DNA from: an uncultured Bacteroidaceae bacterium
Lineage (GTDB): Bacteria; Bacteroidota; Bacteroidia; Bacteroidales; Bacteroidaceae
Direction of reading: 5' to 3'
Assembly: GCA_905234605.1 (NCBI GenBank)
Contig: CAJOIE010000013.1
Location: 1-64,000 of the forward strand
DNA length: 64,000 nucleotides
Part shown: one piece after another, positions 1 to 64,000 of the stretch
Position numbering within the stretch: position 1 is the stretch's first letter
How the letters are laid out: each line of letters begins with the position of its first letter
Program-made: the position numbers and the translations under genes
Notes under the pieces: model-generated
The model's input: only the letters and a program-made list of their open reading frames with translations
Database searches by the model: none
What the model was told of the DNA's origin: nothing

Positions 1-3000
1 GCCGCACTCGACGGCCTTCTTCTCCTCGGCCTGGCTCTTGCCCATACCGCCCTTGGCCTTCAGACCGTGGTTGATACAGGGAGCGTAGGCGATGACGATT
101 GAAGGTCCGTGCCAAGCCTCGGCCTCGCGGATAGCCTTCAGGGTCTGAGCGTGGTCAGCACCCATAGCAATCTGGGCGACATAGACATAGCCGTAGGTGG
201 TGGCAATCATGCCGAGGTCCTTCTTGCGGATGCGCTTACCCTGGGCGGCGAACTGAGCGATGGCACCGAGAGGCGTAGCCTTAGAGGCCTGACCACCGGT
301 GTTGGAGTAAACCTCAGTATCGAGCACGAGGATGTTCACATCTTCGCCGGAAGCTATCACGTGGTCGAGACCGCCGTAGCCGATGTCGTAGGAGGCTCCG
401 TCGCCACCGATAATCCACTGGCTGCGCTTGACGAGGTAGTGGTCGAGGGTCTGCAGCTCCTGATTGACGGGGCAGCCGGCAGCAGCGGCAGTGGCAATAG
501 CCTCACGCAGCTTCGGAGCAATCTCCTTGGTCTTGTCGGCGTCGTCCTTGTTGGCAATCCACTCCTGAGCCAGAGCTTTGTACTCCTCAGTAGCCTGGGG
601 AGCCTCGCAAGCCTCGGTGAGCAGCTTGGCCACGCGCTCCTTCATCTTCTTGTTGCCGAGAGCCATGCCCAGACCGAACTCGCAGAAGTCCTCGAACAGG
701 GAGTTGTTGAAGCAGGGGCCCTGACCCTTCTCGTTCTTGGTGTAAGGCGTGGAGGGGATAGATGCAGAATAGATTGACGAGCAGCCAGTAGCGTTGGCAA
801 TCATCTGACGGTCACCGAAGAGCTGGCTGATGAGCTTCACGTATGGAGTCTCACCGCAACCTGAACAAGCACCCGAGAACTCGAACAGAGGCTGTGCGAA
901 CTGCGAGTTCTTCACGTTGCTGCGGATGTCAACGAGGTGCTGCTTAGAGGGAACCTTCACCAGCTTGTCCCAGTCGGCAGCCATCTTCTTCATGTCGGCA
1001 GCGTCGGGGTTGAACGGCACCATGGTGAGGGCCTTGCCCAGCTTGGGGTTGCCAGGGCAGATGTCGGCGCAGTTGCCGCAACCCAGACAGTCGAGCACTG
1101 AAGGCTCGATGACGAAGTGCATGCCCTTCATGGCGGCGGGAGCTTTCATCTCGATGCTCTCTAAGCCGTCGAAGCCGGCCAGCTCCTCATCGGTCAGGAC
1201 AAACGGACGGATGGCGGCATGAGGACAGATGTAGGCACACTGGTTGCACTGGATGCAGTTGTCCTTGTTCCACATCGGCACGAAGGCTTCTACGCCGCGC
1301 TTCTCGTAGGCGGCTGTGCCGACCTCCCAGGAGCCGTCGACGGTGCCGTGCTTCACGAAGTCGGAAACCTTCAGCAGGTCGCCAGCCTGGGCGTTGATGG
1401 GGCGCACCAGCTCCTTGACGAATGCAGGAGCATCGTCCTGTTTCACTGCATCGTCGGGCAGGTTGGCCCACTCGGGCTTAACCGTGAGCTGCTGGTATTC
1501 GCCTCCGCGGTCAACGGCGGCATAGTTCTTGTTCACCACATCCTCGCCCTTCGAGCCGTAGCTCTTTACGATGAACTTCTTCATCTGCTCCACGGCGAGC
1601 TCCACGGGTATCACGCCCGTTATGCGGAAGAAGGCCGACTGCAGGATGGTGTTCGTGCGGTTGCCGAGACCGATTTCCTGAGCAATCTTGGTGGCGTTGA
1701 TGGTATAGACGGTGATGTTGTTCTGAGCGAAGTAGCGCTTCACCTTGTTGGGCATGAACTTCTCCAGCTCATCGGCACCGAAGATGGTGTTGAGCAGGAA
1801 GGTGCCGTTCTTCTGTAGTCCGCGTGTCACGTCATACATGTGCAGGTAAGCCTGCACGTGGCAAGCCACGAAGTTAGGCGTGGTCACCAGGTATGTGGAG
1901 CGGATGGGCGTGTCGCCGAAGCGGAGGTGTGAGCATGTGAAGCCGCCGCTCTTCTTGGAGTCGTAGCTGAAGTAAGCCTGACAATACTTGTCGGTGTTGT
2001 CGCCGATGATTTTCACCGAGTTCTTGTTGGCGCCAACGGTGCCGTCGGCACCCAGACCGTAGAACTTAGCCTGGAAGATGCCTTCGCCGCCGAGAGGCAT
2101 TTCGGGCACCTCGGGCAGGCTGGTGAAGGTCACGTCGTCCACGATGCCGATGGTGAAGTGGTTCTTGGGCTCGGGCATGGCCAGGTTGTTGAACACGCTG
2201 ATGATCTGGGCGGGAGTGGTGTCGTGAGAACCAAGGCCATAGCGGCCACCCACGATGAGAGGACGATCCTCCACATCGTAGTAGGCGTCCTTCACGTCGA
2301 GGTACAGCGGCTCGCCGTTGGCACCCGGCTCCTTCGTGCGGTCGAGCACGGCGATGCGCTTCACCGTCTTGGGCACGCTGGCCAGCAGGTGCTTCACGGA
2401 GAACGGGCGATAGAGGTGTACGCTGATCATGCCCACCTTCTGGCCGTTGGCATTCAGGTAGTCGATAGCCTCGCGGGCGGCATCGGTGGCCGAGCCCATG
2501 AGTATTATCATGCGGTCGGCATCCTTTGCGCCATAGTATGAGAAGAGGTGATACTCGCGGCCGGTTATCTTGCTAATTTCGCCGAGGTACTTCTCCACAA
2601 TCTCGGGCACAGCGTCGTAGTACTTGTTGCATGCTTCGCGGTGAGTGAAGAATGTCTCAGGGTTCTCGGCCGTGCCGCGGGTGACGGGGCGCTCAGGGCT
2701 CATGGCGCGGTCGCGGAAGCGCTTGATATACTCCTCGTTGACTAACGGGCGTATGTCCTCCTGATCCATGAGCTCAATCTTGTGGTATTCGTGTGATGTG
2801 CGGAAACCGTCGAAGAAGTTCACGAAGGGCACGCAGCTCTCCAATGTGGCCAGGTGAGCCACGGCGGTGAGATCCATCACCTCCTGCACCGAGCCTTCGC
2901 AGAGCATGGCAAAGCCTGTCTGGCGGCATGCCATCACGTCCTGATGGTCGCCGAAGATGCACAGCGAGTGGCTGGCCAGTGTGCGGGCAGAGACGTCGAA

Positions 3001-3330
3001 CACTGTAGGAATGAGCTCGCCGGCAATCTTGTACATGTTGGGTATCATCAGGAGCAGACCCTGCGAAGCGGTGAACGTGGTGGTCAGCGCGCCGGCCTGC
3101 AAGGAGCCGTGCACTGCACCGGCGGCACCTGCCTCCGACTGCATTTCCTGCACCGATACGGTCTGCCCGAAGAGGTTCTTACGCCCGCGGGCAGCCCACT
3201 CGTCAACGTGCTCTGCCATGGGCGAGCTCGGGGTGATGGGGTAGATGGCAGCAACCTCGGAGAACATGTAGCTCACGTGAGCCGCTGCCTCGTTGCCATC
3301 ACAGGTGATGAATTTCTTTTGTTTTGCCAT
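1..3330 (-). CDS. nifJ: Pyruvate:ferredoxin (flavodoxin) oxidoreductase, 3' end outside the window
   Basis: Cytoplasmic iron-sulfur, thiamine-diphosphate enzyme that oxidises pyruvate to acetyl-CoA and CO2 and passes electrons to ferredoxin or flavodoxin. Translation from the ATG at 3330 begins MAKQKKFITCDGNEAAAHV and is followed by the family motif YPITPSSPMAEHVDEW. About 1110 residues are present. Two 4Fe-4S motifs are visible near residues 690-760 (CIQCNQCAYICPHAA and CLGCGNCADICPGNP), then the extra cluster and TPP-binding region (FSGACSGCGETPY, IGGDGASYDIGYGG). The reading frame is open to base 1, so roughly the last 70 residues are missing compared with the usual length of about 1180. 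The gene stands alone; I saw no convincing -7 box in the short leader. Confidence 0.97.
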   Translation of the reverse strand, partial: MAKQKKFITCDGNEAAAHVSYMFSEVAAIYPITPSSPMAEHVDEWAARGRKNLFGQTVSVQEMQSEAGAAGAVHGSLQAGALTTTFTASQGLLLMIPNMYKIAGELIPTVFDVSARTLASHSLCIFGDHQDVMACRQTGFAMLCEGSVQEVMDLTAVAHLATLESCVPFVNFFDGFRTSHEYHKIELMDQEDIRPLVNEEYIKRFRDRAMSPERPVTRGTAENPETFFTHREACNKYYDAVPEIVEKYLGEISKITGREYHLFSYYGAKDADRMIILMGSATDAAREAIDYLNANGQKVGMISVHLYRPFSVKHLLASVPKTVKRIAVLDRTKEPGANGEPLYLDVKDAYYDVEDRPLIVGGRYGLGSHDTTPAQIISVFNNLAMPEPKNHFTIGIVDDVTFTSLPEVPEMPLGGEGIFQAKFYGLGADGTVGANKNSVKIIGDNTDKYCQAYFSYDSKKSGGFTCSHLRFGDTPIRSTYLVTTPNFVACHVQAYLHMYDVTRGLQKNGTFLLNTIFGADELEKFMPNKVKRYFAQNNITVYTINATKIAQEIGLGNRTNTILQSAFFRITGVIPVELAVEQMKKFIVKSYGSKGEDVVNKNYAAVDRGGEYQQLTVKPEWANLPDDAVKQDDAPAFVKELVRPINAQAGDLLKVSDFVKHGTVDGSWEVGTAAYEKRGVEAFVPMWNKDNCIQCNQCAYICPHAAIRPFVLTDEELAGFDGLESIEMKAPAAMKGMHFVIEPSVLDCLGCGNCADICPGNPKLGKALTMVPFNPDAADMKKMAADWDKLVKVPSKQHLVDIRSNVKNSQFAQPLFEFSGACSGCGETPYVKLISQLFGDRQMIANATGCSSIYSASIPSTPYTKNEKGQGPCFNNSLFEDFCEFGLGMALGNKKMKERVAKLLTEACEAPQATEEYKALAQEWIANKDDADKTKEIAPKLREAIATAAAAGCPVNQELQTLDHYLVKRSQWIIGGDGASYDIGYGGLDHVIASGEDVNILVLDTEVYSNTGGQASKATPLGAIAQFAAQGKRIRKKDLGMIATTYGYVYVAQIAMGADHAQTLKAIREAEAWHGPSIVIAYAPCINHGLKAKGGMGKSQAEEKKAVECG

Positions 3331-3391
3331 AATGAATGGTGAATAATTAGGTGTTATAGGGCGTTTAGTTATTTGTGATTTAATGTGTGGG

Positions 3392-3563
3392 CTATTCCCA
3401 GCGTTCCCAGTTTACGGTGGTGGCGTGGTGGTTCTCGGCCTTTACCTCAGGCTGGTTGCCACCGCTGCCTTCGCCAATGGGCAACTTTTCTGATGCAGCT
3501 ATCAATGTCTCTGCACCTATCACGGTGGCAAGCATTATGGGGGGGGGTATAAATATGTTTCAT
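3392..3563 (-). pseudogene. Small conserved-type ORF split at a 9-C homopolymer
   Basis: Twelve bases downstream of the stop of the 1314-residue secreted protein, an ATG at 3563 reads MKHIYTPPP and then stops. The stop comes directly after a run of nine C on the coding strand (positions 3539-3547). With one more C the frame would continue through IMLATVIGAETLIAAS and end HHATTVNWERWE at 3392, about 57 residues. Short proteins beginning MKK/MKH-x-Y-x-x-P and ending in a Trp-acid tail are common in Bacteroidales genomes, so the restored frame looks real. An internal ATG at about 3535 could also give a 46-47 residue product. Function unknown. Either a homopolymer error, a decayed gene, or an on/off switch by slippage. 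Confidence 0.5.
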
Positions 3564-3574
3564 GTGATGTTTCT

Positions 3575-6500
3575 TTAGTGAAGGATGATTTTCTTACCGT
3601 TGCGGATATACACTCCAGCACTGAGCTTCGTGCCTTGAACGCGCTGTCCTGCGAGATTGTAGAACGGAGCATTTGTGTCGTGGCCAGTTTTGATGCTGTC
3701 GATGCCTGTAGGTGTATCTACGGTGATGCTGAACTGCTTGACGGAGTTGCTTCCCGCGTAGCGGTAGATGGCGCGGAATGGGTTGAGGCTTATGTTGTCG
3801 TCGGCAGCCCAGAACTTGTTCGCTGCGATATAGTATACGCCAGAGTAGCTGGTAATAGTCTGCACGGAATAGCTTCCTTCTGCGCTCCAGTCATCGGCGG
3901 TCGTGTTGTCGGCCTGATTGGCAGAGGTGGCTGCCACGTTGACTTCGCTGCCCGTAATGGTTATGCTGCCGTTGCCGGAGAGCTTCTTGAAGGCGACGGG
4001 ACAGTTTGCAGCGGCCTCATCAACAAGCTCAAATGTCATGCTCTCAGCATCGGATGCCTTCAGACGGTATAGCTGCACATCCTCATCGCTTGCGATGGCG
4101 AATGGCAGTATCAGTGTGCCCCAGTCGTTGCTCATGGTGCGGCTGTAGCTCGCATCAGTAGCGGTGAATGCCTCTTGCACCTCAAGAGGGTAGCCGTCGG
4201 TGATGACAAGGTTGGCACATGTGCCGTCTACGATGACATTCTGCGTCAAGCCGCTGAACTGGCTGGCTGTTGCTGCCTTGATTATCTGATTCGGGGCTGT
4301 CGGGGTGACGGTAACGTCCGTGGCAGATGCATACTTGCTGTCGGTAGCATCGAACCAGAGAGCAGCGGGGTCATAGTCGCGAGTCAGTAGGTCTTCGGCA
4401 GGACGTAGGCATGTCAGTGTGATGTTGTCAACGATAATCTGGGCCGGTGTGTTGCCCGTTCCAGTCTTTTGGAAGCCGATGGCGATGTCGAAGGGGGTTG
4501 CGCTGCCTGTCACCTCGAAGTCGTAGGTAAGGGTTTGTGCTTCAGTCGTTGTCTCGCCAATGGCTGTTGAGGCATCATCGAGGACATAGGCAGAGAGGTT
4601 CGTCATGTTGTCCAGCGTGCTGTTCCAGGAAAGCGAGAGCCTGTACTTGCCCACGGGGAGCATCTTGTGCTTGGACACCGTGAGCTTTGTTGCCGCGCTG
4701 CCCCAGTTCTTGCGGATATAGAGCGCGCCGGCATTGTCGTTCTGGTTTGTCTGAAGGACAGCCCACGTGTCGGCATCGGTGTAAGCAACTTCCCAGCCTG
4801 TGACTGCTTGAATAGTGTTGCTGTTGTCGCTGTTGAGAGTGGAGCCTGCTGTCGCGCTGAAGTCGAGGTTCTCGCCGAGGAAGTCCGAGACGTTGAAGTC
4901 GGCATCCTGTGCCGTGGCATAGGTTGTGAAGGCCGTGTTCAGTGCGGTGATGGCTGTTTGCTCAGTGGCATCGGAGTCCATGTTGCTGTTTGCACCATAG
5001 TCGCCAGCGATGCTCAGTGCTGTTGTGCCATCCACCATTGCCTTGTAGTTCTTGAAGAGGCGTAGTGATGCATCTGTGGCATCCATCTGTGCGATGAGCT
5101 CGTTCTTGACGGTGGCATAGTTGCTGGATAGCTCCACGTTGTCGAGGGCGGTGCTGACGGCGTTCACCTTCGTGAGCAAGTCCGTCCAGGCTCCTGCGCT
5201 CATGGTAGCGCGACGGTAGTCGGTGCCATCGGCAAGGTTGTAGTCGGTCTCGAACCGCTCCAGAGCTGCAAGCATCAGCCCACGATTGGCCTTGACTATT
5301 GTCACCTGCTGTTTGGCCGTGTTAATGGCATCTGGCAGGGTGGTCAGGGTCACTGTGTTCAAGGCATCGAAGTCATCGGCGCTGTCGCCTGCCGTGATTG
5401 CGGATTGCAAAGCCGTCTGCTGTGTGGAGGTCAGGTAATCGGATGAGCTGTTGAGCAAGCCTTGTGCCTCGGCCACCAAGACATCGCGTGTAGCCTTGAG
5501 GTTGGTCAGGTCGGGAGTGTTGCTGTAGATGATGGACATGATTTGTGCGAAGTGCCAGTTGGAGCCGTTGGCATCTTTCTGGACTCCGAATGTCAGGCTG
5601 CCGTCCGATGACAAGTGCACGTTCACATCAAGCGTGGTGAGGTCATCGAAGTTGCGCACGGTGTTGAATGAAATAGGTGTACCCGTGCGAAGGATGCTGC
5701 CGGCATCATTGAGGTTTCCGGCAAAGGCGTATGTCCGGTTGGCATCACCCTCGGTGGCTTCTGTGTCAAAGCCACGGCCCGAGGTGTACATGGCAGCTGC
5801 ATACATGCCCACCTGATAATATCCGGCAGGCAGGTCTGCGATGGTCTGGTAGAGCACAGTCCCTGTGGTGGCGCAGGTGGTTTCATAGCTTTCTGCGAAA
5901 GATGGTATGGTGCTCGGACGGTTTGTCAGGAACTGGTCGGCCACGATGCCGGCAGCACTTCCGTCCTTTTTCTTCCAGTCGCTGTAGGCCTGCGATGCAA
6001 GGAATGTGATGTCGAACTGCCCGTCGGTGGTAGAGATGAATGTCATGGCAGCGGCGCGGAGGTTGGCCTTCTGCGTGTTGATGTCGGCCACCGTGGTGGC
6101 GGCCTCCACGTTGTTAGTTGCTGTGTTGATGGCCGATGTTAAGGTGGTCTTCGTGTCACCTTCGTCCACGCCATTCATCAAGCCATCCACATGGCTCTTG
6201 AAGGCGTAGTAGGCGGCGTATGCTGCCTGAAGCTCGGCGTCGTTCCTGTATGTGTTGAGCGCAGCTGTCAAGGCCACGATGGCATTGGAGTATTCCTTGG
6301 CTGTCTCATACGTATTATTATATGTTGTAATAGCCGACGCGATAGCCGTCTCGCTGGCCTCAGGCACAACGCCGCTGTCAATGAAGTCGTTGCACTCATT
6401 CACAAGGTCGGCCAGCTGTGTGACGTATGCCGAGAGGTCGACACCTGTGCAGTAGAGCTTGAAGTTGTCGAATACCAGCCATTGGTCGGTTGTCTCGCAC

Positions 6501-7519
6501 TTCATGCCCATTTGCAGCGAACCATTCGCGACCTCGATGTCGTCTGTCGTCACTTGCCCGAATGTGCGGTCCTGTATCATGGAGAGCACAGTGTTCCGAA
6601 AGTTGTCTCCTGCGGCGGCAGTATTGGTTATCGTCTTGGTCGTAGAGCCGCTGGTGCCGTATACTTGCCCGACACCCGTCGTGCCTGCTATCTGCAACGA
6701 TACACGATATTTGCCGTTGGGAAGAGTCAGGTCCTGGTATATCTTGAAACTTGAGCGATGCCAAATCTCACAGCCGATGGCGGTGTTGTTGTTGCCTCCA
6801 GAGCCTTCTTCAGTCCATCCTGTGCGATTATTAGCGTCGAAGGTGGCATTGGTTACATAAAAAGGTGTGAGGTCCACGGGGTTGCTCTCCGATGCGTTGT
6901 CGAGCAGGTTCTGCTTGAACTGAGTGCGACTGATGGCGTAGATTTGGAACTTGCCTATGTTGTCTCCGCTCTTGTTGGCTGCGCACTCGGCACCATTGGT
7001 GAAGTTGCTGTCTGTCCAAGGACCGAGGTAGCCAGAGCTGGGGTAGTAGCCGTTCTGGATAGTCCAGTAGCCGTCAGGAAGATAGGTCAGTGTCACCTTG
7101 CACCAGTCGTTGGCTGTAGCATAGACATCGTTGGTATCGAATTTCCATGCTGCATTCCATTCTGTCTGGAAGGGCGACACAGGCTGGTCGAGGTTGCGCA
7201 TGGCAAAGCCGGTGCCCTGTGCCTCAAGAGTCCACGTAAGAGGTATGAAGTCCTTGGCTGTCGGGTCGACCGAGGTGCGGTAGTACACTCCGAGAGAGTA
7301 CCACTTGGCGTTTTGGTTGACTCCTTTGCCGATGCCGAGCATGAGGTCGCGGGTATTGTCGACGAACACGTAGTAGTTGCTGGCAATGTCCGAGGCTGTC
7401 GGCAATGTGGTTACCTTTGTCCAGCCGTCGGCCGCAAGCAACTTGGTAGTGTCGGCTTGCACCTTACCCACAAAGCAAGCCAACGCGAGGGCTGCGATGA
7501 TGAATGAATGATGTCTCAT
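3575..7519 (-). CDS. Large secreted multidomain protein with sorting-like C-terminus
   Basis: 1314 residues, function not recognised. Residues 1-22 form a signal peptide (FIIAALALACFVGKVQA). Three beta-rich blocks resembling jelly-roll or carbohydrate-binding modules occur near residues 205-355, 500-670 and 915-1065. Each has a segment of the kind LPNGKYRVSLQ, LPAGYYQVGMY or LPVGKYRLSLS. They are separated by helical, Ala/Thr/Asn-rich spacers near 365-490 and 680-900 that resemble FIVAR-type linkers. The C-terminus (YNLAGQRVQGTKLSAGVYIR, then NGKKIILH) resembles the short C-terminal domain found on many secreted Bacteroidota proteins and annotated as type IX-like sorting signals. It lies 30 bp downstream of the phosphoesterase gene, so the two are probably co-transcribed. 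A surface glycan-binding or adhesive role is my inference. Confidence 0.75.
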   Translation of the reverse strand: MRHHSFIIAALALACFVGKVQADTTKLLAADGWTKVTTLPTASDIASNYYVFVDNTRDLMLGIGKGVNQNAKWYSLGVYYRTSVDPTAKDFIPLTWTLEAQGTGFAMRNLDQPVSPFQTEWNAAWKFDTNDVYATANDWCKVTLTYLPDGYWTIQNGYYPSSGYLGPWTDSNFTNGAECAANKSGDNIGKFQIYAISRTQFKQNLLDNASESNPVDLTPFYVTNATFDANNRTGWTEEGSGGNNNTAIGCEIWHRSSFKIYQDLTLPNGKYRVSLQIAGTTGVGQVYGTSGSTTKTITNTAAAGDNFRNTVLSMIQDRTFGQVTTDDIEVANGSLQMGMKCETTDQWLVFDNFKLYCTGVDLSAYVTQLADLVNECNDFIDSGVVPEASETAIASAITTYNNTYETAKEYSNAIVALTAALNTYRNDAELQAAYAAYYAFKSHVDGLMNGVDEGDTKTTLTSAINTATNNVEAATTVADINTQKANLRAAAMTFISTTDGQFDITFLASQAYSDWKKKDGSAAGIVADQFLTNRPSTIPSFAESYETTCATTGTVLYQTIADLPAGYYQVGMYAAAMYTSGRGFDTEATEGDANRTYAFAGNLNDAGSILRTGTPISFNTVRNFDDLTTLDVNVHLSSDGSLTFGVQKDANGSNWHFAQIMSIIYSNTPDLTNLKATRDVLVAEAQGLLNSSSDYLTSTQQTALQSAITAGDSADDFDALNTVTLTTLPDAINTAKQQVTIVKANRGLMLAALERFETDYNLADGTDYRRATMSAGAWTDLLTKVNAVSTALDNVELSSNYATVKNELIAQMDATDASLRLFKNYKAMVDGTTALSIAGDYGANSNMDSDATEQTAITALNTAFTTYATAQDADFNVSDFLGENLDFSATAGSTLNSDNSNTIQAVTGWEVAYTDADTWAVLQTNQNDNAGALYIRKNWGSAATKLTVSKHKMLPVGKYRLSLSWNSTLDNMTNLSAYVLDDASTAIGETTTEAQTLTYDFEVTGSATPFDIAIGFQKTGTGNTPAQIIVDNITLTCLRPAEDLLTRDYDPAALWFDATDSKYASATDVTVTPTAPNQIIKAATASQFSGLTQNVIVDGTCANLVITDGYPLEVQEAFTATDASYSRTMSNDWGTLILPFAIASDEDVQLYRLKASDAESMTFELVDEAAANCPVAFKKLSGNGSITITGSEVNVAATSANQADNTTADDWSAEGSYSVQTITSYSGVYYIAANKFWAADDNISLNPFRAIYRYAGSNSVKQFSITVDTPTGIDSIKTGHDTNAPFYNLAGQRVQGTKLSAGVYIRNGKKIILH

Positions 7520-7549
7520 GTCTTTTCTTTGTCCTGTAGGTAATGTGGC

Positions 7550-8971
7550 TTAGAATTGTGTCTGGATGACTTCCTTCACGCCCTCGCCGCGCTTGAAGAG
7601 CACTACGAATGCGTTGTTGGTCTGTTCGGTGTTACCGTTGGCTGCCACGGTGTAGTCGTGCACCTGGTTGGCGGCTGCCACGGTGCTGGTGTAGGTGGCG
7701 TCATAGAAGCGGTGGTAGTGGCCGGAGAAGTGTTGCACCTTGCCGTCCACTGTGCCGGCAGCCTTCATCATGATGGCCGCGAGCGGGTCTTTCTTCAGAG
7801 TGTTGGCCTGTGTGGCGTCGTTGTAGCTGATGCCTGTGGTGCTGGAGCCGTAGACAGAGCTGTTGCTTGATGTCTGGTACTTGCCCGTGTCGTTCTGGTC
7901 GAGCCACCAGCGGTTGCAGTCGGAACCGGCCAGCCACGGGTAGTGCTGCATCCACACGCTGGCTTCTGATGCGTGGGCTTCGACAAAGGTGTTGAGGTTG
8001 CTCACGATGGGGTCGGGGGCGTAGTATGTGGCCGACGACAGCAACCCTGGTTTCTTGTATGGCTTCTGGAACCAGTAGTTGTTGGCACAGTAGAAGCGGA
8101 CGTCCTTGAACTTGAAGGTGAAGTGGTTAGGCTCGAAGCCGTAGCTGTTGCCGGAGGTGAAGTAGGAGATATTCTCGTCGAAGACACCTGCGTTGTTCCA
8201 GTAGGTGTTGTTGGTCGTGATGGCGGAGATAGTCTGGGCATCAGCGTTGGCACCGCCCGTGCTGCCGTAGGTGACACCGGCATCGCCATCGCTGCCGGTC
8301 CAGTAGTCGGGAGTGAAGTCGTGGTTGCCGGCAATGAAGATGAAGGGTATGCCAGCTACCTTGGCTACCTCGGCTGTGGCGTTGAGGAACGCGGTGTGCT
8401 TGCCGTCGTTGTTATCGTTGCCCTTGTCCTGGTCGATGTCGCCGAGACAGAAGATGATACTGGTCTTGGGCACAAGGTTGGTGGCACCCTCGGTGGTGAA
8501 TGTCACTTTCTTTGTTCCGTCCTGCCCCATGGCAATGATGTTGTTCATGATGGTTGTGAGGTCGCTTTCGCTGGTACCGTCGTGGCCACTACCTTGATTG
8601 ACGTGGCAGTCGGAGATGAACACGGCGCAGAACCACACGTCCTCCTCGAAGCGGAAACCGTAGGCTTTGTTGTTGTAGGTGAACACCTTGAGCTCGCCAT
8701 AGTTGAGTTTCGTGGTAGTGGGGTTGGGGGTCACCTGGCTGGCCGTGACGGCCTCACCATCCACTTGTACGGCGGTGATGAGACCGCTGAGGTCGGTGCC
8801 GGCCGGCAGGGTCACTGTGGTGAGCCCCTTGCTGTTGCACTCGGCCACCGAGGCATAGGTGACGCCGTTGAGCGTGAAGGTCATTTGTGCTGTCACCGTG
8901 ACGGGGAAGAAGCTGCCTCCGAGGGCTGTTGCCACCATGAGGAGCATTTGTAGTAGTGTTCTTCTGTGCAT
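7550..8971 (-). CDS. Secreted calcineurin-like metallophosphoesterase
   Basis: 473 residues with an N-terminal signal peptide (residues 1-29, ending FFPVTVTAQ). The metal-binding motifs of the calcineurin-like phosphoesterase fold appear in order: FISDCHVNQG (D-x-H), FCLGDIDQD (GD), IAGNHDF (GNHD), MQHYPWLAG and FSGHYHRFYD (GHxH). The enzyme should hydrolyse phosphate mono- or diesters in the periplasm or at the cell surface with a two-metal centre; the substrate cannot be read from sequence. First gene of an operon with the 1314-residue secreted protein. Its promoter lies about 70 bp upstream (TATCTTTG on the minus strand, 9042-9049), giving a fairly long leader. Confidence 0.88.
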   Translation of the reverse strand: MHRRTLLQMLLMVATALGGSFFPVTVTAQMTFTLNGVTYASVAECNSKGLTTVTLPAGTDLSGLITAVQVDGEAVTASQVTPNPTTTKLNYGELKVFTYNNKAYGFRFEEDVWFCAVFISDCHVNQGSGHDGTSESDLTTIMNNIIAMGQDGTKKVTFTTEGATNLVPKTSIIFCLGDIDQDKGNDNNDGKHTAFLNATAEVAKVAGIPFIFIAGNHDFTPDYWTGSDGDAGVTYGSTGGANADAQTISAITTNNTYWNNAGVFDENISYFTSGNSYGFEPNHFTFKFKDVRFYCANNYWFQKPYKKPGLLSSATYYAPDPIVSNLNTFVEAHASEASVWMQHYPWLAGSDCNRWWLDQNDTGKYQTSSNSSVYGSSTTGISYNDATQANTLKKDPLAAIMMKAAGTVDGKVQHFSGHYHRFYDATYTSTVAAANQVHDYTVAANGNTEQTNNAFVVLFKRGEGVKEVIQTQF

Positions 8972-9041
8972 CGCTTAGAGTGATAACGGTTACTTCTCAG
9001 AAACGAGGGGTGTATGTGTTGTGTGTCCATACACATTTGTG

Positions 9042-9049
9042 CAAAGATA
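9042..9049 (-). promoter_or_regulatory. -7 promoter element of the phosphoesterase operon
   Basis: The minus strand reads TATCTTTGC here, matching the Bacteroidota -7 consensus TAnnTTTG. The expected -33 TTTG is not clear. The leader to the ATG at 8971 would be about 65 nt. Confidence 0.55.
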
Positions 9050-9135
9050 GTGATAAACGCTTAAACAGCACATCGCAGCGTGTTTTTTTAGCTCTTGGCA
9101 CCTGGTTTTGGTCTATTGGCAGAGGGGTGTGGCGA

Positions 9136-9216
9136 CAGGGTGCATGGTCATGGCGCACACCATGCATGGTCGCAGCGGGCACCATGCACGGTGTGTGGCC
9201 TTCACCATGCACGGTG
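9136..9216. repeat. 22-bp-period palindromic repeat array A (4 units)
   Basis: Four cores: CAGGGTGCATGGTC (9136), CACCATGCATGGTC (9158), CACCATGCACGGTG (9180) and CACCATGCACGGTG (9203). TGCA centres are spaced 22, 22 and 23 bp. The 8-bp linker ATGGCGCA after the first core also occurs in array B inside cobT. The array lies between the divergent phosphoesterase and GH89 promoters and ends about 10 bp before the -33 box of the GH89 promoter. A weaker 21-bp repeat of TTGGCA (9095 and 9116) precedes it. Confidence 0.85.
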
Positions 9217-9226
9217 TGAAAAAAGG

Positions 9227-9255
9227 TTGGCGTGACGGGAAAAACGTTACCTTTG
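9227..9255 (+). promoter_or_regulatory. Promoter of the GH89 gene
   Basis: TTGG at 9227-9230 and TACCTTTG at 9248-9255 are separated by 17 bp, matching the -33/-7 pattern of the Bacteroidota primary sigma factor. The start codon follows 25 bp later. Confidence 0.75.
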
Positions 9256-9280
9256 CGTCATTACCAGCTTACCACGCTAT

Positions 9281-11512
9281 ATGCTTTACTTCACACTCCA
9301 CCATGCCCTGCGCCATGCCCTGCGCAGAGTGCTCGCACCCATGGCTCTTATGGCCATCGCTGCTGCGGCCTATGCTGCCGACCCGCTGCAGGGTCTGCTC
9401 TCGCGCGTGCTGCCCTATGGCGACGATGCCTCGCGTGTGCATTTCACCGTCACCGAGCGTCCTGCCGCGGCTCCCGACAGTTTCAGTCTCACCACGCGCG
9501 GCGGCCATCTCTATGTGCGTGCCAACAGCCGCGTGGCCGCCGCCGCCGGACTGCACTGGTACTTGCAGCACTATGCCCACGCCACCGTCACGTGGGACAT
9601 GCCCACGGCGCGCCTGCCGCGGCGGCTGCCAGGGGTGGACGGCGAGACGCATGCCTGCCGCGTGCCCTACCGCTACTATCTCAATTTCTGCACACATAGC
9701 TACTCCATGGCCTTCTGGGACTGGGAACGCTGGCAGCAGGAGCTCGACTGGATGGCTCTCCACGGCATCAACCTGCCGCTGGTCATTACAGGCTTCGAGG
9801 CCGTATGGGCTCACGTGCTGATGCACGACTACGGCTATGCCACGCTGCGCGATGTGGGCTCCTTCGTGCCCGGTGCCGTCTACATGGGCTGGTTCTTTAT
9901 GAACAACATGACGGCCGAGGGCGGCCCGCTGCCCGACAGTTGGTATGCGCGCCGCCTCGACCTGGCACGCCGCATCATTGAGCGGGCACAGGCCTATGGC
10001 ATGGAGGTCGTGGTGCCGGGCTATGTGGGCATGCTGCCTGCCGACTTCCTGGAGCGTGCCGACCCGCAGCGCGTGGCGCACTGGCAGGCGTCCGACATTG
10101 CCGATGCCGGCATGTGGTGCTCCTTCCGCCGGCCCGCCTTCGTGCGCAACCCGGAGCGGCTGGCCGAGGTGGCTGCCCGCTACTATGCCGCCATCGACAG
10201 CCTTTTCGGTGCTGGCACCATCCATGCCTATGCCATCGACCCCTTCCACGAGGGTGCCGTGCCACAGGGCATAGACCGGCCAGCCGAGGCTGTGACTGCC
10301 ATGTGGCAGGCTCTGCTGCTCCACGACCCCGAGGCTCTCTGGGTGGCTCAGCACTGGCAGGACAATCCGCGTGAGTGGCTCACCCACACGGTGCCGCGCG
10401 GCCGTCTGCTCATTCTCGACCTGCACGGCGAGAGCCATGCCGACACCGTGTGCGGCGGCTACTCCACCGATGCCACGGCACAGCCCCACGACTGGGTGTG
10501 GGGCATGGTGGGCAACTTCGGCGGCAACGTGGGTCTGCACGGACGCCTGAGCCGTCTGCTCACCACGTGCCGGCAGGCCATGGACGGCGCGCCGGCCAAC
10601 GGTCTCAAGGGCATAGGTGCCCTGCCCGAAGGCATCGACAACAATCCCATGCTCTACGACCTGCTCTTCGCGTTGCCCTGGCTCGACGGCTCGCTCACGG
10701 AGCAGCAGTGGGTGGAACAGTATGTGGACATGCGCTACGGTGCCCGCGGCAGTGCGTGCCGCAGCCTGCTGCAGGCATGGCAGCTGCTGGCACGAAGCGT
10801 GTATGCCTGTCCCACCGACGCGCAACAGGGCACCACGGAGAGTGTGCTCATGCAGCGCCCCGACGTGCGGCCGCACACGGTGAGCACCTGGGCCACCTCG
10901 TCGTGGTACTGGGACAAGGACGATGTGCGCCAGGCAGCCCGCCACATGCTGGCAGCTGCCAGGGTCATGGCTGCCAGCGAGAGCTTCCGCCACGACCTCG
11001 TCGACGTGGTGCGGCAGGTGCTGGCCGACGAGGCCCACACGCTGCTCACGCAGCTCTCCACAGCCTCCGGCGCCGAGGCCACGACCATCGCCGACCGCTT
11101 CATGCAGCTGCTCCTCGACCAGGACCGTCTGCTCGGCACACGCCGCGAGTGGCGTCTCGGCACATGGACCGAAGCCGCCCGCTCATGGGGCGACACGCCC
11201 GCCGAAGCCGATGCCTACGAACATGCCGCACGCGCCCTGCTCACCACGTGGGCTGGCCGCACGCAGGCCGAGCAGGGCGGGCTGATAGACTACGCCAACC
11301 GTGAGTGGCAGGGGCTGCTGCGAGGCTATTACTATCCGCGATGGCGTGCTTTCTTCGACAATGGATGCCGCACCGGCACGCCGTGGTTCGAGCAGGTGGA
11401 ATGGCCTTTCGTGGAAGGCCGTTGCGATGCACCCTACGGCTCGTTCACCTCAGCCCCCGAGGGCGATGCCATCGAGGTGGCACGCGAGCTGATGGCTCGC
11501 TATGCTCCATAG
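9281..11512 (+). CDS. Alpha-N-acetylglucosaminidase, GH89 family
   Basis: 743 residues. A signal peptide (residues 1-32, ending AIAAAAYAAD) directs it to the periplasm or surface. The family signature region is present: YRYYLNFCTHSYSMAFWDW near 125 and WMALHGINLPLVITG near 157. The likely catalytic glutamates by comparison with human NAGLU are Glu324 in DPFHEGAVPQG and Glu450 in GALPEGIDNNP. GH89 enzymes remove terminal alpha-linked N-acetylglucosamine from mucin O-glycans and heparan sulfate fragments. Length matches bacterial members. The next gene starts 11 bp downstream, so the two are probably co-transcribed. Confidence 0.93.
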   Translation: MLYFTLHHALRHALRRVLAPMALMAIAAAAYAADPLQGLLSRVLPYGDDASRVHFTVTERPAAAPDSFSLTTRGGHLYVRANSRVAAAAGLHWYLQHYAHATVTWDMPTARLPRRLPGVDGETHACRVPYRYYLNFCTHSYSMAFWDWERWQQELDWMALHGINLPLVITGFEAVWAHVLMHDYGYATLRDVGSFVPGAVYMGWFFMNNMTAEGGPLPDSWYARRLDLARRIIERAQAYGMEVVVPGYVGMLPADFLERADPQRVAHWQASDIADAGMWCSFRRPAFVRNPERLAEVAARYYAAIDSLFGAGTIHAYAIDPFHEGAVPQGIDRPAEAVTAMWQALLLHDPEALWVAQHWQDNPREWLTHTVPRGRLLILDLHGESHADTVCGGYSTDATAQPHDWVWGMVGNFGGNVGLHGRLSRLLTTCRQAMDGAPANGLKGIGALPEGIDNNPMLYDLLFALPWLDGSLTEQQWVEQYVDMRYGARGSACRSLLQAWQLLARSVYACPTDAQQGTTESVLMQRPDVRPHTVSTWATSSWYWDKDDVRQAARHMLAAARVMAASESFRHDLVDVVRQVLADEAHTLLTQLSTASGAEATTIADRFMQLLLDQDRLLGTRREWRLGTWTEAARSWGDTPAEADAYEHAARALLTTWAGRTQAEQGGLIDYANREWQGLLRGYYYPRWRAFFDNGCRTGTPWFEQVEWPFVEGRCDAPYGSFTSAPEGDAIEVARELMARYAP

Positions 11513-11522
11513 CCAGACTGCC

Positions 11523-12668
11523 ATGCGCTTTCTCCTCTTCAACCCTGAGAACGACCTGGCCTTGGCCTCGGCCTCGCCGCACTACACGCCGCCGGCATCG
11601 GCGTTGCAGATGGCTGCCGACCTCTGCGACCTGCCCACGCTGTGGGCCGAGGACGGCGACGTGGTGCTGCACCATCTGGCACCTGCCCGAGCACGTGAGC
11701 GTATGGCCGCGGCATTGCAGCAGGCGTGTGCCATGTCGGAACACGTCGAGGTGAGCCCGTGGGGGTGGAGCCCGCTGATAGTGCGGCAGTTGGCAGAGAT
11801 TGGCATGCCTGCCGCGCTGCTGCCCACGGCATCCCAGCTCCATGCCTACCGCCGTGCCGCCTCGCGACAGACGGCTGTGAGGCTCTTGCAGCGGTTGCGG
11901 CAGGAGTGGACGGATGCCCGGGTGGTGGGCGAGAGCACATGGTGCGAGAGCATGGCCGAGGCAGAGCAGGCCGTGGCGCGCTATGGAGCAGCCATGCTCA
12001 AGGCTCCCCTCAGCGGCAGCGGCCGTGGCGTGCACCCTGTGGCACAGCCTGTGATGCCCGAGCGCACACGGGCCTGGGCCGAGCGGTGCCTGCGCACGCA
12101 GGGAGGCGTGGAGTGCGAACCGCTCTATGAGCGTGTGGCCGACATGGCTGCGGAGTTCTGGCACAGCGGCACGGGCCTATGCCACGTAGCCCCCTGCACA
12201 GCTCAAGGCACGCAATCGGCAAGCCTGAAGTATGTGGGCCTGTCGCTTTTCGTCACGACCGAGGGAGGCGTCTATGCCGGCAACCTCGTGTGCACGGAGC
12301 AGGCGAAGCGCGACATTGTGGCGAGTATGCTGCCTCGCGGCATCGTGGAGCAGGCCTGCCTGCGCTTGCAGCGGCTGCTCGCCGAGGAAGCTGGCATACC
12401 TGAGTGGTACTCGGGTCCCGTGGGGGTGGACATGATGGTGGTGCGGCATGGCGGAGAGCTGTGCCTGCACCCGCTTGTGGAGGTGAACATGCGCTACACC
12501 ATGGGCTATGTGGCCCTGTGCATGACTGCCCGCAGACCTGTCGGTGCCGCGCCGGCACTATGGCGCATAGAGCTCGCCGGAGGGCACTACCGGCAGCACA
12601 TGCAGCCAATGGACATTGCGACAGACCTGGCAGAGGCGTTTTTGGCATTGCAAGGTACCAAAAAATAG
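11523..12668 (+). CDS. ATP-grasp-like conserved hypothetical protein
   Basis: 381 residues from the ATG at 11523. An in-frame ATG at 11502 would overlap the GH89 gene, and homologues I recall start MRFLLFNPENDLALA. The N-terminal motif FNPENDLALA recurs in Bacteroidales hypothetical proteins. Weak ATP-grasp features follow: MLKAPLSGSGRGV near residue 160 resembles the ATP-contacting glycine-rich loop, and GVDMMVVRHG followed by HPLVEVNMRYTMGY near 305-330 resembles the metal-binding acidic/Asn strand. That would make it a carboxylate-amine or similar ligase; the substrate is unknown. No signal peptide, so cytoplasmic. Probably co-transcribed with the GH89 gene. Confidence 0.7.
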   Translation: MRFLLFNPENDLALASASPHYTPPASALQMAADLCDLPTLWAEDGDVVLHHLAPARARERMAAALQQACAMSEHVEVSPWGWSPLIVRQLAEIGMPAALLPTASQLHAYRRAASRQTAVRLLQRLRQEWTDARVVGESTWCESMAEAEQAVARYGAAMLKAPLSGSGRGVHPVAQPVMPERTRAWAERCLRTQGGVECEPLYERVADMAAEFWHSGTGLCHVAPCTAQGTQSASLKYVGLSLFVTTEGGVYAGNLVCTEQAKRDIVASMLPRGIVEQACLRLQRLLAEEAGIPEWYSGPVGVDMMVVRHGGELCLHPLVEVNMRYTMGYVALCMTARRPVGAAPALWRIELAGGHYRQHMQPMDIATDLAEAFLALQGTKK

Positions 12669-12700
12669 GCCCTCGTGTTCACGGCGTCAACCCTTTGGCC

Positions 12701-12708
12701 TACCTTTG
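12701..12708 (+). promoter_or_regulatory. -7 element before the PEP/pyruvate-binding gene
   Basis: TACCTTTG matches the -7 consensus. The -33 region is a poor match. It lies 29 bp before the GTG at 12737 and supports a start there rather than further upstream inside the previous gene. Confidence 0.5.
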
Positions 12709-12736
12709 CAAGCACTCTAACACCATAACCGACACC

Positions 12737-15682
12737 GTGAAACGTACACTGCAGCTGCACGATACCTCATTCGTGGACCTCATGGCCCGCCGCATCTTCA
12801 ACGTGCTACTCGTGGCCAATCCCTACGACGCCTTCATGCTCGAGGACGACGGCCGCATCGACGAGAAGATATTCGATGAATACGCACGCCTCGGACTGCG
12901 CTACCCGCCACGCTTCGTGCAGGTGGCCAGCGAAGAGGAAGCCTTCGTGGCTCTCGACCGCTCGGCATTCGACCTCGTGATAGTGATGCCCAGCACCGAG
13001 AACAACGACATCTTCGACATTGCCCGTGCCATCAAACGTTCCTATGCGCAGACGCCATGCGTGGTGCTCACTCCTTTCAGCCACGGCATACGTGAGCGCA
13101 TGAAGGACGAGGACCTCTCGGTGTTCGACTATGTCTTCTGCTGGCTCGGCAACACCGACCTGCTGCTCTCCATAATAAAGCTCATAGAGGACAAGATGAA
13201 CCTCGAGGCCGACACGGCTGCCGGCGTGCAGATGATCATGCTGGTGGAGGATAATGTGCGCTTCTACTCAAGCATCCTGCCCAACCTCTACAAGTTCGTG
13301 CTCCAGCAGAGCCTGCTGTTTGCCACCGAGGCTCTCAACTCACAGCTCGAGACGCTGCGTATGCGTGGCCGACCCAAGATTGTGCTGGCGCGAACATACG
13401 AGGAGGCATGGGCTCTCTATGAGGCACATGCCGACTGCGCCCTGGGCATCATCTCCGACTGCCGTTTCCCACGTGGCGGCGACATGGACGGGCAGGCAGG
13501 CATACGTCTGCTGCGTGCCGTGCGCGCCAACGACCCCTTCCTGCCGCTCATCATGGAGAGCTCAGAAACCTCGAATGCCGATGTGTGCGCGGCAGAGGGC
13601 ATCCACTTCATCGACAAGAGCTCGAAGAAGATGGCCGTGGACCTGCGTGAACTCATTCTCCACTACTTCGGCTTCGGCGACTTCATCTTCCGCGACCCTG
13701 CCACCATGCGTGAGGTGGCACGCCTGCACAACCTCAAGGACTTGCAGGACAACATATTCACACTCCCCCGTGAGGCTCTCCTCTACCACGTGCAGCGCAA
13801 CAACGTGTCGCGATGGCTGAGTTCGCGCGCACTCTTCCCCATAGCACAGTTCCTCAAGGGCATAACATGGAACTCGCTGCAGGATGTGGACGTGCACCGA
13901 CAGATTATCTTCGATGCCATCGTGGCCTACCGCCGCATGAAGAACCAGGGCGTGGTGGCCGTGTTCCAGCGTGAACGCTTCGACCGCTACTCGTCGTTTG
14001 CCCGCATAGGCGACGGCTCGCTCGGCGGAAAGGGACGCGGCCTGGCCTTCATAGACCACATCATACAGAAACACACCGACCTCACCGAGCACGACGGCGT
14101 CACGGTGTGCATCCCCAAGACAGTGGTGCTGTGCACCGATGTCTTCGACGAGTTCATGGACACCAATGAGCTCTATCCCATGGCTCTCTCCGATGCTCCC
14201 GATGAGGACATCCTGGCGGCCTTCCTGCACGCACGCCTGCCGGCACGTCTCGTGGGCGACCTCATGGCCTTCCTTGATGTGGTGAGCACGCCCATTGCCA
14301 TACGCTCAAGCTCATTGCTCGAGGACAGCCACTACCAACCGTTTGCAGGTATCTATTCCACATATATGATACCGCATGCACCGGACAAGTATGAGCGGCT
14401 GCACATGCTCTCCGATGCCGTGAAGGCTGTCTACGCCTCGGTGTTCTACCGCGACTCCAAGGCCTACATGACAGCCACGGCCAACGTCATCGACCAGGAG
14501 AAGATGGCAGTGATACTTCAGGAAGTTGTGGGCGAGGCGCATGGCTCACGCTTCTATCCCACGCTGTCGGGCGTGGCACGCTCGGTCAACTACTATCCCA
14601 TTGGCGACGAGAAGGCCGAGGAGGGCACGGTGAGCCTTGCGCTGGGCCTTGGCAAGTATATCGTGGACGGCGGCATGGCCTTGCGCGTGTGTCCGGCACA
14701 CCCGCACAGCGTGTTGCAGATGTCGGAGATGGAGATAGCCTTGCGGCAGACACAGACCCACTTCCTTGCCCTCGATCTGGACACTATGCCCGCCACCTTC
14801 GTGCGCGACGACGGCTTCAACCTGCTGCGGCTGCGGGTGAAGGAGGCTGAGGCCGACGGCACGTTGCAGTACATAGCCTCGACCTACGACCCCTACGACG
14901 GTGTCATACGCGATGGCATCTACGAGGGCGGACGCAAGATTGTCTCGTTCTGCGGCCTGCTGCAACACGGCGTCTTCCCTCTGCCGGAGCTCCTGAGCAA
15001 GATAATGGCCTACGGGCAGGCAGAGATGCGCCGCCCCGTGGAGATTGAGTTTGCGGCGGTCATTCATCCCGACCGTACAGGCGAGTTCTACCTGCTCCAG
15101 ATACGACCCATGGTGGACAGCAGGCTGGAGCTGGGCGAGGACCTCCTGTCAATAGCCGACGAGGCTTGCCTGCTGCGCTCGCACGATGCCATCGGTCACG
15201 GTCATGTCACCGACGTGCATGACATAGTATACGTCAAGACTGACTCATGGAGTGCCAGCCAGAACCCAGCCATCGCCGACGAGGTGCAGCGCATCAACGA
15301 CAGCCTCGTGGCGCAGGGACGCTCGTATGTGCTGATTGGACCAGGGCGCTGGGGCAGCAGCGACTCATGGCTCGGAGTGCCGGTGAAATGGCCGGCCATT
15401 TCAGGAGCCAAGGTGATAGTGGAAGAGGGACTGGACAACTATCGCGTGGACCCCAGTCAGGGCACCCACTTCTTCCAGAACCTCACATCGCTTGGCGTGG
15501 CATACTTCACAATTAGCCTCTATGCTGGCGACTGCGTCTTCAGGCAGGAATGCTTAGACGGCATGCAGGCCGACATGGAGACCGACCATGTGCGGGTAGT
15601 ACATTTCGCCGAACCTCTCGACATACGTGTCGACGGCTCCAAGAAGGAGGGGGTGGTGATGATGCCGCAGGCCGCAGAATGA
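12737..15682 (+). CDS. PEP/pyruvate-binding (PPDK N-terminal) protein with two receiver-like domains
   Basis: 981 residues from GTG at 12737 (VKRTLQLHDTSFVDLM); ATG at 12782 is the alternative. The frame is open further upstream but overlaps the previous gene. Two receiver-like domains come first: one near residues 15-150 (FNVLLVANPYDAFMLEDDGR), one near 165-310 with LVEDN, an acceptor-like Asp in GIISDCRFPRGG, and FIDKSSKK. The nucleotide-binding domain of pyruvate phosphate dikinase/PEP synthase follows from about 415: GSLGGKGRGLAFI, STPIAIRSSSLLED, ALGLGKYIVDGG, and EFYLLQIRPMVDSR near 790. I see no phospho-His swivel domain or TIM-barrel PEP domain, so it is not a complete PEP synthase. 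This architecture recurs in Bacteroidales; a phosphotransfer or signalling role is inference. Confidence 0.75.
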   Translation: MKRTLQLHDTSFVDLMARRIFNVLLVANPYDAFMLEDDGRIDEKIFDEYARLGLRYPPRFVQVASEEEAFVALDRSAFDLVIVMPSTENNDIFDIARAIKRSYAQTPCVVLTPFSHGIRERMKDEDLSVFDYVFCWLGNTDLLLSIIKLIEDKMNLEADTAAGVQMIMLVEDNVRFYSSILPNLYKFVLQQSLLFATEALNSQLETLRMRGRPKIVLARTYEEAWALYEAHADCALGIISDCRFPRGGDMDGQAGIRLLRAVRANDPFLPLIMESSETSNADVCAAEGIHFIDKSSKKMAVDLRELILHYFGFGDFIFRDPATMREVARLHNLKDLQDNIFTLPREALLYHVQRNNVSRWLSSRALFPIAQFLKGITWNSLQDVDVHRQIIFDAIVAYRRMKNQGVVAVFQRERFDRYSSFARIGDGSLGGKGRGLAFIDHIIQKHTDLTEHDGVTVCIPKTVVLCTDVFDEFMDTNELYPMALSDAPDEDILAAFLHARLPARLVGDLMAFLDVVSTPIAIRSSSLLEDSHYQPFAGIYSTYMIPHAPDKYERLHMLSDAVKAVYASVFYRDSKAYMTATANVIDQEKMAVILQEVVGEAHGSRFYPTLSGVARSVNYYPIGDEKAEEGTVSLALGLGKYIVDGGMALRVCPAHPHSVLQMSEMEIALRQTQTHFLALDLDTMPATFVRDDGFNLLRLRVKEAEADGTLQYIASTYDPYDGVIRDGIYEGGRKIVSFCGLLQHGVFPLPELLSKIMAYGQAEMRRPVEIEFAAVIHPDRTGEFYLLQIRPMVDSRLELGEDLLSIADEACLLRSHDAIGHGHVTDVHDIVYVKTDSWSASQNPAIADEVQRINDSLVAQGRSYVLIGPGRWGSSDSWLGVPVKWPAISGAKVIVEEGLDNYRVDPSQGTHFFQNLTSLGVAYFTISLYAGDCVFRQECLDGMQADMETDHVRVVHFAEPLDIRVDGSKKEGVVMMPQAAE

Positions 15683-15701
15683 AAACTTTTCGCCATATAC
15701 G

Positions 15702-15733
15702 TTTGTTCGTACATCCTTAAACGCATACCTTTG
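15702..15733 (+). promoter_or_regulatory. Promoter of the OmpA-family porin gene
   Basis: TTTG at 15702-15705 and TACCTTTG at 15726-15733 are separated by 20 bp, an essentially perfect Bacteroidota promoter. The leader is about 70 nt, in keeping with a strongly expressed outer-membrane protein. Confidence 0.88.
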
Positions 15734-15808
15734 CGCGCGAAAACGTATGGCTTCTGCTATCAGTTGTTACAATAATTCATATCAACTCATAAAAATATCC
15801 TAAACCAC

Positions 15809-16882
15809 ATGAAGATTTCCAAGCTTCTTCTCGCAGGCGTCCTTGCTTTCGCAGGGCTCACTGCATCGGCTCAGGAGACTGAGACCGTGCTCTTCAAGCC
15901 CCACTGGTTCCTCCAGCTGCAGGGCGGCGGCGTGTACAACCTCGACAAGGCCGACTTCGACAAACTCGTCTCTCCCGCCGCACAGGTGGCTGTCGGCTAT
16001 CAGTTCTCGCCCGTGTGGGCTCTGCGCCTCGGTGCCAACGGCATGTGGGCTAAGGGCGGCCTGAGCAGCAACGACACCTACAAGTGGAAGTATGTCACTC
16101 CCGCTCTCGATGTGAAGTTCAACCTCATCAACGCCATCTGCGGCTACAAGCCTACCCGTGTGTTCGGGCTGGATCTCATTGCCGGTGTCGGTGCCAACAT
16201 CGGTTGGGACAACGAAGGCAACGGTCCCGTCTTCTCGGGCGTTGTCATGGAAAACTATTGGGAAGGCACTAAGGTGCGCCCCGTAGGTCGTCTGGGCTTC
16301 GACCTCGACTTCAATGTCAGCAAGCGCGTGAGCATCAACCTCGAGTGCATGGCCAACGCCCTGTCCGACAAGTACAACAGCCGTGCCGACAACGCTCACG
16401 ACATCGACCTTGACTGGTACTTCACTGGTCTTGCCGGTCTGAAGATTGCCCTCGGTTCAACACAGACTGTCATCCCTGCTCCCGTGCCCGTCGTGGTAGA
16501 GGAGCCTGCTCCTGCTCCTGTTGTCAAGGAGACTCCTCGCACAGCCGCAGTGGAGGTTGCTCCCGAAATACAGACAGAGATATTCTACTACATCCGTCAG
16601 ACCGAGATTCGTCCCGACCAGCAGCCTGCTCTTAACAACCTCATCAACTTCCTCAAGGAGAACCCCGAGACAAAGGTAGCCATCACCGGCTATGCCGATG
16701 TTGAGACTGGTAACCCCCGCATCAACATGAAGTACTCTGAAGGTCGTGCCGAGGGTGTGCGTCAGGCTCTTATCGACGCAGGCATCGATGCAGCACGCAT
16801 CACTACCGATGCCAAGGGCGACACCGTTCAGCCTTTCAGCGAGAACGATAAGAACCGCGTCTCCATCTGTATTGCCAAGTAA
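15809..16882 (+). CDS. OmpA-family outer-membrane porin
   Basis: 357 residues. Signal peptide 1-21 (ending GLTASAQE), an N-terminal eight-strand-type beta-barrel domain (about 25-210), a Pro/Val/Glu-rich hinge (about 215-245, PAPVPVVVEEPAPAPVVKE), then a C-terminal peptidoglycan-binding OmpA domain (about 255-357). The latter shows VAITGYADVETGNPRINMKY, RAEGVRQALIDAGI and a final NDKNRVSICIAK. The protein anchors the outer membrane to peptidoglycan and is usually among the most abundant in this phylum. It has its own promoter and is followed by a strong terminator. Confidence 0.93.
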   Translation: MKISKLLLAGVLAFAGLTASAQETETVLFKPHWFLQLQGGGVYNLDKADFDKLVSPAAQVAVGYQFSPVWALRLGANGMWAKGGLSSNDTYKWKYVTPALDVKFNLINAICGYKPTRVFGLDLIAGVGANIGWDNEGNGPVFSGVVMENYWEGTKVRPVGRLGFDLDFNVSKRVSINLECMANALSDKYNSRADNAHDIDLDWYFTGLAGLKIALGSTQTVIPAPVPVVVEEPAPAPVVKETPRTAAVEVAPEIQTEIFYYIRQTEIRPDQQPALNNLINFLKENPETKVAITGYADVETGNPRINMKYSEGRAEGVRQALIDAGIDAARITTDAKGDTVQPFSENDKNRVSICIAK

Positions 16883-16907
16883 ACAGACTACACATATAAT
16901 ATATATA

Positions 16908-16946
16908 AGCAAGCCGGCTACCTTTGAGGGTGGCCGGCTGCTTTTG
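16908..16946 (+). terminator. Rho-independent terminator of the porin gene
   Basis: GCAAGCCGGCTACC pairs with GGTGGCCGGCTGC (small mismatches) around a TTTGAG loop and is followed by TTTTG. It starts 26 bp after the stop codon. Confidence 0.85.
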
Positions 16947-17023
16947 TCTGTCAAGCGGCTAAGTCGCTGCAAGGGGCATGCAAGTGAGTGAGCCTGCAAT
17001 GAGTATGCAACGTGGTGCCGAAT

Positions 17024-17076
17024 GGCAGGATGGTGCCTTGTCAGAGTTGCAGCATGGTGCCTTATCTGGGTTGCAG
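17024..17076. repeat. 24-bp tandem repeat overlapping the araC-type gene's stop codon
   Basis: Two adjacent 24-bp units (17024-17047 and 17048-17071) share ATGGTGCCTT and similar flanks, and a third unit starts TGCAGG at 17072. The second unit contains the stop codon of the regulator gene (17062). This looks like a duplication of the 3' end of the coding region. On the minus strand, motifs of the kind GGCACCATGCTGCA recur, loosely like the CACCATGCA core of arrays A-E, but the period and linkers differ. Confidence 0.6.
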
Positions 17077-17883
17077 GCTCCGGCGGTACTCGCTGGGAGA
17101 TTGGCCAAGGTGCTTGGTGCAGTAGCGGCTGAAGTAGGATAGCGAGGCGAAGTGCATACGCTCGGCTATCTGGGTGAGCGACAGGCGGTCGTCGTCTAAA
17201 TATTCTTTAAGTATGGGTATGGCGTGGCGGTCAATGTAGGAGGTTACGCTGTGTCCTGTCACACGCTTTACGGTGGCTGATAGATATTTGGGCGACACAT
17301 GAAGCCTCTCGGCATAGTAGCTCACTTCGCGCTCAGTGCGGCAGGTTCCGGTGGCGAGCAGAGCCATGAGCTGCCTCACGATGCTGGCTGTGCGGTCGCT
17401 GTGAGGGCTGGTGGCTTCGCGCTGTGCATGCGCCTCGAAGATGTCGTATATCAGGGTGAGGCATAGGCTGCCCATCAGCTCGCGGAAGAAGAGCAGGTGG
17501 CGGTCGTTCATGCGGTCGCGCACACGGTGAAGGTCGCCCAGCAGATGTCGGGCCTGCTCGTCCGTGAGTCTGATGACTGGGTTTTGTGCAAGCGAGATGC
17601 TGCCACCAATGCTGTAGTTGTTTGATGGCAGCAGGTTTTGCAGGAACTTGTAGTCGGCAGCAAACCACTCCACCTGCATGTCGCTGTGGGCCGCAAGGCA
17701 CGTCGCGCGGTCGGGCATAGGCATCACCACCAGGTCGTTCTTGCGGATGCGATAGCAATGCTCGTTGAACACGAAGCTGCCTTCGCCTGCCAGACAGAGC
17801 ATGTGTGTGCAGGCGTGGTGCAACTCGCGGGCGTTCATGTCGTCAAAGTCGGTGGAATACCTGAAGAACACGTCCGTTGCCAT
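17062..17883 (-). CDS. AraC-family transcriptional regulator
   Basis: 273 residues. The N-terminal part (about 1-165) has a cupin-like effector domain, for example GEGSFVFNEHCYRIRKNDLV. The C-terminal double helix-turn-helix (about 175-273) shows YYAERLHVSPKYLSATVKRV, LSLTQIAERMHFASLSYFSR and HLGQSPSEYRRS, typical of the family. It is the last gene after the alpha/beta hydrolase and decarboxylase-cupin genes (10 bp gap), so it probably regulates that operon. The inducer is unknown. Its 3' end is built from a 24-bp tandem repeat. Confidence 0.9.
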   Translation of the reverse strand: MATDVFFRYSTDFDDMNARELHHACTHMLCLAGEGSFVFNEHCYRIRKNDLVVMPMPDRATCLAAHSDMQVEWFAADYKFLQNLLPSNNYSIGGSISLAQNPVIRLTDEQARHLLGDLHRVRDRMNDRHLLFFRELMGSLCLTLIYDIFEAHAQREATSPHSDRTASIVRQLMALLATGTCRTEREVSYYAERLHVSPKYLSATVKRVTGHSVTSYIDRHAIPILKEYLDDDRLSLTQIAERMHFASLSYFSRYCTKHLGQSPSEYRRSLQPR

Positions 17884-17893
17884 GCTTAGTGGC

Positions 17894-18964
17894 CTAAAGG
17901 TTGTCGTAGGTGTCGGCGGACACGGGCTCTAACCACTCATTGCTCTGCTCACCACCCGTGGACACATGTGTGGTGAGATGCTGGAACCATGAGTCGCGCT
18001 GTGCTCCGTGCCAGTGTTTAACCCCGTCGGGGATGTCGATAATCATGCCGGGGTGAAGGGCGATGGCTGGCTTGCCCCATTCCTGGTACCAGCCGTGTCC
18101 GCTGACGCAGATGAGTATCTGGTGTGCGCCGTGGTGTATGTGCCAGTTGTTGCGGCATCCAGGTTCAAAGGTGACGTTGGCATAGTGGCTTACGGTCTCT
18201 GCGCCAGCCTCGAGGTTAGCCGGCTGGATGGGTGCCAGATGGCTGTTGCCTGTGAAGTACTGGGCGTAGGCATCGTTGGGCACCCCGATGGGCCAGGAGA
18301 GTTCGGCGTCAGCGGTAGCGATGCTCTGGCATAACTCATCCACTTGCTCCTTGGTGTTGCCCATGTTCACGGCTCCAGCCTTGTGGGCGGCCAACTGTGG
18401 TTCTACGCCCTTCAGTGAGCTTAGGGCTGCAAGTGTGACGAGCTCGCGGTCGGCGGCAGAGAGCTGGTCGCCGGCGAAGATGTCGCCGAAGAGGTGTGCC
18501 TTAAGGTAGTAGTCATCCTGCGGGCAGAAGTCGTAGTTGAAGGGCTTACCTGTGAGGCGTGTCTGCACCTCTGTACCTTGTTTAAGTGCTTGTTCAGCAT
18601 TGTCCCATACGGCAGGGCGGGTCCAGGGCTTGCCCTCGTTGTCGGTGATGCCTTGACTCATGCGGTCGCTGAGCACTCTCTGCAACGTGCCGAGTGCATT
18701 CAGTGAGCGCGGAAAGCCAGTGTAGGCATATAGGCCGGAGAAGGCCTCCTTGAGCTCGTTCACGGTGACGCCGCCTTCCAGAGCCTGGCGGATGGCCGTG
18801 TCGAGACGTTCCATGTCGCCCCTGGCCTCAAATGAAGCACAGGTGCAGAGCAGTAGCTGACGCTCTGTGAGTGCCTTGTTCCCGTTGGCCTTGCCGTTGG
18901 TGAGAGGAGTCTGTGCGTTTACAGTCATGGTAGTCATGAGGAGTAAAAGTAACAATTGTTTCAT
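17894..18964 (-). CDS. Secreted carboxymuconolactone decarboxylase-like protein fused to a cupin
   Basis: 356 residues. Signal peptide 1-18 (ending MTVNAQ). Two carboxymuconolactone decarboxylase (AhpD-like) helical repeats: about 35-105 (LTERQLLLCTCASFEARGD, GVTVNELKEAFSGLYAYTGF) and about 155-225 (LSAADRELVTLAALSSLKG). Then a cupin at about 265-345, with metal-ligand histidines in NNWHIHHGAHQI and GVKHWHGA. Similar CMD-cupin proteins are usually annotated as possible lactone decarboxylases or quorum-type enzymes, but the substrate is not established. It sits 1 bp from the upstream alpha/beta hydrolase gene, clearly one operon. Confidence 0.82.
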   Translation of the reverse strand: MKQLLLLLLMTTMTVNAQTPLTNGKANGNKALTERQLLLCTCASFEARGDMERLDTAIRQALEGGVTVNELKEAFSGLYAYTGFPRSLNALGTLQRVLSDRMSQGITDNEGKPWTRPAVWDNAEQALKQGTEVQTRLTGKPFNYDFCPQDDYYLKAHLFGDIFAGDQLSAADRELVTLAALSSLKGVEPQLAAHKAGAVNMGNTKEQVDELCQSIATADAELSWPIGVPNDAYAQYFTGNSHLAPIQPANLEAGAETVSHYANVTFEPGCRNNWHIHHGAHQILICVSGHGWYQEWGKPAIALHPGMIIDIPDGVKHWHGAQRDSWFQHLTTHVSTGGEQSNEWLEPVSADTYDNL

Positions 18965-18965
18965 G

Positions 18966-20027
18966 TCATTTCAAGTGCTGTGCGAAGAATGCTGCCAGCT
19001 TGTCCCAGGGTATCATGTTCTTGCTCTCACCTTTGCCACGGGCCTCGGTCCACCCGCCATCGTAGAGGTCGCAGTGTGTGGCATCGGGTATGATGAGCAG
19101 TTCCTTGTTCTCGGGGTTGGGGTTGGTCTTGCCAGTGAAGCTGTAGCCCTGTGCTTTGCCATCCACCATATAGTGATAGGCAGCCTCGCCGAAGTAGCGT
19201 GAGTGGGCGTTCCCGCCATGCATCACGAGGACGGCAGAACGTATCTCGTTGATGTAGCATAGGAAGCGGGCATTGGCGTATGCCTGCGTACCTATGTTGC
19301 GCCATCCGTCTGTCGAATTGCCGCTGCGCGCGTGGTATCCGCGTTGCGTCTTGTAGTAGTCATGATAGTCTTTCACGAACTGCGGAGCATCGTCGGGTAG
19401 CGGGTCAATCACTCCGCCTGCCATGGCCATGGGGTCAGCAAGGCGACAGCGGGAGAGTGTTTCGCGGGCGGCATGTCGGTCGGGCTCACTGTCGGCGGCA
19501 TCGAAGTAGCCATTGCCGCTTACGCGGGTCATGTCGTACATCGTCGAGGCCACCGTGGCCTTGATGCGCGTGTCGGCAGCGGCAGCGTTCAAGGCGATGC
19601 CTCCCCATCCGCAGATGCCTATGATGCCGATGCGTTCTGCATCGACATTGTCTTGCATGGAGAGATAATCGATGGCGGCCATGAAGTCCTCGGTGTTGAT
19701 GTCGGGCGAGGCGGTGCGACGTGGCTCGCCGCTGCTCTCACCGGTGTAGGAGGGGTCGAAGGCCAAAGCCACGAAGCCCCGTTCTGCCATTCGCATGGCA
19801 TACAGCCCGCTGGCTTGCTCTTTGGTGGCTCCGAAAGGACCGCTCACGGCTATGGCTGGGAGGCCTCTGTGTGCGTCCTCACCCGCGGGGAGCGAGTCCT
19901 TCGGTGTGTACATGTCGGCAGCAAGTGTCATCCCATACTGCGTCGTGAATGTCACCTTGTGGTGGTTTACCTTCTCGCTCAATGGGAACACCTTGTCCCA
20001 TGCTTGTGTCAGTTGCTCTTTGTTCAT
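18966..20027 (-). CDS. Alpha/beta hydrolase, dienelactone hydrolase-like, with Cys nucleophile motif
   Basis: 353 residues, no signal peptide. N-terminal strand region (KVTFTTQYGMTLAADMYTPK), AVSGPFGATKEQASGLYA for the oxyanion region, and a nucleophile elbow IIGICGWGGIAL near residue 140 in which Cys occupies the usual Ser position. The Cys elbow also occurs in true dienelactone hydrolases. A distal DATHCDLYDGG supplies the histidine. It probably cleaves an ester or lactone. First gene of a three-gene operon with the CMD-cupin and AraC genes. Confidence 0.82.
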   Translation of the reverse strand: MNKEQLTQAWDKVFPLSEKVNHHKVTFTTQYGMTLAADMYTPKDSLPAGEDAHRGLPAIAVSGPFGATKEQASGLYAMRMAERGFVALAFDPSYTGESSGEPRRTASPDINTEDFMAAIDYLSMQDNVDAERIGIIGICGWGGIALNAAAADTRIKATVASTMYDMTRVSGNGYFDAADSEPDRHAARETLSRCRLADPMAMAGGVIDPLPDDAPQFVKDYHDYYKTQRGYHARSGNSTDGWRNIGTQAYANARFLCYINEIRSAVLVMHGGNAHSRYFGEAAYHYMVDGKAQGYSFTGKTNPNPENKELLIIPDATHCDLYDGGWTEARGKGESKNMIPWDKLAAFFAQHLK

Positions 20028-20056
20028 GGTGTCTGTTGGCTATAGCTATGATGCTG

Positions 20057-20064
20057 CGAAAATA
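20057..20064 (-). promoter_or_regulatory. -7-like element of the hydrolase operon
   Basis: The minus strand reads TATTTTCG, close to TAnnTTTG. It overlaps the T-run of the terminator of the upstream operon, so one operon ends where the next begins. Confidence 0.45.
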
Positions 20065-20097
20065 CGAAAATGCCGCCAGAGGTGCTCGCGGCGGCAT
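20065..20097 (-). terminator. Terminator after the flavodoxin-aldo/keto reductase operon
   Basis: On the minus strand ATGCCGCC pairs with GGCGGCAT around a 12-nt loop and is followed by TTTTCG. It lies 100 bp downstream of the reductase stop codon. Confidence 0.65.
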
Positions 20098-20124
20098 CTT
20101 TAATTTGACAGCGCAGCTGCGTCA

Positions 20125-20155
20125 ATGGGCAGGCAGCTGCCTGCTGCCTGCCCAT
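20125..20155. repeat. Perfect 13-bp inverted repeat
   Basis: ATGGGCAGGCAGC (20125-20137) and its exact reverse complement (20143-20155) flank a 5-nt loop. A smaller palindrome, CGCAGCTGCG, lies beside it. No T-run on the minus side, so perhaps an mRNA 3'-end stabiliser or part of a double-hairpin terminator for the reductase gene. Confidence 0.7.
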
Positions 20156-20196
20156 TTGCTGCTATGTCATGATGTGGCTGTTATCCAGGTGCAGGT

Positions 20197-21036
20197 CTAT
20201 CTCCACCCCATGAACATCTTGGTCACTTCGGCATCGTGGTGGTCGAAGAAGAGGCTCTTGCCGGTGTCGAGGGTGGCTATTTGTGCCATGTCGGCATCGG
20301 AGAGGGCGAAGTCGGTAATGTCGATGTTTTGCGCCATGCGTTCTTTGTGTGTGGATTTGGGGATGATGATGACGCCGCGCTGCAACAGCCATCGCAGTGC
20401 CACCTGTGGGATGGTCTTGCCATACCGGCTGCCAATCTCCGCCAGCAGGGCGTTGCTGAAGAAACCGTTGCGCCCCTCGGCCAACGGGCCCCACGACATG
20501 ATGCGGCAGTCCTGCTCGTCCATATACTTCATAGCCTCGGTCTGCTGGTTGAAGACGTGCGTCTCCACCTGGTTCACCATGGGCTTAATCTCCACATTCG
20601 ACGCCAGGTCGATGAGGTGGTCGGGATAGAAGTTGCTCACACCGATAGCCCTCAGCTTGCCTTCGCGATAGGCCTCCATCAAGGCACGATAGGCTCCATA
20701 GCGGTCGCAGTATGGCTGGTGGAGCAGCATCAGGTCGATGTAGTCTGTCTGCATCTTGCTGAGGCTCACGTCAATCGATGCCTTGGCACGTTCATAGCCA
20801 TAGTTGGAAATCCATATCTTCGACACGAGGAAGATGTCATCACGCCTGAGGCCGCTCTTCTTCCACGCGCGTCCCACGCCTTCCTCGTTAGCGTAGGCCT
20901 GTGCCGTGTCTATCATCCTGTAGCCCACTTCCAAGGCATCGCTCACGCATTGTTCGCACTGCTCGGGTGTCACCTGATATACTCCGTAACCGATTTGGGG
21001 CATCTCCACCCCGTTCCATAACTTGATAGTATTCAT
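20197..21036 (-). CDS. Aldo/keto reductase
   Basis: 279 residues from the ATG at 21036 (MNTIKLWNGVEMPQIGYG); a TTG two codons earlier is possible. The tetrad of NADPH-dependent aldo/keto reductases is present: Asp in GYRMIDTAQAYANE, Tyr in the same segment, Lys in LVSKIWISNYG and His in LMLLHQPY. NADPH-binding loop: GVIIIPKSTHKERMAQN. It reduces carbonyl compounds; closest in type to the 2,5-diketo-gluconate reductase-like group. Probably co-transcribed with the flavodoxin gene 53 bp upstream. Confidence 0.92.
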   Translation of the reverse strand: MNTIKLWNGVEMPQIGYGVYQVTPEQCEQCVSDALEVGYRMIDTAQAYANEEGVGRAWKKSGLRRDDIFLVSKIWISNYGYERAKASIDVSLSKMQTDYIDLMLLHQPYCDRYGAYRALMEAYREGKLRAIGVSNFYPDHLIDLASNVEIKPMVNQVETHVFNQQTEAMKYMDEQDCRIMSWGPLAEGRNGFFSNALLAEIGSRYGKTIPQVALRWLLQRGVIIIPKSTHKERMAQNIDITDFALSDADMAQIATLDTGKSLFFDHHDAEVTKMFMGWR

Positions 21037-21089
21037 GTTCAATAGTTGTTGGTGCTTGTCTTAAGAGTCGCTTCCGTTCATGGCAGGCA

Positions 21090-21620
21090 TCACCTCGTGG
21101 TGTAGCCCAGTGCAGCAAGCCATTGCTTCACTTGTTCCTGCCCCGTCCGCACCTCGTGGCCGTAGATGCTGAAGCCCTGTGTGACGTTGGCACCGGCGAA
21201 GGCCGCGGCCACATCATCCGCACAGGCGGCCAGGCCGCTGCCCTCATGGGTGGTGAAGGGGATGACGGTCTTGCCTTGCATGTCGGCCTCGTGCTTCTTG
21301 AAGAAGGTGAACATCACCTGCGGATAGGTGCCCCACCACACGGGGCCGCCAATGAATATGGTGTCATACCCGCTGAGGTCTACATCGCCCTCATACTCTG
21401 GCAACTCGCCTCTGTGAGCCTCTTCCTTGGCCAACCGGATGAGCGGAGTATAGGCCATGCCGTCATACTTGTGCGTGATAATCTCGAACTGTTCAGCTCC
21501 TGTCAGTGCTGTGATGTAGTCGGCCACAATCTTGGTGTTGCCCACTTTGATGTTGCCTACAGAGTAGTTGTCTCCAGCGTGTGAGAAGAACACTACCAAT
21601 GCTTTGCTGCCTGTTGTCAT
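21090..21620 (-). CDS. Flavodoxin-like protein
   Basis: 176 residues from the ATG at 21620 (MTTGSKALVVFFSHAGDN). A longer frame to 21740 is excluded because a promoter box (21684-21691) lies inside it. FFSHAGDNYSVGNIKVGNT is the phosphate-binding loop, and IFIGGPVWWGTYPQVMFTFF the second FMN loop. It carries electrons or acts as an FMN reductase-like protein in the cytoplasm. First gene of an operon with the aldo/keto reductase. Confidence 0.88.
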   Translation of the reverse strand: MTTGSKALVVFFSHAGDNYSVGNIKVGNTKIVADYITALTGAEQFEIITHKYDGMAYTPLIRLAKEEAHRGELPEYEGDVDLSGYDTIFIGGPVWWGTYPQVMFTFFKKHEADMQGKTVIPFTTHEGSGLAACADDVAAAFAGANVTQGFSIYGHEVRTGQEQVKQWLAALGYTTR

Positions 21621-21683
21621 GATGGGATATTTATAATGTTGTTGATGGCTAAGTGATAAATGGCAGTTGACTGTCGCATGCGG

Positions 21684-21691
21684 CAAAGGTA
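21684..21691 (-). promoter_or_regulatory. -7 element of the flavodoxin operon
   Basis: The minus strand reads TACCTTTG, a full match to the -7 consensus, 63 bp before the chosen ATG. A convincing -33 box is not visible. Confidence 0.65.
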
Positions 21692-21747
21692 GGACGGCGA
21701 CGCATTGGTGTGGTTTCCCTAAAAGCATTATAGTTGTCACTTTTTGC

Positions 21748-21755
21748 TATCTTTG
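21748..21755 (+). promoter_or_regulatory. -7 element of the CotH-family gene
   Basis: TATCTTTG, 55 bp before the start codon. Divergent from the flavodoxin promoter 57 bp away. Confidence 0.6.
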
Positions 21756-21810
21756 CCGCGCTTGTTGCACACGCCTTTGCCTTTGGGCGGTGCTTTGAGC
21801 TTTAGATTAT

Positions 21811-23694
21811 ATGTGCATTAAGATGTCATTACACACATTGCGGGGCCTGGCTCTCGGCATAATGGTGTGCATGGTGCCTTCGCCGGCACTGGCAGCCAAC
21901 GGCTCGGCTGCTGCGGCGGCAGAGAAGTTGCGTGGCAGGGTGATAGGCACAGCCGAGTCGGTGGACTATCGCAGCTTTGCGCGGTCCACGACGGTCAACA
22001 CCAGAGAGATGGCTTTTGACGGCGACATGTCGACGTACTTTGCCTCGTGGGAGCGCAGCTACACATGGGCGGGTCTCGACCTTGGGGAGCCGCATGTGAT
22101 TACGCGTGTGGGCTGGTCGCCGCGCAACGACGGGCAGGGGCCGCAGCGTGTGGTGCTTGGTGTGTTCGAGGGGGCCAACCGCGAGGACTTTACTGACGCG
22201 CTGCCTCTCTATGTCATCACGGAGCAGGGTGTCATCGGGCAGATGGCGTATGCCGACGTGGCGTGCAGCCGCGGCTTCCGCTATGTGCGATATGTGGGTC
22301 CGGCCGACGCCCGCTGCAATGTGGCCGAGCTGGAGTTCTATGGCGTGCCGGGTGCAGGCTGCGACTCGCTGCTCTGGCAACTGACCAACCTGCCCACGGT
22401 GAGCATCCACACGCAGGACGGCATTGTGCCCTACGACAAGGAGCACGACATCGCCGCCACGGTAGCCATCGTAGCCGACGGCGGTGCTACGCTGCTCTGC
22501 GATGCTGCCACGGTGCGCGAGCGTGGCAACGGGTCGCGCACGTTCCCCAAGCGCCCCTACCGCATCAAGTTCGACCGCAAGCAGCGTGTGCTCTCGGCAC
22601 CTGCCAAGGCTAAGAAATGGACGCTCATCAACAACTATGGCGACAAGACACTGATGCGCAACCTGCTGGCCTTTGAGCTGAGCCGCATCATGCAGATGCC
22701 CTACACGCCTTTCGGCACGGCAGTCGACGTGTTGCTCAACGGTGAGTACAAGGGTTGCTACCAACTGTGCGACCAGGTGCAGGTGCATAAGCACCGTGTG
22801 GATGTGGAGGAGATGACACCTGCCGACACCGATGGCGAGGCTCTCACGGGCGGCTATCTCGTTGAGGTTGACGCCTATGCTGGCGAGGAGCCGTCGTGGT
22901 TCCGGTCGTCGTATGGCAATCCCGTGACTATCAAGTCGCCGTCGGCCGACAGCATCACAGCCGTCCAGGCCGAATATATTGAGGATTGCTTCGACGCGAT
23001 GGAGCGCGACTGGCCGGCGTATCTCGACATGAACACGTTCCTGCGCCACTTCCTTGTCGGCGAGCTGTCGGGCAACACGGACACTTACTGGAGCCTGTTC
23101 ATGTACAAACGGCGTGGATGCGACACGCTCTTCACTGGCCCCGTGTGGGACTTCGACCTCGCTTTTGAAAACGACAACCGCACTTATCCTGTGTGTGCCA
23201 AGTCGGACTGGGTCTACCGCAGTGGTGGCAGCTATGCGGGCAACATGCGCTCGTTTGTGGACCGTATCGTGGTGCGCGACGCCGGTGCCCAGGCGCAGAT
23301 GCGCTACATTTGGGGGCAGGCCCGTGAGGGCGAGCTCACGGAGGGGCATCTGCTGGCGTGCATCGACTCGTTGGAGCGGCTGTTGGAGCAGTCGCAGCGT
23401 CTCAACTTCATGCGCTGGCCCATCCTCAACACGAAAGTGCATCAGAACCCGCGTCTCTACGGCAGCTATGCCGCCGAGGTGGAGAATGTGCGGCACTATG
23501 TGCGCGAGCGGCTGCCATGGATGGATGCGCGCATAGGCTACACCTACGTGGACGGCGTGGCTGCTACCGCAGCAGCGGGCAGCAGCGTGCCACTGATGAT
23601 CTACAACCTACATGGGCTGCCTGTTGGCACCGATGCTGCCGTGTTGCGGCCAGGTGTGTATGTGCGTGGCGGCCGCAAGATGCTTGTGCATTGA
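21811..23694 (+). CDS. Secreted CotH-kinase-family protein with discoidin-like N-terminus
   Basis: 627 residues. Signal peptide about 1-29 (ending SPALAAN); ATG at 21823 is an alternative start. Residues about 35-165 resemble an F5/8-type C (discoidin) module (MAFDGDMSTYFASW, WAGLDLGEPHVITRVGWSPR). Residues about 180-560 are a CotH kinase domain: ERGNGSRTFPKRPYRIKF, NYGDKTLMRNLLAFEL, GEYKGCYQLCDQV and GPVWDFDLAFEND, the last two carrying the atypical kinase acidic residues. CotH-type kinases phosphorylate secreted proteins. The C-terminus (YNLHGLPVG then PGVYVRGGRKMLVH) matches in pattern that of the secreted protein at 3575-7519. Likely surface exposed; target unknown. Confidence 0.87.
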   Translation: MCIKMSLHTLRGLALGIMVCMVPSPALAANGSAAAAAEKLRGRVIGTAESVDYRSFARSTTVNTREMAFDGDMSTYFASWERSYTWAGLDLGEPHVITRVGWSPRNDGQGPQRVVLGVFEGANREDFTDALPLYVITEQGVIGQMAYADVACSRGFRYVRYVGPADARCNVAELEFYGVPGAGCDSLLWQLTNLPTVSIHTQDGIVPYDKEHDIAATVAIVADGGATLLCDAATVRERGNGSRTFPKRPYRIKFDRKQRVLSAPAKAKKWTLINNYGDKTLMRNLLAFELSRIMQMPYTPFGTAVDVLLNGEYKGCYQLCDQVQVHKHRVDVEEMTPADTDGEALTGGYLVEVDAYAGEEPSWFRSSYGNPVTIKSPSADSITAVQAEYIEDCFDAMERDWPAYLDMNTFLRHFLVGELSGNTDTYWSLFMYKRRGCDTLFTGPVWDFDLAFENDNRTYPVCAKSDWVYRSGGSYAGNMRSFVDRIVVRDAGAQAQMRYIWGQAREGELTEGHLLACIDSLERLLEQSQRLNFMRWPILNTKVHQNPRLYGSYAAEVENVRHYVRERLPWMDARIGYTYVDGVAATAAAGSSVPLMIYNLHGLPVGTDAAVLRPGVYVRGGRKMLVH

Positions 23695-23728
23695 GTGCGG
23701 ACAGGCTCGTCACTTTGTGCGGAACGGC

Positions 23729-24640
23729 TCATGGACGCGCGGACAGAAACTGCCACAGAGAGGGCAGCAGGAGGAGGGCCGTGGCATAGAGAGTGAGCTC
23801 ACAGAGCAGGAAGATGGCTCCGCAGCAGTCGCCTGTGTAGCCGCCAATGCGACGGCGAAGGTAGCGTGCCAGCAGCCACTCTGCGATGAAGGCGGCGGGG
23901 AGAACTGAAAGCAGGCCGGCAGGCACTGCGGCTATGGATGTGGCACATGGGGCTTCATGGTCAATGGTGGCAGCCCAACAGCAGCAGGCTGCGGGCGGCG
24001 CGAGTGCCACGAGGCAGCGCAGGGCGTGCAGCATGATGCCCTGGCGGCTGCGGTAGACGACGCCCACCTTGGCCGTCTCCGTGGCGCGGGCGTAGGGCAG
24101 CTGCGACGTCACCCACGAGGCTGCTGTCTTGGCACACGTGTCGAAAAGCATGACGGTGGCGGCGGTGAGTTGGAAGTGGAGTGCTGAGGGGCGTGAATTG
24201 AGCGGCGGGGTGACAGCGGGCAAGCGGTAGGCTATAGATGGTAGCTCGGCAATGGCCAGCGTGAGCAGGCCCAGCTCCAGGATGAGGGCAATGACGCCGT
24301 AGGTGCCTATGTGTGAGTCCTTCATGATGGCGAGCGTGCGCTCGCGTGTCGTGCCTCCGCCAAAGCCGTCGGCGCAGTCGGCCAGCCCGTCTTCGTGGAG
24401 GGCACCGGTGAGCATCACCCTGGCAGCCACGGCCAGCGCGGCGGCCAGCAGGGGCGAGGCTCCGGCCATGGCGGCCGCGAGGTAGACAGAGGCCATGATG
24501 CCGCCGGTGAGCCAGCCTGCCACGGGCCAGAAGTCGACAGCGTGGGTGAAGGCTTCCGTGGGCACTCGGTGCAGCCGCCACCAAGGCAGGCGGGTGAAGA
24601 GCATCAGGGCGGCAAGCAGGCGGTCGAGGGTGGTGCGCAT
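23729..24640 (-). CDS. cobS: Adenosylcobinamide-GDP ribazoletransferase (cobalamin synthase)
   Basis: 303 residues, several hydrophobic segments, inner membrane. It joins adenosylcobinamide-GDP with alpha-ribazole or its phosphate, the last assembly step of cobalamin. The diagnostic motif is complete: GALHEDGLADCADGFGGG followed by TLAIMKDSHIGTYGV near residues 80-118. The N-terminus (LDRLLAALMLFTRLPWW) and YTGDCCGAIFLLCEL near 275 are also typical. It begins 6 bp downstream of cobT. Confidence 0.95.
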   Translation of the reverse strand: MRTTLDRLLAALMLFTRLPWWRLHRVPTEAFTHAVDFWPVAGWLTGGIMASVYLAAAMAGASPLLAAALAVAARVMLTGALHEDGLADCADGFGGGTTRERTLAIMKDSHIGTYGVIALILELGLLTLAIAELPSIAYRLPAVTPPLNSRPSALHFQLTAATVMLFDTCAKTAASWVTSQLPYARATETAKVGVVYRSRQGIMLHALRCLVALAPPAACCCWAATIDHEAPCATSIAAVPAGLLSVLPAAFIAEWLLARYLRRRIGGYTGDCCGAIFLLCELTLYATALLLLPSLWQFLSARP

Positions 24641-24646
24641 CGCGGG

Positions 24647-25771
24647 TCAGAAGTATTTGGTGATGTGGTTGTCGGTGAAGTTGCCCATCTCGCGGAGCAT
24701 GCGCACGGCACTCTCCACGATGGGGTAGGCACAGAGCGCACCCGTGCCTTCGCCCAGGCGCAGGCCGAGGCTCAGCAGTGGCTGGGCTCCCATGGCGCGG
24801 AGCATGAGGCGGTGGCCGCTCTCGTCGCCGCAGTGGCCGAAGATGGCGCAGTCCATGAACGAGGGGTGCAGGCTGCGTGCCACGAGGGCACAGGCGGTCA
24901 TGATGAAACCGTCCACGAGCACCACCATGCCGAGCTCCTCGGCACGGAGCATGGCCCCTACGGCTGCCACCATTTCAAGGCCTCCGAACTCGCGCATGAG
25001 CTCGGTGGCAAGACGTGCGGGGGCTGCCGTGTGTGGCGAAGCACCCTGCATGGTGACGAGCGTCTCCCTGCATGGTGACGGCTCGCACCCTGCATGGTGA
25101 TGGCGCACACCCTGCACGGTGTTCTGCCATCGGTCTATGCTCTGCTGCAGCACTCTCAGCTTGTGGCTCACACCCTCGCTGCTGAGGCCTGCTCCGGCTC
25201 CTACGCATTGCTCTAAGGGTAGGCCTAAGAGCACGCTCATCCAGATGGACGACGGCGAGGTGTTGGCTATGCCCATCTCGCCTATGGAGAGCACGTTGCA
25301 GCCCTCGGCGGCGGCGAGGCTGGCCATGTCGCGCCCTACGGTCATGGCTGCCTCCATCTGCTCAGGTGTGAGTGCCGGCTGGTGGAGGAAGTTGGCTGTG
25401 CCGCGGGCCACCTTGCGGTGCACTATGCCCTCGACGCCGCTCAGGTCGTGGTCCACGCCCACGTCGACCACATGTAGCTCAAAGCCATGCTGGCGGCAGA
25501 ACATGTTGACACCGCCGCCGCCGCGGGTGAAGTTCACCATCTGCTGCCATGTCACGCAGCGCGGCGAGAGGCTGACACCCTCGCGCTCGATGCCGTGGTC
25601 GCCGCCGAAGAGCAGGTGCACAGGGTGCCGCAGCTCGGGCTCCAGCGTGTGCTGCACGAGGCCTATCTGCATGGCTATCTGTTCCAGACGGCCCAGGGAG
25701 CCGAGTGGCTTGTTGAGGTGGTCTATCTTGGCTTGCAGCTGGTGGCGCAAGCTGTCCATGTCGGTTGTCAT
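24647..25771 (-). CDS. cobT: Nicotinate-nucleotide-dimethylbenzimidazole phosphoribosyltransferase with an in-frame repeat insertion
   Basis: 374 residues from ATG at 25771 (MTTDMDSLRHQLQAKIDHLN). It makes alpha-ribazole phosphate from nicotinate mononucleotide and dimethylbenzimidazole or a related base. Family motifs: NKPLGSLGRLEQIAMQIG, LFGGDHGIEREGVS, IGEMGIANTSPSS, and the catalytic Glu in LRLGEGTGALCAYP. Residues about 217-244 (VQGVRHHHAGCEPSPCRETL, then VTMQGAS) have no counterpart in CobT enzymes I know. They are encoded exactly by array B (25042-25121), between the HKLRVLQQSIDRW helix and the REFGGLEMVAAVGAML segment. The reading frame is kept, so the enzyme may still work. The -7 box at 25777-25784 lies only 5 bp before the ATG. 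Confidence 0.93.
   Translation of the reverse strand: MTTDMDSLRHQLQAKIDHLNKPLGSLGRLEQIAMQIGLVQHTLEPELRHPVHLLFGGDHGIEREGVSLSPRCVTWQQMVNFTRGGGGVNMFCRQHGFELHVVDVGVDHDLSGVEGIVHRKVARGTANFLHQPALTPEQMEAAMTVGRDMASLAAAEGCNVLSIGEMGIANTSPSSIWMSVLLGLPLEQCVGAGAGLSSEGVSHKLRVLQQSIDRWQNTVQGVRHHHAGCEPSPCRETLVTMQGASPHTAAPARLATELMREFGGLEMVAAVGAMLRAEELGMVVLVDGFIMTACALVARSLHPSFMDCAIFGHCGDESGHRLMLRAMGAQPLLSLGLRLGEGTGALCAYPIVESAVRMLREMGNFTDNHITKYF
25042..25121. repeat. 22-bp-period palindromic repeat array B (4 units) inside cobT
   Basis: Cores CACCCTGCATGGTG (25042), CTCCCTGCATGGTG (25064), CACCCTGCATGGTG (25086) and CACCCTGCACGGTG (25108), spaced exactly 22 bp. The third linker, ATGGCGCA, also occurs in array A. 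Three 22-bp periods equal 66 bp, so three-unit gain or loss keeps the cobT frame. Confidence 0.92.
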
Positions 25772-25776
25772 GGGCA

Positions 25777-25784
25777 CAAAGGTA
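25777..25784 (-). promoter_or_regulatory. -7 element directly before cobT
   Basis: The minus strand reads TACCTTTG, a full -7 match. Transcription would start at or within a few bases of the cobT start codon, suggesting a leaderless mRNA or use of the internal ATG at 25759. Confidence 0.55.
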
Positions 25785-25819
25785 GGCAAAAAGTGTGTGA
25801 GGAAAGCAGACAAAGGCTG

Positions 25820-26341
25820 TCAGCCTTTGATGACAACGGGTATGCCGCTCACCATGAGCACCACGCGGTCGGCCATCGCGGCGGCGGCCTGGTTGAGCCA
25901 GCCGAGCAGGTCGGTGAAGCGGCGCTGCACGGCATTGGCCGGCGTGCCGCCCAGCCCAACCTCGTTGGTGACGATGATGAAGGTGGCATCCTGACGGAGC
26001 AGCTGCGTGAGCTCTTGCTTCAAGGCGGCAAGTGCCTCGTCGACAGGCTGCTCCTCGTTGTCGCTGAAGAAGTAGTTGGTGGCCCACAGTGTGAGGCAGT
26101 CCACGAGCACCACACGGCCGCTGACGTCGTGACGGCTCAGCTGCCGCTCCTCCTCGATGTTGGTCCACTCGGAACCGCGGCGTGCCTGGTGGCGCAGCAC
26201 GCGCTGGCGGAACTCGTCGTCCCAGATGTGCGCCGTGGCCATGTAGACAGGCGATGGCGAGAGGCTGCGCGCCAGCTGCTCGGCGTAGGTGCTCTTGCCC
26301 GAGCGTTGCCCGCCGGTAATCAGTGTGACGTGGCGTGCCAT
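25820..26341 (-). CDS. cobU: Adenosylcobinamide kinase / adenosylcobinamide-phosphate guanylyltransferase
   Basis: 173 residues from ATG at 26341 (MARHVTLITGGQRSGKSTYA). The longer frame to 26446 overlaps the HAD phosphatase gene and lacks homology. P-loop GGQRSGKS at residues 10-17, VDCLTLWATNYF as the second strand motif, and VTNEVGLGGTPANAVQRRF, the characteristic CobU/CobP signature. It phosphorylates adenosylcobinamide and then transfers GMP, giving the CobS substrate. Its start overlaps the end of the HAD gene by 22 bp, implying coupled translation; cobT follows after 48 bp. Confidence 0.95.
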   Translation of the reverse strand: MARHVTLITGGQRSGKSTYAEQLARSLSPSPVYMATAHIWDDEFRQRVLRHQARRGSEWTNIEEERQLSRHDVSGRVVLVDCLTLWATNYFFSDNEEQPVDEALAALKQELTQLLRQDATFIIVTNEVGLGGTPANAVQRRFTDLLGWLNQAAAAMADRVVLMVSGIPVVIKG

Positions 26342-27012
26342 GGCTGTAGCAGTGAGGGAATGTCGGTGGGATGATGGGCAAACAGCGTCGCACCGTGCTC
26401 TCTGAGGAAGTCCTCGTCGCGGAAGCCCCACAGCACGGAGACACACGGCAGGCCGACAGCGTGAGCCGTGGCGAGGTCTACGTCGGAGTCGCCCACGTAG
26501 ACGGCTTCCTCGCGGCTCACCTGCAAGGCGGCGAGTGCCCGCTCCACCATGTCGGGAGCGGGCTTGCGGCGCATGCCCGCGCTCTCGCCGATGGCCACGT
26601 CCACGGTGTCGGCGAAGTAATGGTGGTAGAGCTCGGTCACACCCGCCTGAAGCTTGTTGCTGACGATGGCCATGCGGTAGCCCCGGGCCTTGAGCTCAAG
26701 GAGCATCGCGGGCACACCGTCGTAGAGGCGGGTCTGCTCCTCGCAGTGGGCCACATAGTAGCGTTTGAAGCAGTCAAACACTTGCTCAAACGCCTCCGCA
26801 CCGATGCCCTCGGGCACGGAGCGTTCCATCAGCCTGCGCACACCGTTGCCCACAAAGGCGCGCACCTCGCCGAGTGTGCGCTCAGGCATGCCGTGCATGC
26901 GCAACGCATGGTTCACGGCTGTGGACAGGTCGGCAAGGGTGTCGAGCAGCGTGCCGTCGAGGTCGAACACCACCGCGCGCAGGCCTCTCGGCATCACGGC
27001 GTCAGCGGCCAT
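26320..27012 (-). CDS. HAD-superfamily phosphatase, phosphoglycolate phosphatase-like
   Basis: 230 residues. HAD motifs: VVFDLDGTLLDT (nucleophile and acid Asp), MAIVSNKLQ (motif II), KPAPDMVE (motif III Lys), YVGDSDVDLATAHAVG (motif IV). The cap segment between motifs I and II fits the Gph/PpaX type. Phosphoglycolate phosphatase is the default guess. It overlaps cobU by 22 bp and the M48 protease gene by 11 bp, so it is embedded in the cobalamin operon. No cobC-type alpha-ribazole phosphatase is seen in the operon, and this enzyme might supply that activity; that is inference. Confidence 0.85.
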   Translation of the reverse strand: MAADAVMPRGLRAVVFDLDGTLLDTLADLSTAVNHALRMHGMPERTLGEVRAFVGNGVRRLMERSVPEGIGAEAFEQVFDCFKRYYVAHCEEQTRLYDGVPAMLLELKARGYRMAIVSNKLQAGVTELYHHYFADTVDVAIGESAGMRRKPAPDMVERALAALQVSREEAVYVGDSDVDLATAHAVGLPCVSVLWGFRDEDFLREHGATLFAHHPTDIPSLLQPWHATSH

Positions 27013-27808
27013 AGGTCTTCTGCACGGTGGGTATCTCCTTGAGCAGCTTGCTGATGCGCTGCTCCGAGCTGGGGTGCGTGCTCATGAATGTGGCCGTCTG
27101 GCTCGTGCCTGCGGCACCCATCTTCTGCCAGAGCGTCACGGCAGCGTTGGCATCGTAGCCGGCCAGCGTGGCCAGCACGATGCCTATGTAGTCGGCTTCC
27201 AGCTCGTGCTTGCGTGAGTAGGGCAGGAGTGCGCCATACTGTGTGCCCAGGCCGTAAGCCACGGAGACGGCCTGCTGCACCTCGGCACTCTTGCCCGACA
27301 CGGCCACGCCCAGCACCTGACCGCCCAGGCTGGCCAGCAACTCCTGGCTGGCACGCTCCTGCCCGTGCTTGGCTATGGCGTGACCCACTTCGTGGCCGAT
27401 GACAGCTGCCAGCTCGTCGTCGCGGTCGGAGCCGTTGCCGATGAGGTTAAGCAAACCCGAGTAGACCACAATCTTGCCGCCGGGCATGCAGAAGGCATTG
27501 AGCTCGGAGTTGTCGGTGAGATGGCATTCCCATGCATAGTTCTGCAGGTCGGCCTCCTGGCCGGAAGCCTTGAGGTAGGCTTCGGCAGCACTGGCAATGC
27601 GGCTGGCCACGGTGGTGACGATGGCTGTCTGCTGCTTGTTGGTGGAGAGCTTGGCCGTCTGCATGTAGGCCTGGTACTGGCTGAGGCTGGCGGAGAGTAT
27701 CTCGCTCTCCGGCACCAGATTGAGCTGACGGCGTCCCGTCATGGACACGGTGCTGCATGCTGTGAGCACGCTGCACACGAGGGCAAATGCTATGATGCGC
27801 TGTTTCAT
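27002..27808 (-). CDS. M48-family metallopeptidase, lipoprotein
   Basis: 268 residues from ATG at 27808 (MKQRIIAFALVCSVLTACST). The lipobox LTAC at about residues 15-18 predicts a lipid-anchored periplasmic protein. The zinc-protease motif VIGHEVGHAIAKH and the third ligand in RKHELEADYIG are complete. FCMPGGKIVVYSGLL is also typical of M48/LoiP-BepA-like proteases, which act in outer-membrane protein quality control. The frame extends upstream to 27895 but the signal peptide fixes this start. First gene of the run that continues with HAD and cobU. Confidence 0.93.
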   Translation of the reverse strand: MKQRIIAFALVCSVLTACSTVSMTGRRQLNLVPESEILSASLSQYQAYMQTAKLSTNKQQTAIVTTVASRIASAAEAYLKASGQEADLQNYAWECHLTDNSELNAFCMPGGKIVVYSGLLNLIGNGSDRDDELAAVIGHEVGHAIAKHGQERASQELLASLGGQVLGVAVSGKSAEVQQAVSVAYGLGTQYGALLPYSRKHELEADYIGIVLATLAGYDANAAVTLWQKMGAAGTSQTATFMSTHPSSEQRISKLLKEIPTVQKTYGR

Positions 27809-27925
27809 GTCGCTGTGGCTGTGGGGTTGGTTGTTGAGGATTATAGATGTCAGTTGATGTGTATGCAGAAAGAAGAGGCAGGATGTGCACCACATTGTCT
27901 GTGCGGGTGCACATACTGCCTCGGC

Positions 27926-28423
27926 TCATAGTGTGCTCTGCCACTCCACCACGTGACCTTCCGCCATGGACTGTGGCACGTCGATGATGCGCTGGTTGGA
28001 GGAGCCGCGGAAGCGCAGTTCACGGTCGCTCTTGGCTGCCACGTAGGGGCCGTCGACGAGCACGTCGATGCTCTCAAGCAGTGCACGCTGTGTGGGCATG
28101 TGCAGGAGGCACTCGAAGGTGTAGCCGGTGTAGCACCAGATGGTCTTGCGGGTGCGCTCCTTGATGGCGTGGGCCAGCTCGGTGAAGGCTTCGGCCTGCT
28201 GCATGGGGTCGCCGCCGGAGAAGGTGACATTGGCGTAGGGGTCGGCCTCGATGATGCTCATCACGTCCTCCACCTCCATGGTGTGTCCGGCATCGCGTGC
28301 CCACGACTGCGGGTTGTGGCACTCGGGGCAGTGGTGTGTGCAGCCGGCACAGTAGATGGATGTGCGGAACCCGGGGCCGTCGACCGTGGTGTCCTCTATT
28401 ATGTCAATGATGCGTAGGCTCAT
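27926..28423 (-). CDS. nrdG: Anaerobic ribonucleotide reductase activating protein
   Basis: 165 residues from ATG at 28423 (MSLRIIDIIEDTTVDGPGFR). A radical-SAM activase with the cluster motif CAGCTHHCPECHNPQSW (C-x3-C-x2-C). TFSGGDPMQQAEAF is the SAM-contacting GGDP segment. It installs the glycyl radical on NrdD. It follows nrdD by 41 bp, the standard arrangement. A longer open frame upstream overlaps nrdD and is not coding. Confidence 0.95.
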   Translation of the reverse strand: MSLRIIDIIEDTTVDGPGFRTSIYCAGCTHHCPECHNPQSWARDAGHTMEVEDVMSIIEADPYANVTFSGGDPMQQAEAFTELAHAIKERTRKTIWCYTGYTFECLLHMPTQRALLESIDVLVDGPYVAAKSDRELRFRGSSNQRIIDVPQSMAEGHVVEWQSTL

Positions 28424-28464
28424 GTGTCTGTGATGAAGGGCTCGTGCAGATGGGCTGTGGCCTG

Positions 28465-30693
28465 CTACTCGGCGAAGGGGAGGTAGTCGGTGTTGTGCAC
28501 GACACGGTCGTTGAGCTCGGCCAGCTTGGCGCGGTTCCAGCGCTCGGTGGTGCCCACGAGGTAGCCCGTGATGCGCTGCAGGCGGTCGAGGTTGTCGCTG
28601 CCGCAGTGGGGGCACTTCTCTATGCTCTCGGCTGTCTCGTAGCCGCAGTCCATGCAGCGGATGCGTGTGTGGTTGACGCTGCCGTAGCCGATGTTGAGGG
28701 CGTCCATCATGTCCACTATGTTCATCACTGCCTCGGGGTTGTGCGTGGCGTCGCCGTCTATCTCCACATAGAATATATGTCCGCCGCGCGTGAGTTCGTG
28801 GTAGGGAGCCTCGACCTCTGCCTTGTGGCGTGCGGAACACTTGTAGTAGACGGGCACGTGGTTGGAGTTGGTGTAGTACTCACGGTCGGTGATGCCGGGC
28901 AGCGAGCCGAAGGTCTTGCGGTCGCCGCGTGTGAAGCGTCCGCTAAGTCCTTCTGCCGGCGTGGCCAGCACGCTGTAGTTGTGCTGGTATTGCTGTGAGA
29001 AGTCGTTGACGCGGTCGCGCATGTAGGTCACTATCTTGAGCCCGAGTTCCTGGGCATGTTCGCTCTCTCCGTGGTGCTTGCCGGTGAGGGCCACGAGGCA
29101 TTCGGCCAGACCGATGAAGCCTATGCCCAGCGTGCCCTGGTTGATGACGCTCTCGATGGTGTCGTTGGGGTGCAGCTTCTCGGCTCCGAGCCAGAGGCTG
29201 TGCATCACGAGGGGGAACTGCTTGGCGAAGGCTGTGCGCTGGAACTCGAAGCGCTCGTGCAGCTGCCGTGCGGCGAGTGCGAGCAGGTTGTCGAGCTTGG
29301 CCATGAAGGCTGCCACGCGCTCTTCCTCGTTCTTGATGTTCATGCACTCGATGGCTATCTTCACGATGTTGATGGTGGTGAAGCTGATGTTGCCGCGCCC
29401 GATGGATGTCTTGGGGCCGAAGCGGTTCTCGAACACGCGGGTGCGGCACCCCATGGTGGCCACTTCGTGGAGGTAGCGTTGTGGGTCGTCGGCGCGCCAC
29501 TCCTCGCTGTAGTTGTATGTGGCGTCGAGGTTGATGAAGTTGGGGAAGAAGCGGCGCGCCGTGACCTTGCAGGCGAGGCTGTAGAGGTCGTAGTTGCGGT
29601 CGGTGGGCAGGTAGCTGACACCGCGTTTCTTCTTCCATATCTGTATGGGGAAGATGGCAGTGACGCCGGAGCCTACGCCCTCGTAGGTGCTGTTGAGTAT
29701 CTCGCGGATGACGCAGCGTCCCTCGGCCGAGGTGTCGGTGCCGTAGTTGATGGATGAGAACACCACTTGGTTGCCGCCGCGGCTGTGGATGGTGTTCATG
29801 TTGTGTATGAATGCTTCCATTGCCTGGTGCACGCGGCCCACGGTCTTGTTGACGGCGTGCTGGATGACGCGTGCCTCGCCCTCGAGGCCGTCGAGTGGCT
29901 TGTTGAGGTAGTCATCGAGCGGCACTTGATAGAGGTGTGAGTAGTCTTGTGCCATGAGAGCCTCGAGGTTCTTCATCTCCTCGATGAAGGTGAGGCGCAC
30001 GTAGGGTGCGAGGTAGAAGTCGAAGGCGGGAATGGCTTGTCCGCCGTGCATCTCGTTCTGTGCCGTCTCCATGCTGATGCATGCCATGACGGATGCTGTC
30101 TCGATGCGCTTGGCGGGGCGGCTCTCGCCGTGGCCGGCCTGGAAGCCTCCGCCGAGCACGTGGTCGAGCGGGTGCTGCACACATGTGAGCGACTTGGTCG
30201 GGTAGTAGTCTTTGTCGTGTATGTGCATGTAGTTGTGCTGGACGGCTTCGCGCACTTCGTCGGAGAGCAGGTAGTCGTCCACGAAGGGCTTGGTGGTCTC
30301 TGAGGCGAACTTCATCATCATGCCGGCTGGCGTGTCGGCGTTCATGTTTGCGTTCTCGCGTGTGACGTCGTTGCTCTTGATGTTGATGATTTCGAGGAAC
30401 ATCTCGCGTGTCTTGGCCTTGCGTGCTATGCTGCGCTGGTTGCGGTACTGGATGTAGATCTTGGCCACGTCCTTGCGCGAGCTCTTCATAAGCTCCAGCT
30501 CCACGAGGTCCTGTATCTCCTCGACGGTCATCTGGGAGCGTCCGCGCATGGCTATGCGGTCGGCTATCTGGTGGATGAGCTGTGCGTCCTCGCCCTCTGG
30601 TGTCTGGAGCATGGCTTTGCGTATGGCGGCTACAATCTTCTCGTCGTTGAAACCCACGATGCGTCCGTCGCGTTTGACTACTGTCTGTATCAT
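28465..30693 (-). CDS. nrdD: Anaerobic (class III) ribonucleoside-triphosphate reductase
   Basis: 742 residues from ATG at 30693 (MIQTVVKRDGRIVGFNDEKI); the frame runs further upstream but crosses the promoter. N-terminal ATP-cone about 1-95, then the ten-stranded barrel (SIGRGNISFTTINIVKIAIE, GIGFIGLAECLVALTG), a C-terminal zinc ribbon (CMDCGYETAESIEKCPHCGS) and the glycyl-radical site in RITGYLVGTTERWNRAK. It reduces ribonucleotides to deoxyribonucleotides without oxygen, and fits a strict anaerobe. Confidence 0.96.
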   Translation of the reverse strand: MIQTVVKRDGRIVGFNDEKIVAAIRKAMLQTPEGEDAQLIHQIADRIAMRGRSQMTVEEIQDLVELELMKSSRKDVAKIYIQYRNQRSIARKAKTREMFLEIINIKSNDVTRENANMNADTPAGMMMKFASETTKPFVDDYLLSDEVREAVQHNYMHIHDKDYYPTKSLTCVQHPLDHVLGGGFQAGHGESRPAKRIETASVMACISMETAQNEMHGGQAIPAFDFYLAPYVRLTFIEEMKNLEALMAQDYSHLYQVPLDDYLNKPLDGLEGEARVIQHAVNKTVGRVHQAMEAFIHNMNTIHSRGGNQVVFSSINYGTDTSAEGRCVIREILNSTYEGVGSGVTAIFPIQIWKKKRGVSYLPTDRNYDLYSLACKVTARRFFPNFINLDATYNYSEEWRADDPQRYLHEVATMGCRTRVFENRFGPKTSIGRGNISFTTINIVKIAIECMNIKNEEERVAAFMAKLDNLLALAARQLHERFEFQRTAFAKQFPLVMHSLWLGAEKLHPNDTIESVINQGTLGIGFIGLAECLVALTGKHHGESEHAQELGLKIVTYMRDRVNDFSQQYQHNYSVLATPAEGLSGRFTRGDRKTFGSLPGITDREYYTNSNHVPVYYKCSARHKAEVEAPYHELTRGGHIFYVEIDGDATHNPEAVMNIVDMMDALNIGYGSVNHTRIRCMDCGYETAESIEKCPHCGSDNLDRLQRITGYLVGTTERWNRAKLAELNDRVVHNTDYLPFAE

Positions 30694-30753
30694 TTCCGGC
30701 TGGTGTTGGTATGTGTTTTGGCTGGTATGTATTTGCTTAGTGCGAAAGCGGTG

Positions 30754-30785
30754 CAAATGTAGATGATAGTCCCAAAACGTGCAAT
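30754..30785 (-). promoter_or_regulatory. Promoter of nrdD-nrdG
   Basis: On the minus strand ATTG (30785-30782), a 20-bp spacer and TACATTTG (30761-30754). The leader to the ATG at 30693 is about 55 nt. Confidence 0.72.
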
Positions 30786-31102
30786 AGTTGAAAGGTGTAA
30801 ATGTCAAAGTTTTCCAAAACAAAATCCCAACATGTTGATTTACAGAGACGTGCAATTTCGACTACAGGTGAAAGTTGTCCAAAATGGACGACCTGGTGTT
30901 TGCCCTTGCGGGCTGAAAAGTTGTAGAATGCTATCTCTCAGCGTTCTATGCTTCATCCCCTCAAGTGGGCTCTTGCAGGCGGGCATGCCACCTCTCTGCA
31001 AGGCAACGGGTTACGACGTGCGGCGAGGCGCATGGCTGTGTGCGTGGTGCGCGCAATGGGCGTGTGGGGGAGTGGGAAGCGGTGGTGCTGGGTGTGGAAA
31101 AT
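30786..31102. other. Non-coding gap upstream of nrdD
   Basis: I see no credible gene here. The first 110 bases are noticeably more A/T-rich than the surroundings. One imperfect hairpin is visible at about 30868-30893 (GTTGTCC paired with GGACGAC). The remainder is G-rich and runs into array C. Confidence 0.5.
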
Positions 31103-31205
31103 GGTGATGCAGGATGGTGAAAAACACCGTGCAGGGTGTGCGTGATGACCGTGCAGGGTGTGCGTAATGACCATGCAGGGTGTTGCCGCATGAGGGTGCA
31201 GGATG
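31103..31205. repeat. 22-bp-period palindromic repeat array C (5 units)
   Basis: TGCA centres at 31108, 31130, 31152, 31174 and 31197 (spacing 22, 22, 22, 23). Best cores: CACCGTGCAGGGTG (31125), GACCGTGCAGGGTG (31147), GACCATGCAGGGTG (31169). On the minus strand these read CACCCTGCACGGTG with linkers ATCACGCA and ATTACGCA, close to the ATGGCGCA linker of arrays A and B. It lies just downstream of the BadF-type kinase gene; on that strand one core is followed by TTTTT. Confidence 0.9.
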
Positions 31206-31257
31206 CCGGCGGTGTGACTGTTGCTGGCGTGGTGCCTGTGTGTCGTGCGGCCCGATG

Positions 31258-32136
31258 TCAGGGTGTCGCGGTGTGGCTCGTGTGGTAGGCGGCCAGCATG
31301 CTGATGGGTGCGGCGCAGATTGTGCCTGGGATGAAGCCGCAGGCTGCTACGGCCTCACGGAGTATGGAGGCGAATGCGTGGGCCACGCCTCCGGCGAAGT
31401 GCACCGGCAGGTCGGGGCGTGCGTAGGCCGTGATGTTGCGCTGCATGAAGCTGCGGAACTCGCCGAGCAGCATGGTGCGTATGGCCGGCTCGTGGCAGTG
31501 TGCCGAGAGGAAGGGTGTGAGCGATGCGAGGAAGCGGTTGGCTTCAGGTTGGCGGTAGGTGCGCTCGATGATGGCGGCCTGCGTCAAGCCCGTAGTGGCC
31601 ATGAAGGCGTCGGCCAGATGCTGCGGCAGCTGTCCCTTGAGCACATCGCCGACGAGGCGTCGGCCCAGCACGGCTCCCGAGCCCTCGTCGCCCAGGATCC
31701 ATCCCAGTGCGGGCGTGGAGCGCGCAATGTGGCGGCCGTCGTAGAGACACGAGTTGGACCCTGTGCCGAGTATGCATGCTATGCCGGGCTCGTCGCCGCA
31801 GAGTGCGCGTGCGGCTCCCAGCATGTCGCTCTCCACGCAGATGGCGGCTGCGGGGCAGGCTGCTGCCAGTGCCTCGCGCATGACTGTTGAATATGGCTCA
31901 ATGCACCCTGCGCCGTAGAAGTGCACTCGGCGCACGGCGCGTGCTGCCGCGCCGAGCTGTGGCAGCAGCTCGGCCGCGAGCACATGGCGGAGCGTGTCCA
32001 CGCTGTCGCGCACGGGGTTCATGCCTGCTGTGGCAATGGTCTGTAGCGGCTGGCCCTTTGTGGCGGTGCCGGCCGTTGCGGGTGGGAGCAGCATCCACTG
32101 GGTCTTGGTGCTGCCGCTGTCGGCTATGAGTTGCAT
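31258..32136 (-). CDS. BadF/BadG-type ATPase, N-acetylglucosamine kinase-like
   Basis: 292 residues from ATG at 32136 (MQLIADSGSTKTQWMLL). DSGSTKTQW is the phosphate-1 loop of the actin-like ATPase fold, ACILGTGSNSCLYDG the phosphate-2 loop, and PALGWILGDEGSGAVLGRRL the conserved kinase segment. HFAGGVAHAFA is the adenosine motif. This group in Bacteroidales is usually annotated as glucosamine or N-acetylglucosamine kinase, consistent with the GH89, GH92 and GH109 enzymes nearby, but the substrate is not proven. A longer frame upstream crosses the promoter and is excluded. Confidence 0.85.
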   Translation of the reverse strand: MQLIADSGSTKTQWMLLPPATAGTATKGQPLQTIATAGMNPVRDSVDTLRHVLAAELLPQLGAAARAVRRVHFYGAGCIEPYSTVMREALAAACPAAAICVESDMLGAARALCGDEPGIACILGTGSNSCLYDGRHIARSTPALGWILGDEGSGAVLGRRLVGDVLKGQLPQHLADAFMATTGLTQAAIIERTYRQPEANRFLASLTPFLSAHCHEPAIRTMLLGEFRSFMQRNITAYARPDLPVHFAGGVAHAFASILREAVAACGFIPGTICAAPISMLAAYHTSHTATP

Positions 32137-32143
32137 GATGGTG

Positions 32144-32151
32144 CAAATATA
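32144..32151 (-). promoter_or_regulatory. -7 element of the BadF-type kinase gene
   Basis: The minus strand reads TATATTTG, 8 bp before the ATG at 32136, so the leader is very short or absent. Confidence 0.6.
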
Positions 32152-32236
32152 GCGGTATGGAGGCATCGGGCGGCGCGCTGGCGCACGAAAAGGTGAATAA
32201 TGAGGGCAGGGCAGGGGCCATGTCGGTGGAAAAGAA

Positions 32237-32244
32237 TATCTTTG
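32237..32244 (+). promoter_or_regulatory. -7 element before the DUF3078-engB-pyrG-yidC operon
   Basis: TATCTTTG, 33 bp before the first ATG at 32277. The gaps between the following genes (6, 9, 33 and 29 bp) suggest one long transcript. Confidence 0.6.
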
Positions 32245-32276
32245 CAAATCCATAACAACGTACACGTACATCATCT

Positions 32277-33662
32277 ATGTCTATAGCAACAATCACCATG
32301 AGACATCAACGCGCACTGCTCGTAGCTGTGTCAACAGTCTTGCTGGCCTCTGCCGCTCAGGCCTCTCCCCGCCACCACAGGCACTCGCCCGACGAGCCCA
32401 CCGACTCAGTCCTTCAGGTCAATGCCGACTCGCTGTTTGCCGACTCCGTGGCCGCCGTCTACACCAACGCGCTGGCGCAGCTGACGCAGGCACTGGCCAC
32501 GGTCAGAACCTCGGCCAAGGTGAACCCCTACATGTTCCCCCTCGTCGGGCCTGCCACGCTGTGGAACGGTGCCCTTGCCCGCGAGATGAGCATCAGCCTC
32601 GATGATGCCGACGAGCAGGACACCCTCGGCAGCAGCGACGACAGCCAGCTCGAGCTGCTCGCGTCCATACACCAGAGCCTCGGCCATGCCTATACCAGCA
32701 CTCCCCAGCTGTTTGCCACCACCGAGAACGAAGTGATGAGCACCACACGCCTCCGCTCCGACCTCTCGCGCACCGTGCGCCGTGAGGAGCGGCTCTCCAG
32801 CCAGGCACAGCAGGAACGCGTGAGCGTGAACATCGCTCCCGTGGAAGTCCAGGCCCAGCGTCCCAACTTCTGGACCACCAAGGGCAACGGCGGCCTGCAG
32901 TTCACCCAGAACTATTTCTCAGGCAACTGGTATCAGGGCGGCGAGAAGAACTACTCCATGCTCGGGCTGCTCACCGTGGATGCCAACTTCGACAACAAAC
33001 AGCGCATACAGTGGGACAACCGCTTCGAGGCACAGCTCGGCTTCCAGACATCGGAAAGCACCAAGCCAAAGTTCCGCTCCACGAGCAACCTGCTGCGCCT
33101 CACCTCGAAGCTCGGTGTCAAGGCCGTGAAGAAGTGGAACTATGCCGCACAGCTGCAGCTGCAGTCGCAGCCATATATGACCTACGACGGCTCGGGCGAA
33201 AACATCACGGCCGACTTCCTCTCGCCTCTCTATGTGCGCTCCTCGCTCGGTATGGACTACAAGTTCTCATGGAAGCGCCTGTCGGGCTCGCTCTATCTGG
33301 CACCACTCTCCTACAACATCACCTACGTGGACCGCAACGGCCTGCTCTCCCGCTACGGCATACACACCGGTCACCATAGCAAGCACGACTGGGGTCCCAA
33401 CATCAACCTCACCTTCACCTACCAGATCATGGACAACATCAAGTGGACGTCGCGCGCCTACTGGTTCTCCAATCTGAGCCTGACACGTATAGAATGGGAG
33501 AACACCTTCGACTTCAAGGTCAACCGCTACATCTCGGCCAAGCTCTTCCTCTATCCACGCTTCGAGGACAGCAGTGTCTCATATCGCGCCGGCGACAACC
33601 ACGACGGCACCTACTGGATGTTCAAGGAATTCCTCTCCTTAGGTCTTAACTACGATTTCTGA
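32277..33662 (+). CDS. DUF3078-family outer-membrane beta-barrel protein
   Basis: 461 residues; ATG at 32298 (MRHQRALLVAVSTVLLASAA) would give a cleaner signal peptide. The C-terminal half (about 200-461) is a run of amphipathic strands: FWTTKGNGGLQFTQNYFSGN, QIQ-rich aromatic strands such as WNYAAQLQLQSQPYMTYDG, and a final FLSLGLNYDF ending in Phe as outer-membrane barrels do. This matches the DUF3078 family of Bacteroidota, whose function is not established. First gene of the run with engB, pyrG and yidC. Confidence 0.85.
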   Translation: MSIATITMRHQRALLVAVSTVLLASAAQASPRHHRHSPDEPTDSVLQVNADSLFADSVAAVYTNALAQLTQALATVRTSAKVNPYMFPLVGPATLWNGALAREMSISLDDADEQDTLGSSDDSQLELLASIHQSLGHAYTSTPQLFATTENEVMSTTRLRSDLSRTVRREERLSSQAQQERVSVNIAPVEVQAQRPNFWTTKGNGGLQFTQNYFSGNWYQGGEKNYSMLGLLTVDANFDNKQRIQWDNRFEAQLGFQTSESTKPKFRSTSNLLRLTSKLGVKAVKKWNYAAQLQLQSQPYMTYDGSGENITADFLSPLYVRSSLGMDYKFSWKRLSGSLYLAPLSYNITYVDRNGLLSRYGIHTGHHSKHDWGPNINLTFTYQIMDNIKWTSRAYWFSNLSLTRIEWENTFDFKVNRYISAKLFLYPRFEDSSVSYRAGDNHDGTYWMFKEFLSLGLNYDF

Positions 33663-33668
33663 CCCTCT

Positions 33669-34262
33669 ATGCACATCAAGCAAGCCGCCTACGTCAAGAG
33701 CTCCGCAAACATAGCCCAGTGCCCGCCCACCACGCAGCCAGAGTATGCCTTCATCGGGCGCAGCAACGTGGGCAAGTCAAGCCTCATCAACATGCTCACA
33801 GGGCAGCGTCGCCTCGCCAAGACCTCGGCCACACCAGGCAAGACGCTGCTCATCAACCACTTTGCCATCAACGGCGGAGAGTGGTACCTCGTGGACCTGC
33901 CGGGCTACGGCTTCGCCAAGCGCAGCAAGAGCGAGCGCACACGCCTGGAGAACATGATAGCCTCCTACCTGCTGCAACGTGAGCCCCTGTGCAACGTGTT
34001 CGTGCTCATCGACTGCCGGCATGAGCCCCAGGCAATCGACCTCGAGTTCATGCGCTGGCTGGGCGAGAGCCGCGTGCCATTCAGCATAGTGTTCACCAAG
34101 GCCGACAAGCTCGGCTCCCAGCGTCTGGCACATAACGTGGAGGCCTATATGGCACGCCTGGCCGAGGAGTGGGAGCCGCTGCCGCCGCACTTCGTAACCT
34201 CGTCGGAGACACGTCTCGGCCGCGACCAACTGCTCGACTACATCGAAAGTATCAATGCATAA
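33669..34262 (+). CDS. engB: Ribosome biogenesis GTPase EngB/YsxC
   Basis: 197 residues. All G motifs are visible: G1 [15 protein letters not shown]2 region [16 protein letters not shown]3 [16 protein letters not shown]4 VFTKADK and G5 TSSETRLG. The circularly normal TRAFAC-type GTPase assists assembly of the large ribosomal subunit and is usually essential. Start is 7 bp after the DUF3078 stop. Confidence 0.96.
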
Positions 34263-34271
34263 CAAACATAC

Positions 34272-35873
34272 ATGGAAACAAAGTACATCTTCGTCACCGG
34301 AGGCGTAGCCTCTTCGCTCGGCAAGGGCATCATCAGTTCCTCCCTGGGCAAGCTCCTGCAAGCCCGTGGCTACAACATCACCATACAGAAGTTCGACCCC
34401 TACATCAACATCGACCCAGGCACACTCAACCCCTATGAGCACGGCGAGTGCTACGTCACCGTCGACGGACAGGAGACCGACCTCGACCTCGGCCACTATG
34501 AGCGCTTCACAGGCATACAGACCACCCGCGCCAACAACATCACCACGGGCCGCATCTACCAGAATGTCATCGACAAGGAGCGCCGTGGCGACTATCTGGG
34601 CAAGACCATCCAGGTGGTGCCCCACATCACTGACGAAATCAAGCGCAACATCAAGCTCATGGGGCAGAAGTACAAGTTCGACTTCGTCATCACCGAGATA
34701 GGCGGCACCATCGGCGACATAGAGAGCCAGCCCTTCCTTGAGGCCATACGCCAGCTGCGATGGGAGATGGGGCGCAACGCCATCAATGTGCACCTCACCT
34801 ATGTGCCCTATCTGGCCGCTGCCGGCGAGCTCAAGACTAAGCCCACGCAGACCTCCGTCAAGCAGCTGCAAGGCCTGGGCATACAGCCCGAAGTGCTGGT
34901 GCTGCGCACTGAGCACCACCTCTCCGACGACCTGCGCCGCAAGGTGGCTCATTTCTGCAACGTGGACTTCGAAGCCGTCATACAGAGTCCCGACATGCCC
35001 AGCATCTATGAGGTGCCGCTGAGCATGCAGCAGCAGGGCCTCGACGCCATCTGCCTCAAGAAGATGGACGTGGAGGTGGGCCCGACACCCGAGCTGGGTC
35101 CGTGGCGCTCCTTCCTTGAGCGCCGCAAGCAGGCCAAGGAGATACTCGATATTGGGCTCGTGGGCAAGTACGACCTGCAGGATGCCTACAAGAGCATACT
35201 CGAGAGTCTGGCTCACGCCGGCACCTACAACGACCGCAAGGTGCATGCCCACTTCATCAACAGCGAGCACATCAACCGCGACAACGTGGGCGAGAAGCTT
35301 GCAGGCATGGACGGCATCGTGATATGCCCTGGCTTCGGCCAGCGTGGCATTGAGGGCAAGATACTTGCTGCCGAGTACACCCGCACCCACGACATCCCCA
35401 CCTTCGGTATATGCCTCGGCATGCAGATGATGGTGATAGAGTTTGCCCGCAACGTGCTCGGCTTTGCCGATGCCAACAGCCGTGAGATGGACTCCAAGAC
35501 GCCACACAACGTCATCGACATCATGGAGGAACAGAAGAACATCACGCAGATGGGCGGCACCATGCGTCTGGGTGCCTACGAGTGTGAGGTGCGCAAGGGC
35601 TCACGCGCGTGGGAGGCCTACGGCGAGCAGACACTCGTGCGCGAGCGTCACCGTCACCGCTACGAGTTCAACAACAAGTTCCTTGCCGACTACGAGGCCC
35701 ACGGCATGCATTGTGTGGGACGCAACCCCGAGGCCGACCTCGTGGAGATTGTGGAGATACCCGAGCTGCGCTGGTATATAGGCACACAGTTCCATCCCGA
35801 GTACTCATCGACAGTGCTCAAGCCGCATCCCCTCTTCATGAGCTTTGTGGCAGCGTGCATAGGCAACAAGTAA
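34272..35873 (+). CDS. pyrG: CTP synthase
   Basis: 533 residues, the usual length. N-terminal synthetase domain (about 1-270) starts FVTGGVASSLGKGIISSSLG with the ATP loop; DPYINIDPGTLNPYEHGE and ITEIGGTIGDIESQPF follow. The C-terminal class I glutamine amidotransferase domain has the nucleophile Cys in FGICLGMQMM and the His-Glu pair in QFHPEYSS. It converts UTP to CTP with glutamine ammonia. Confidence 0.98.
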   Translation: METKYIFVTGGVASSLGKGIISSSLGKLLQARGYNITIQKFDPYINIDPGTLNPYEHGECYVTVDGQETDLDLGHYERFTGIQTTRANNITTGRIYQNVIDKERRGDYLGKTIQVVPHITDEIKRNIKLMGQKYKFDFVITEIGGTIGDIESQPFLEAIRQLRWEMGRNAINVHLTYVPYLAAAGELKTKPTQTSVKQLQGLGIQPEVLVLRTEHHLSDDLRRKVAHFCNVDFEAVIQSPDMPSIYEVPLSMQQQGLDAICLKKMDVEVGPTPELGPWRSFLERRKQAKEILDIGLVGKYDLQDAYKSILESLAHAGTYNDRKVHAHFINSEHINRDNVGEKLAGMDGIVICPGFGQRGIEGKILAAEYTRTHDIPTFGICLGMQMMVIEFARNVLGFADANSREMDSKTPHNVIDIMEEQKNITQMGGTMRLGAYECEVRKGSRAWEAYGEQTLVRERHRHRYEFNNKFLADYEAHGMHCVGRNPEADLVEIVEIPELRWYIGTQFHPEYSSTVLKPHPLFMSFVAACIGNK

Positions 35874-35906
35874 CATCATCACGGCAACATACACACATAC
35901 ATACCA

Positions 35907-37826
35907 ATGGATAAGAACACAATCATAGGCTTTGCGCTAATGGCAGCTGTGCTCATAGGCTTCTCATGGTACAGCCGTCCCTCCGAGGCTCAGCTTCGTG
36001 CAGCTGCCGAGCGCGACTCCATAGCTGCCGCCCAGGCACAGGCTGCCCAGGAGGCCGTGACTGCCGAGCACGAGCGTGCCGCAGCGGCGGCAATGGCTCT
36101 TCAGCACGACTCCACGTCGCTGCTCTTTGCCGCACGCAACGGCCAGGAGCAGCGTGTCGTCCTGGAGAACGACCTCGTGCGCCTCACCATCAACACCCAC
36201 GGCGGTGTCATCGAAGAGGCCGTGGTCAAGCAGCACCTCGACCAGCAGAAGCAGCCGGTGCGTCTCATCACGCCCGACGACGCCTCACTCTCCTTCATGC
36301 TTGCCGCCAAGCAGGAGAACATAGTCACCTCCGAACTCTACTTCCAGCCCGTACTGCCCTCAGGCGAGGTGGCCGTGGCGGCCGACAGCACAGCCGGCAT
36401 AGTGCTGCGCGATGCCGCAGCCGAGGCTGGCATCGTCATGCGTCTGCCCATCGGCGACGGGTCGCTGAGCATTGCCTACAGCCTGCATCCTGAGTCGTAC
36501 ATGGTGGATATGGTGGTCACAGCCAACGGCATAGCCAATAGCTTTGCTCCGTCGATGCGCGTGCTCGACATCGTGTGGGACGACCGTGCCCGACAGCTCG
36601 AGAAGGGCTTCGACTTCGAGCAGCGCTACGCCTGTCTGCGCTACCACCGTGCCGACGGCAGGACCAAAAACCTCTCCGAGACCTCCGACAAGGAGCGCGA
36701 CGTGGAGGAACCGCTTGACTGGGTGGCCTTCAAGAACCAGTTCTTCTCGGCCGTGCTCATAGGCCAGCAGGAGTTCAGCCAGGCGCATCTCGCCTCGCAG
36801 CTCTACAAGAAGGGACAGGGCTACCTTAAGCACTATGAGGCACGCCTCCAGACACCCTTCGACCCCACTGGCACGCAACCCACACAGATGCAGATGTACT
36901 TCGGCCCCAACGACTTCCACACTCTCAAGGCACACAATGGCCTCAGCATCGATGCCTCGCGCGACCTCGAGCTGGAGGACCTCGTCTATTTAGGATGGCC
37001 TGTCGTGAGGTGGATCAACCGCTGGTTCATCATCTACCTCTTCGACTTCCTCAAGGGGCTTGGCTTGCACATGGGGCTGGTGCTGCTCCTGCTGACCATT
37101 ATTGTGAAGGCTCTCGTCTATCCTGCCACGCGCAAGAGCTATCTGGCCAGCGCGCGGATGCGTGTGCTCAAGCCTAAGGTGGATGCCTTGAGCGCCAAGT
37201 ATCCGCGCCAGGAGGATGCCATGAAGAAGCAGCAGGAGATGATGCAGCTCTATTCGCAGTATGGCGTCTCGCCCATGGGCGGCTGCCTGCCTATGCTCAT
37301 ACAGATGCCTATCTGGATAGCTCTCTTCAACTTCGTGCCCAATGCCATTGAGCTGCGCGGGCAGAGCTTCCTCTGGGCCGACGACCTCTCGGCCTACGAC
37401 GATGTCATACGCTGGGGCCGCGACCTGTGGCTGATAGGCGACCACCTGAGCATCTTCTGCATTCTTTTCTGCGTCATGCAGATAGCCAACACGTGGATTT
37501 CCATGAAGCAGCAGCAGAACGCCGTCATGTCGCCCGAGCAGGAGCAGAGCATGAAGATGATGCGCTGGATGATGTACCTCATGCCCGTCATGTTCTTCTT
37601 CATGTTCAACACCTACAGCTCAGGCCTCAACTACTACTACTTCCTCTCCGGCCTGACCAGCATACTCATCATGTGGTTCCTGCGTCGCACCACCGACGAT
37701 GCCAAGCTCCTTGCCCAGATGGAGGACTTCCGTGCAAGGAACGCCGCCAACCCGCGCAAGCAGTCGGGCATGGCAGCCCGCATGGCAGCCCTCCAGAAGC
37801 AGATGGAGCAGCAGCAGCGACGTTGA
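35907..37826 (+). CDS. yidC: Membrane protein insertase YidC
   Basis: 639 residues. N-terminal membrane anchor (IIGFALMAAVLIGFSWYS), a large periplasmic beta domain (about 60-350), then the conserved insertase core (about 365-600): VVRWINRWFIIYLFDFLKGL, MGLVLLLLTIIVKALVYPA, SPMGGCLPMLIQMPIWIALF and MMYLMPVMFFFMFNTYSSGL. The basic cytoplasmic tail ends MAARMAALQKQMEQQQRR. It inserts inner-membrane proteins with or without SecYEG. Confidence 0.97.
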   Translation: MDKNTIIGFALMAAVLIGFSWYSRPSEAQLRAAAERDSIAAAQAQAAQEAVTAEHERAAAAAMALQHDSTSLLFAARNGQEQRVVLENDLVRLTINTHGGVIEEAVVKQHLDQQKQPVRLITPDDASLSFMLAAKQENIVTSELYFQPVLPSGEVAVAADSTAGIVLRDAAAEAGIVMRLPIGDGSLSIAYSLHPESYMVDMVVTANGIANSFAPSMRVLDIVWDDRARQLEKGFDFEQRYACLRYHRADGRTKNLSETSDKERDVEEPLDWVAFKNQFFSAVLIGQQEFSQAHLASQLYKKGQGYLKHYEARLQTPFDPTGTQPTQMQMYFGPNDFHTLKAHNGLSIDASRDLELEDLVYLGWPVVRWINRWFIIYLFDFLKGLGLHMGLVLLLLTIIVKALVYPATRKSYLASARMRVLKPKVDALSAKYPRQEDAMKKQQEMMQLYSQYGVSPMGGCLPMLIQMPIWIALFNFVPNAIELRGQSFLWADDLSAYDDVIRWGRDLWLIGDHLSIFCILFCVMQIANTWISMKQQQNAVMSPEQEQSMKMMRWMMYLMPVMFFFMFNTYSSGLNYYYFLSGLTSILIMWFLRRTTDDAKLLAQMEDFRARNAANPRKQSGMAARMAALQKQMEQQQRR

Positions 37827-37855
37827 GCCCTAAGACATAACACCACACATACAGC

Positions 37856-40207
37856 ATGAAAGCCTTGAAGATACTGTCTGCCTCCGCCATGATAGCGACA
37901 CTGACGCCGCTCACGTCGTGCACCCGCACTGCCGAGCAGCCCGCCTCTGTGCGCAATGCCATCACCCTCGACAGCGACACACTCACGCCCGAAGCCCTGT
38001 GGGCCATGGGGCGCATAGGCACCTATGCCGTGTCGCCTGATGGCAGCCAGGTGGCATATCAGGTGACCTACTACAGCGTGGAGCACAACAACAGCTGCAC
38101 ATATATATATGTTCAGGACATACCGTCGCAGACAGATGCCTCCAGTGGTGACGGTGGGAGTGATGCTGAGACAGCGTCGCCGCGTCTGCTCGTCAAGGGC
38201 AGCAGTCCCGCATGGCTCCCCGACGGGCGTGTGGCCTACCTCAGTGAGGGCGAGGTGTGGACGGTGTCGGCCCAGAGCCGTCGGTCGCAGCAACTCACGC
38301 ACACAGACGGTGCTGTCGACGACTATCTCTTTGCGCCCGACGGCAGCAAGGTGATACTCATCCGCCAGGTGCCATACACCGACATCATTGCCGAGCGGCC
38401 TGCCGACCTGCCGCAGAGCACGGGCCGTGTCATCAACGACCTGATGTACCGCCACTGGGACCACTATGTGGAGAGCATACCACATCCATTCCTATTTGAT
38501 GTGGAGAGCGGCGAGGAGTTCGACATCCTTGCCGGCGAGCCCTACGAGTGTCCCATGGAGCCCTTCGGCGGCGTGGAGCAGATAGCCTGGAGCCCTGATG
38601 CGCGAACCATAGCCTTCACCTGCCGCACCAAGACGGGCCTGGCACAAAGCATAAGCACCGACTCCGACATATTCCTCTACGATGTCGGTGCACACGACCT
38701 GCACTCCGCCACCCACACGCGCAACCTCTGCAAGCCTGGCCTCGAGTTCGGTGCTGTGCTGCCTGCTGCCGACCCCTTCGGCGGCAGTCTCGACCCCACC
38801 AAGAGCCTGCGCCGTCAGCCGATTAACACCTCGGCAGAGTTCGCAGCCATGAATGTGGGCTACGACCAGAACCCAAGCTTCTCGCCCGACGGCCGCTACA
38901 TTGCCTGGCTCTCCATGGAGCGCGACGGCTACGAGAGCGACCGCCAGCGTCTGTGCGTGTGCGACCTCAGCACGGGCCGTCGCCGCTACGTCACCGAGAG
39001 CTTCGACAGCAGCGTCGATGCCTTCGTCTGGGGCAATGACAGCTACACCTTATATTATATAGGTGTGTGGCACGCCACCACCAACCTCTATCGCACCGAC
39101 CTCGACGGGCGCGTAGTCCAGCTCACCGACCTGCAGGCCGACTGGGGCTCGCTCAGCAGCCCGCTCCCTGCATTCTCCAAGGCGGAAGGGGGCCAGCCCG
39201 GCAGTGAGCAGGAAGGCGGTGTGCGCCTCATCATGGAGCGGCACGACTACTTCCATCCTGCCGACCTATACCTCGTAAGCATACCTGATGAGGGCCTCCA
39301 TACAGGCGACGATGCTGTCAGCGAGAGCCCTGTGCCGTGCAGCCGTGCAGTAGGAGTCGTGCAGCTCACCCGTGAGAACGACCATATCCTCGCGCAGCTC
39401 GCCCCAGGCTCCTCGGAGGCACGCTGGTGCACAGCCACCGACGGCCGCCAGCTCCACTACTGGGTCATCAAGCCGCCCCACTTCGATTCCACGCGCAAGT
39501 ACCCCACGCTGCTCTTCTGCGAGGGAGGGCCGCAGTCGCCCGTGTCGCAGTTCTGGAGCTACCGCTGGAACTTCTACATCATGGCCTCGCAGGGCTATGT
39601 GGTCATCGCTCCCAACCGCCGCGGCCTGCCGGGCTTCGGGCAGGAGTGGCTGGAGGCCGTCTCCGGCGACTGGACGGGGCAGTGCATGCGCGACTATCTC
39701 TCGGCCATCGACGATGCCTGCGCCGAGCTCCCATACGTCGACCGCGACCGTCTGGCTGCCGTGGGGGCAAGCTTCGGAGGCTTCTCCGTCTACTATCTTG
39801 CAGGCCACCACGACCATCGCTTCAAGTGCTTCATAGCCCACGACGGAGCCTTCAACCTCGAGGCCATGTACACCGAGACCGAAGAGAACTGGTTCTCCAA
39901 CTGGGAGTACGACGATGCCTACTGGAATGCTGACCGCACAGCCGCTGCCAGTCGCACATACACGGCGTCGCCCCATCTCAGCGTTGACCAGTGGGACACC
40001 CCCATACTCTGCATACACGGCGAGCGCGACTACCGCATCAACGCCACACAGGGCATGAGTGCCTTCAATGCCGCCCGCATGAGAGGCATCCCTGCACAGC
40101 TGCTGCTCTATCCCGACGAGAACCACTGGGTGCTGCGTCCGCAGAACGGCATACTATGGCAGCGCACCTATTTCGCATGGCTCCGCAGGTGGCTGGGCAG
40201 CAAATAA
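37856..40207 (+). CDS. S9-family (dipeptidyl peptidase IV-like) serine peptidase, lipoprotein
   Basis: 783 residues. Signal peptide with lipobox-like LTSC at about 19-22. An N-terminal beta-propeller (about 40-490) includes SPDGSQVAY, SPDGRYIAWLSMERDG and similar blades. The C-terminal alpha/beta hydrolase has nucleophile Ser639 in GASFGGFSVY, Asp725 in IHGERDYRI and His757 in YPDENHWVL. It should remove dipeptides or cleave oligopeptides in the periplasm. The pyrG-yidC-S9 peptidase order is one I have seen in related genomes. Last gene of the operon. Confidence 0.93.
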   Translation: MKALKILSASAMIATLTPLTSCTRTAEQPASVRNAITLDSDTLTPEALWAMGRIGTYAVSPDGSQVAYQVTYYSVEHNNSCTYIYVQDIPSQTDASSGDGGSDAETASPRLLVKGSSPAWLPDGRVAYLSEGEVWTVSAQSRRSQQLTHTDGAVDDYLFAPDGSKVILIRQVPYTDIIAERPADLPQSTGRVINDLMYRHWDHYVESIPHPFLFDVESGEEFDILAGEPYECPMEPFGGVEQIAWSPDARTIAFTCRTKTGLAQSISTDSDIFLYDVGAHDLHSATHTRNLCKPGLEFGAVLPAADPFGGSLDPTKSLRRQPINTSAEFAAMNVGYDQNPSFSPDGRYIAWLSMERDGYESDRQRLCVCDLSTGRRRYVTESFDSSVDAFVWGNDSYTLYYIGVWHATTNLYRTDLDGRVVQLTDLQADWGSLSSPLPAFSKAEGGQPGSEQEGGVRLIMERHDYFHPADLYLVSIPDEGLHTGDDAVSESPVPCSRAVGVVQLTRENDHILAQLAPGSSEARWCTATDGRQLHYWVIKPPHFDSTRKYPTLLFCEGGPQSPVSQFWSYRWNFYIMASQGYVVIAPNRRGLPGFGQEWLEAVSGDWTGQCMRDYLSAIDDACAELPYVDRDRLAAVGASFGGFSVYYLAGHHDHRFKCFIAHDGAFNLEAMYTETEENWFSNWEYDDAYWNADRTAAASRTYTASPHLSVDQWDTPILCIHGERDYRINATQGMSAFNAARMRGIPAQLLLYPDENHWVLRPQNGILWQRTYFAWLRRWLGSK

Positions 40208-40219
40208 TGCCAGCAAACG

Positions 40220-40251
40220 TTTGCCCGCATCGTGCTCAATGCTTACCTTTG
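40220..40251 (+). promoter_or_regulatory. Promoter of the tRNA-Lys gene
   Basis: TTTG at 40220-40223 and TACCTTTG at 40244-40251 with a 20-bp spacer, a full Bacteroidota promoter, 62 bp before the tRNA. Confidence 0.82.
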
Positions 40252-40313
40252 CGCGGCATCAGAGAAACAGGCAAGCCATTTAGCCTCTATAGGGCTACAG
40301 AGTCATACACGGC

Positions 40314-40386
40314 GATCCGTTAGCTCAGCTGGTAGAGCACAACACTTTTAATGTTGGGGTCTTGGGTTCGAGCCCCAAACGGATCA
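40314..40386 (+). tRNA. tRNA-Lys (anticodon TTT)
   Basis: A complete 73-nt cloverleaf. Acceptor arms GATCCGT and ACGGATC pair fully; D arm GCTC/GAGC; anticodon stem CAACA/TGTTG around the loop CTTTTAA with anticodon TTT at 40347-40349; T arm TTGGG/CCCAA around TTCGAGC. Discriminator A at 40386; the CCA end is not encoded. It stands alone with its own promoter. Confidence 0.97.
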
Positions 40387-40393
40387 CATCAGG

Positions 40394-40419
40394 GCAAGGA
40401 GGCCGCAAGGTCTCCTTGC
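40394..40419 (+). terminator. Hairpin downstream of tRNA-Lys
   Basis: GCAAGGAG and CTCCTTGC form a perfect 8-bp stem 7 bp after the tRNA. The T-run is missing, so termination here is likely but not certain. Confidence 0.5.
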
Positions 40420-40578
40420 TGCGTTATGTGGTCATCCCAGGGCACGGCCATGCCGTCTCCTTCTGCTCGTGCGCCATCCGGCAGGAAGGCCATGCGCGCG
40501 CCGGCGTGCAGCAGCAAAGCCATTCATCAGCTGCGGCGCGGCGCGCGCCGGCAAGGAGCTCTGCGTATGCGTCGCATT
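40420..40578. other. Non-coding stretch between tRNA-Lys and array D
   Basis: GC-rich sequence with no convincing start, frame or homology on either strand. It could be decayed coding DNA; nothing supports a specific gene. Confidence 0.4.
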
Positions 40579-40660
40579 ATGTGTGCAGGGTGATTAGGGT
40601 GCAGTGTGCAGGGTGGATGCTCCATGCCGTGCAGGGTGTGCAGCGGCAGGGTGCAGGGTG
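40579..40660. repeat. 22-23-bp-period palindromic repeat array D (4 units)
   Basis: TGCA centres at 40584, 40607, 40630 and 40652 (spacing 23, 23, 22). All four cores share GTGCAGGGTG; their left halves are degenerate. Three extra TGCA copies (40600, 40639 and one overlapping) disturb the pattern. The array lies 10 bp beyond the tracrRNA terminator and downstream of tRNA-Lys. Confidence 0.8.
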
Positions 40661-40670
40661 TGCCGTCATA

Positions 40671-40699
40671 CAAAAGCTCCCACCGGAGTAGGCGGGAGC
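40671..40699 (-). terminator. tracrRNA terminator
   Basis: On the minus strand GCTCCCGCC pairs with GGTGGGAGC (one G-U) around a short loop and is followed by TTTTG. Confidence 0.85.
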
Positions 40700-40756
40700 A
40701 TAGGTGTTACCCTTCGGCCACTACGGCCTTATTGTGATAAGATGTAGGAATCTTAC
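40671..40756 (-). ncRNA. Predicted tracrRNA of the type II-C CRISPR system
   Basis: On the minus strand, TTCCTACATCTTATCACAAT (40752-40733) is an anti-repeat. TTCCTACATC pairs perfectly with GATGTAGGAA of the CRISPR repeat, and the following bases pair with GTTGTGG through one bulge and G-U pairs. Next come a nexus-like hairpin (GGCC, loop, GGCC at about 40729-40717) and a terminator hairpin. Upstream is a proper promoter (40761-40790). The paired half is the 5' half of the repeat as read on the plus strand, so crRNAs should be plus-strand with the spacer 5' of the repeat. It is divergent from cas9. Confidence 0.85.
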
Positions 40757-40760
40757 GCTG

Positions 40761-40790
40761 CAAATGTAGGCAAAAAGTGGTTGTGTGCAA
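40761..40790 (-). promoter_or_regulatory. Promoter of the tracrRNA
   Basis: On the minus strand TTG at 40790-40788, 19-bp spacer, TACATTTG at 40768-40761. The -7 box sits about 8 bp before the predicted RNA start. Confidence 0.72.
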
Positions 40791-40809
40791 GCCTTTTTGT
40801 CTATTTTTA
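40781..40809 (+). promoter_or_regulatory. Weak promoter candidate for cas9
   Basis: TTG at 40781, 18-bp spacer, TATTTTTA at 40802-40809, 27 bp before the cas9 ATG. It interleaves with the divergent tracrRNA promoter, so the two could compete. The -7 box lacks the final G. Confidence 0.4.
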
Positions 40810-40836
40810 CGCCATCAATCACTGATAACCTGTATT

Positions 40837-43800
40837 ATGGAACGTATTCTGGGTATAGACACGGGCACCAACAGCCTCGGATGGGCCATCGTGGAGCGTG
40901 AGGGCGATGAGTGTCGCCTTGTGGAACGGGGTGTAAACATCTTTGCCGAGGGAGTGAAGATGGAGAAAGGCAATGAGAAGTCGAAGGCTGCCGAACGCAC
41001 GGAGCACCGTGCGCAGCGACGCACATACTGGCGGCGCAAGGTGCGCAAGGTGCGCCTGCTGACAATCCTGACCAAGCACCACCTGTGTCCGCCGCTGGAG
41101 GGCGATGCCCTGCGTGAGTGGCGTCAGGGAGGAGCCTATCCGTCCGACGAGGCGTTCCTCGCATGGCAGCGCACAGAGGACAAGGATGGTGTCAACCCCT
41201 ACCGTTTCCGCCACATCTGCCTGACGCAGCGGCTCGACCTGACCGACCTGACGCAGCGCTACATGCTCGGCCGTGCGCTCTACCATCTGAACCAGCGGCG
41301 CGGCTTCCTCTCCAACCGCAAGGATGCTGCCGACGGAGAGGAGAGCGGCAAGGTGAAGACAGGCATCAGCGAGCTGTCGCAGGCTATGAAAGCTGCCGGC
41401 TGCCGCTATCTTGGCGACTACTTCTATCAGCTCTATGAGCGTGGCGAGCACATACGCCGCCGCTACACGGCCCGCAATGAGCACTACCTGGCCGAGTTCG
41501 AGGCCATCTGCGAGCGGCAGCAGATAGACGACGACCTGCGCCGGGAGCTGCGCCGCGCCATCTTCACACAGCGGCCGCTGCGCTCGCAGCGCGCCACCGT
41601 GGGCACATGCACCTTCGAGCCGTCGAAGCCACGCCTGGCCCTCTCGCATCCGCTCTATGAGGAGTTTCGCTTATGGCAGTTCGTCAACAACATACGCATC
41701 GAGACACCCTACGAGGCTGGCATGCGCCCGCTGTCGGCCACGGAGGTGGAGGCCATAGTGCCACTCTTCAAGCGCAAGAGCAAGCGCACCTTTCCCTTCG
41801 AGGACATAGCCAAGAAGCTCTCCACGGGCAAGAACAACTACTGCTACTACAAAGACAGCGTGCAGCGACAGTTCCGCTTCAACTATGCCATGGACACCCA
41901 GGTGAGCGGCTGCCCCGTGACGGCGCAGCTGGAGGACATCTTCGGCACGCCGTGGGTGGACAAGGCTGCCGAGGTGTACACCCTCTCTGCGGGCAAGACA
42001 CGCCTGCAGGTGATGAACGACGTGTGGCATGCCCTCTTCGCCTTCACCGACGACGACCACCTTCGCCAGTTTGCCAGCGAGCGCCTGCAGCTCAGTGGGG
42101 ACAAGCTGCAAGCCTTTGTGGGGATACAGCCGCCACAAGGCTATGCCTCGCTCAGCCTGAAGGCCATACGCAAGATACTGCCCTACATGCGAGACCAGCG
42201 CCTGCGCTACTCGCATGCCGTGTTCCTCGCCAACCTCTGCGAGGTGGTGCCGCGCCACCTGTGGGAAGTGGAACAGTCGCGACAGGCGGTGATAGAGACC
42301 GTGGTCGCTGCCATGGAGGCACACGCTGCCATGGAGGACGGCGAGCGAGGCCTCGAGCAGTGCGTGAAGGACGTGCTCACGGCACGCTTCGGAGCCACGG
42401 AGCAAGTGCTGAAGAAGCTCTATCACCCCTCCATGACGGACCTCTATCCCCGTCGCCGCCCCGACGACGTCGGACTCTACCAGCTGGGCTCGCCACGCAC
42501 CGGCAGTGTGCGCAACCCCATGGCCATGCACTCGCTCTTCCGCCTGCGCAAGGTAGTCAACATGCTGCTGCGCGAGGGCAAGATAGATGCCGACACGACC
42601 GTCAACATAGAGTTCGCACGCGAACTCAACGATGCCAACCGCCGCAAGGCCATCAAGGAATGGCAGACACAGCAGGAAACGAAGCACAGCCAGGCGCGTG
42701 AGTCGATACGGCAGCTCTACCGTGAGCAGTGCCATGCCGACATAGACCCCACCGCCGACGACGATGTCAGGAAATACCTGCTGTGGGAAGAACAGGAGCA
42801 CCGATGCCTCTACACCGGCGAGAGCATCGCCGTCAGCGACTTCCTCGGCCCCAATCCTCGCTACGACATAGAGCACACCATACCCCGCAGTGCCGGCGGC
42901 GACACCACCATGGCCAACCTCACGCTATGCTCCATGCACTTCAACCGCGAGGTGAAGCGCACGAAGCTGCCATCGCAGCTGGCCAATCATGCCGAGATAC
43001 TCCAGCGCATCGACCTCTGGCGCGAGAGGGCAGAGAAACTCAGCAGCCAGATACGCAAGCTCCGGGGCAGTGCGGCATCGACCAAGGAGGCCAAAGACAC
43101 CGTCATACAGAAGCGCCACCGCCTCGTGCTCGAGCGCGACTACTGGCGCGGCAAGCATGAACGCTTCTGCATGACCACCGTGCCCGAAGGCTTCGCCCGA
43201 CGGCAGGGCCCGGACAACAGCGTCATCAGTCGCTACGCACGCCTCTACCTCCGCTCGGTGTTCCGCCACGTGTATATAGTGAAAGGCATAGCCACGGCCG
43301 ACTTCCGCAAGCTGTGGGGCATACAGGAAAAAGACACCGCCAAGCAGCGCGACAACCACGCCCACCACTGCATAGACGCCGTCACCATAGCCTGCATAGG
43401 CAAGGAGCAGTATGCACGTCTGGCCGAATACTATCATGCCGACGAGGAGCACCGCATGCACGGACTTGCCAAACCCCATTTCCCCAAGCCATGGCCCGCC
43501 TTCGCCGAGGACATGAAGCATCTGGCCGACGAGCTGCTCATAGCCCACTACACACAGGACAACATGGCCAAGCACACGCGCCGCCGTGCATCAGGCAGCA
43601 TAGCCGAAGGCGACACGGCACGCGCGCCGCTGCATCAGGACACCTACTACGGAGCCATCATGCGCGACGGCGAGCTCAAGTATGTGGTGCGCAAGCCACT
43701 CGACGCCCTTGCCGACGCCGACGTGGACAAGATTGTAGATGAGGCCGTCGCGCAGCATGTGCGCCAAGCCATCAGCCGCCATGGCAGCCTCAGGAAAGCC

Positions 43801-44454
43801 ATACAGGCGGACGACGTGTGGATGAACCGCGAGAAAGGCATACCCATCAGAAAGGTGAGGCTGTCTGCCACCACCGTGACACGCCCGATGCACATCCGGC
43901 AGCAGCGCGACCCGTCGCGCCACCCCTACAAGCAGCACTACCACGTGATGAACGACCGCAACTACCTCATGGCAATATATATAGGCGAGAACAGCAGAGG
44001 CAAGGAGAAAAGGGAGTTTGAGCTCGTCAGCTGCATGGATGCAGCCACACACTACCGCCGCAGCAACGACCGGACATACGGCCTCGTGCCGCAGACCAGC
44101 CCCGAGAACAACTACCCGCTGGCATACTGTCTCAAGATAGGAACAATGGTGCTGCTCTATGAGCGCACACCCGAGGAAGTGTGGGACCTCGACAAGGCGC
44201 AGCTGACACGCAGACTATATAAGGTGACGGGGCTGTCGTCGATGGTGGTAGGTGGGAATGCATACGGCACTATTGAAATGACATTCCATCAGGAGGCACG
44301 TATGAGCACCGACTTAAAGGCAAAGAACGGTGCATATCAATCGGGCGAAGCATTACGTGCACGCATCAAGATGCTGCACACCCAGTTCAAGGCACTCACC
44401 CGCGGCGTCGACTTCGAGCTCAACGACCTTGGAGAGATAAGGAGGCTGATATGA
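40837..44454 (+). CDS. cas9: CRISPR-associated endonuclease Cas9, type II-C
   Basis: 1205 residues from ATG at 40837 (MERILGIDTGTNSLGWAIVE); an in-frame start at 40777 lies in the promoter. RuvC-I has Asp8; the Arg-rich bridge helix is about 50-85 (AERTEHRAQRRTYWRRKVRK); RuvC-II is VNIEFARELN with Glu592; HNH is YDIEHTIPRS with His680 and MHFNREVK downstream; RuvC-III is NHAHHCIDAVTIAC with His843/844 and Asp847. All nuclease residues are therefore present. Size and the cas9-cas1-cas2 order without cas4 or csn2 indicate II-C. cas1 overlaps its stop by 4 bp. Base composition resembles the flanking genes. Confidence 0.97.
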   Translation: MERILGIDTGTNSLGWAIVEREGDECRLVERGVNIFAEGVKMEKGNEKSKAAERTEHRAQRRTYWRRKVRKVRLLTILTKHHLCPPLEGDALREWRQGGAYPSDEAFLAWQRTEDKDGVNPYRFRHICLTQRLDLTDLTQRYMLGRALYHLNQRRGFLSNRKDAADGEESGKVKTGISELSQAMKAAGCRYLGDYFYQLYERGEHIRRRYTARNEHYLAEFEAICERQQIDDDLRRELRRAIFTQRPLRSQRATVGTCTFEPSKPRLALSHPLYEEFRLWQFVNNIRIETPYEAGMRPLSATEVEAIVPLFKRKSKRTFPFEDIAKKLSTGKNNYCYYKDSVQRQFRFNYAMDTQVSGCPVTAQLEDIFGTPWVDKAAEVYTLSAGKTRLQVMNDVWHALFAFTDDDHLRQFASERLQLSGDKLQAFVGIQPPQGYASLSLKAIRKILPYMRDQRLRYSHAVFLANLCEVVPRHLWEVEQSRQAVIETVVAAMEAHAAMEDGERGLEQCVKDVLTARFGATEQVLKKLYHPSMTDLYPRRRPDDVGLYQLGSPRTGSVRNPMAMHSLFRLRKVVNMLLREGKIDADTTVNIEFARELNDANRRKAIKEWQTQQETKHSQARESIRQLYREQCHADIDPTADDDVRKYLLWEEQEHRCLYTGESIAVSDFLGPNPRYDIEHTIPRSAGGDTTMANLTLCSMHFNREVKRTKLPSQLANHAEILQRIDLWRERAEKLSSQIRKLRGSAASTKEAKDTVIQKRHRLVLERDYWRGKHERFCMTTVPEGFARRQGPDNSVISRYARLYLRSVFRHVYIVKGIATADFRKLWGIQEKDTAKQRDNHAHHCIDAVTIACIGKEQYARLAEYYHADEEHRMHGLAKPHFPKPWPAFAEDMKHLADELLIAHYTQDNMAKHTRRRASGSIAEGDTARAPLHQDTYYGAIMRDGELKYVVRKPLDALADADVDKIVDEAVAQHVRQAISRHGSLRKAIQADDVWMNREKGIPIRKVRLSATTVTRPMHIRQQRDPSRHPYKQHYHVMNDRNYLMAIYIGENSRGKEKREFELVSCMDAATHYRRSNDRTYGLVPQTSPENNYPLAYCLKIGTMVLLYERTPEEVWDLDKAQLTRRLYKVTGLSSMVVGGNAYGTIEMTFHQEARMSTDLKAKNGAYQSGEALRARIKMLHTQFKALTRGVDFELNDLGEIRRLI

Positions 44455-45343
44455 TGAAGCAGACACTGGTCTTCACCTATCCGGCATCGCTCTCGCTGCG
44501 CGACAGCCAGCTGGTGATAGACATCAAGGAGAGCTCTCAGGTGGTGACACGCCCCATAGAGGACATAGGCGTCATAGTGGTGGAGAACCAGACGGTGCGC
44601 ATGACAGTGCCGCTGCTGGGTGCCCTGACCGACAATAATGTGGCCGTGGTCTTCTGCGATGCCAGGCCATGCCGCACAGCATGCTCATGCCACTCGAGGG
44701 CAACGCCACGCAGCAGGAGAGCTACCGCTGTCAGCTCGAAGCGTCGGAGCCCACGCGCAAGCGCGCATGGCAGCAAGTGGTGGAGAGCAAGATACGCAAC
44801 CAGGCAGCATTGCTGACCAGCATCGGCATGGACGGCGGCCTGCTCAAGCCATACTACACGAATGTGCGCTCGGGCGACACCGACAACCGCGAGGGAGCAG
44901 CGTCGCGCATATACTGGAGCACACTCTTCGGCAAAGGCTTCCGCCGTGAGCGCGACGGCGCACCGCCCAACAATATGCTCAACTACGGCTACGCCATACT
45001 CCGTGCCGCTGTGGCACGCGCGCTGATAGGCTCGGGGCTATACCCCGCCTTCGGCATATTCCACCGCAACCGCTACAACGCTTTCCCGCTGGCCGACGAC
45101 ATGATGGAGCCATACCGCCCCTTTGTCGACGAGATAGTCTATCGCTTGCATATAGACGGTGCAGCCGATGAGCTCACGCGCGACATCAAGGCCCAGCTGC
45201 TGCACATCCTGTTCGCAGACGTAAGAATGGGCACCGTGCGACGTCCGCTCGAGGTGGCACTGACCATGACCACGGCATCGCTGCTCAAGATGTTCAAGGG
45301 CGAGACAGCCAGGCTGTCGTTGCCTGCAATGGCTGCGTCATGA
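44451..45343 (+). pseudogene. cas1: CRISPR integrase Cas1, interrupted by a one-base frameshift
   Basis: Frame 1 (ATG 44451 or 44454) gives the N-terminal beta domain of Cas1 up to NNVAVVFCDAR, then drifts into unrelated sequence and stops at 44816. The rest of Cas1 continues in another frame from about 44666 (MPHSMLMPLEGNATQQESYR) to 45343. One extra base near 44666-44668 would restore the normal junction, giving about 298 residues. The catalytic residues all lie in the second part: Glu in NREGAASRIYW, His in FGIFHRNRYN, Glu in DDMMEPYRPF, corresponding to about 148, 205 and 220 in the restored protein. No slippery heptamer is visible. ATG 44669 could allow a C-terminal fragment. Confidence 0.88.
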
Positions 45344-45681
45344 CAGAATATTGCCTGAATGCATATCGCATCATGTGGCTGTTCGTGTTCTTCGACCTTC
45401 CCGTCGTAACCAAGAAAGAGCGAAAGGTGGCGGCGCAGTTCCGCAAGAGCCTCATGAAGGACGGCTTCACTATGCTGCAATACTCTGTCTACATACGCCA
45501 TTGTGCATCAGGAGAAAGTCAGGCCGTGCACACACGGCGCGTCAAGGCCAGCCTGCCAGAGACAGGAATGGTGAGCATACTCAGCGTAACCGATAAGCAG
45601 TATGGCAACATCATCAACTATTGGGGAAAGACAAAAAAGGCAGAACACATAGCAGAACCCTTGCAACTGGAGTTTTTTTAA
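45340..45681 (+). CDS. cas2: CRISPR-associated protein Cas2
   Basis: 113 residues (MTEYCLNAYRIMWLFVFFDL). The ferredoxin-like fold start WLFVFFDLPVVTKKERK carries the conserved Asp; QYSVYIRHC and GMVSILSVTDKQYGNI follow. Cas2 dimer bridges two Cas1 dimers during spacer integration. Its ATG overlaps the cas1 stop (ATGA), so it depends on translation of the broken cas1 for coupling. Confidence 0.95.
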   Translation: MTEYCLNAYRIMWLFVFFDLPVVTKKERKVAAQFRKSLMKDGFTMLQYSVYIRHCASGESQAVHTRRVKASLPETGMVSILSVTDKQYGNIINYWGKTKKAEHIAEPLQLEFF

Positions 45682-45773
45682 TATCTTCGCACCCAGAAAC
45701 CATACACATCAACCACTTCCTGAACGTAGCTTCCAAGCTAACAGCTTGATTTACCACACTCTACACCACTTAG
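45661..45773 (+). promoter_or_regulatory. CRISPR leader with candidate promoter
   Basis: TTG at 45661, 18-bp spacer, TATCTTCG at 45682-45689 overlap the end of cas2 and would start a plus-strand pre-crRNA about 80 bp before the first repeat, matching the crRNA orientation implied by the tracrRNA. The remaining leader is A/T-richer than the genes around it and contains a short AAGCTaacAGCTT inverted repeat. Confidence 0.5.
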
Positions 45774-47825
45774 GTTGTGGTTTGATGTAGGAACACAGAC
45801 TTATACACCGGCTGACGCTCCAACGGCTGCTTGCTCTCCGTTGTGGTTTGATGTAGGAACACAGACTTATACACCTGGATGTTGGTGTTAGCATCGTTCA
45901 TTTGGGTTGTGGTTTGATGTAGGAACACAGACTTATACACCTAGCTCAGAGATAGTATCACGTCCTCGCTCGTTGTGGTTTGATGTAGGAACACAGACTT
46001 ATACTCTTCTTCGCGTTGTGGTTTGATGTAGGAACACAGACTTATACACCTTATACCGAAATATCGTTATATCGACTTCCGTTGTGGTTTGATGTAGGAA
46101 CACAGACTTATACACCCTCAGGGCTGAGCTCGCTAACCAAGGCATCGTTGTGGTTTGATGTAGGAACACAGACTTATACACCACACAGACATCACGCATA
46201 CGCATGGCGACAGTTGTGGTTTGATGTAGGAACACAGACTTATACACCGAGCTCGGCCTCCTCCAAGATAAGCAGGTTGTTGTGGTTTGATGTAGGAACA
46301 CAGACTTATACACCTTACCTAAAGGCATATTGTAGTGGTATATGTTGTGGTTTGATGTAGGAACACAGACTTATACACCAGAATACCATAGCGGCCGGGA
46401 ACATCGCGTGTTGTGGTTTGATGTAGGAACACAGACTTATACACCTGAAGAATGATATGTCAGAGTTCCTGAAATGTTGTGGTTTGATGTAGGAACACAG
46501 ACTTATACACCACTGGAATAGCATGTCCTCTCAGATACAGCGTTGTGGTTTGATGTAGGAACACAGACTTATACACCTCAATAACGGAATACTGCTCGTC
46601 CATGTCAGTTGTGGTTTGATGTAGGAACACAGACTTATACACCTCATGTTTCTGTTTTTTTACAGAATTGAGGTTGTGGTTTGATGTAGGAACACAGACT
46701 TATACACCAGCCATAACTTTAATTGTTTTAAGTTGTTTGTTGTGGTTTGATGTAGGAACACAGACTTATACACCTGAGGCACCATGTGGGAGCACCGTCG
46801 ATTTGTTGTGGTTTGATGTAGGAACACAGACTTATACACCATTTCTAATCCTCTCAATTCTTTCAAAGAGTTGTGGTTTGATGTAGGAACACAGACTTAT
46901 ACACCGATGCCATATTATTTGAAAATTATAGGTTAGTTGTGGTTTGATGTAGGAACACAGACTTATACACCTCTCGCTGTTTGTCAAATTTGCGTACTTC
47001 AGTTGTGGTTTGATGTAGGAACACAGACTTATACACCTCATAGTTTATCCCTTCAGTTTGCAGAAGGTTGTGGTTTGATGTAGGAACACAGACTTATACA
47101 CCCAAGTGCAGACAGACGGCTCAACTGTTTTAGTTGTGGTTTGATGTAGGAACACAGACTTATACACCAAAACTGATGGCTTGTGAACTTACCTCTTGTT
47201 GTGGTTTGATGTAGGAACACAGACTTATACACCTGCGTATCTCTGCGTATTTCTGCGTGACCTGTTGTGGTTTGATGTAGGAACACAGACTTATACACCC
47301 AAACAACCGAAAACAATATGAAACTGAACGTTGTGGTTTGATGTAGGAACACAGACTTATACACCGGAACGTAGGCCGTTTCAAATACGGCACAGTTGTG
47401 GTTTGATGTAGGAACACAGACTTATACACCGGCGACTGCACGAATGGTGGCGTGACATCGGTTGTGGTTTGATGTAGGAACACAGACTTATACACCAAAA
47501 AATTAAAAATCAATCACTTAAAAACAGTTGTGGTTTGATGTAGGAACACAGACTTATACACCATTATTCATGTACTCATTTTTGCGTGCCATGTTGTGGT
47601 TTGATGTAGGAACACAGACTTATACACCCCGGAAGGAAGAAGCCAAGGCACGCCGCAAGTTGTGGTTTGATGTAGGAACACAGACTTATACACCTTCTCG
47701 TCGGGGGGGTACCCCCCCGAACCGTTGTGGTTTGATGTAGGAACACAGACTTATACACCTCTATATCGCGGCTGCCAGCGTATTGATTAGTTGTGGTTTG
47801 ATGTAGGAACACAGACTTATACACC
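45774..47825 (+). CRISPR. Type II-C CRISPR array, 32 repeats and 31 spacers
   Basis: A 36-bp repeat beginning GTTGTGGTTTGATGTAGGAA and ending ACTTATACACC. Thirty-one copies are identical over the full 36 bp, including the last. Spacers: 23 of 30 nt, 7 of 29 nt, and one of 10 nt. Unit 4 is aberrant: its repeat (45972-46004) lacks the last 3 bases and its spacer (46005-46014) has 10 nt, a 23-bp deletion across the junction. I saw no duplicated spacers. The 5' half of the repeat pairs with the predicted tracrRNA. Confidence 0.99.
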
Positions 47826-48182
47826 GAAAGGTGAAATCTAAAGATGATTGTTTAACTATTAAGACTGAAAGCATTATGAACATCATCTGTATCTCACAGC
47901 TGCCGTGCTGGCTGAAGGGTTAGCAGGCTGACACGAAGGAGCCCCATGGTTTGAGCCATGGGGCTTTTTGTCAACTGCTTAAACGGCTTTTGTATGGGTC
48001 TACATGCAGGTGTGTGTGTGTGTCCGGTCGGTTTTTCGTCGGTGCACGATGGCTCGTGCGGGGCTGTCTGCGGGATTGCCGGAGGGCTGTGCCTGCTGCC
48101 TGCCTTGTGGCGCACGGCCTTGCCTGCCGCGGCGGCGGGTGTGGGACCAGGGTGTGCCGCAGGGTGTGTGCGGCGGGCGGGG
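47826..48182. other. Gap between the CRISPR array and the GH92 gene
   Basis: About 115 bp of A/T-richer sequence follow the last repeat, then the terminator at 47940. The remaining 210 bp are G/C-rich with a GT-rich patch (about 48010-48022) and no supported gene. Confidence 0.5.
47940..47969 (+). terminator. Strong terminator downstream of the CRISPR array
   Basis: AGCCCCATGG and CCATGGGGCT form a perfect 10-bp stem around TTTGAG, followed by TTTTT. Only the plus strand has the T-run, so it probably ends the pre-crRNA. Confidence 0.9.
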
Positions 48183-50423
48183 CTACTCGTCCATGTAGAG
48201 GTCGAGCGTGCCGCCGGCCATTATGTCGGCGTGACGGACGATGCGTGCCGCGCCGAGTGTGCGGCCGGCGAGCGTGGCGCGCCGTATGTGTGTCGCGCGG
48301 GGGGTGCGGCGGTGTGTGCGTATGGTGAAGGTGCGGCCGCGGCCCACATGGAGTGTGGCCTCGCTCACGAGGGGTGAGCCCAGCACGTAGCGGCCGCCGC
48401 AGGGTTCCACCTGATAGAGGCCGAGGGCGGAGAGGATGTACCAGGCGGACATCTGGCCTGCGTCTTCGTTGCCGCAGAGGCCGTCGGGGCCGTCGGTGTA
48501 TAGCTCTTGCATGATGCGCTGCACGAGTGTCTCGGTGCGTCGGGGCTGCCCGAGCATGGCATAGAGGTAGGCGATGTGGTGCGACGGCTCGTTGCCGTGT
48601 GCATACTGGCCTATGAGGCCGGTGATGTCGGGGTCGGCATCGGGGCCCGGCTCCGACGGTGCGGCGAAGAGGCTGTCGAGCCGCTGCAGTGCGACTCCGT
48701 TGCCGCCGAGCAGCGCGGCGAGCCCTTCCACGTCGTGCGGCACGAGCCAGAGGTACTGCCACGGGGTGCCCTCGGTGTAGCCGGGGCTCTGGTGGGATGG
48801 GTTGAAGCCGTGGGTGGTGGCGAAGCGGCCTTGGCTGTCGCGCGGACGCAGATAGCCCACGCGCTCGTCGTAGAGGTGGCGGTAGCCTGAGGCGAGCTTG
48901 GCGAAGCGGGCGGCGAGGCTGTCCTGGCCGTGTATGGCACGGCCCACCTGGGCGGCAGCCCAGCAGGCGAGCATGTACTCGAGCGACATGGAGAGTGAGC
49001 CCGGGTGGTGGTCGGAGGCGACATAGCCCAGACGCTGCATGTCGTCGAGGCCGCGCTCGTCGCTGAGCAGGCTCTGCGTGATGGCTTGCCACACGCGGGT
49101 GGTGTCGGTGGTGTAGCCTTTGAGCAGCAGGTCGGCCAGCACGGGCACGGCCGGACAGCCGACCATGCAGTTGGTCTCTTGCGACATGAGGTGCCACACG
49201 GGCAGCTTGCCTTGCTCGCTGAAGATGCGGAGGTAGGTCTCGGCCACGGAGGGCATCATCTCGGGCAGGATGATGGTGGAGAGCGGTGCGGCGGCGCGAT
49301 AGGTGTCCCAGAGCGAGAGTGTGGTGAGGTAGGTGGTGCCGTCGGCTCCGAAGGGCCAGGCGAAGCCGTCGCGGCCATCGTCCTGCGGCGGCTGTCCGCA
49401 GTGCAGGCGGCGGACCTTGTTGTCGGCACCGCGCCAGTCGCCGTTCTCGTCGTCCCATGTCTGCGGGGCCATCATGAAGTGGTACATGGCGGTGTAGAAG
49501 ATGCGCCGGTCGCGTGCGCTGCTGAAGGTGGCCTGCACGCGGCCGAGGTTGCGGTTCCATTGCTCGTCGGCCTCGCAGCGCATGGCGTCGAAGGTCATGT
49601 ATGGTCCCACCATGTTCTGCATGGCACCTGCCTCTGAGACGGGGCTCAGGGCTATGGTCACGGTGAGCGGCTCGGCGGATGGCTCAAAGAGGAGTTGATA
49701 GTAGCAGCTGCCCGTATCGTCCTCCAGCATGTCGAGCACGGGGCGTGAGAAGCGCATGGCGAAGTAGCAGTGCTGCTCGCGGGCCCACCCGTGGCTTATG
49801 CGGAAGCCCACGCAGGTGGAGTCGTCCGTCATGGTAAGGCGTGCGCAGCTCATGCGGTCGCCCACACCGTTCACCAGGTCTACCACGAGGCGGTTCTCCG
49901 CGGCGCGGTCGGGGTATGTGATGCGGTACATGGCATTACGGCGGTTGGCTGTTATTTCCGTGCGTATGTAGTGTCGCGCCTCGGCGGCAGAGGCCTTGCG
50001 GTCTGTGCCGAGCAGCACGCTGTAGTAGCCAGGGCGCATCTCCTCGTTGTCGTGGCAGTAGGGTGTGGCCAGCCCCTCGCGGGAGAGGCTGTAGCTGCCG
50101 TCGGCAAAGGGCATGATGGCCACGTCGCCAAGGTCGGAGCATCCTGTGCCGCTGAGGTGTGTCTGGGCGAAGCCTACGATGCGCGTGCCGCTGTAGTGAT
50201 AGCCGGAACACCAGTCCCAGCCTGTCTCTGACTGTGTGGGTCCTGCGGTTACCATGCCGAAGGGCACGTTGGCACCCACGAACACATGGCCATGAAGGCC
50301 TGTGCCGATGCGCGGGTCTACATATTGCGTGAGGCTCTGCGCCGTGGCGGCAGGGGCGTGGAGTGTCGCTGAGCAGAGCAGGCACAGTGCGTGGAGTGTG
50401 TGCCGGCGGTGTGATGTCTTCAT
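48183..50423 (-). CDS. Alpha-mannosidase, GH92 family
   Basis: 746 residues from ATG at 50423 (MKTSHRRHTLHALCLLCSAT). Signal peptide ends near APAATAQS at about residue 30. Typical GH92 segments: YVDPRIGTGLHGHVFVGANV, FAQTHLSGTGCSDLGDV, ETNCMVGCPAVPVLAD, NEPSHHIAYLYAMLGQP and GNEDAGQMSAWYILSALGLY near the end, which includes the acidic residues of the calcium-dependent active site. These enzymes trim alpha-mannose from N-glycans; the linkage preference cannot be read. It lies 61 bp downstream of the GT2-DUF4922-SpoIID gene, probably one operon. Confidence 0.94.
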   Translation of the reverse strand: MKTSHRRHTLHALCLLCSATLHAPAATAQSLTQYVDPRIGTGLHGHVFVGANVPFGMVTAGPTQSETGWDWCSGYHYSGTRIVGFAQTHLSGTGCSDLGDVAIMPFADGSYSLSREGLATPYCHDNEEMRPGYYSVLLGTDRKASAAEARHYIRTEITANRRNAMYRITYPDRAAENRLVVDLVNGVGDRMSCARLTMTDDSTCVGFRISHGWAREQHCYFAMRFSRPVLDMLEDDTGSCYYQLLFEPSAEPLTVTIALSPVSEAGAMQNMVGPYMTFDAMRCEADEQWNRNLGRVQATFSSARDRRIFYTAMYHFMMAPQTWDDENGDWRGADNKVRRLHCGQPPQDDGRDGFAWPFGADGTTYLTTLSLWDTYRAAAPLSTIILPEMMPSVAETYLRIFSEQGKLPVWHLMSQETNCMVGCPAVPVLADLLLKGYTTDTTRVWQAITQSLLSDERGLDDMQRLGYVASDHHPGSLSMSLEYMLACWAAAQVGRAIHGQDSLAARFAKLASGYRHLYDERVGYLRPRDSQGRFATTHGFNPSHQSPGYTEGTPWQYLWLVPHDVEGLAALLGGNGVALQRLDSLFAAPSEPGPDADPDITGLIGQYAHGNEPSHHIAYLYAMLGQPRRTETLVQRIMQELYTDGPDGLCGNEDAGQMSAWYILSALGLYQVEPCGGRYVLGSPLVSEATLHVGRGRTFTIRTHRRTPRATHIRRATLAGRTLGAARIVRHADIMAGGTLDLYMDE

Positions 50424-50484
50424 GTCGTGGAGTGGTTGGGTGGTGGAGTAGTGCCGTGCCTGTGGGGGCTGCATCGGGCACGTC

Positions 50485-53400
50485 TCAGTAGAGTCTGGTT
50501 ATGTCGGTGCCGCGATAGTAGTGGCGCAGGATGTCGGCGTAGGCGAAGCCTTTCTCGCCCATCGCCGCGGCTCCTATCTGGCACAGTCCTACGCCGTGGC
50601 CCCATCCGCGGCCGTGCAGGCGGAAGGCGGCGGGCACGCCGTCGGCCGAGAGGCCGATGCGTTCCACCTCGAAGGCGGCACTCTTGAGGTGTGTGCTGCT
50701 CAGTGCAGAACGTATCTCGAGTTCCTTGCCTATGTCGAAGCTGCGCTGCGCGCCCACTATGCGCAGCAGCGATATGCGTCCGCCTGGCCCGCGGCGCAGG
50801 GGCTGCAGGTCGCGTATGGGCCCCATGTCGATGTGCAGCCGCGCGCTGATGTGGTGCTGCACCTCTGCCTGTGTCAGTGTCTGCTGCCAGCGGTAGAAGT
50901 CGGTGGTCTCGCGGTCGTAGTCCACCAGCACGCTGGCGAGCGTGTGCGCGTCGTGGGTGTTGCAGTAGGGGTCGGCCACGCTCACGAGGTATGGCTTGTG
51001 CTCGTCCTGCCAGCATGTCTCGAACTCCTCGGTGCGTCCGCCGCAGCATTTGGAGAAGCGTGTGTCGCACACCTCGCCGTTATAGGTGAGCACGCATCCG
51101 CGCGTGGCCTCCACGGCCTCGGCCACGCGCGCGGCCGTGGCTCGCGTGATGCCCTGGTATCGCTGGCAGTGGTCGTCGGCGCAGACGTCGAAGATGGAGT
51201 GTGTCTCGGCATCCTGCCAGCGCACGAGCGAGTGGTCGGTCCGGCCCGAAGCGAAGAAGGCATGCTGCGCGGCGGCCTGCTGCCTGCGCTTCTCCATCTG
51301 TGCCAGCAGCCAGCTGCGGCTTATCACGGCGGCAGCCTTGAGGAACTCGACGGAGCACGTGGCGCTCATCTCCGAGCTTATCACGCTCTGTAGGTACTGT
51401 TCCACGTCGATGTCGTTGATGCACACTATCTGCTCCTCGTCGACCACGAGGCGCAGTGTGCCGCGGAAGGTCTGCCGCTCACGGCGTTCCCAGTGGAAGT
51501 TCTTGCCTATGGTGACGTCGTCGAGGGTGAAGCTTGCGTCGGGGTGTTCGGGCGTGAAGGTGAGCTGGCGGTACACCTGTCCGGCCCACAGCAGGCCTCC
51601 GTCGCTGTAGCTCACTTCCTGCCGTCCTTGCAGCGTGGTGCCCTTGGCGGCGAAGAGGCCGTGCAGCGTGAAGCTTAAGCTCCTGGCCGAGAGCAGCCCG
51701 ACGCTGACTGACCTGCCACTCCCTTCGCCCTCAGGAGAGGCGGCAGAGCCCGGAGGCTCCGGAGCGGTGGCTGTGGTGGCGCTCCCGCTTGCGGCTCGGA
51801 TGGTGCTCAGCTCTTCCTCGCTAAGGCTCACTTCGCGCAGGATGTCGGCAGCGCGTGCGGCCGTGATGCTGCTGAAGTCCTCTTCCCGCGGTGTGATGAT
51901 GAGGCCGCCCATGTCGAGCGCGCCAGGGCTGATGAGCAGCTGTCCGGCACCTGTGCCGTAGCAGTCGGGGCGGTGCTTCTTGCGCGGGAAGATGAGTGTC
52001 ACTGTCTCGTCGCGGCGGCTCTCGTCGCCTGCCTGCCGCCATGCAATGACGTTGATGCGCGGCTCGCTCTCACCCTCTGCGACGGGCAGAGCCTGATACA
52101 GGGGCCGGCACAGCAGGCTGTAGGTCTCTTCGGTGAGTGAGCGTATCACGAACACAGGGCACACATAGCCTTCCAGCATGAAGAGGCCGCTGCGCTCGCC
52201 CTCGCCCACATGGTCGGACATCTCTTGTTTCTCGGCAGGGGTGAGAGGGTAGAGCTTGCGCAGGCCTCTCTCGTAGAGGCTCCAGTCGCGCTCTATGGGC
52301 ACCACTCCCCTTGAGCCGGCTTGCAGATGCATGTGGTCGGGGCATGAGGCACCGCACATCGGGCCGTTGTAGAAGAATATGTGGTGTGGCATCGTCCATG
52401 CCAGTCGGCGCAGCGTGCCGAAGTGCTCCCTGATGCTCTGCGGCTTGTGGCGGCGTGTGGGTATGGTGAAGTGGCGCGGCAGTATGGGGTAGGGGTTCAC
52501 GAGCACTTGATAGTGGTGCTCGATCATCAGGGCGTGCTGCTGCGCGGGGCGGTTCTCGTCGCAGAGGAAGCAGGGCCGTGCCGCGATGTCGGCACTGGCT
52601 ATGCTGGCAGCCGTCGACACAATGCGTGCCGGGTTCCATTGTGCTGTGAGCTGTATGTCGTCGAGGCTCAGGCTGCGCTGCTGCACCTGCGAGTGCAGGG
52701 CCTCATAGCGTTGGCGGGCTGTGTGCCATTGCCGCAGTTCCTCGTCGAAGAAGGCGTCTGCGTCGGCCTCGGTGGTGTCGCGGCGCCATGAGCGGCGCAG
52801 TGCCTGCCGGGCACGAATCTCGGTGGTGCGCAGCTGGTCCTTGTAGAGGTTGTTGCGGTTCACGCGCTCGGTGCTCAGGGCGGCATCGCTGTTTCCCTCC
52901 CAGCGACGGCACAGGTATAGCTCGTCGAATATGCGGCCTATGCGGTAGCGACGGCTTATCATGAGGCCCAGGGCATAGTCCTCGCCATAGCTGGTGTTGG
53001 GCACCTCTGTCTGTCGGAGTATGGGTGTGTAGAACGCCCTTGGCGCGCCCAGCCCGTTGATGCGCAAGGCATTGTTGCGGCCGTTCTGTGCAGTCCATTC
53101 GCGGTGGTCTATGATGCCCGGCGGCAGCGTCTGCAGACGGAAGTCGGTCATGCGGTATGAGCCTATGACCATGGCAGCGTTCTGCTCGTAGAAAGTGTCC
53201 ACGATGCGCTGCAGCGTGGAGGCAGAGCTGTAGAGGTCGTCGGAGTCGAGCTGCACGGCGAAGCGTCCGCAGGCCTCATGGTGGATGGCCATGTTCCAGC
53301 AGCCGCCTATGCCCAGGTCGTCGCGCTCCGGACGGAGGTGCACGATGCGAGCGTCGGCAGCGGCCAGTGCCTCAATCTTCTCCGTGGTGCCGTCGGTGCT

Positions 53401-54201
53401 GTGGTTGTCCACCACTATTATGTTATAGGTGAACGATGTCTCCTGGGCGAGTGCGCTGCGTAAGGCATCCTCTATGGTGCGCTCGCGGTTGCGCACAGGT
53501 ATGATGACCGATGCCTCCACGTCGAAGTGTTCGGCGGCGAGCTTCACGTTGTCCACCTCATCGGGAGCCAGCAGCGCGCCTATGGCGTGCAGATGGCGTG
53601 TGCACGCGCGCTCCATCTCTACTTGACGTGAGCGCAGGCGCGGGTCCACGTAGTCGAACTGCTTCTGGCCGGAGAGGCGCGTGTCGGTCTCCACCTCGGT
53701 GTAGAGCATTTCGCTGATGTGCACTGGCAGACAGCGGCGTGAGAGGAAGAGGCGCAGGTCGTAGAGGCCGGCCCACTGATATTCGCGCAGCCGCTCCTGG
53801 GCAAAGTAGTCGCGCACGTCGGCCGTGCGCAGCAGCAGCAGCGAGCCCATGTCGAAGTCGTCGCGCACGGAGCCTTCCTGATAGTCGATGAGCGGGTGCG
53901 CCACCACCTCGCCCGACGGCAGCTGCTGCCAGTGGTCGGCATAGAGGAGCGAGGCACCGCTGTCGCGTGCCACGATGAGCATACGCTCCAGTGCATGGTA
54001 GCCCAGACGCAGGTCGAAGCTCTTGGTGTAGAGCAGCATGTAGGGTGCTGTGGCCTGCTGACATATATGGCGCAGCGAGCGTGTCTGGAACGGGTTGTCT
54101 ATGAGGAGTGTCTGTGCCACGAGCGGGCAGGCAGACAGGGCGGCACGGGTAGCCTCGGCGTCGGCCATGGTGGCGAAATGGAGGAAGCAGTCTATTTGCA
54201 C
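50485..54201 (-). CDS. Three-part fusion: GT2 glycosyltransferase, DUF4922 (HIT-like), SpoIID
   Basis: 1238 residues from a GTG at 54201; ATG 12 codons later is possible. Residues about 1-225 resemble a degenerate GT-A domain. About 230-475 is a GT2 glycosyltransferase: [31 protein letters not shown] with the DxD-type motif, [15 protein letters not shown]. About 535-825 is DUF4922, a nucleotidyl-transferase-like HIT domain with CFLCDENRP and PDHMHLQAG (HxHxQ). A Ser/Pro/Gly linker (about 835-875) leads to a SpoIID/LytB domain (about 890-1238): [58 protein letters not shown] see no signal peptide, which is odd for a peptidoglycan-acting SpoIID unit. DUF4922-SpoIID fusions occur in Bacteroidales; function unknown. 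Confidence 0.85.
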
Positions 54202-54276
54202 AGGGGTGTAGGGTTGAATGTTGGCTTAATGCTGAAGATTGAAGGCCTAATGCCGTGCGGCGGCTGCCTTCAGCCA

Positions 54277-54284
54277 CAAAAGTA
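54277..54284 (-). promoter_or_regulatory. -7 element of the GT2-DUF4922-SpoIID operon
   Basis: The minus strand reads TACTTTTG, a match to TAnnTTTG, 75 bp before the GTG start. Confidence 0.6.
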
Positions 54285-54294
54285 GGACTTTCTG

Positions 54295-54325
54295 TTTCTT
54301 TATTTCCATTCCGTGCATATATTTG
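54295..54325 (+). promoter_or_regulatory. Promoter of the GH109-like gene
   Basis: TTTC at 54295-54298, 19-bp spacer, TATATTTG at 54318-54325. Start codon 51 bp downstream. Divergent from the GT2 fusion promoter. Confidence 0.65.
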
Positions 54326-54376
54326 CAGCTGTCATTGCCAATAAACTACTAACCTAAACCATCTCTAAAAGCAATT

Positions 54377-55960
54377 ATGAAGAAGCTTCTGACACTTGTG
54401 CTGTGTGCTGCCGCCATAGTGGGTGTGCGTGCACAGTCGCTCTCCGTCACTCCCTCCGACTGGCACTGGGAGAAAGGCACCATCGTTGTCAACACACCTC
54501 AGCGTCCCGCAGGGCAGACCGATGTGCTCGGACTCACGACTCCCAAGCTCACCACCGTGCGTGTGGCCTTCTGCGGTCTCGGCATGCGCGGCCCTGGTGC
54601 CGTGGAGCGTTTCACCTACATCCCTGGCGTGCAGATTGTGGCTCTCTGCGACTTTGAGGAGGCCCGTGCCGAGCGTTGCCAGGAGTTCCTGCGCAAGGCC
54701 GGTCTGCCGCCGGCAGCCATCTACTCAGGCGAGAAAGGCTATGAGGAAGTGTGCCGCCGCGAGGATGTCGACCTCGTCTATGTCGCCACCGACTGGGACC
54801 ACCACTTCCCCGTGGCCAAGTGTGCCTTGGAGAACGGCAAGCACACAGCCATCGAGGTGCCGTCGGCCATGAACCTCGCGCAGTGCTGGGAGCTCATAGA
54901 GCTCAGCGAGCGCACACGCCGCCACTGCATGATACTCGAGAACTGCTGCTACGACTGGTATGAGCTGCGCGCCCTCAATATGGCCCAGAACGGCGTCTTC
55001 GGCGAGATACTGCGCGCCGAGGGTGCTTATATCCACAACCTCGACCCCTTCTGGGACTACTATTGGAAGAACCCCGACGGCAGCGACCCTGCGAAGCTCG
55101 GATGGCGCATGAAGTATAACATGGAGAACCGAGGCGACGTCTACGCCACCCACGGCCTCGGCCCTGTGGCTCTGGCCCTCAACATACACCGTGGCGACCG
55201 TTTCACCACCCTCGTGGCCATGGACACCAAGGCTGTGCACGGCCCCGACTATGTGGAGGCTCACACCGGACAGCGTCCCGCCAACTTCCGCAACGGCGAC
55301 CACACCACCACACTCATGCGCACGGCCGAGGGTAAGGTGGTCGAGATACAGCACAACGTGATGAACCCGCAGCCCTACAACCGTCTCTACAAGCTCACCG
55401 GCACCAAGGGCTACGCCACCAAGTACCCCGAAGAGCATTTCGCCCTCGACCCCGGACAGCTGCAGGCCAGCGGCGTGGTGCCGCAGGTGGACGACCTCTC
55501 CTCGCACGGCTTCCTGCCCGAAGCCGAGCATCAGGCACTCATCGCCAAATATGAGCACCCCATCATTCTCAAGTACGGCAAGATGGCACAGGAAGTGGGC
55601 GGCCACGGAGGCATGGACTTCTTCATGGACGCACGCCTCGTCTACTGCCTCCAGAACGGGCTGCCCCTCGACATGGACGTCTACGACCTCGCCGAGTGGT
55701 GCTGTCTGGCAGAGCTCGGCTCGCTGTCCATGGACAACAACTGCGCCAGCGTGGCGTTCCCCGACTTCACCCGCGGCGCATGGCGCAAGGTGAACGGCTA
55801 CCAGTTCGCGTGGGCCACACCCGAGGCCGAAGCTGCCGCCGAGGCCGCTGCACAGCAGAGCACAGCCGCACAGAAGGAGCTCTGCACCCAGAAGAAGCTC
55901 TGGGAGAAGTACGACAAGGAACGCGCCAAGCGTGCCAAGAAGCAGGCCAAACGCCGCTGA
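54377..55960 (+). CDS. Secreted Gfo/Idh/MocA-family oxidoreductase, GH109-like
   Basis: 527 residues. Signal peptide 1-21 (ending IVGVRAQS). NAD-binding Rossmann motif VRVAFCGLGMRGPGAVERF near 61-80; EVPSAMNLAQCWELIELSER near 170 follows the conserved Glu-Lys-Pro-type strand; ILENCCYDWYELRALNMAQN and GGHGGMDFFMDARLVYCLQN are typical of GH109. GH109 enzymes use bound NAD to remove alpha-N-acetylgalactosamine, for example from mucin or blood-group A, by oxidation-elimination. The C-terminal 50 residues are Ala/Glu then Lys/Arg rich (KYDKERAKRAKKQAKRR), an unusual basic tail. Confidence 0.88.
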   Translation: MKKLLTLVLCAAAIVGVRAQSLSVTPSDWHWEKGTIVVNTPQRPAGQTDVLGLTTPKLTTVRVAFCGLGMRGPGAVERFTYIPGVQIVALCDFEEARAERCQEFLRKAGLPPAAIYSGEKGYEEVCRREDVDLVYVATDWDHHFPVAKCALENGKHTAIEVPSAMNLAQCWELIELSERTRRHCMILENCCYDWYELRALNMAQNGVFGEILRAEGAYIHNLDPFWDYYWKNPDGSDPAKLGWRMKYNMENRGDVYATHGLGPVALALNIHRGDRFTTLVAMDTKAVHGPDYVEAHTGQRPANFRNGDHTTTLMRTAEGKVVEIQHNVMNPQPYNRLYKLTGTKGYATKYPEEHFALDPGQLQASGVVPQVDDLSSHGFLPEAEHQALIAKYEHPIILKYGKMAQEVGGHGGMDFFMDARLVYCLQNGLPLDMDVYDLAEWCCLAELGSLSMDNNCASVAFPDFTRGAWRKVNGYQFAWATPEAEAAAEAAAQQSTAAQKELCTQKKLWEKYDKERAKRAKKQAKRR

Positions 55961-55994
55961 CCGGCAGGCAGCAGCGTGACAGCGTAGGCCACAC

Positions 55995-56161
55995 GCCCCT
56001 GCACCATAGGCTGCCGCCACCCTGCATGGTGACAGCCGCCACCCTGCACGGGTGAGCACTACCACCCTGCACCCTCTCTGCAAAGGGGGTGCAGGGTGTT
56101 TTTGCATACTGTGCAGGTTCCTGACGCGACACCTTTTAACACTCTTGCCAACACCTTTTAA
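55995..56161. repeat. 22-23-bp-period palindromic repeat array E (6 units plus 2 degenerate)
   Basis: TGCA centres at 56000, 56023, 56045, 56068, 56090 and 56112 (spacing 23, 22, 23, 22, 22). Best cores: CACCCTGCATGGTG (56018) and CACCCTGCACGGGTG (56040). The same register continues as two direct repeats ACACCTTTTAA at 56129 and 56151, again 22 bp apart, up to the promoter of the BI-1 gene. Confidence 0.88.
56063..56103 (+). terminator. Terminator formed by two inverted repeat units
   Basis: CACCCTGCACCC (56063-56074) pairs perfectly with GGGTGCAGGGTG (56087-56098) and is followed by TTTTT. The stem is made from neighbouring units of array E, 100 bp after the GH109-like stop codon. Confidence 0.8.
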
Positions 56162-56195
56162 GCTTCTGTCGCAGTGCCTGTCGGCAGAGTGGCAC

Positions 56196-56203
56196 TATCT
56201 TTG
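56196..56203 (+). promoter_or_regulatory. -7 element of the BI-1 gene
   Basis: TATCTTTG, 65 bp before the ATG at 56268. No clear -33 box. Confidence 0.6.
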
Positions 56204-56267
56204 CAGCAGCAACAGCAGGAGGGTGCACTCCCGCGCCCGACAACTCACACCCAAAACAACAACACAC

Positions 56268-57011
56268 ATGCAAGACTACATCGAAGTCACCGACAACTAC
56301 GACCGCGGCTCCTACGCCCGCTCCGCCACACGCCGTGCCGCCACGCCATTAGCCTCCGCCATGACCGGCGTCTACACATGGATGGCTGCTGCCCTGTGCA
56401 TCACAGCCGCCGTGGCCTACATCACCATCGCATCGCCGACCATGCTGCAACTCATCTACGGCAACGCGGCAGCCATCTGGGTGCTCGTCATAGCGGAGCT
56501 CGCACTGGTGATGGGCATCAGCGGAGGCATCAACCGCCTCTCGCCGACAACGGCCACGGTGCTCTTCCTCGTCTACGCCGCCGTCAACGGCCTGACCCTC
56601 TCATCCATCTTCTTCGTCTACACGGCAGGCACCATAGCCCAGGCCTTTGCAGCGTCGGCCCTCACCTTCGGCGGCATGAGTCTCGTGGGTGCCACCACAA
56701 AGCGCGACCTCTCCGGCATGGGCGGCATGCTCGTGATGGGACTCATCGGTCTCATCGTGGCCTCCGTCGTCAACATGTTCTGGGCCAACTCCATGCTCGA
56801 TACCATCATAACCTACATCGGCGTGTTCATCTTCGTGGGACTCACTGCCTACGACACACAGAAGATCAAGGCCATGATGGCTCATGCCGAAGCCTATGGC
56901 GATGCCGCCGCACCGCGCCGTGTGGCCATCGTGGGCGCACTGTCGCTCTATCTCGACTTCATCAACCTCTTCCTCTACATCCTGCGCCTCTTCGGCCGCA
57001 GCCGCGACTAA
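56268..57011 (+). CDS. Bax inhibitor-1/YccA-family membrane protein
   Basis: 247 residues from ATG at 56268 (MQDYIEVTDNYDRGSYARSA). An open frame reaches 56052 but crosses the promoter and repeats. Seven hydrophobic segments, for example VYTWMAAALCITAAVAYIT, TVLFLVYAAVNGLTLSSIFF and TYIGVFIFVGLTAYDTQKIK; the last is the family signature with the Asp of the calcium or pH sensor. Members conduct or regulate ion leakage and interact with FtsH in bacteria. It is followed 13 bp later by the secreted hypothetical. Confidence 0.93.
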   Translation: MQDYIEVTDNYDRGSYARSATRRAATPLASAMTGVYTWMAAALCITAAVAYITIASPTMLQLIYGNAAAIWVLVIAELALVMGISGGINRLSPTTATVLFLVYAAVNGLTLSSIFFVYTAGTIAQAFAASALTFGGMSLVGATTKRDLSGMGGMLVMGLIGLIVASVVNMFWANSMLDTIITYIGVFIFVGLTAYDTQKIKAMMAHAEAYGDAAAPRRVAIVGALSLYLDFINLFLYILRLFGRSRD

Positions 57012-57023
57012 GTCACATTGACG

Positions 57024-58364
57024 ATGCAACACGCACGCATACTCACAGCTGTCATCGGCCTCACCATCTGCGCAAGCAACGCCGTGGCCATGCCTGCCAC
57101 AGGGACGGTCGTCGCATCAGTGACACCGTCACCAGCCAAGACGCAGCTGCCCGGCTGGTTCGCCGGTGAGACCGACACCGAGCGCCTCGGCGCGGGAGTG
57201 CCCTCCATGGAGCCCTTGCAGGCACGCACATCGGCGCTCTTCAATGCCGTGCTGGCCTATGTGCGAGGCACCTCGCTGGGCCGTCTCGACGCCATAAGCT
57301 CGCGCTCAGTCGGCAGCCAACCTGACAGCTGCGCCGATGCATCATCGGCAGTGAAGAGCGAGGGCTCGGAGACAATCACCTATCATGGCTTCACATGCGA
57401 TGTGCTCAACGAGAGCCGCACACAGCAGGGGGAGCACTTCATCCGTTGCCGTTTCGCTCCCGAAGGCCGCGCGGACAACATGCTCATCGTGCAGCGGCAG
57501 TGGAGCTATGAGCGCACGTCGGTCACCCGCTCCAAGCGCGAGGCGAGCGTCAAGGCCATGTTCCGCATCAACGGACAGAGCCACCAGCTCGAGTTCACCG
57601 TAAGGGAGGATGCCAGCGGGCAGCAGGCGATGTGGCTGTGGGTCAACGACAAGCCTGCCACACTGCCTGCCGGATGGAGCTATTCGCGCAGCACGACAGG
57701 CACGGCACCCACAGGGCGACCCGTGGCATTAGGCAGCGGCGACCTCGCAGCCTCCCTCGGCCTGGCGCAGACGGCTCTCTACTGTCTGGTGCCATTCGTG
57801 CCAGCATCGGCCAAGACCAACAGTCTGAGGCAAGGCATAAGGGACAGCGTCGCCCTGACCGGCACAGCCATCGACAGATGCACATCCGACATGCTGGGTG
57901 CGCTCTATGCCGATACGCTCAGCATGCCCGTCGACATACGCCTTGGAGGCATGGACCGACAGGGGATGACGGCGACAGTGGCCAACGTGGCTTTCGACGA
58001 CGATGCTTCTGCCGCCGATGGTTTCCTTATGGCGCACTCTGTTGGCCTTGACGTCACTGCTGCCGACAATGCCATACACCGGCTGCTGATGGCACAGGAG
58101 CAATACTACACAGCCCTGTGGGACGTGGTCATGCAGAAGGAGGCTATAGTGCTTGAGCAGACACCGCCCGCCGAGAGCATCACCGTGATAACAGGGCAGC
58201 AGGCACACTCTGAAGCCATCGTGTCTGCCGACATCAGCGACATAGGCGTGCGCTGGGACTTCGAGCCACTGCCCGACCAGCGCACACAGGACAGGCTCAC
58301 CCGTCAGGCACTCAAGCAAGGACGTTTCATGTACCCTCGCGGCCTCTTCGTCAGAGGGCACTGA
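57024..58364 (+). CDS. Secreted hypothetical protein
   Basis: 446 residues from ATG at 57024 (MQHARILTAVIGLTICASNA). Signal peptide about 1-23. I do not recognise a domain. Residues 110-210 are strand-rich (HFIRCRFAPEGRADNMLIVQ, HQLEFTVREDASGQQAMWLW) and could be a small beta-sandwich; 220-440 are mixed. Several Cys residues are scattered (four in the mature protein). It is probably co-transcribed with BI-1 and ends before a hairpin terminator at 58424. Confidence 0.6.
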   Translation: MQHARILTAVIGLTICASNAVAMPATGTVVASVTPSPAKTQLPGWFAGETDTERLGAGVPSMEPLQARTSALFNAVLAYVRGTSLGRLDAISSRSVGSQPDSCADASSAVKSEGSETITYHGFTCDVLNESRTQQGEHFIRCRFAPEGRADNMLIVQRQWSYERTSVTRSKREASVKAMFRINGQSHQLEFTVREDASGQQAMWLWVNDKPATLPAGWSYSRSTTGTAPTGRPVALGSGDLAASLGLAQTALYCLVPFVPASAKTNSLRQGIRDSVALTGTAIDRCTSDMLGALYADTLSMPVDIRLGGMDRQGMTATVANVAFDDDASAADGFLMAHSVGLDVTAADNAIHRLLMAQEQYYTALWDVVMQKEAIVLEQTPPAESITVITGQQAHSEAIVSADISDIGVRWDFEPLPDQRTQDRLTRQALKQGRFMYPRGLFVRGH

Positions 58365-58423
58365 CGCCCGCCGGCATCACATGCCGCCACCGCGCACGGC
58401 AAGTGCAGCGACATCGCAACAAC

Positions 58424-58456
58424 GGCAGGGGGTACACCGCGACACCCTGCCATTTT
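58424..58456 (+). terminator. Terminator after the secreted hypothetical gene
   Basis: GGCAGGGGGT pairs with ACACCCTGCC (one mismatch) and is followed by ATTTTGG. Confidence 0.6.
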
Positions 58457-58478
58457 GGCATAAAAGTAGGCCTCCCCG

Positions 58479-58509
58479 TTGGCCATACGCCTCCTTCTGA
58501 CTATTTTTG
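58479..58509 (+). promoter_or_regulatory. Promoter of rlmN
   Basis: TTGG at 58479-58482, 19-bp spacer, TATTTTTG at 58502-58509. The GTG start follows 9 bp later, implying a leaderless or very short-leader mRNA. Confidence 0.68.
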
Positions 58510-58518
58510 CCCCCATAA

Positions 58519-59574
58519 GTGGAAACATCGCCCAACAACACACTCAAGCCACTGCTCGGCCTCACTCCCGACGAGCTCCGTGGCGTAGCCCTCGAAGCAG
58601 GACTCAAGCCGTTTGCCGCCAGGCAGATGGCACATTGGCTATATAATAAAGGTGTGCCGGCAATCGACGGCATGACCAACATCAGCCTCGCCGCACGCCA
58701 GCAGCTCGCCACACGCTACGAGGTGGGGCAGCGGCAGCCGGCACTGCGGCAGGAGAGTGCCGACGGCACGGTGAAATACCTCTTCCAGGTGCCCTCGGGG
58801 CTGCGCGTAGAGACCGTGTTCATCCCCGACGGCGAGCGCGGCACCCTGTGCGTCAGCTGTCAGGAGGGTTGCAAGATGGGATGCCGTTTCTGCATGACCG
58901 GCCGTCAGGGCTTCCACGGCAACCTCACGGCAGCCGACATCCTCTGCCAGATATACTCGGTGCCTGAGCGCGACCGCCTCACCAACATAGTGTTCATGGG
59001 GCAGGGCGAGCCATTCGACAACCTCGATGCCGTGATGCGAGCTACCGACATCATCACAGCCGACTACGGCTGGGCATGGAGCCCGCGGCGCATCACCGTG
59101 TCAACAGTGGGACTGCGAAAGGGGCTCGCGCGCTTCATGGACGAGAGCCAGTGCCACCTCGCCGTGAGCCTGCACAACCCGCTGCCCGACGAGCGCGCAC
59201 AGCTCATGCCCGCCGAGCAGAGCCTCCCGATAGCCGACCTCGTGGCTGCGCTCCGGCAGTACGACTGGTCGGGGCAGCGACGCCTCTCATTCGAGTATAT
59301 CGTCTTCGCTGGGTTCAATGACACGCGCCGCCACCAGCAGGCACTCGTGCGCCTGCTCGCGGGGCTGGAGTGCCGCGTCAACCTCATACGCTGGCATTCG
59401 CTGCCTGGTGAGCAAGACCTTGCCACTGCCACCGACACCGAGATGGAGCAGATGCGCGACTACCTCACACGCCACGGACTGCGCTGCACCATACGCGCCT
59501 CGCGCGGGCAGGACATAGACGCAGCGTGCGGACTCCTCAACACACAGCGTGCGGACGATGGCACCATAGCCTAA
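58519..59574 (+). CDS. rlmN: Dual-specificity rRNA/tRNA methyltransferase RlmN
   Basis: 351 residues from GTG at 58519 (VETSPNNTLKPLLGLTPDEL). Radical-SAM motif CKMGCRFCMTGRQGF at about residues 117-131; the Cys pair that handles the methyl transfer includes the one in GLRCTIRASRGQDIDAACG at the end. NIVFMGQGEPFDNLD and ITVSTVGL are typical. It methylates A2503 of 23S rRNA and A37 of some tRNAs at C2. Confidence 0.96.
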   Translation: METSPNNTLKPLLGLTPDELRGVALEAGLKPFAARQMAHWLYNKGVPAIDGMTNISLAARQQLATRYEVGQRQPALRQESADGTVKYLFQVPSGLRVETVFIPDGERGTLCVSCQEGCKMGCRFCMTGRQGFHGNLTAADILCQIYSVPERDRLTNIVFMGQGEPFDNLDAVMRATDIITADYGWAWSPRRITVSTVGLRKGLARFMDESQCHLAVSLHNPLPDERAQLMPAEQSLPIADLVAALRQYDWSGQRRLSFEYIVFAGFNDTRRHQQALVRLLAGLECRVNLIRWHSLPGEQDLATATDTEMEQMRDYLTRHGLRCTIRASRGQDIDAACGLLNTQRADDGTIA

Positions 59575-59633
59575 TCCCGAAATACCGTTATACCGCCATA
59601 CCATAGTGGCGGAAATGCAACACACCGGACATC

Positions 59634-60755
59634 ATGACAGAGAACACCATAACCCCGAGACAAACCGCTCACGCCATCACGGCGAAGATGAGGGCAGGCA
59701 TGTTGTTTGCGCTGTGCACCCTCATGCTCCTCACATCGTGCCGCAAAGAGTTTGTCATGCCGCGTGCCAGCGGCAGACCCTACGAGGTGATGGTCGTGAT
59801 GACCGACCGTGACTGGCAGGCACCACAGGGACGCGCGCTCTTCCGCGTGCTCGACACCGACATTCCTGGTCTGCCACAGCCTGAACGCTCCTTCCACATA
59901 TCGCAGGTGGAGCCACGGCACTTCGACACCGTGCTCAACATATTCCGCAACGTCATACTCGTGGACATCAACCCGAAGCTCTACACCCGCACGGCAATGA
60001 AGTTCACACGTGACAAGTATTCTATCGACCAGATAGTGCTCACCATACAGAGCCCATCGCCGCAGGACTTCGCCGACTTCTGCGACACCCACGGGCAGGA
60101 CATCATCGACTTCCTGACCAAGATGGAGATGAACCGCCTCATCAGGGAGCTGCGCGACAAGTACTCACGCGTCACGGCCGACCTTGCCCGTGAGCTCTTC
60201 GACTGCGAGCTACATGCTCCCGACGAGATAAAGAGCTACAAGCGTGGCACCGACTTCTTCTGGACCAGCAGCAACGGAGCCTCGGCACTGGTCAATATAT
60301 GCATGTACACCTATCCATACGAGGGACCGCACACATTCACCAAGAGCTACGTCCTGGCCAAGCGGGACAGCGTCATGGCCGTGAACATACCCGGCACGCT
60401 GCCCCACATGCACATGGCCACCGACACGCTGCGCACATTCGTCAAGCCTATAGTCGTGCACGGACAGTATGCCATGGAGGCACGCGGCCTCTGGTATATG
60501 GAGAACGACGGCATGGGAGGCCCCTTCGTGAGCCACTCGCGGGTGGACACCACGCGCAATATAGTCGTCGTGGTGGAAGGCTTCGTGTTTGCGCCCGAGA
60601 AGATGAAGCGCGGACTCATGCGGCGTCTCGAGGGCTCGCTCTACACCCTCAACCTGCCTCACGAGCAGACGGCACCCATAGTGACGACACTCGAAGAGGT
60701 AGTGGTCACCCCCGAGCAACGGCAGGAAGAACGCAGACGCCGTAACGGCAACTGA
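59634..60755 (+). CDS. DUF4837-family lipoprotein
   Basis: 373 residues; the ATG at 59688 (MRAGMLFALCTLMLLTSCRK) may be the true start because it gives a compact lipoprotein signal with LTSC. The mature protein has SGRPYEVMVVMTDRDW near 50 and a C-terminal half ending in VEGFVFAPEKMKRGLMRRLE. This pattern is the DUF4837 family of Bacteroidota, function unknown. Located 59 bp after rlmN and 86 bp before pdxA. Confidence 0.85.
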   Translation: MTENTITPRQTAHAITAKMRAGMLFALCTLMLLTSCRKEFVMPRASGRPYEVMVVMTDRDWQAPQGRALFRVLDTDIPGLPQPERSFHISQVEPRHFDTVLNIFRNVILVDINPKLYTRTAMKFTRDKYSIDQIVLTIQSPSPQDFADFCDTHGQDIIDFLTKMEMNRLIRELRDKYSRVTADLARELFDCELHAPDEIKSYKRGTDFFWTSSNGASALVNICMYTYPYEGPHTFTKSYVLAKRDSVMAVNIPGTLPHMHMATDTLRTFVKPIVVHGQYAMEARGLWYMENDGMGGPFVSHSRVDTTRNIVVVVEGFVFAPEKMKRGLMRRLEGSLYTLNLPHEQTAPIVTTLEEVVVTPEQRQEERRRRNGN

Positions 60756-60841
60756 CACGTGAACAACTCCAGCCTGCAGCTAACAGAAGCAAGCTGCTCT
60801 GCGCAGCAGGCCACAGATAATAACATTGCAACAACAAAGAT

Positions 60842-61918
60842 ATGGACAAACTACGTATAGGCATCACACACGGCGACCCCAACGGAGTGGGCTACGAGGT
60901 AATCCTCAAGGCCTTTGCCGACCCTGCACTGCTTGAGCTGTGCACACCCATCGTGTATGGCTCCATCAAGGTAGCCTCCTACCACCGCAAGACGCTCGAC
61001 CTGCCTACTAACTTCAACGCCATAGCCCACGCCACCGAGGCTCACGACGCGGCACTCAACCTCATACACTGCACTGCCGACGAGGTGAAAATCGACCTCG
61101 GACAGAGCACGCCAGAGGCAGGCACCGCCGCCCTGGCCGCCTTGGAGCGCGCCGTGGCCGACTGGCAGGCAGGCCTCATCGATGCCATCGTCACGGCACC
61201 TATATGCAAGCACAGCATACAGAGCGAGCAGTTCGCCTTCCCAGGGCATACAGAGTATCTGGCCAATGCCGTTGGCCACGACGGTCAGGAGCCGCTGATG
61301 GTGCTCATGAACGATGCCTTGCGTGTGGCTCTGGTCACCACACACCTGCCTCTGCGCAAGGTGGCCGACGCCATCAGCACTGAGACCATAGTGAAGCGCC
61401 TGCGCCTCTTCAACGCCAGCCTCATGCAGGACTTCGACATCTCACAGCCACGCATAGCCGTGCTCTCCCTCAACCCACATGCCGGCGACGACGGAACCCT
61501 CGGCACAGAGGAGAGCGAGGTCATTGCTCCGGCCTTGCAGCAGGCTGCCGACGAAGGTGTCATCGCTTACGGCCCCTTCGCCGCCGACGGCTTCTTCGGC
61601 GCGCAGACATACACTCACTACGATGGCGTCCTGGCCATGTACCACGACCAGGGGTTGGCTCCCTTCAAGCTGCTTGCCATGGACGACGGTGTCAACTTCA
61701 CCGCTGGTCTCGACCTCGTGCGCACCAGCCCCGACCACGGTACGGCCTTCGACATTGCAGGCAAGGGCGTAGCCTCCGAGGCGTCGTTCCGCCAGGCTCT
61801 GTATGCAGCCATCGACATCACACGCCGTCGTCGTGCCTTCAAGGAGCGCCACGCCGACCCTCTGCCAAAGCTCTATGTCGACAAGCGGGAGCGCGGGCAG
61901 CGCAACCAGACAGCATAG
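60842..61918 (+). CDS. pdxA: 4-hydroxythreonine-4-phosphate dehydrogenase
   Basis: 358 residues. ITHGDPNGVGYEVILKAF opens the family; metal-ligand histidines lie in FPGHTEYLANAVGHDGQEP, VTTHLPLRKV and AMYHDQGLAPFKLLAMDDG; RTSPDHGTAFDIAGKG is the C-terminal signature. The enzyme oxidises 4-phosphohydroxy-threonine in pyridoxal phosphate synthesis. It precedes the sigma54 activator by 6 bp, so the two share a transcript. Confidence 0.96.
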   Translation: MDKLRIGITHGDPNGVGYEVILKAFADPALLELCTPIVYGSIKVASYHRKTLDLPTNFNAIAHATEAHDAALNLIHCTADEVKIDLGQSTPEAGTAALAALERAVADWQAGLIDAIVTAPICKHSIQSEQFAFPGHTEYLANAVGHDGQEPLMVLMNDALRVALVTTHLPLRKVADAISTETIVKRLRLFNASLMQDFDISQPRIAVLSLNPHAGDDGTLGTEESEVIAPALQQAADEGVIAYGPFAADGFFGAQTYTHYDGVLAMYHDQGLAPFKLLAMDDGVNFTAGLDLVRTSPDHGTAFDIAGKGVASEASFRQALYAAIDITRRRRAFKERHADPLPKLYVDKRERGQRNQTA

Positions 61919-61924
61919 ACCGCC

Positions 61925-63172
61925 GTGGACACCAAGGAACTACAGCAGGTGAAGGCTCGCTATGCCATCGTGGGCAACAGCGAGGGTCTCAACCATGCCC
62001 TCGACACGGCGCTGCAAGTGGCCAAGACCGACCTCTCCGTGCTCATCACGGGTGAGAGCGGCGTGGGCAAGGAGGTGCTGCCGCGCCTCATACACGACCA
62101 CAGCCTGCGCCGCACGCGCAAGTACTTCGCCATCAACTGTGGCAGCATTCCGGAGGGCACTATCGACAGCGAGCTCTTCGGCCACGAGAAGGGAGCCTTC
62201 ACGGGAGCCATCGGCGAGCACGACGGCTACTTCGGCGTAGCCGACGGCGGCACCCTCTTCCTCGACGAGGTGGGAGAGTTGCCCATGAGCACGCAGGCAC
62301 GTCTGCTGCGGGTGCTTGAGACGGGCGAATACATACGTGTGGGCAGCTCCGAGGTGCGCAAGACCAACGTGCGCATCGTGGCAGCCACCAATGTCAACAT
62401 CCAGAACGCCATACGCGACGGACACTTCCGTGAGGACCTCTTCTTCCGTCTCTCCACCATTCCCATCAAGATGCCCCCGCTGCGTGAGCGTGGAGCCGAC
62501 ATAGTGTTGCTCTTCAAGAAGTTTGCCATGGAGGTGGCGGCCAAGTACCAGATGCCTCAGTACCTCACGCTCACCCCCGAGGCCGAGGAGGTGCTCAAGC
62601 GCTATAAGTGGCCGGGCAACATACGCCAGCTCAAGAACCTGACGGAGCAGATGTCCATCCTCCTGCGCGACACCCGTGTGGTCACGCCCGATGTGCTCTC
62701 CGACTATGAGATATGGCCGTCCACGTCGGAGTCTGTAGGCCTCGTGCGCGTGAGCCAGCAGCATGCCGAGACGCATTCCTACAGTGCCGAGCGCGAGACC
62801 CTCTTCCAGATGATCAACGCCTTGCACACCGAGGTGAGCGAGCTGCGCCAGCAGGTGGCAGCCATGATGGGCGCACAGGCCAGCGTGCCGGCCACCCAGA
62901 TGGTGCCTATCGCCACGTTGCCGCGCGACGGCGGCGAGGCTCCCACGGTAATCTCCCACACGGCAGCGGGAGCGGGTCGGCACGATGATGTCACGCCCTA
63001 TGCCGAGGAGTATGTGGAGGAGCCCCTGGCCATCGACGAGCAGGAGCGTCGTCTCATCATGCGTGCCCTAGAGAAGCACCACGGCCGCCGCAAGCGTGCC
63101 GCCGAGGAACTCCACATCAGCGAGCGCACACTCTACCGCAAGATTAAGGAATATGGACTCGAGGATATGTAA
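61925..63172 (+). CDS. Sigma54-dependent transcriptional activator without receiver domain
   Basis: 415 residues from GTG at 61925. The AAA+ domain begins almost at the N-terminus: Walker A GESGVGKEVLPRLIH, the sigma54-contacting GAFTGA loop in HEKGAFTGAIGEH, Walker B GGTLFLDEVGELP, sensor region VRIVAATNVNIQNAIRDGHF. A C-terminal Fis-type helix-turn-helix is HGRRKRAAEELHISERTLYR. No receiver or PAS domain precedes the AAA+ module, so control must come from elsewhere. Its 3' end overlaps lptE by 20 bp. Confidence 0.94.
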   Translation: MDTKELQQVKARYAIVGNSEGLNHALDTALQVAKTDLSVLITGESGVGKEVLPRLIHDHSLRRTRKYFAINCGSIPEGTIDSELFGHEKGAFTGAIGEHDGYFGVADGGTLFLDEVGELPMSTQARLLRVLETGEYIRVGSSEVRKTNVRIVAATNVNIQNAIRDGHFREDLFFRLSTIPIKMPPLRERGADIVLLFKKFAMEVAAKYQMPQYLTLTPEAEEVLKRYKWPGNIRQLKNLTEQMSILLRDTRVVTPDVLSDYEIWPSTSESVGLVRVSQQHAETHSYSAERETLFQMINALHTEVSELRQQVAAMMGAQASVPATQMVPIATLPRDGGEAPTVISHTAAGAGRHDDVTPYAEEYVEEPLAIDEQERRLIMRALEKHHGRRKRAAEELHISERTLYRKIKEYGLEDM

Positions 63173-63683
63173 AAGCCTGTGCCGTGTGGCCGTCGTGGCC
63201 GTGCTTGCCGTGGGGCTGCCCGTGGCATGTGCCGTGGAGTATAAGTTCAATGGCGCAAGCATCGACTACGCAGTCACCAAGACCATACAGATAGACCCCT
63301 TCCCCATACGCTCCACCTACGTGTGGGCCCCCATGCAGTCCATCTTCAATAACCGTCTGACCGACATCTTCGCCCAGCAGACCAAGTTGCGGCAGGTGAA
63401 GCGCGGCGGCGACCTCGTCATAGCAGGCGAGATTACCGGCTTCGACCAGTTTAACAAGGGCGTTGGCAGCGACGGCTACAGCTCGCAGGTGCAGCTCAAG
63501 ATGACTGTCAACGTGCGCTTCACCAACAACAAGAACCACTCAGAGGACTTTGAGCGGCAGTTCTCCGCCACCGCTGAGTACGATGCCACGCAGCAGCTCA
63601 TCAATGTGCAGGAAGAGCTGGTCACACAGATGACCAAGGACATCACCGAGCAGATATTCAACGCCACCGTGGCCAACTGGTAA
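63153..63683 (+). CDS. lptE: LptE-type LPS assembly lipoprotein
   Basis: 176 residues from ATG at 63153 (MDSRICKSLCRVAVVAVLAV). A signal peptide ends at GLPVAC, a non-optimal lipobox (Pro at -3). The mature start EYKFNGASIDY and IQIDPFPIRSTYVWAPMQSI fit the Bacteroidota LptE family, which with LptD inserts lipopolysaccharide in the outer membrane. The order sigma54 activator, lptE, small helical protein is one I recall from other Bacteroidales. Confidence 0.85.
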   Translation: MDSRICKSLCRVAVVAVLAVGLPVACAVEYKFNGASIDYAVTKTIQIDPFPIRSTYVWAPMQSIFNNRLTDIFAQQTKLRQVKRGGDLVIAGEITGFDQFNKGVGSDGYSSQVQLKMTVNVRFTNNKNHSEDFERQFSATAEYDATQQLINVQEELVTQMTKDITEQIFNATVANW

Positions 63684-63710
63684 CCTCCCGCCACATCCCT
63701 CACCACGTCT

Positions 63711-64000
63711 ATGCAGTCCATCTCAGCCTATATAGCCAATCCCGAGCTCATCGACTCGCTGGCCACCGACGAGCTACGCCTGCTGCTCCAGCACTATCCC
63801 TCCTTCCATGCCGCGCGCCTGCTCTACGTGTATGGCCTCTACCGCCGCCACGACGACCAGTTCGGCTCCGAGCTGCGGCGCGCCGCCCTCCATGTGCCCG
63901 ACCGCCGGCAGCTCTTCCAACTAATTCAGGGCGACAACTACAAGCTCACGGCCATGCCCCAGGCAGGTCCCGCCGATGAAGCCTCGTCGGCTGCCGACCG
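63711..64000 (+). CDS. Hypothetical helical protein, truncated by the window end
   Basis: ATG at 63711 gives MQSISAYIANPELIDSLATD and continues open to base 64000 (96 codons). The visible part is helical with short repeats around Leu, Tyr and Ala, like a TPR-containing protein. It follows lptE by 27 bp, in the place where related genomes carry a conserved hypothetical before secG. Function unknown. Confidence 0.65.
   Translation, partial: MQSISAYIANPELIDSLATDELRLLLQHYPSFHAARLLYVYGLYRRHDDQFGSELRRAALHVPDRRQLFQLIQGDNYKLTAMPQAGPADEASSAAD

Follow-up and report, generated by a model that had tools for sequence, protein, structure and literature searches.

Dispersed 22-23-bp-spaced arrays of an oriented near-palindrome in a Bacteroidaceae genome, with the spacing recurring under other core words in congeners

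Five arrays in the window

The window, by which we mean the whole 64,000-nucleotide stretch of DNA analysed (contig CAJOIE010000013.1 of an uncultured Bacteroidaceae bacterium, assembly GCA_905234605.1), contains five short arrays of TGCA-centred units, none of which is assigned a strand. Array A (9136-9216; chain start 9141) has four units at steps of 22, 22 and 23 bp and occupies the divergent intergenic region between genes at 7550-8947 (minus strand) and 9281-11512 (plus strand). Array B (25042-25121; chain start 25047) has four units at steps of 22, 22 and 22 bp and is carried in frame by cobT (24647-25813, minus strand; DBI_PRT, PF02277). Array C (31103-31205; chain start 31108) has five units at steps of 22, 22, 22 and 23 bp, three of them strong (31125-31182), and lies upstream of nrdD (28465-30855, minus strand). 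Array D (40579-40660; start 40584), located between a tRNA gene and cas9, has four units in the 22/23 chain and extra TGCA. Array E (55995-56120; start 56000), downstream of a GH109-type gene, has six units in its chain, of which three are strong (56018-56076).

Two further features were observed near these arrays. Array E has additional TGCA at 11-bp steps (56068, 56079, 56090), half the usual period. The tRNA gene (40314-40386) directly precedes array D and cas9, and the region 40777-47825 holds the Cas9 gene (HNH_4, RuvC_III), cas1, cas2 and then a CRISPR array with 36-bp repeats, GTTGTGGTTTGATGTAGGAACACAGACTTATACACC.

The original prediction described five arrays of four to six units in which all 18 TGCA steps measure 22 or 23 bp, and a chain scan agrees. 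With a chain defined as at least four TGCA with every step 22 or 23 bp, the window holds exactly five chains (23 centres and 18 steps, all of 22 or 23 bp), and no TGCA chain arose in 60 Markov-1 resamplings of the window. Fourteen other tetramers were scanned in the real window: ten gave no chain and four gave one or two (GGTG 2, CTGC 2, GCAG 2, GTGC 1), all four being letters of the arrays' own motif. Gene calls from a custom hexamer script place A, C, D and E in intergenic DNA and B inside the cobT frame, as had been predicted. The predicted 14-bp near-palindrome holds as a repeated core. Its consensus does not: CACCMTGCAYGGTG is found at six sites exactly and at eight within one mismatch, since several units of A and C-E are degenerate, and the oriented consensus given below fits better.

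Core, spacing and linker across the source genome

The genome of the window, designated G000, is 2.36 Mb in 26 contigs and 87% complete; it is the sole genome of its species compared here. Its gene content, and the names attached to a few homologues of its CobT, place the host in the Bacteroidales. Exact copies of the motif number 57+84 (strand+strand, as in all counts written this way) against none for the reversed pattern used as control, and copies with one mismatch number 201+225 against 2+3. The motif is thus far above chance in the genome. Finer measurements were made on 458 kb of G000, comprising the window and 394 kb picked for motif matches; because 20 stretches (all stretches examined are numbered with L) were selected in this way, array densities from them are not genome-wide rates, and the window is free of that bias. 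A weight matrix finds 234 sites in these 458 kb and 20 in the reversed control. Of 101 neighbour spacings of up to 120 bp, 54 are 22 bp and 32 are 23 bp, with spacings of 44, 45 and 67 bp marking places where a unit was missed. There are 31 arrays of at least three units.

A better consensus, derived from 138 cores, is the oriented CACC-R-TGCA-G-GGTG (CACCRTGCAGGGTG). TGCA is almost invariant. The two flanking bases form a Watson-Crick pair in 13 of the 138 cores, compared with 46.5 (sd 5.2) expected, and this avoidance of complementarity makes the site an oriented one. Restriction avoidance was considered as the cause of this asymmetry and explains part of it only: CTGCAG stands at 0.40 of expectation and GTGCAC at 0.86, yet GTGCAC, though much less avoided, is absent from the 14 commonest core centres. 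As a separate observation, the 458 kb contain no copy of TCTAGA, ACTAGT or GCTAGC, four of CATATG (63 expected) and 130 of CTGCAG (326 expected), which suggests that these missing or rare words reflect restriction avoidance.

Cores are shared between loci and linkers are not. Identity between loci is 0.75 for the core and 0.32 for the linker, which is 8-9 bp long and variable in sequence. Sharing of linkers among 36 distinct arrays does not exceed that in shuffles, and the flanks of these arrays have only 11 11-mers in common; of the ten printed, most are motif-like and a few are isolated. As linker sharing is at chance level, the linker common to A and B is no evidence of kinship between them. 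What does stand of the predicted linker conservation is a GC step near the linker centre: among 56 linkers of 8 bp, GC is found at positions 4-5 in 22 and at positions 3-4 in 16, where shuffling gives a mean of 4.4 per position. Positions 4-5 lie 11 bp from the core dyad.

Adjacent units resemble each other more than shuffled ones do (11.29 versus 10.58, sd 0.10), and some arrays, such as those in L016 and L026, are near-perfect tandem copies. Local tandem duplication clearly contributes to the arrays. Both observations are in keeping with neutral or selfish minisatellites, whose 22-bp units would expand by slippage, would spread by slippage or with a mobile element, and would be tolerated without function in intergenic DNA and protein loops. 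We regard this as an unlikely account of the arrays as a whole. Slippage alone leaves unexplained why one core recurs at many loci with unrelated linkers, why the spacing is so strictly 22 or 23 bp, and why GC sits close to the middle of the linker in species whose cores differ. Of the minisatellite option raised in the original prediction, local tandem duplication is retained, and purely neutral slippage is unlikely.

Array positions at cobT and nrdD

The codons of array B fall in a gap between two pieces in which the CobT proteins of many congeners (other species of the same genus) align. In the comparison, which covers 18 of the 28 congener CobT loci and missed the other ten, the length of this loop is variable and several of the 18 proteins carry other, unrelated short repeats there. 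The loop therefore tolerates insertions, and some arrays, B lying in such a repeat-accepting coding loop, may be merely tolerated.

Upstream of nrdD, none of 13 congeners has a 22-bp array (15 were read, two of them on the wrong side). The array position is not conserved at nrdD, the sole locus tested. Both the cobT loop and this lack of conservation count in favour of minisatellites. By eye, two boxes resembling TTTTGGAAAACTTTT are present upstream of nrdD in many congeners (L253-L267). The search for flanking genes common across species grouped 160 flank proteins into four clusters, none found in more than two species; in this clustering L245, which belongs to G144, was entered under G123, and loci that overlap one another entered the count repeatedly.

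The same spacing with other words in congeners

We scanned 138 congeners, labelled G0xx or G1xx. Stretches of G089 and G118 and one of G054 were picked by pattern matches, and the remaining congener stretches are contig starts or cobT-bearing contigs. The paired half-site of the G000 motif has no match in 135 of the 138 species; the exceptions are G054 and G118 with one each and G089 with four. G118 and G054 each have one 22-bp array of their own containing the TGCANGGTG half-site. The scan of related genomes that the original prediction had called for thus shows a motif nearly private to one species and a 22-23-bp spacing that recurs in its congeners.

Other words take the place of the core elsewhere. 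Pairs of GTGGTGCG at 22 bp number 152+142 in G024 (reversed control 16+15), with two each in G045 and G000, those of G000 inside the L016 array, and none in 136 other genomes; the reversed control gave one or two in seven other genomes. GGARCRYGYTCC pairs number 46 in G123, with one each in G098 and G144. ACGACCGGTCGT is found 15 times in G015, five times in G054, three times in G134 and once in each of three more genomes, against a control of 0-4 per genome; the three of G134 are not above its own control of two. A 23-bp word, GGTACA..TGTACC, occurs 17+21 times, in G089 only. G123 has at least four different 22-bp palindromes and G012 has two; with at least three further palindromes in G123, one genome may hold several words.

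The period itself was surveyed with Tandem Repeats Finder. In 15 congeners, 39 arrays have period 22, some of them non-palindromic, compared with one of period 20 and four of period 23; the 22-bp array of G127 is listed by the program as period 44. Sequence from other families of the order (262 kb) yielded no period-22 array and one of period 23. Other periods are nearly as common in the same congeners (36 arrays of period 12, 35 of period 14 and 20 of period 21), and this general richness in tandem repeats is another point for minisatellites. No 22/23 arrays were found in the 120 kb of G108 or the 20 kb of G083.

The GC step accompanies the period. GC occupies linker positions 4-5 in 11 of 18 cases in G024 (shuffled 1.5) and in three of five in G123 (0.6); in G015/G054 it is one position off, at 5-6 in three of four and at 4-5 in none. 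Across species the period is kept, and with it a GC close to the middle of the linker, some 11 bp from the core; what changes is the core word.

Arrays of common spacing may have more than one purpose or more than one origin across species. This is indicated by G089, where the 23-bp palindromic arrays lie inside a longer dispersed MITE-like element with conserved leader and tail (L065-L068, L283, L286), which also counts for the minisatellite reading, and by some arrays of G015, G054 and G134, which run into T-tracts.

Gene context and the RNA-hairpin question

Among the 31 G000 arrays, 17 lie between codirectional, seven between convergent and three between divergent genes, and four overlap genes called by the custom caller, of which only the cobT case is sure. 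The median distance from an array to a 3' end is 43 bp (n=29) and to a 5' end 147 bp (n=23), so that arrays sit closer to 3' ends. Considering intergenic regions of at least 100 bp, an array is present in 3 of 25 divergent, 6 of 14 convergent and 17 of 55 codirectional regions, a comparison in which the arrays themselves lengthen the regions. In codirectional contexts, array orientation is independent of gene direction (20 versus 17 with both genes on the plus strand, 18 versus 16 with both on the minus strand). Between divergent genes all 16 oriented units point the same way; these come from few arrays.

The bias towards 3' ends and away from divergent regions is what would be expected if arrays, once transcribed, formed hairpins acting as terminators or shielding 3' ends, a role that has been suggested for REP sequences. 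Several arrays of G015, G054 and G134 read into a T-run, some with complementary neighbours, and array ends bear TTTT more often than AAAA in G024 (7 versus 3 of 34) and the G015 group (5 versus 1 of 24), but not in G123 (0 versus 2 of 12). In G000 the signs of an RNA structure are absent: TTTT and AAAA each occur at five of 72 array ends, compensated changes within core pairs do not go beyond single cases, complementarity between adjacent units does not exceed that of shuffled ones (10.46 versus 10.55), and orientation disregards gene direction. Rfam covariance models run over the arrays of the window, L016 and L026 matched only the tRNA at 40314-40386. The hairpin option, listed in the original prediction, is therefore without support in G000, and we consider it quite improbable for the arrays in general. 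That neighbours are alike yet not complementary, with neither covariation nor an excess of T-runs, suggests that the arrays function as double-stranded DNA and grow by local duplication.

Mobile elements and known repeat families

Small, extragenic, high-copy palindromes known as REP sequences are found mostly between unidirectional and convergent genes, and some are species-specific; the majority have a GTAG or CGTC tag next to a hairpin, and those with GTAG are linked to RAYT transposases (available text of PMC3733652). G000 arrays are likewise short, palindromic, dispersed and extragenic, in high copy and in similar gene context, so that one might envisage miniature elements of REP type, mobilized by a RAYT transposase or by some other mobile element. 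We judge this very improbable. Unlike the GTAG REPs with their RAYT partners, as that text presents them, G000 (at 87% completeness) has no match to Y1_Tnp (PF01797), which speaks against RAYT as the mover there; in the genus, 8 of 31 genomes have a match, five of them over the cut-off. Flanks and linkers of the 36 arrays are moreover not common beyond shuffles and isolated 11-mers. The mobile mini-element suggested initially is thus unsupported in G000; the congener G089, with its array in a longer element, differs. REPs are not known to form arrays of fixed 22-bp period.

Other sources were sought without a clear lead. For a plasmid or phage origin, blastn of one array (L016) against plasmid and phage records gave no match, and pattern scans of viral contigs matched zero and two contigs. 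In L192, one of these two, three CACCRTGCA sites form a row of 23-bp period at 2942-2996, upstream of an ATPase-like ORF that we take, by eye, to be an AAA/DUF4143 ATPase. A link of this kind was dropped for G000, where PF13635 has no match; 30 DUF4143 loci of congeners show no consistent array. A Tannerella MAG was the sole match in the genome-contig pattern scan, from which G000's own or very near genomes were possibly omitted, and its repeat is different. Plasmid iterons are several Rep-binding repeats spaced about 22 bp apart at one origin, next to the rep gene; G000 arrays resemble them in spacing and differ in being dispersed through the genome.

Porphyromonas gingivalis, like G000, belongs to the Bacteroidales. 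In the open PMC literature, the scope of the search (subscription papers and preprints lie outside it), no description of such arrays was found. The closest published elements, as far as the available texts describe them, are BrickBuilt and STAR. BrickBuilt is a MITE/minisatellite of P. gingivalis made of intergenic 23-nt tandem units with predicted stem-loops, dispersed in the genome and restricted to P. gingivalis and P. gulae; the same paper mentions 22-nt tandem repeats in P. gingivalis strain W83 (available text of PMC4596501). G000 arrays share with BrickBuilt, on that description, the intergenic and dispersed location, the unit of about 23 nt and the narrow host range (PMC4596501). BrickBuilt, however, consists of contiguous 23-nt direct repeats free of spacers and has a conserved leader and tail, whereas G000 has 14-bp cores with variable 8-9-bp linkers and flanks that are not common to its loci (PMC4596501, same text). 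IS5-like terminal inverted repeats are a further mark of BrickBuilt; in G000 the arrays offered no definable element ends. G000 also has more loci than the paper describes, with 31 arrays of at least three units seen in 458 kb. The G089 arrays, with conserved leader and tail, are closer to BrickBuilt so described.

STAR elements of staphylococci have a repeated 14-bp motif, locus-specific spacers, an intergenic location and loci that differ between species (available text of PMC3532100). G000 arrays agree with this description in having a short motif, locus-specific spacers and mostly intergenic positions, and in loci that differ between species, the last judged only at nrdD and by flanking genes. 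STAR was searched across its genus with one consensus and has spacers of at least 40 bp, unlike the arrays here, where the core differs and linkers are 8-9 bp (PMC3532100). The available text mentions neither a near-palindrome nor helical phasing for STAR, and G000 arrays show a near-palindrome with 22/23 spacing. As they are described in these texts, none of BrickBuilt, STAR and REP combines one spacing with many species-private words.

Proposed phased rows of protein-binding sites

The original prediction also proposed that two helical turns per unit place all cores on one face of the DNA, for binding by an oligomeric protein. This receives partial support and survives best of the options, given the strict 22/23 spacing, the conserved cores with unshared linkers, the GC near the opposite dyad and the independence of gene direction. 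A DNA-binding protein that acts cooperatively would be expected to leave conserved cores, unrelated linkers, strict two-turn spacing and a second contact at roughly one turn. At about even confidence, we propose that a putative DNA-binding protein, with a specificity that differs between species, occupies each array as a row of sites that are helically phased and bound cooperatively. We infer from the sequences that this protein exists, that it is probably dimeric, and that its specificity changes from species to species.

Under this proposal the protein would bind cooperatively along one face of the DNA, with sites every two turns or so, and the GC step would be a second contact about one turn from the core dyad. 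New units would arise by local 22-bp duplication; linkers would then drift while binding kept cores and spacing, and the core and linker identities fit selection on cores together with drift of linkers. When specificity changed between species, arrays would be rebuilt at new places. Because position is not conserved at nrdD and gene direction has no effect, the most likely role is chromosome structuring or genome-wide regulation rather than control of single genes. That all arrays share one function is something we only infer, in view of the two sampled congeners without arrays, the one genome of several words and the terminator-like or MITE-embedded arrays elsewhere.

A broader extension of phased binding is offered more tentatively, as somewhat unlikely: a genus-wide nucleoprotein system with species-specific DNA dialects, in which a fast-changing putative protein would coat two-turn arrays across the chromosome. 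Each species would write its own core word and place its arrays anew, but would retain the 22-bp plan and the GC contact some 11 bp from the core. Against one word per species, in the binding-site proposal as well as in this extension, stand the palindromes of G123 (at least four) and G012 (two), and against species-private words stands the TGCANGGTG half-site in one array each of G118 and G054. The several words of G123 in particular reduce the weight that we place on this extension.

Descriptions of dispersed intergenic repeats in bacteria usually treat a family as copies of one sequence. In the present case, what recurs from species to species of one genus is an architecture: a 22-bp period, an oriented near-palindrome and GC close to the opposite dyad. 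The sequence itself is nearly private to each species. The four other words, those of G024, G123, G015/G054 and G089, are ready DNA baits for finding the putative protein. If a protein does read the arrays, its recognition word turns over between sister species, and its co-evolution with hundreds of sites would be directly testable. A dialect system, if true, would give bacteria a parallel to the way in which satellite DNA and its binding proteins co-evolve, and its arrays could mark self DNA among crowded sister species.
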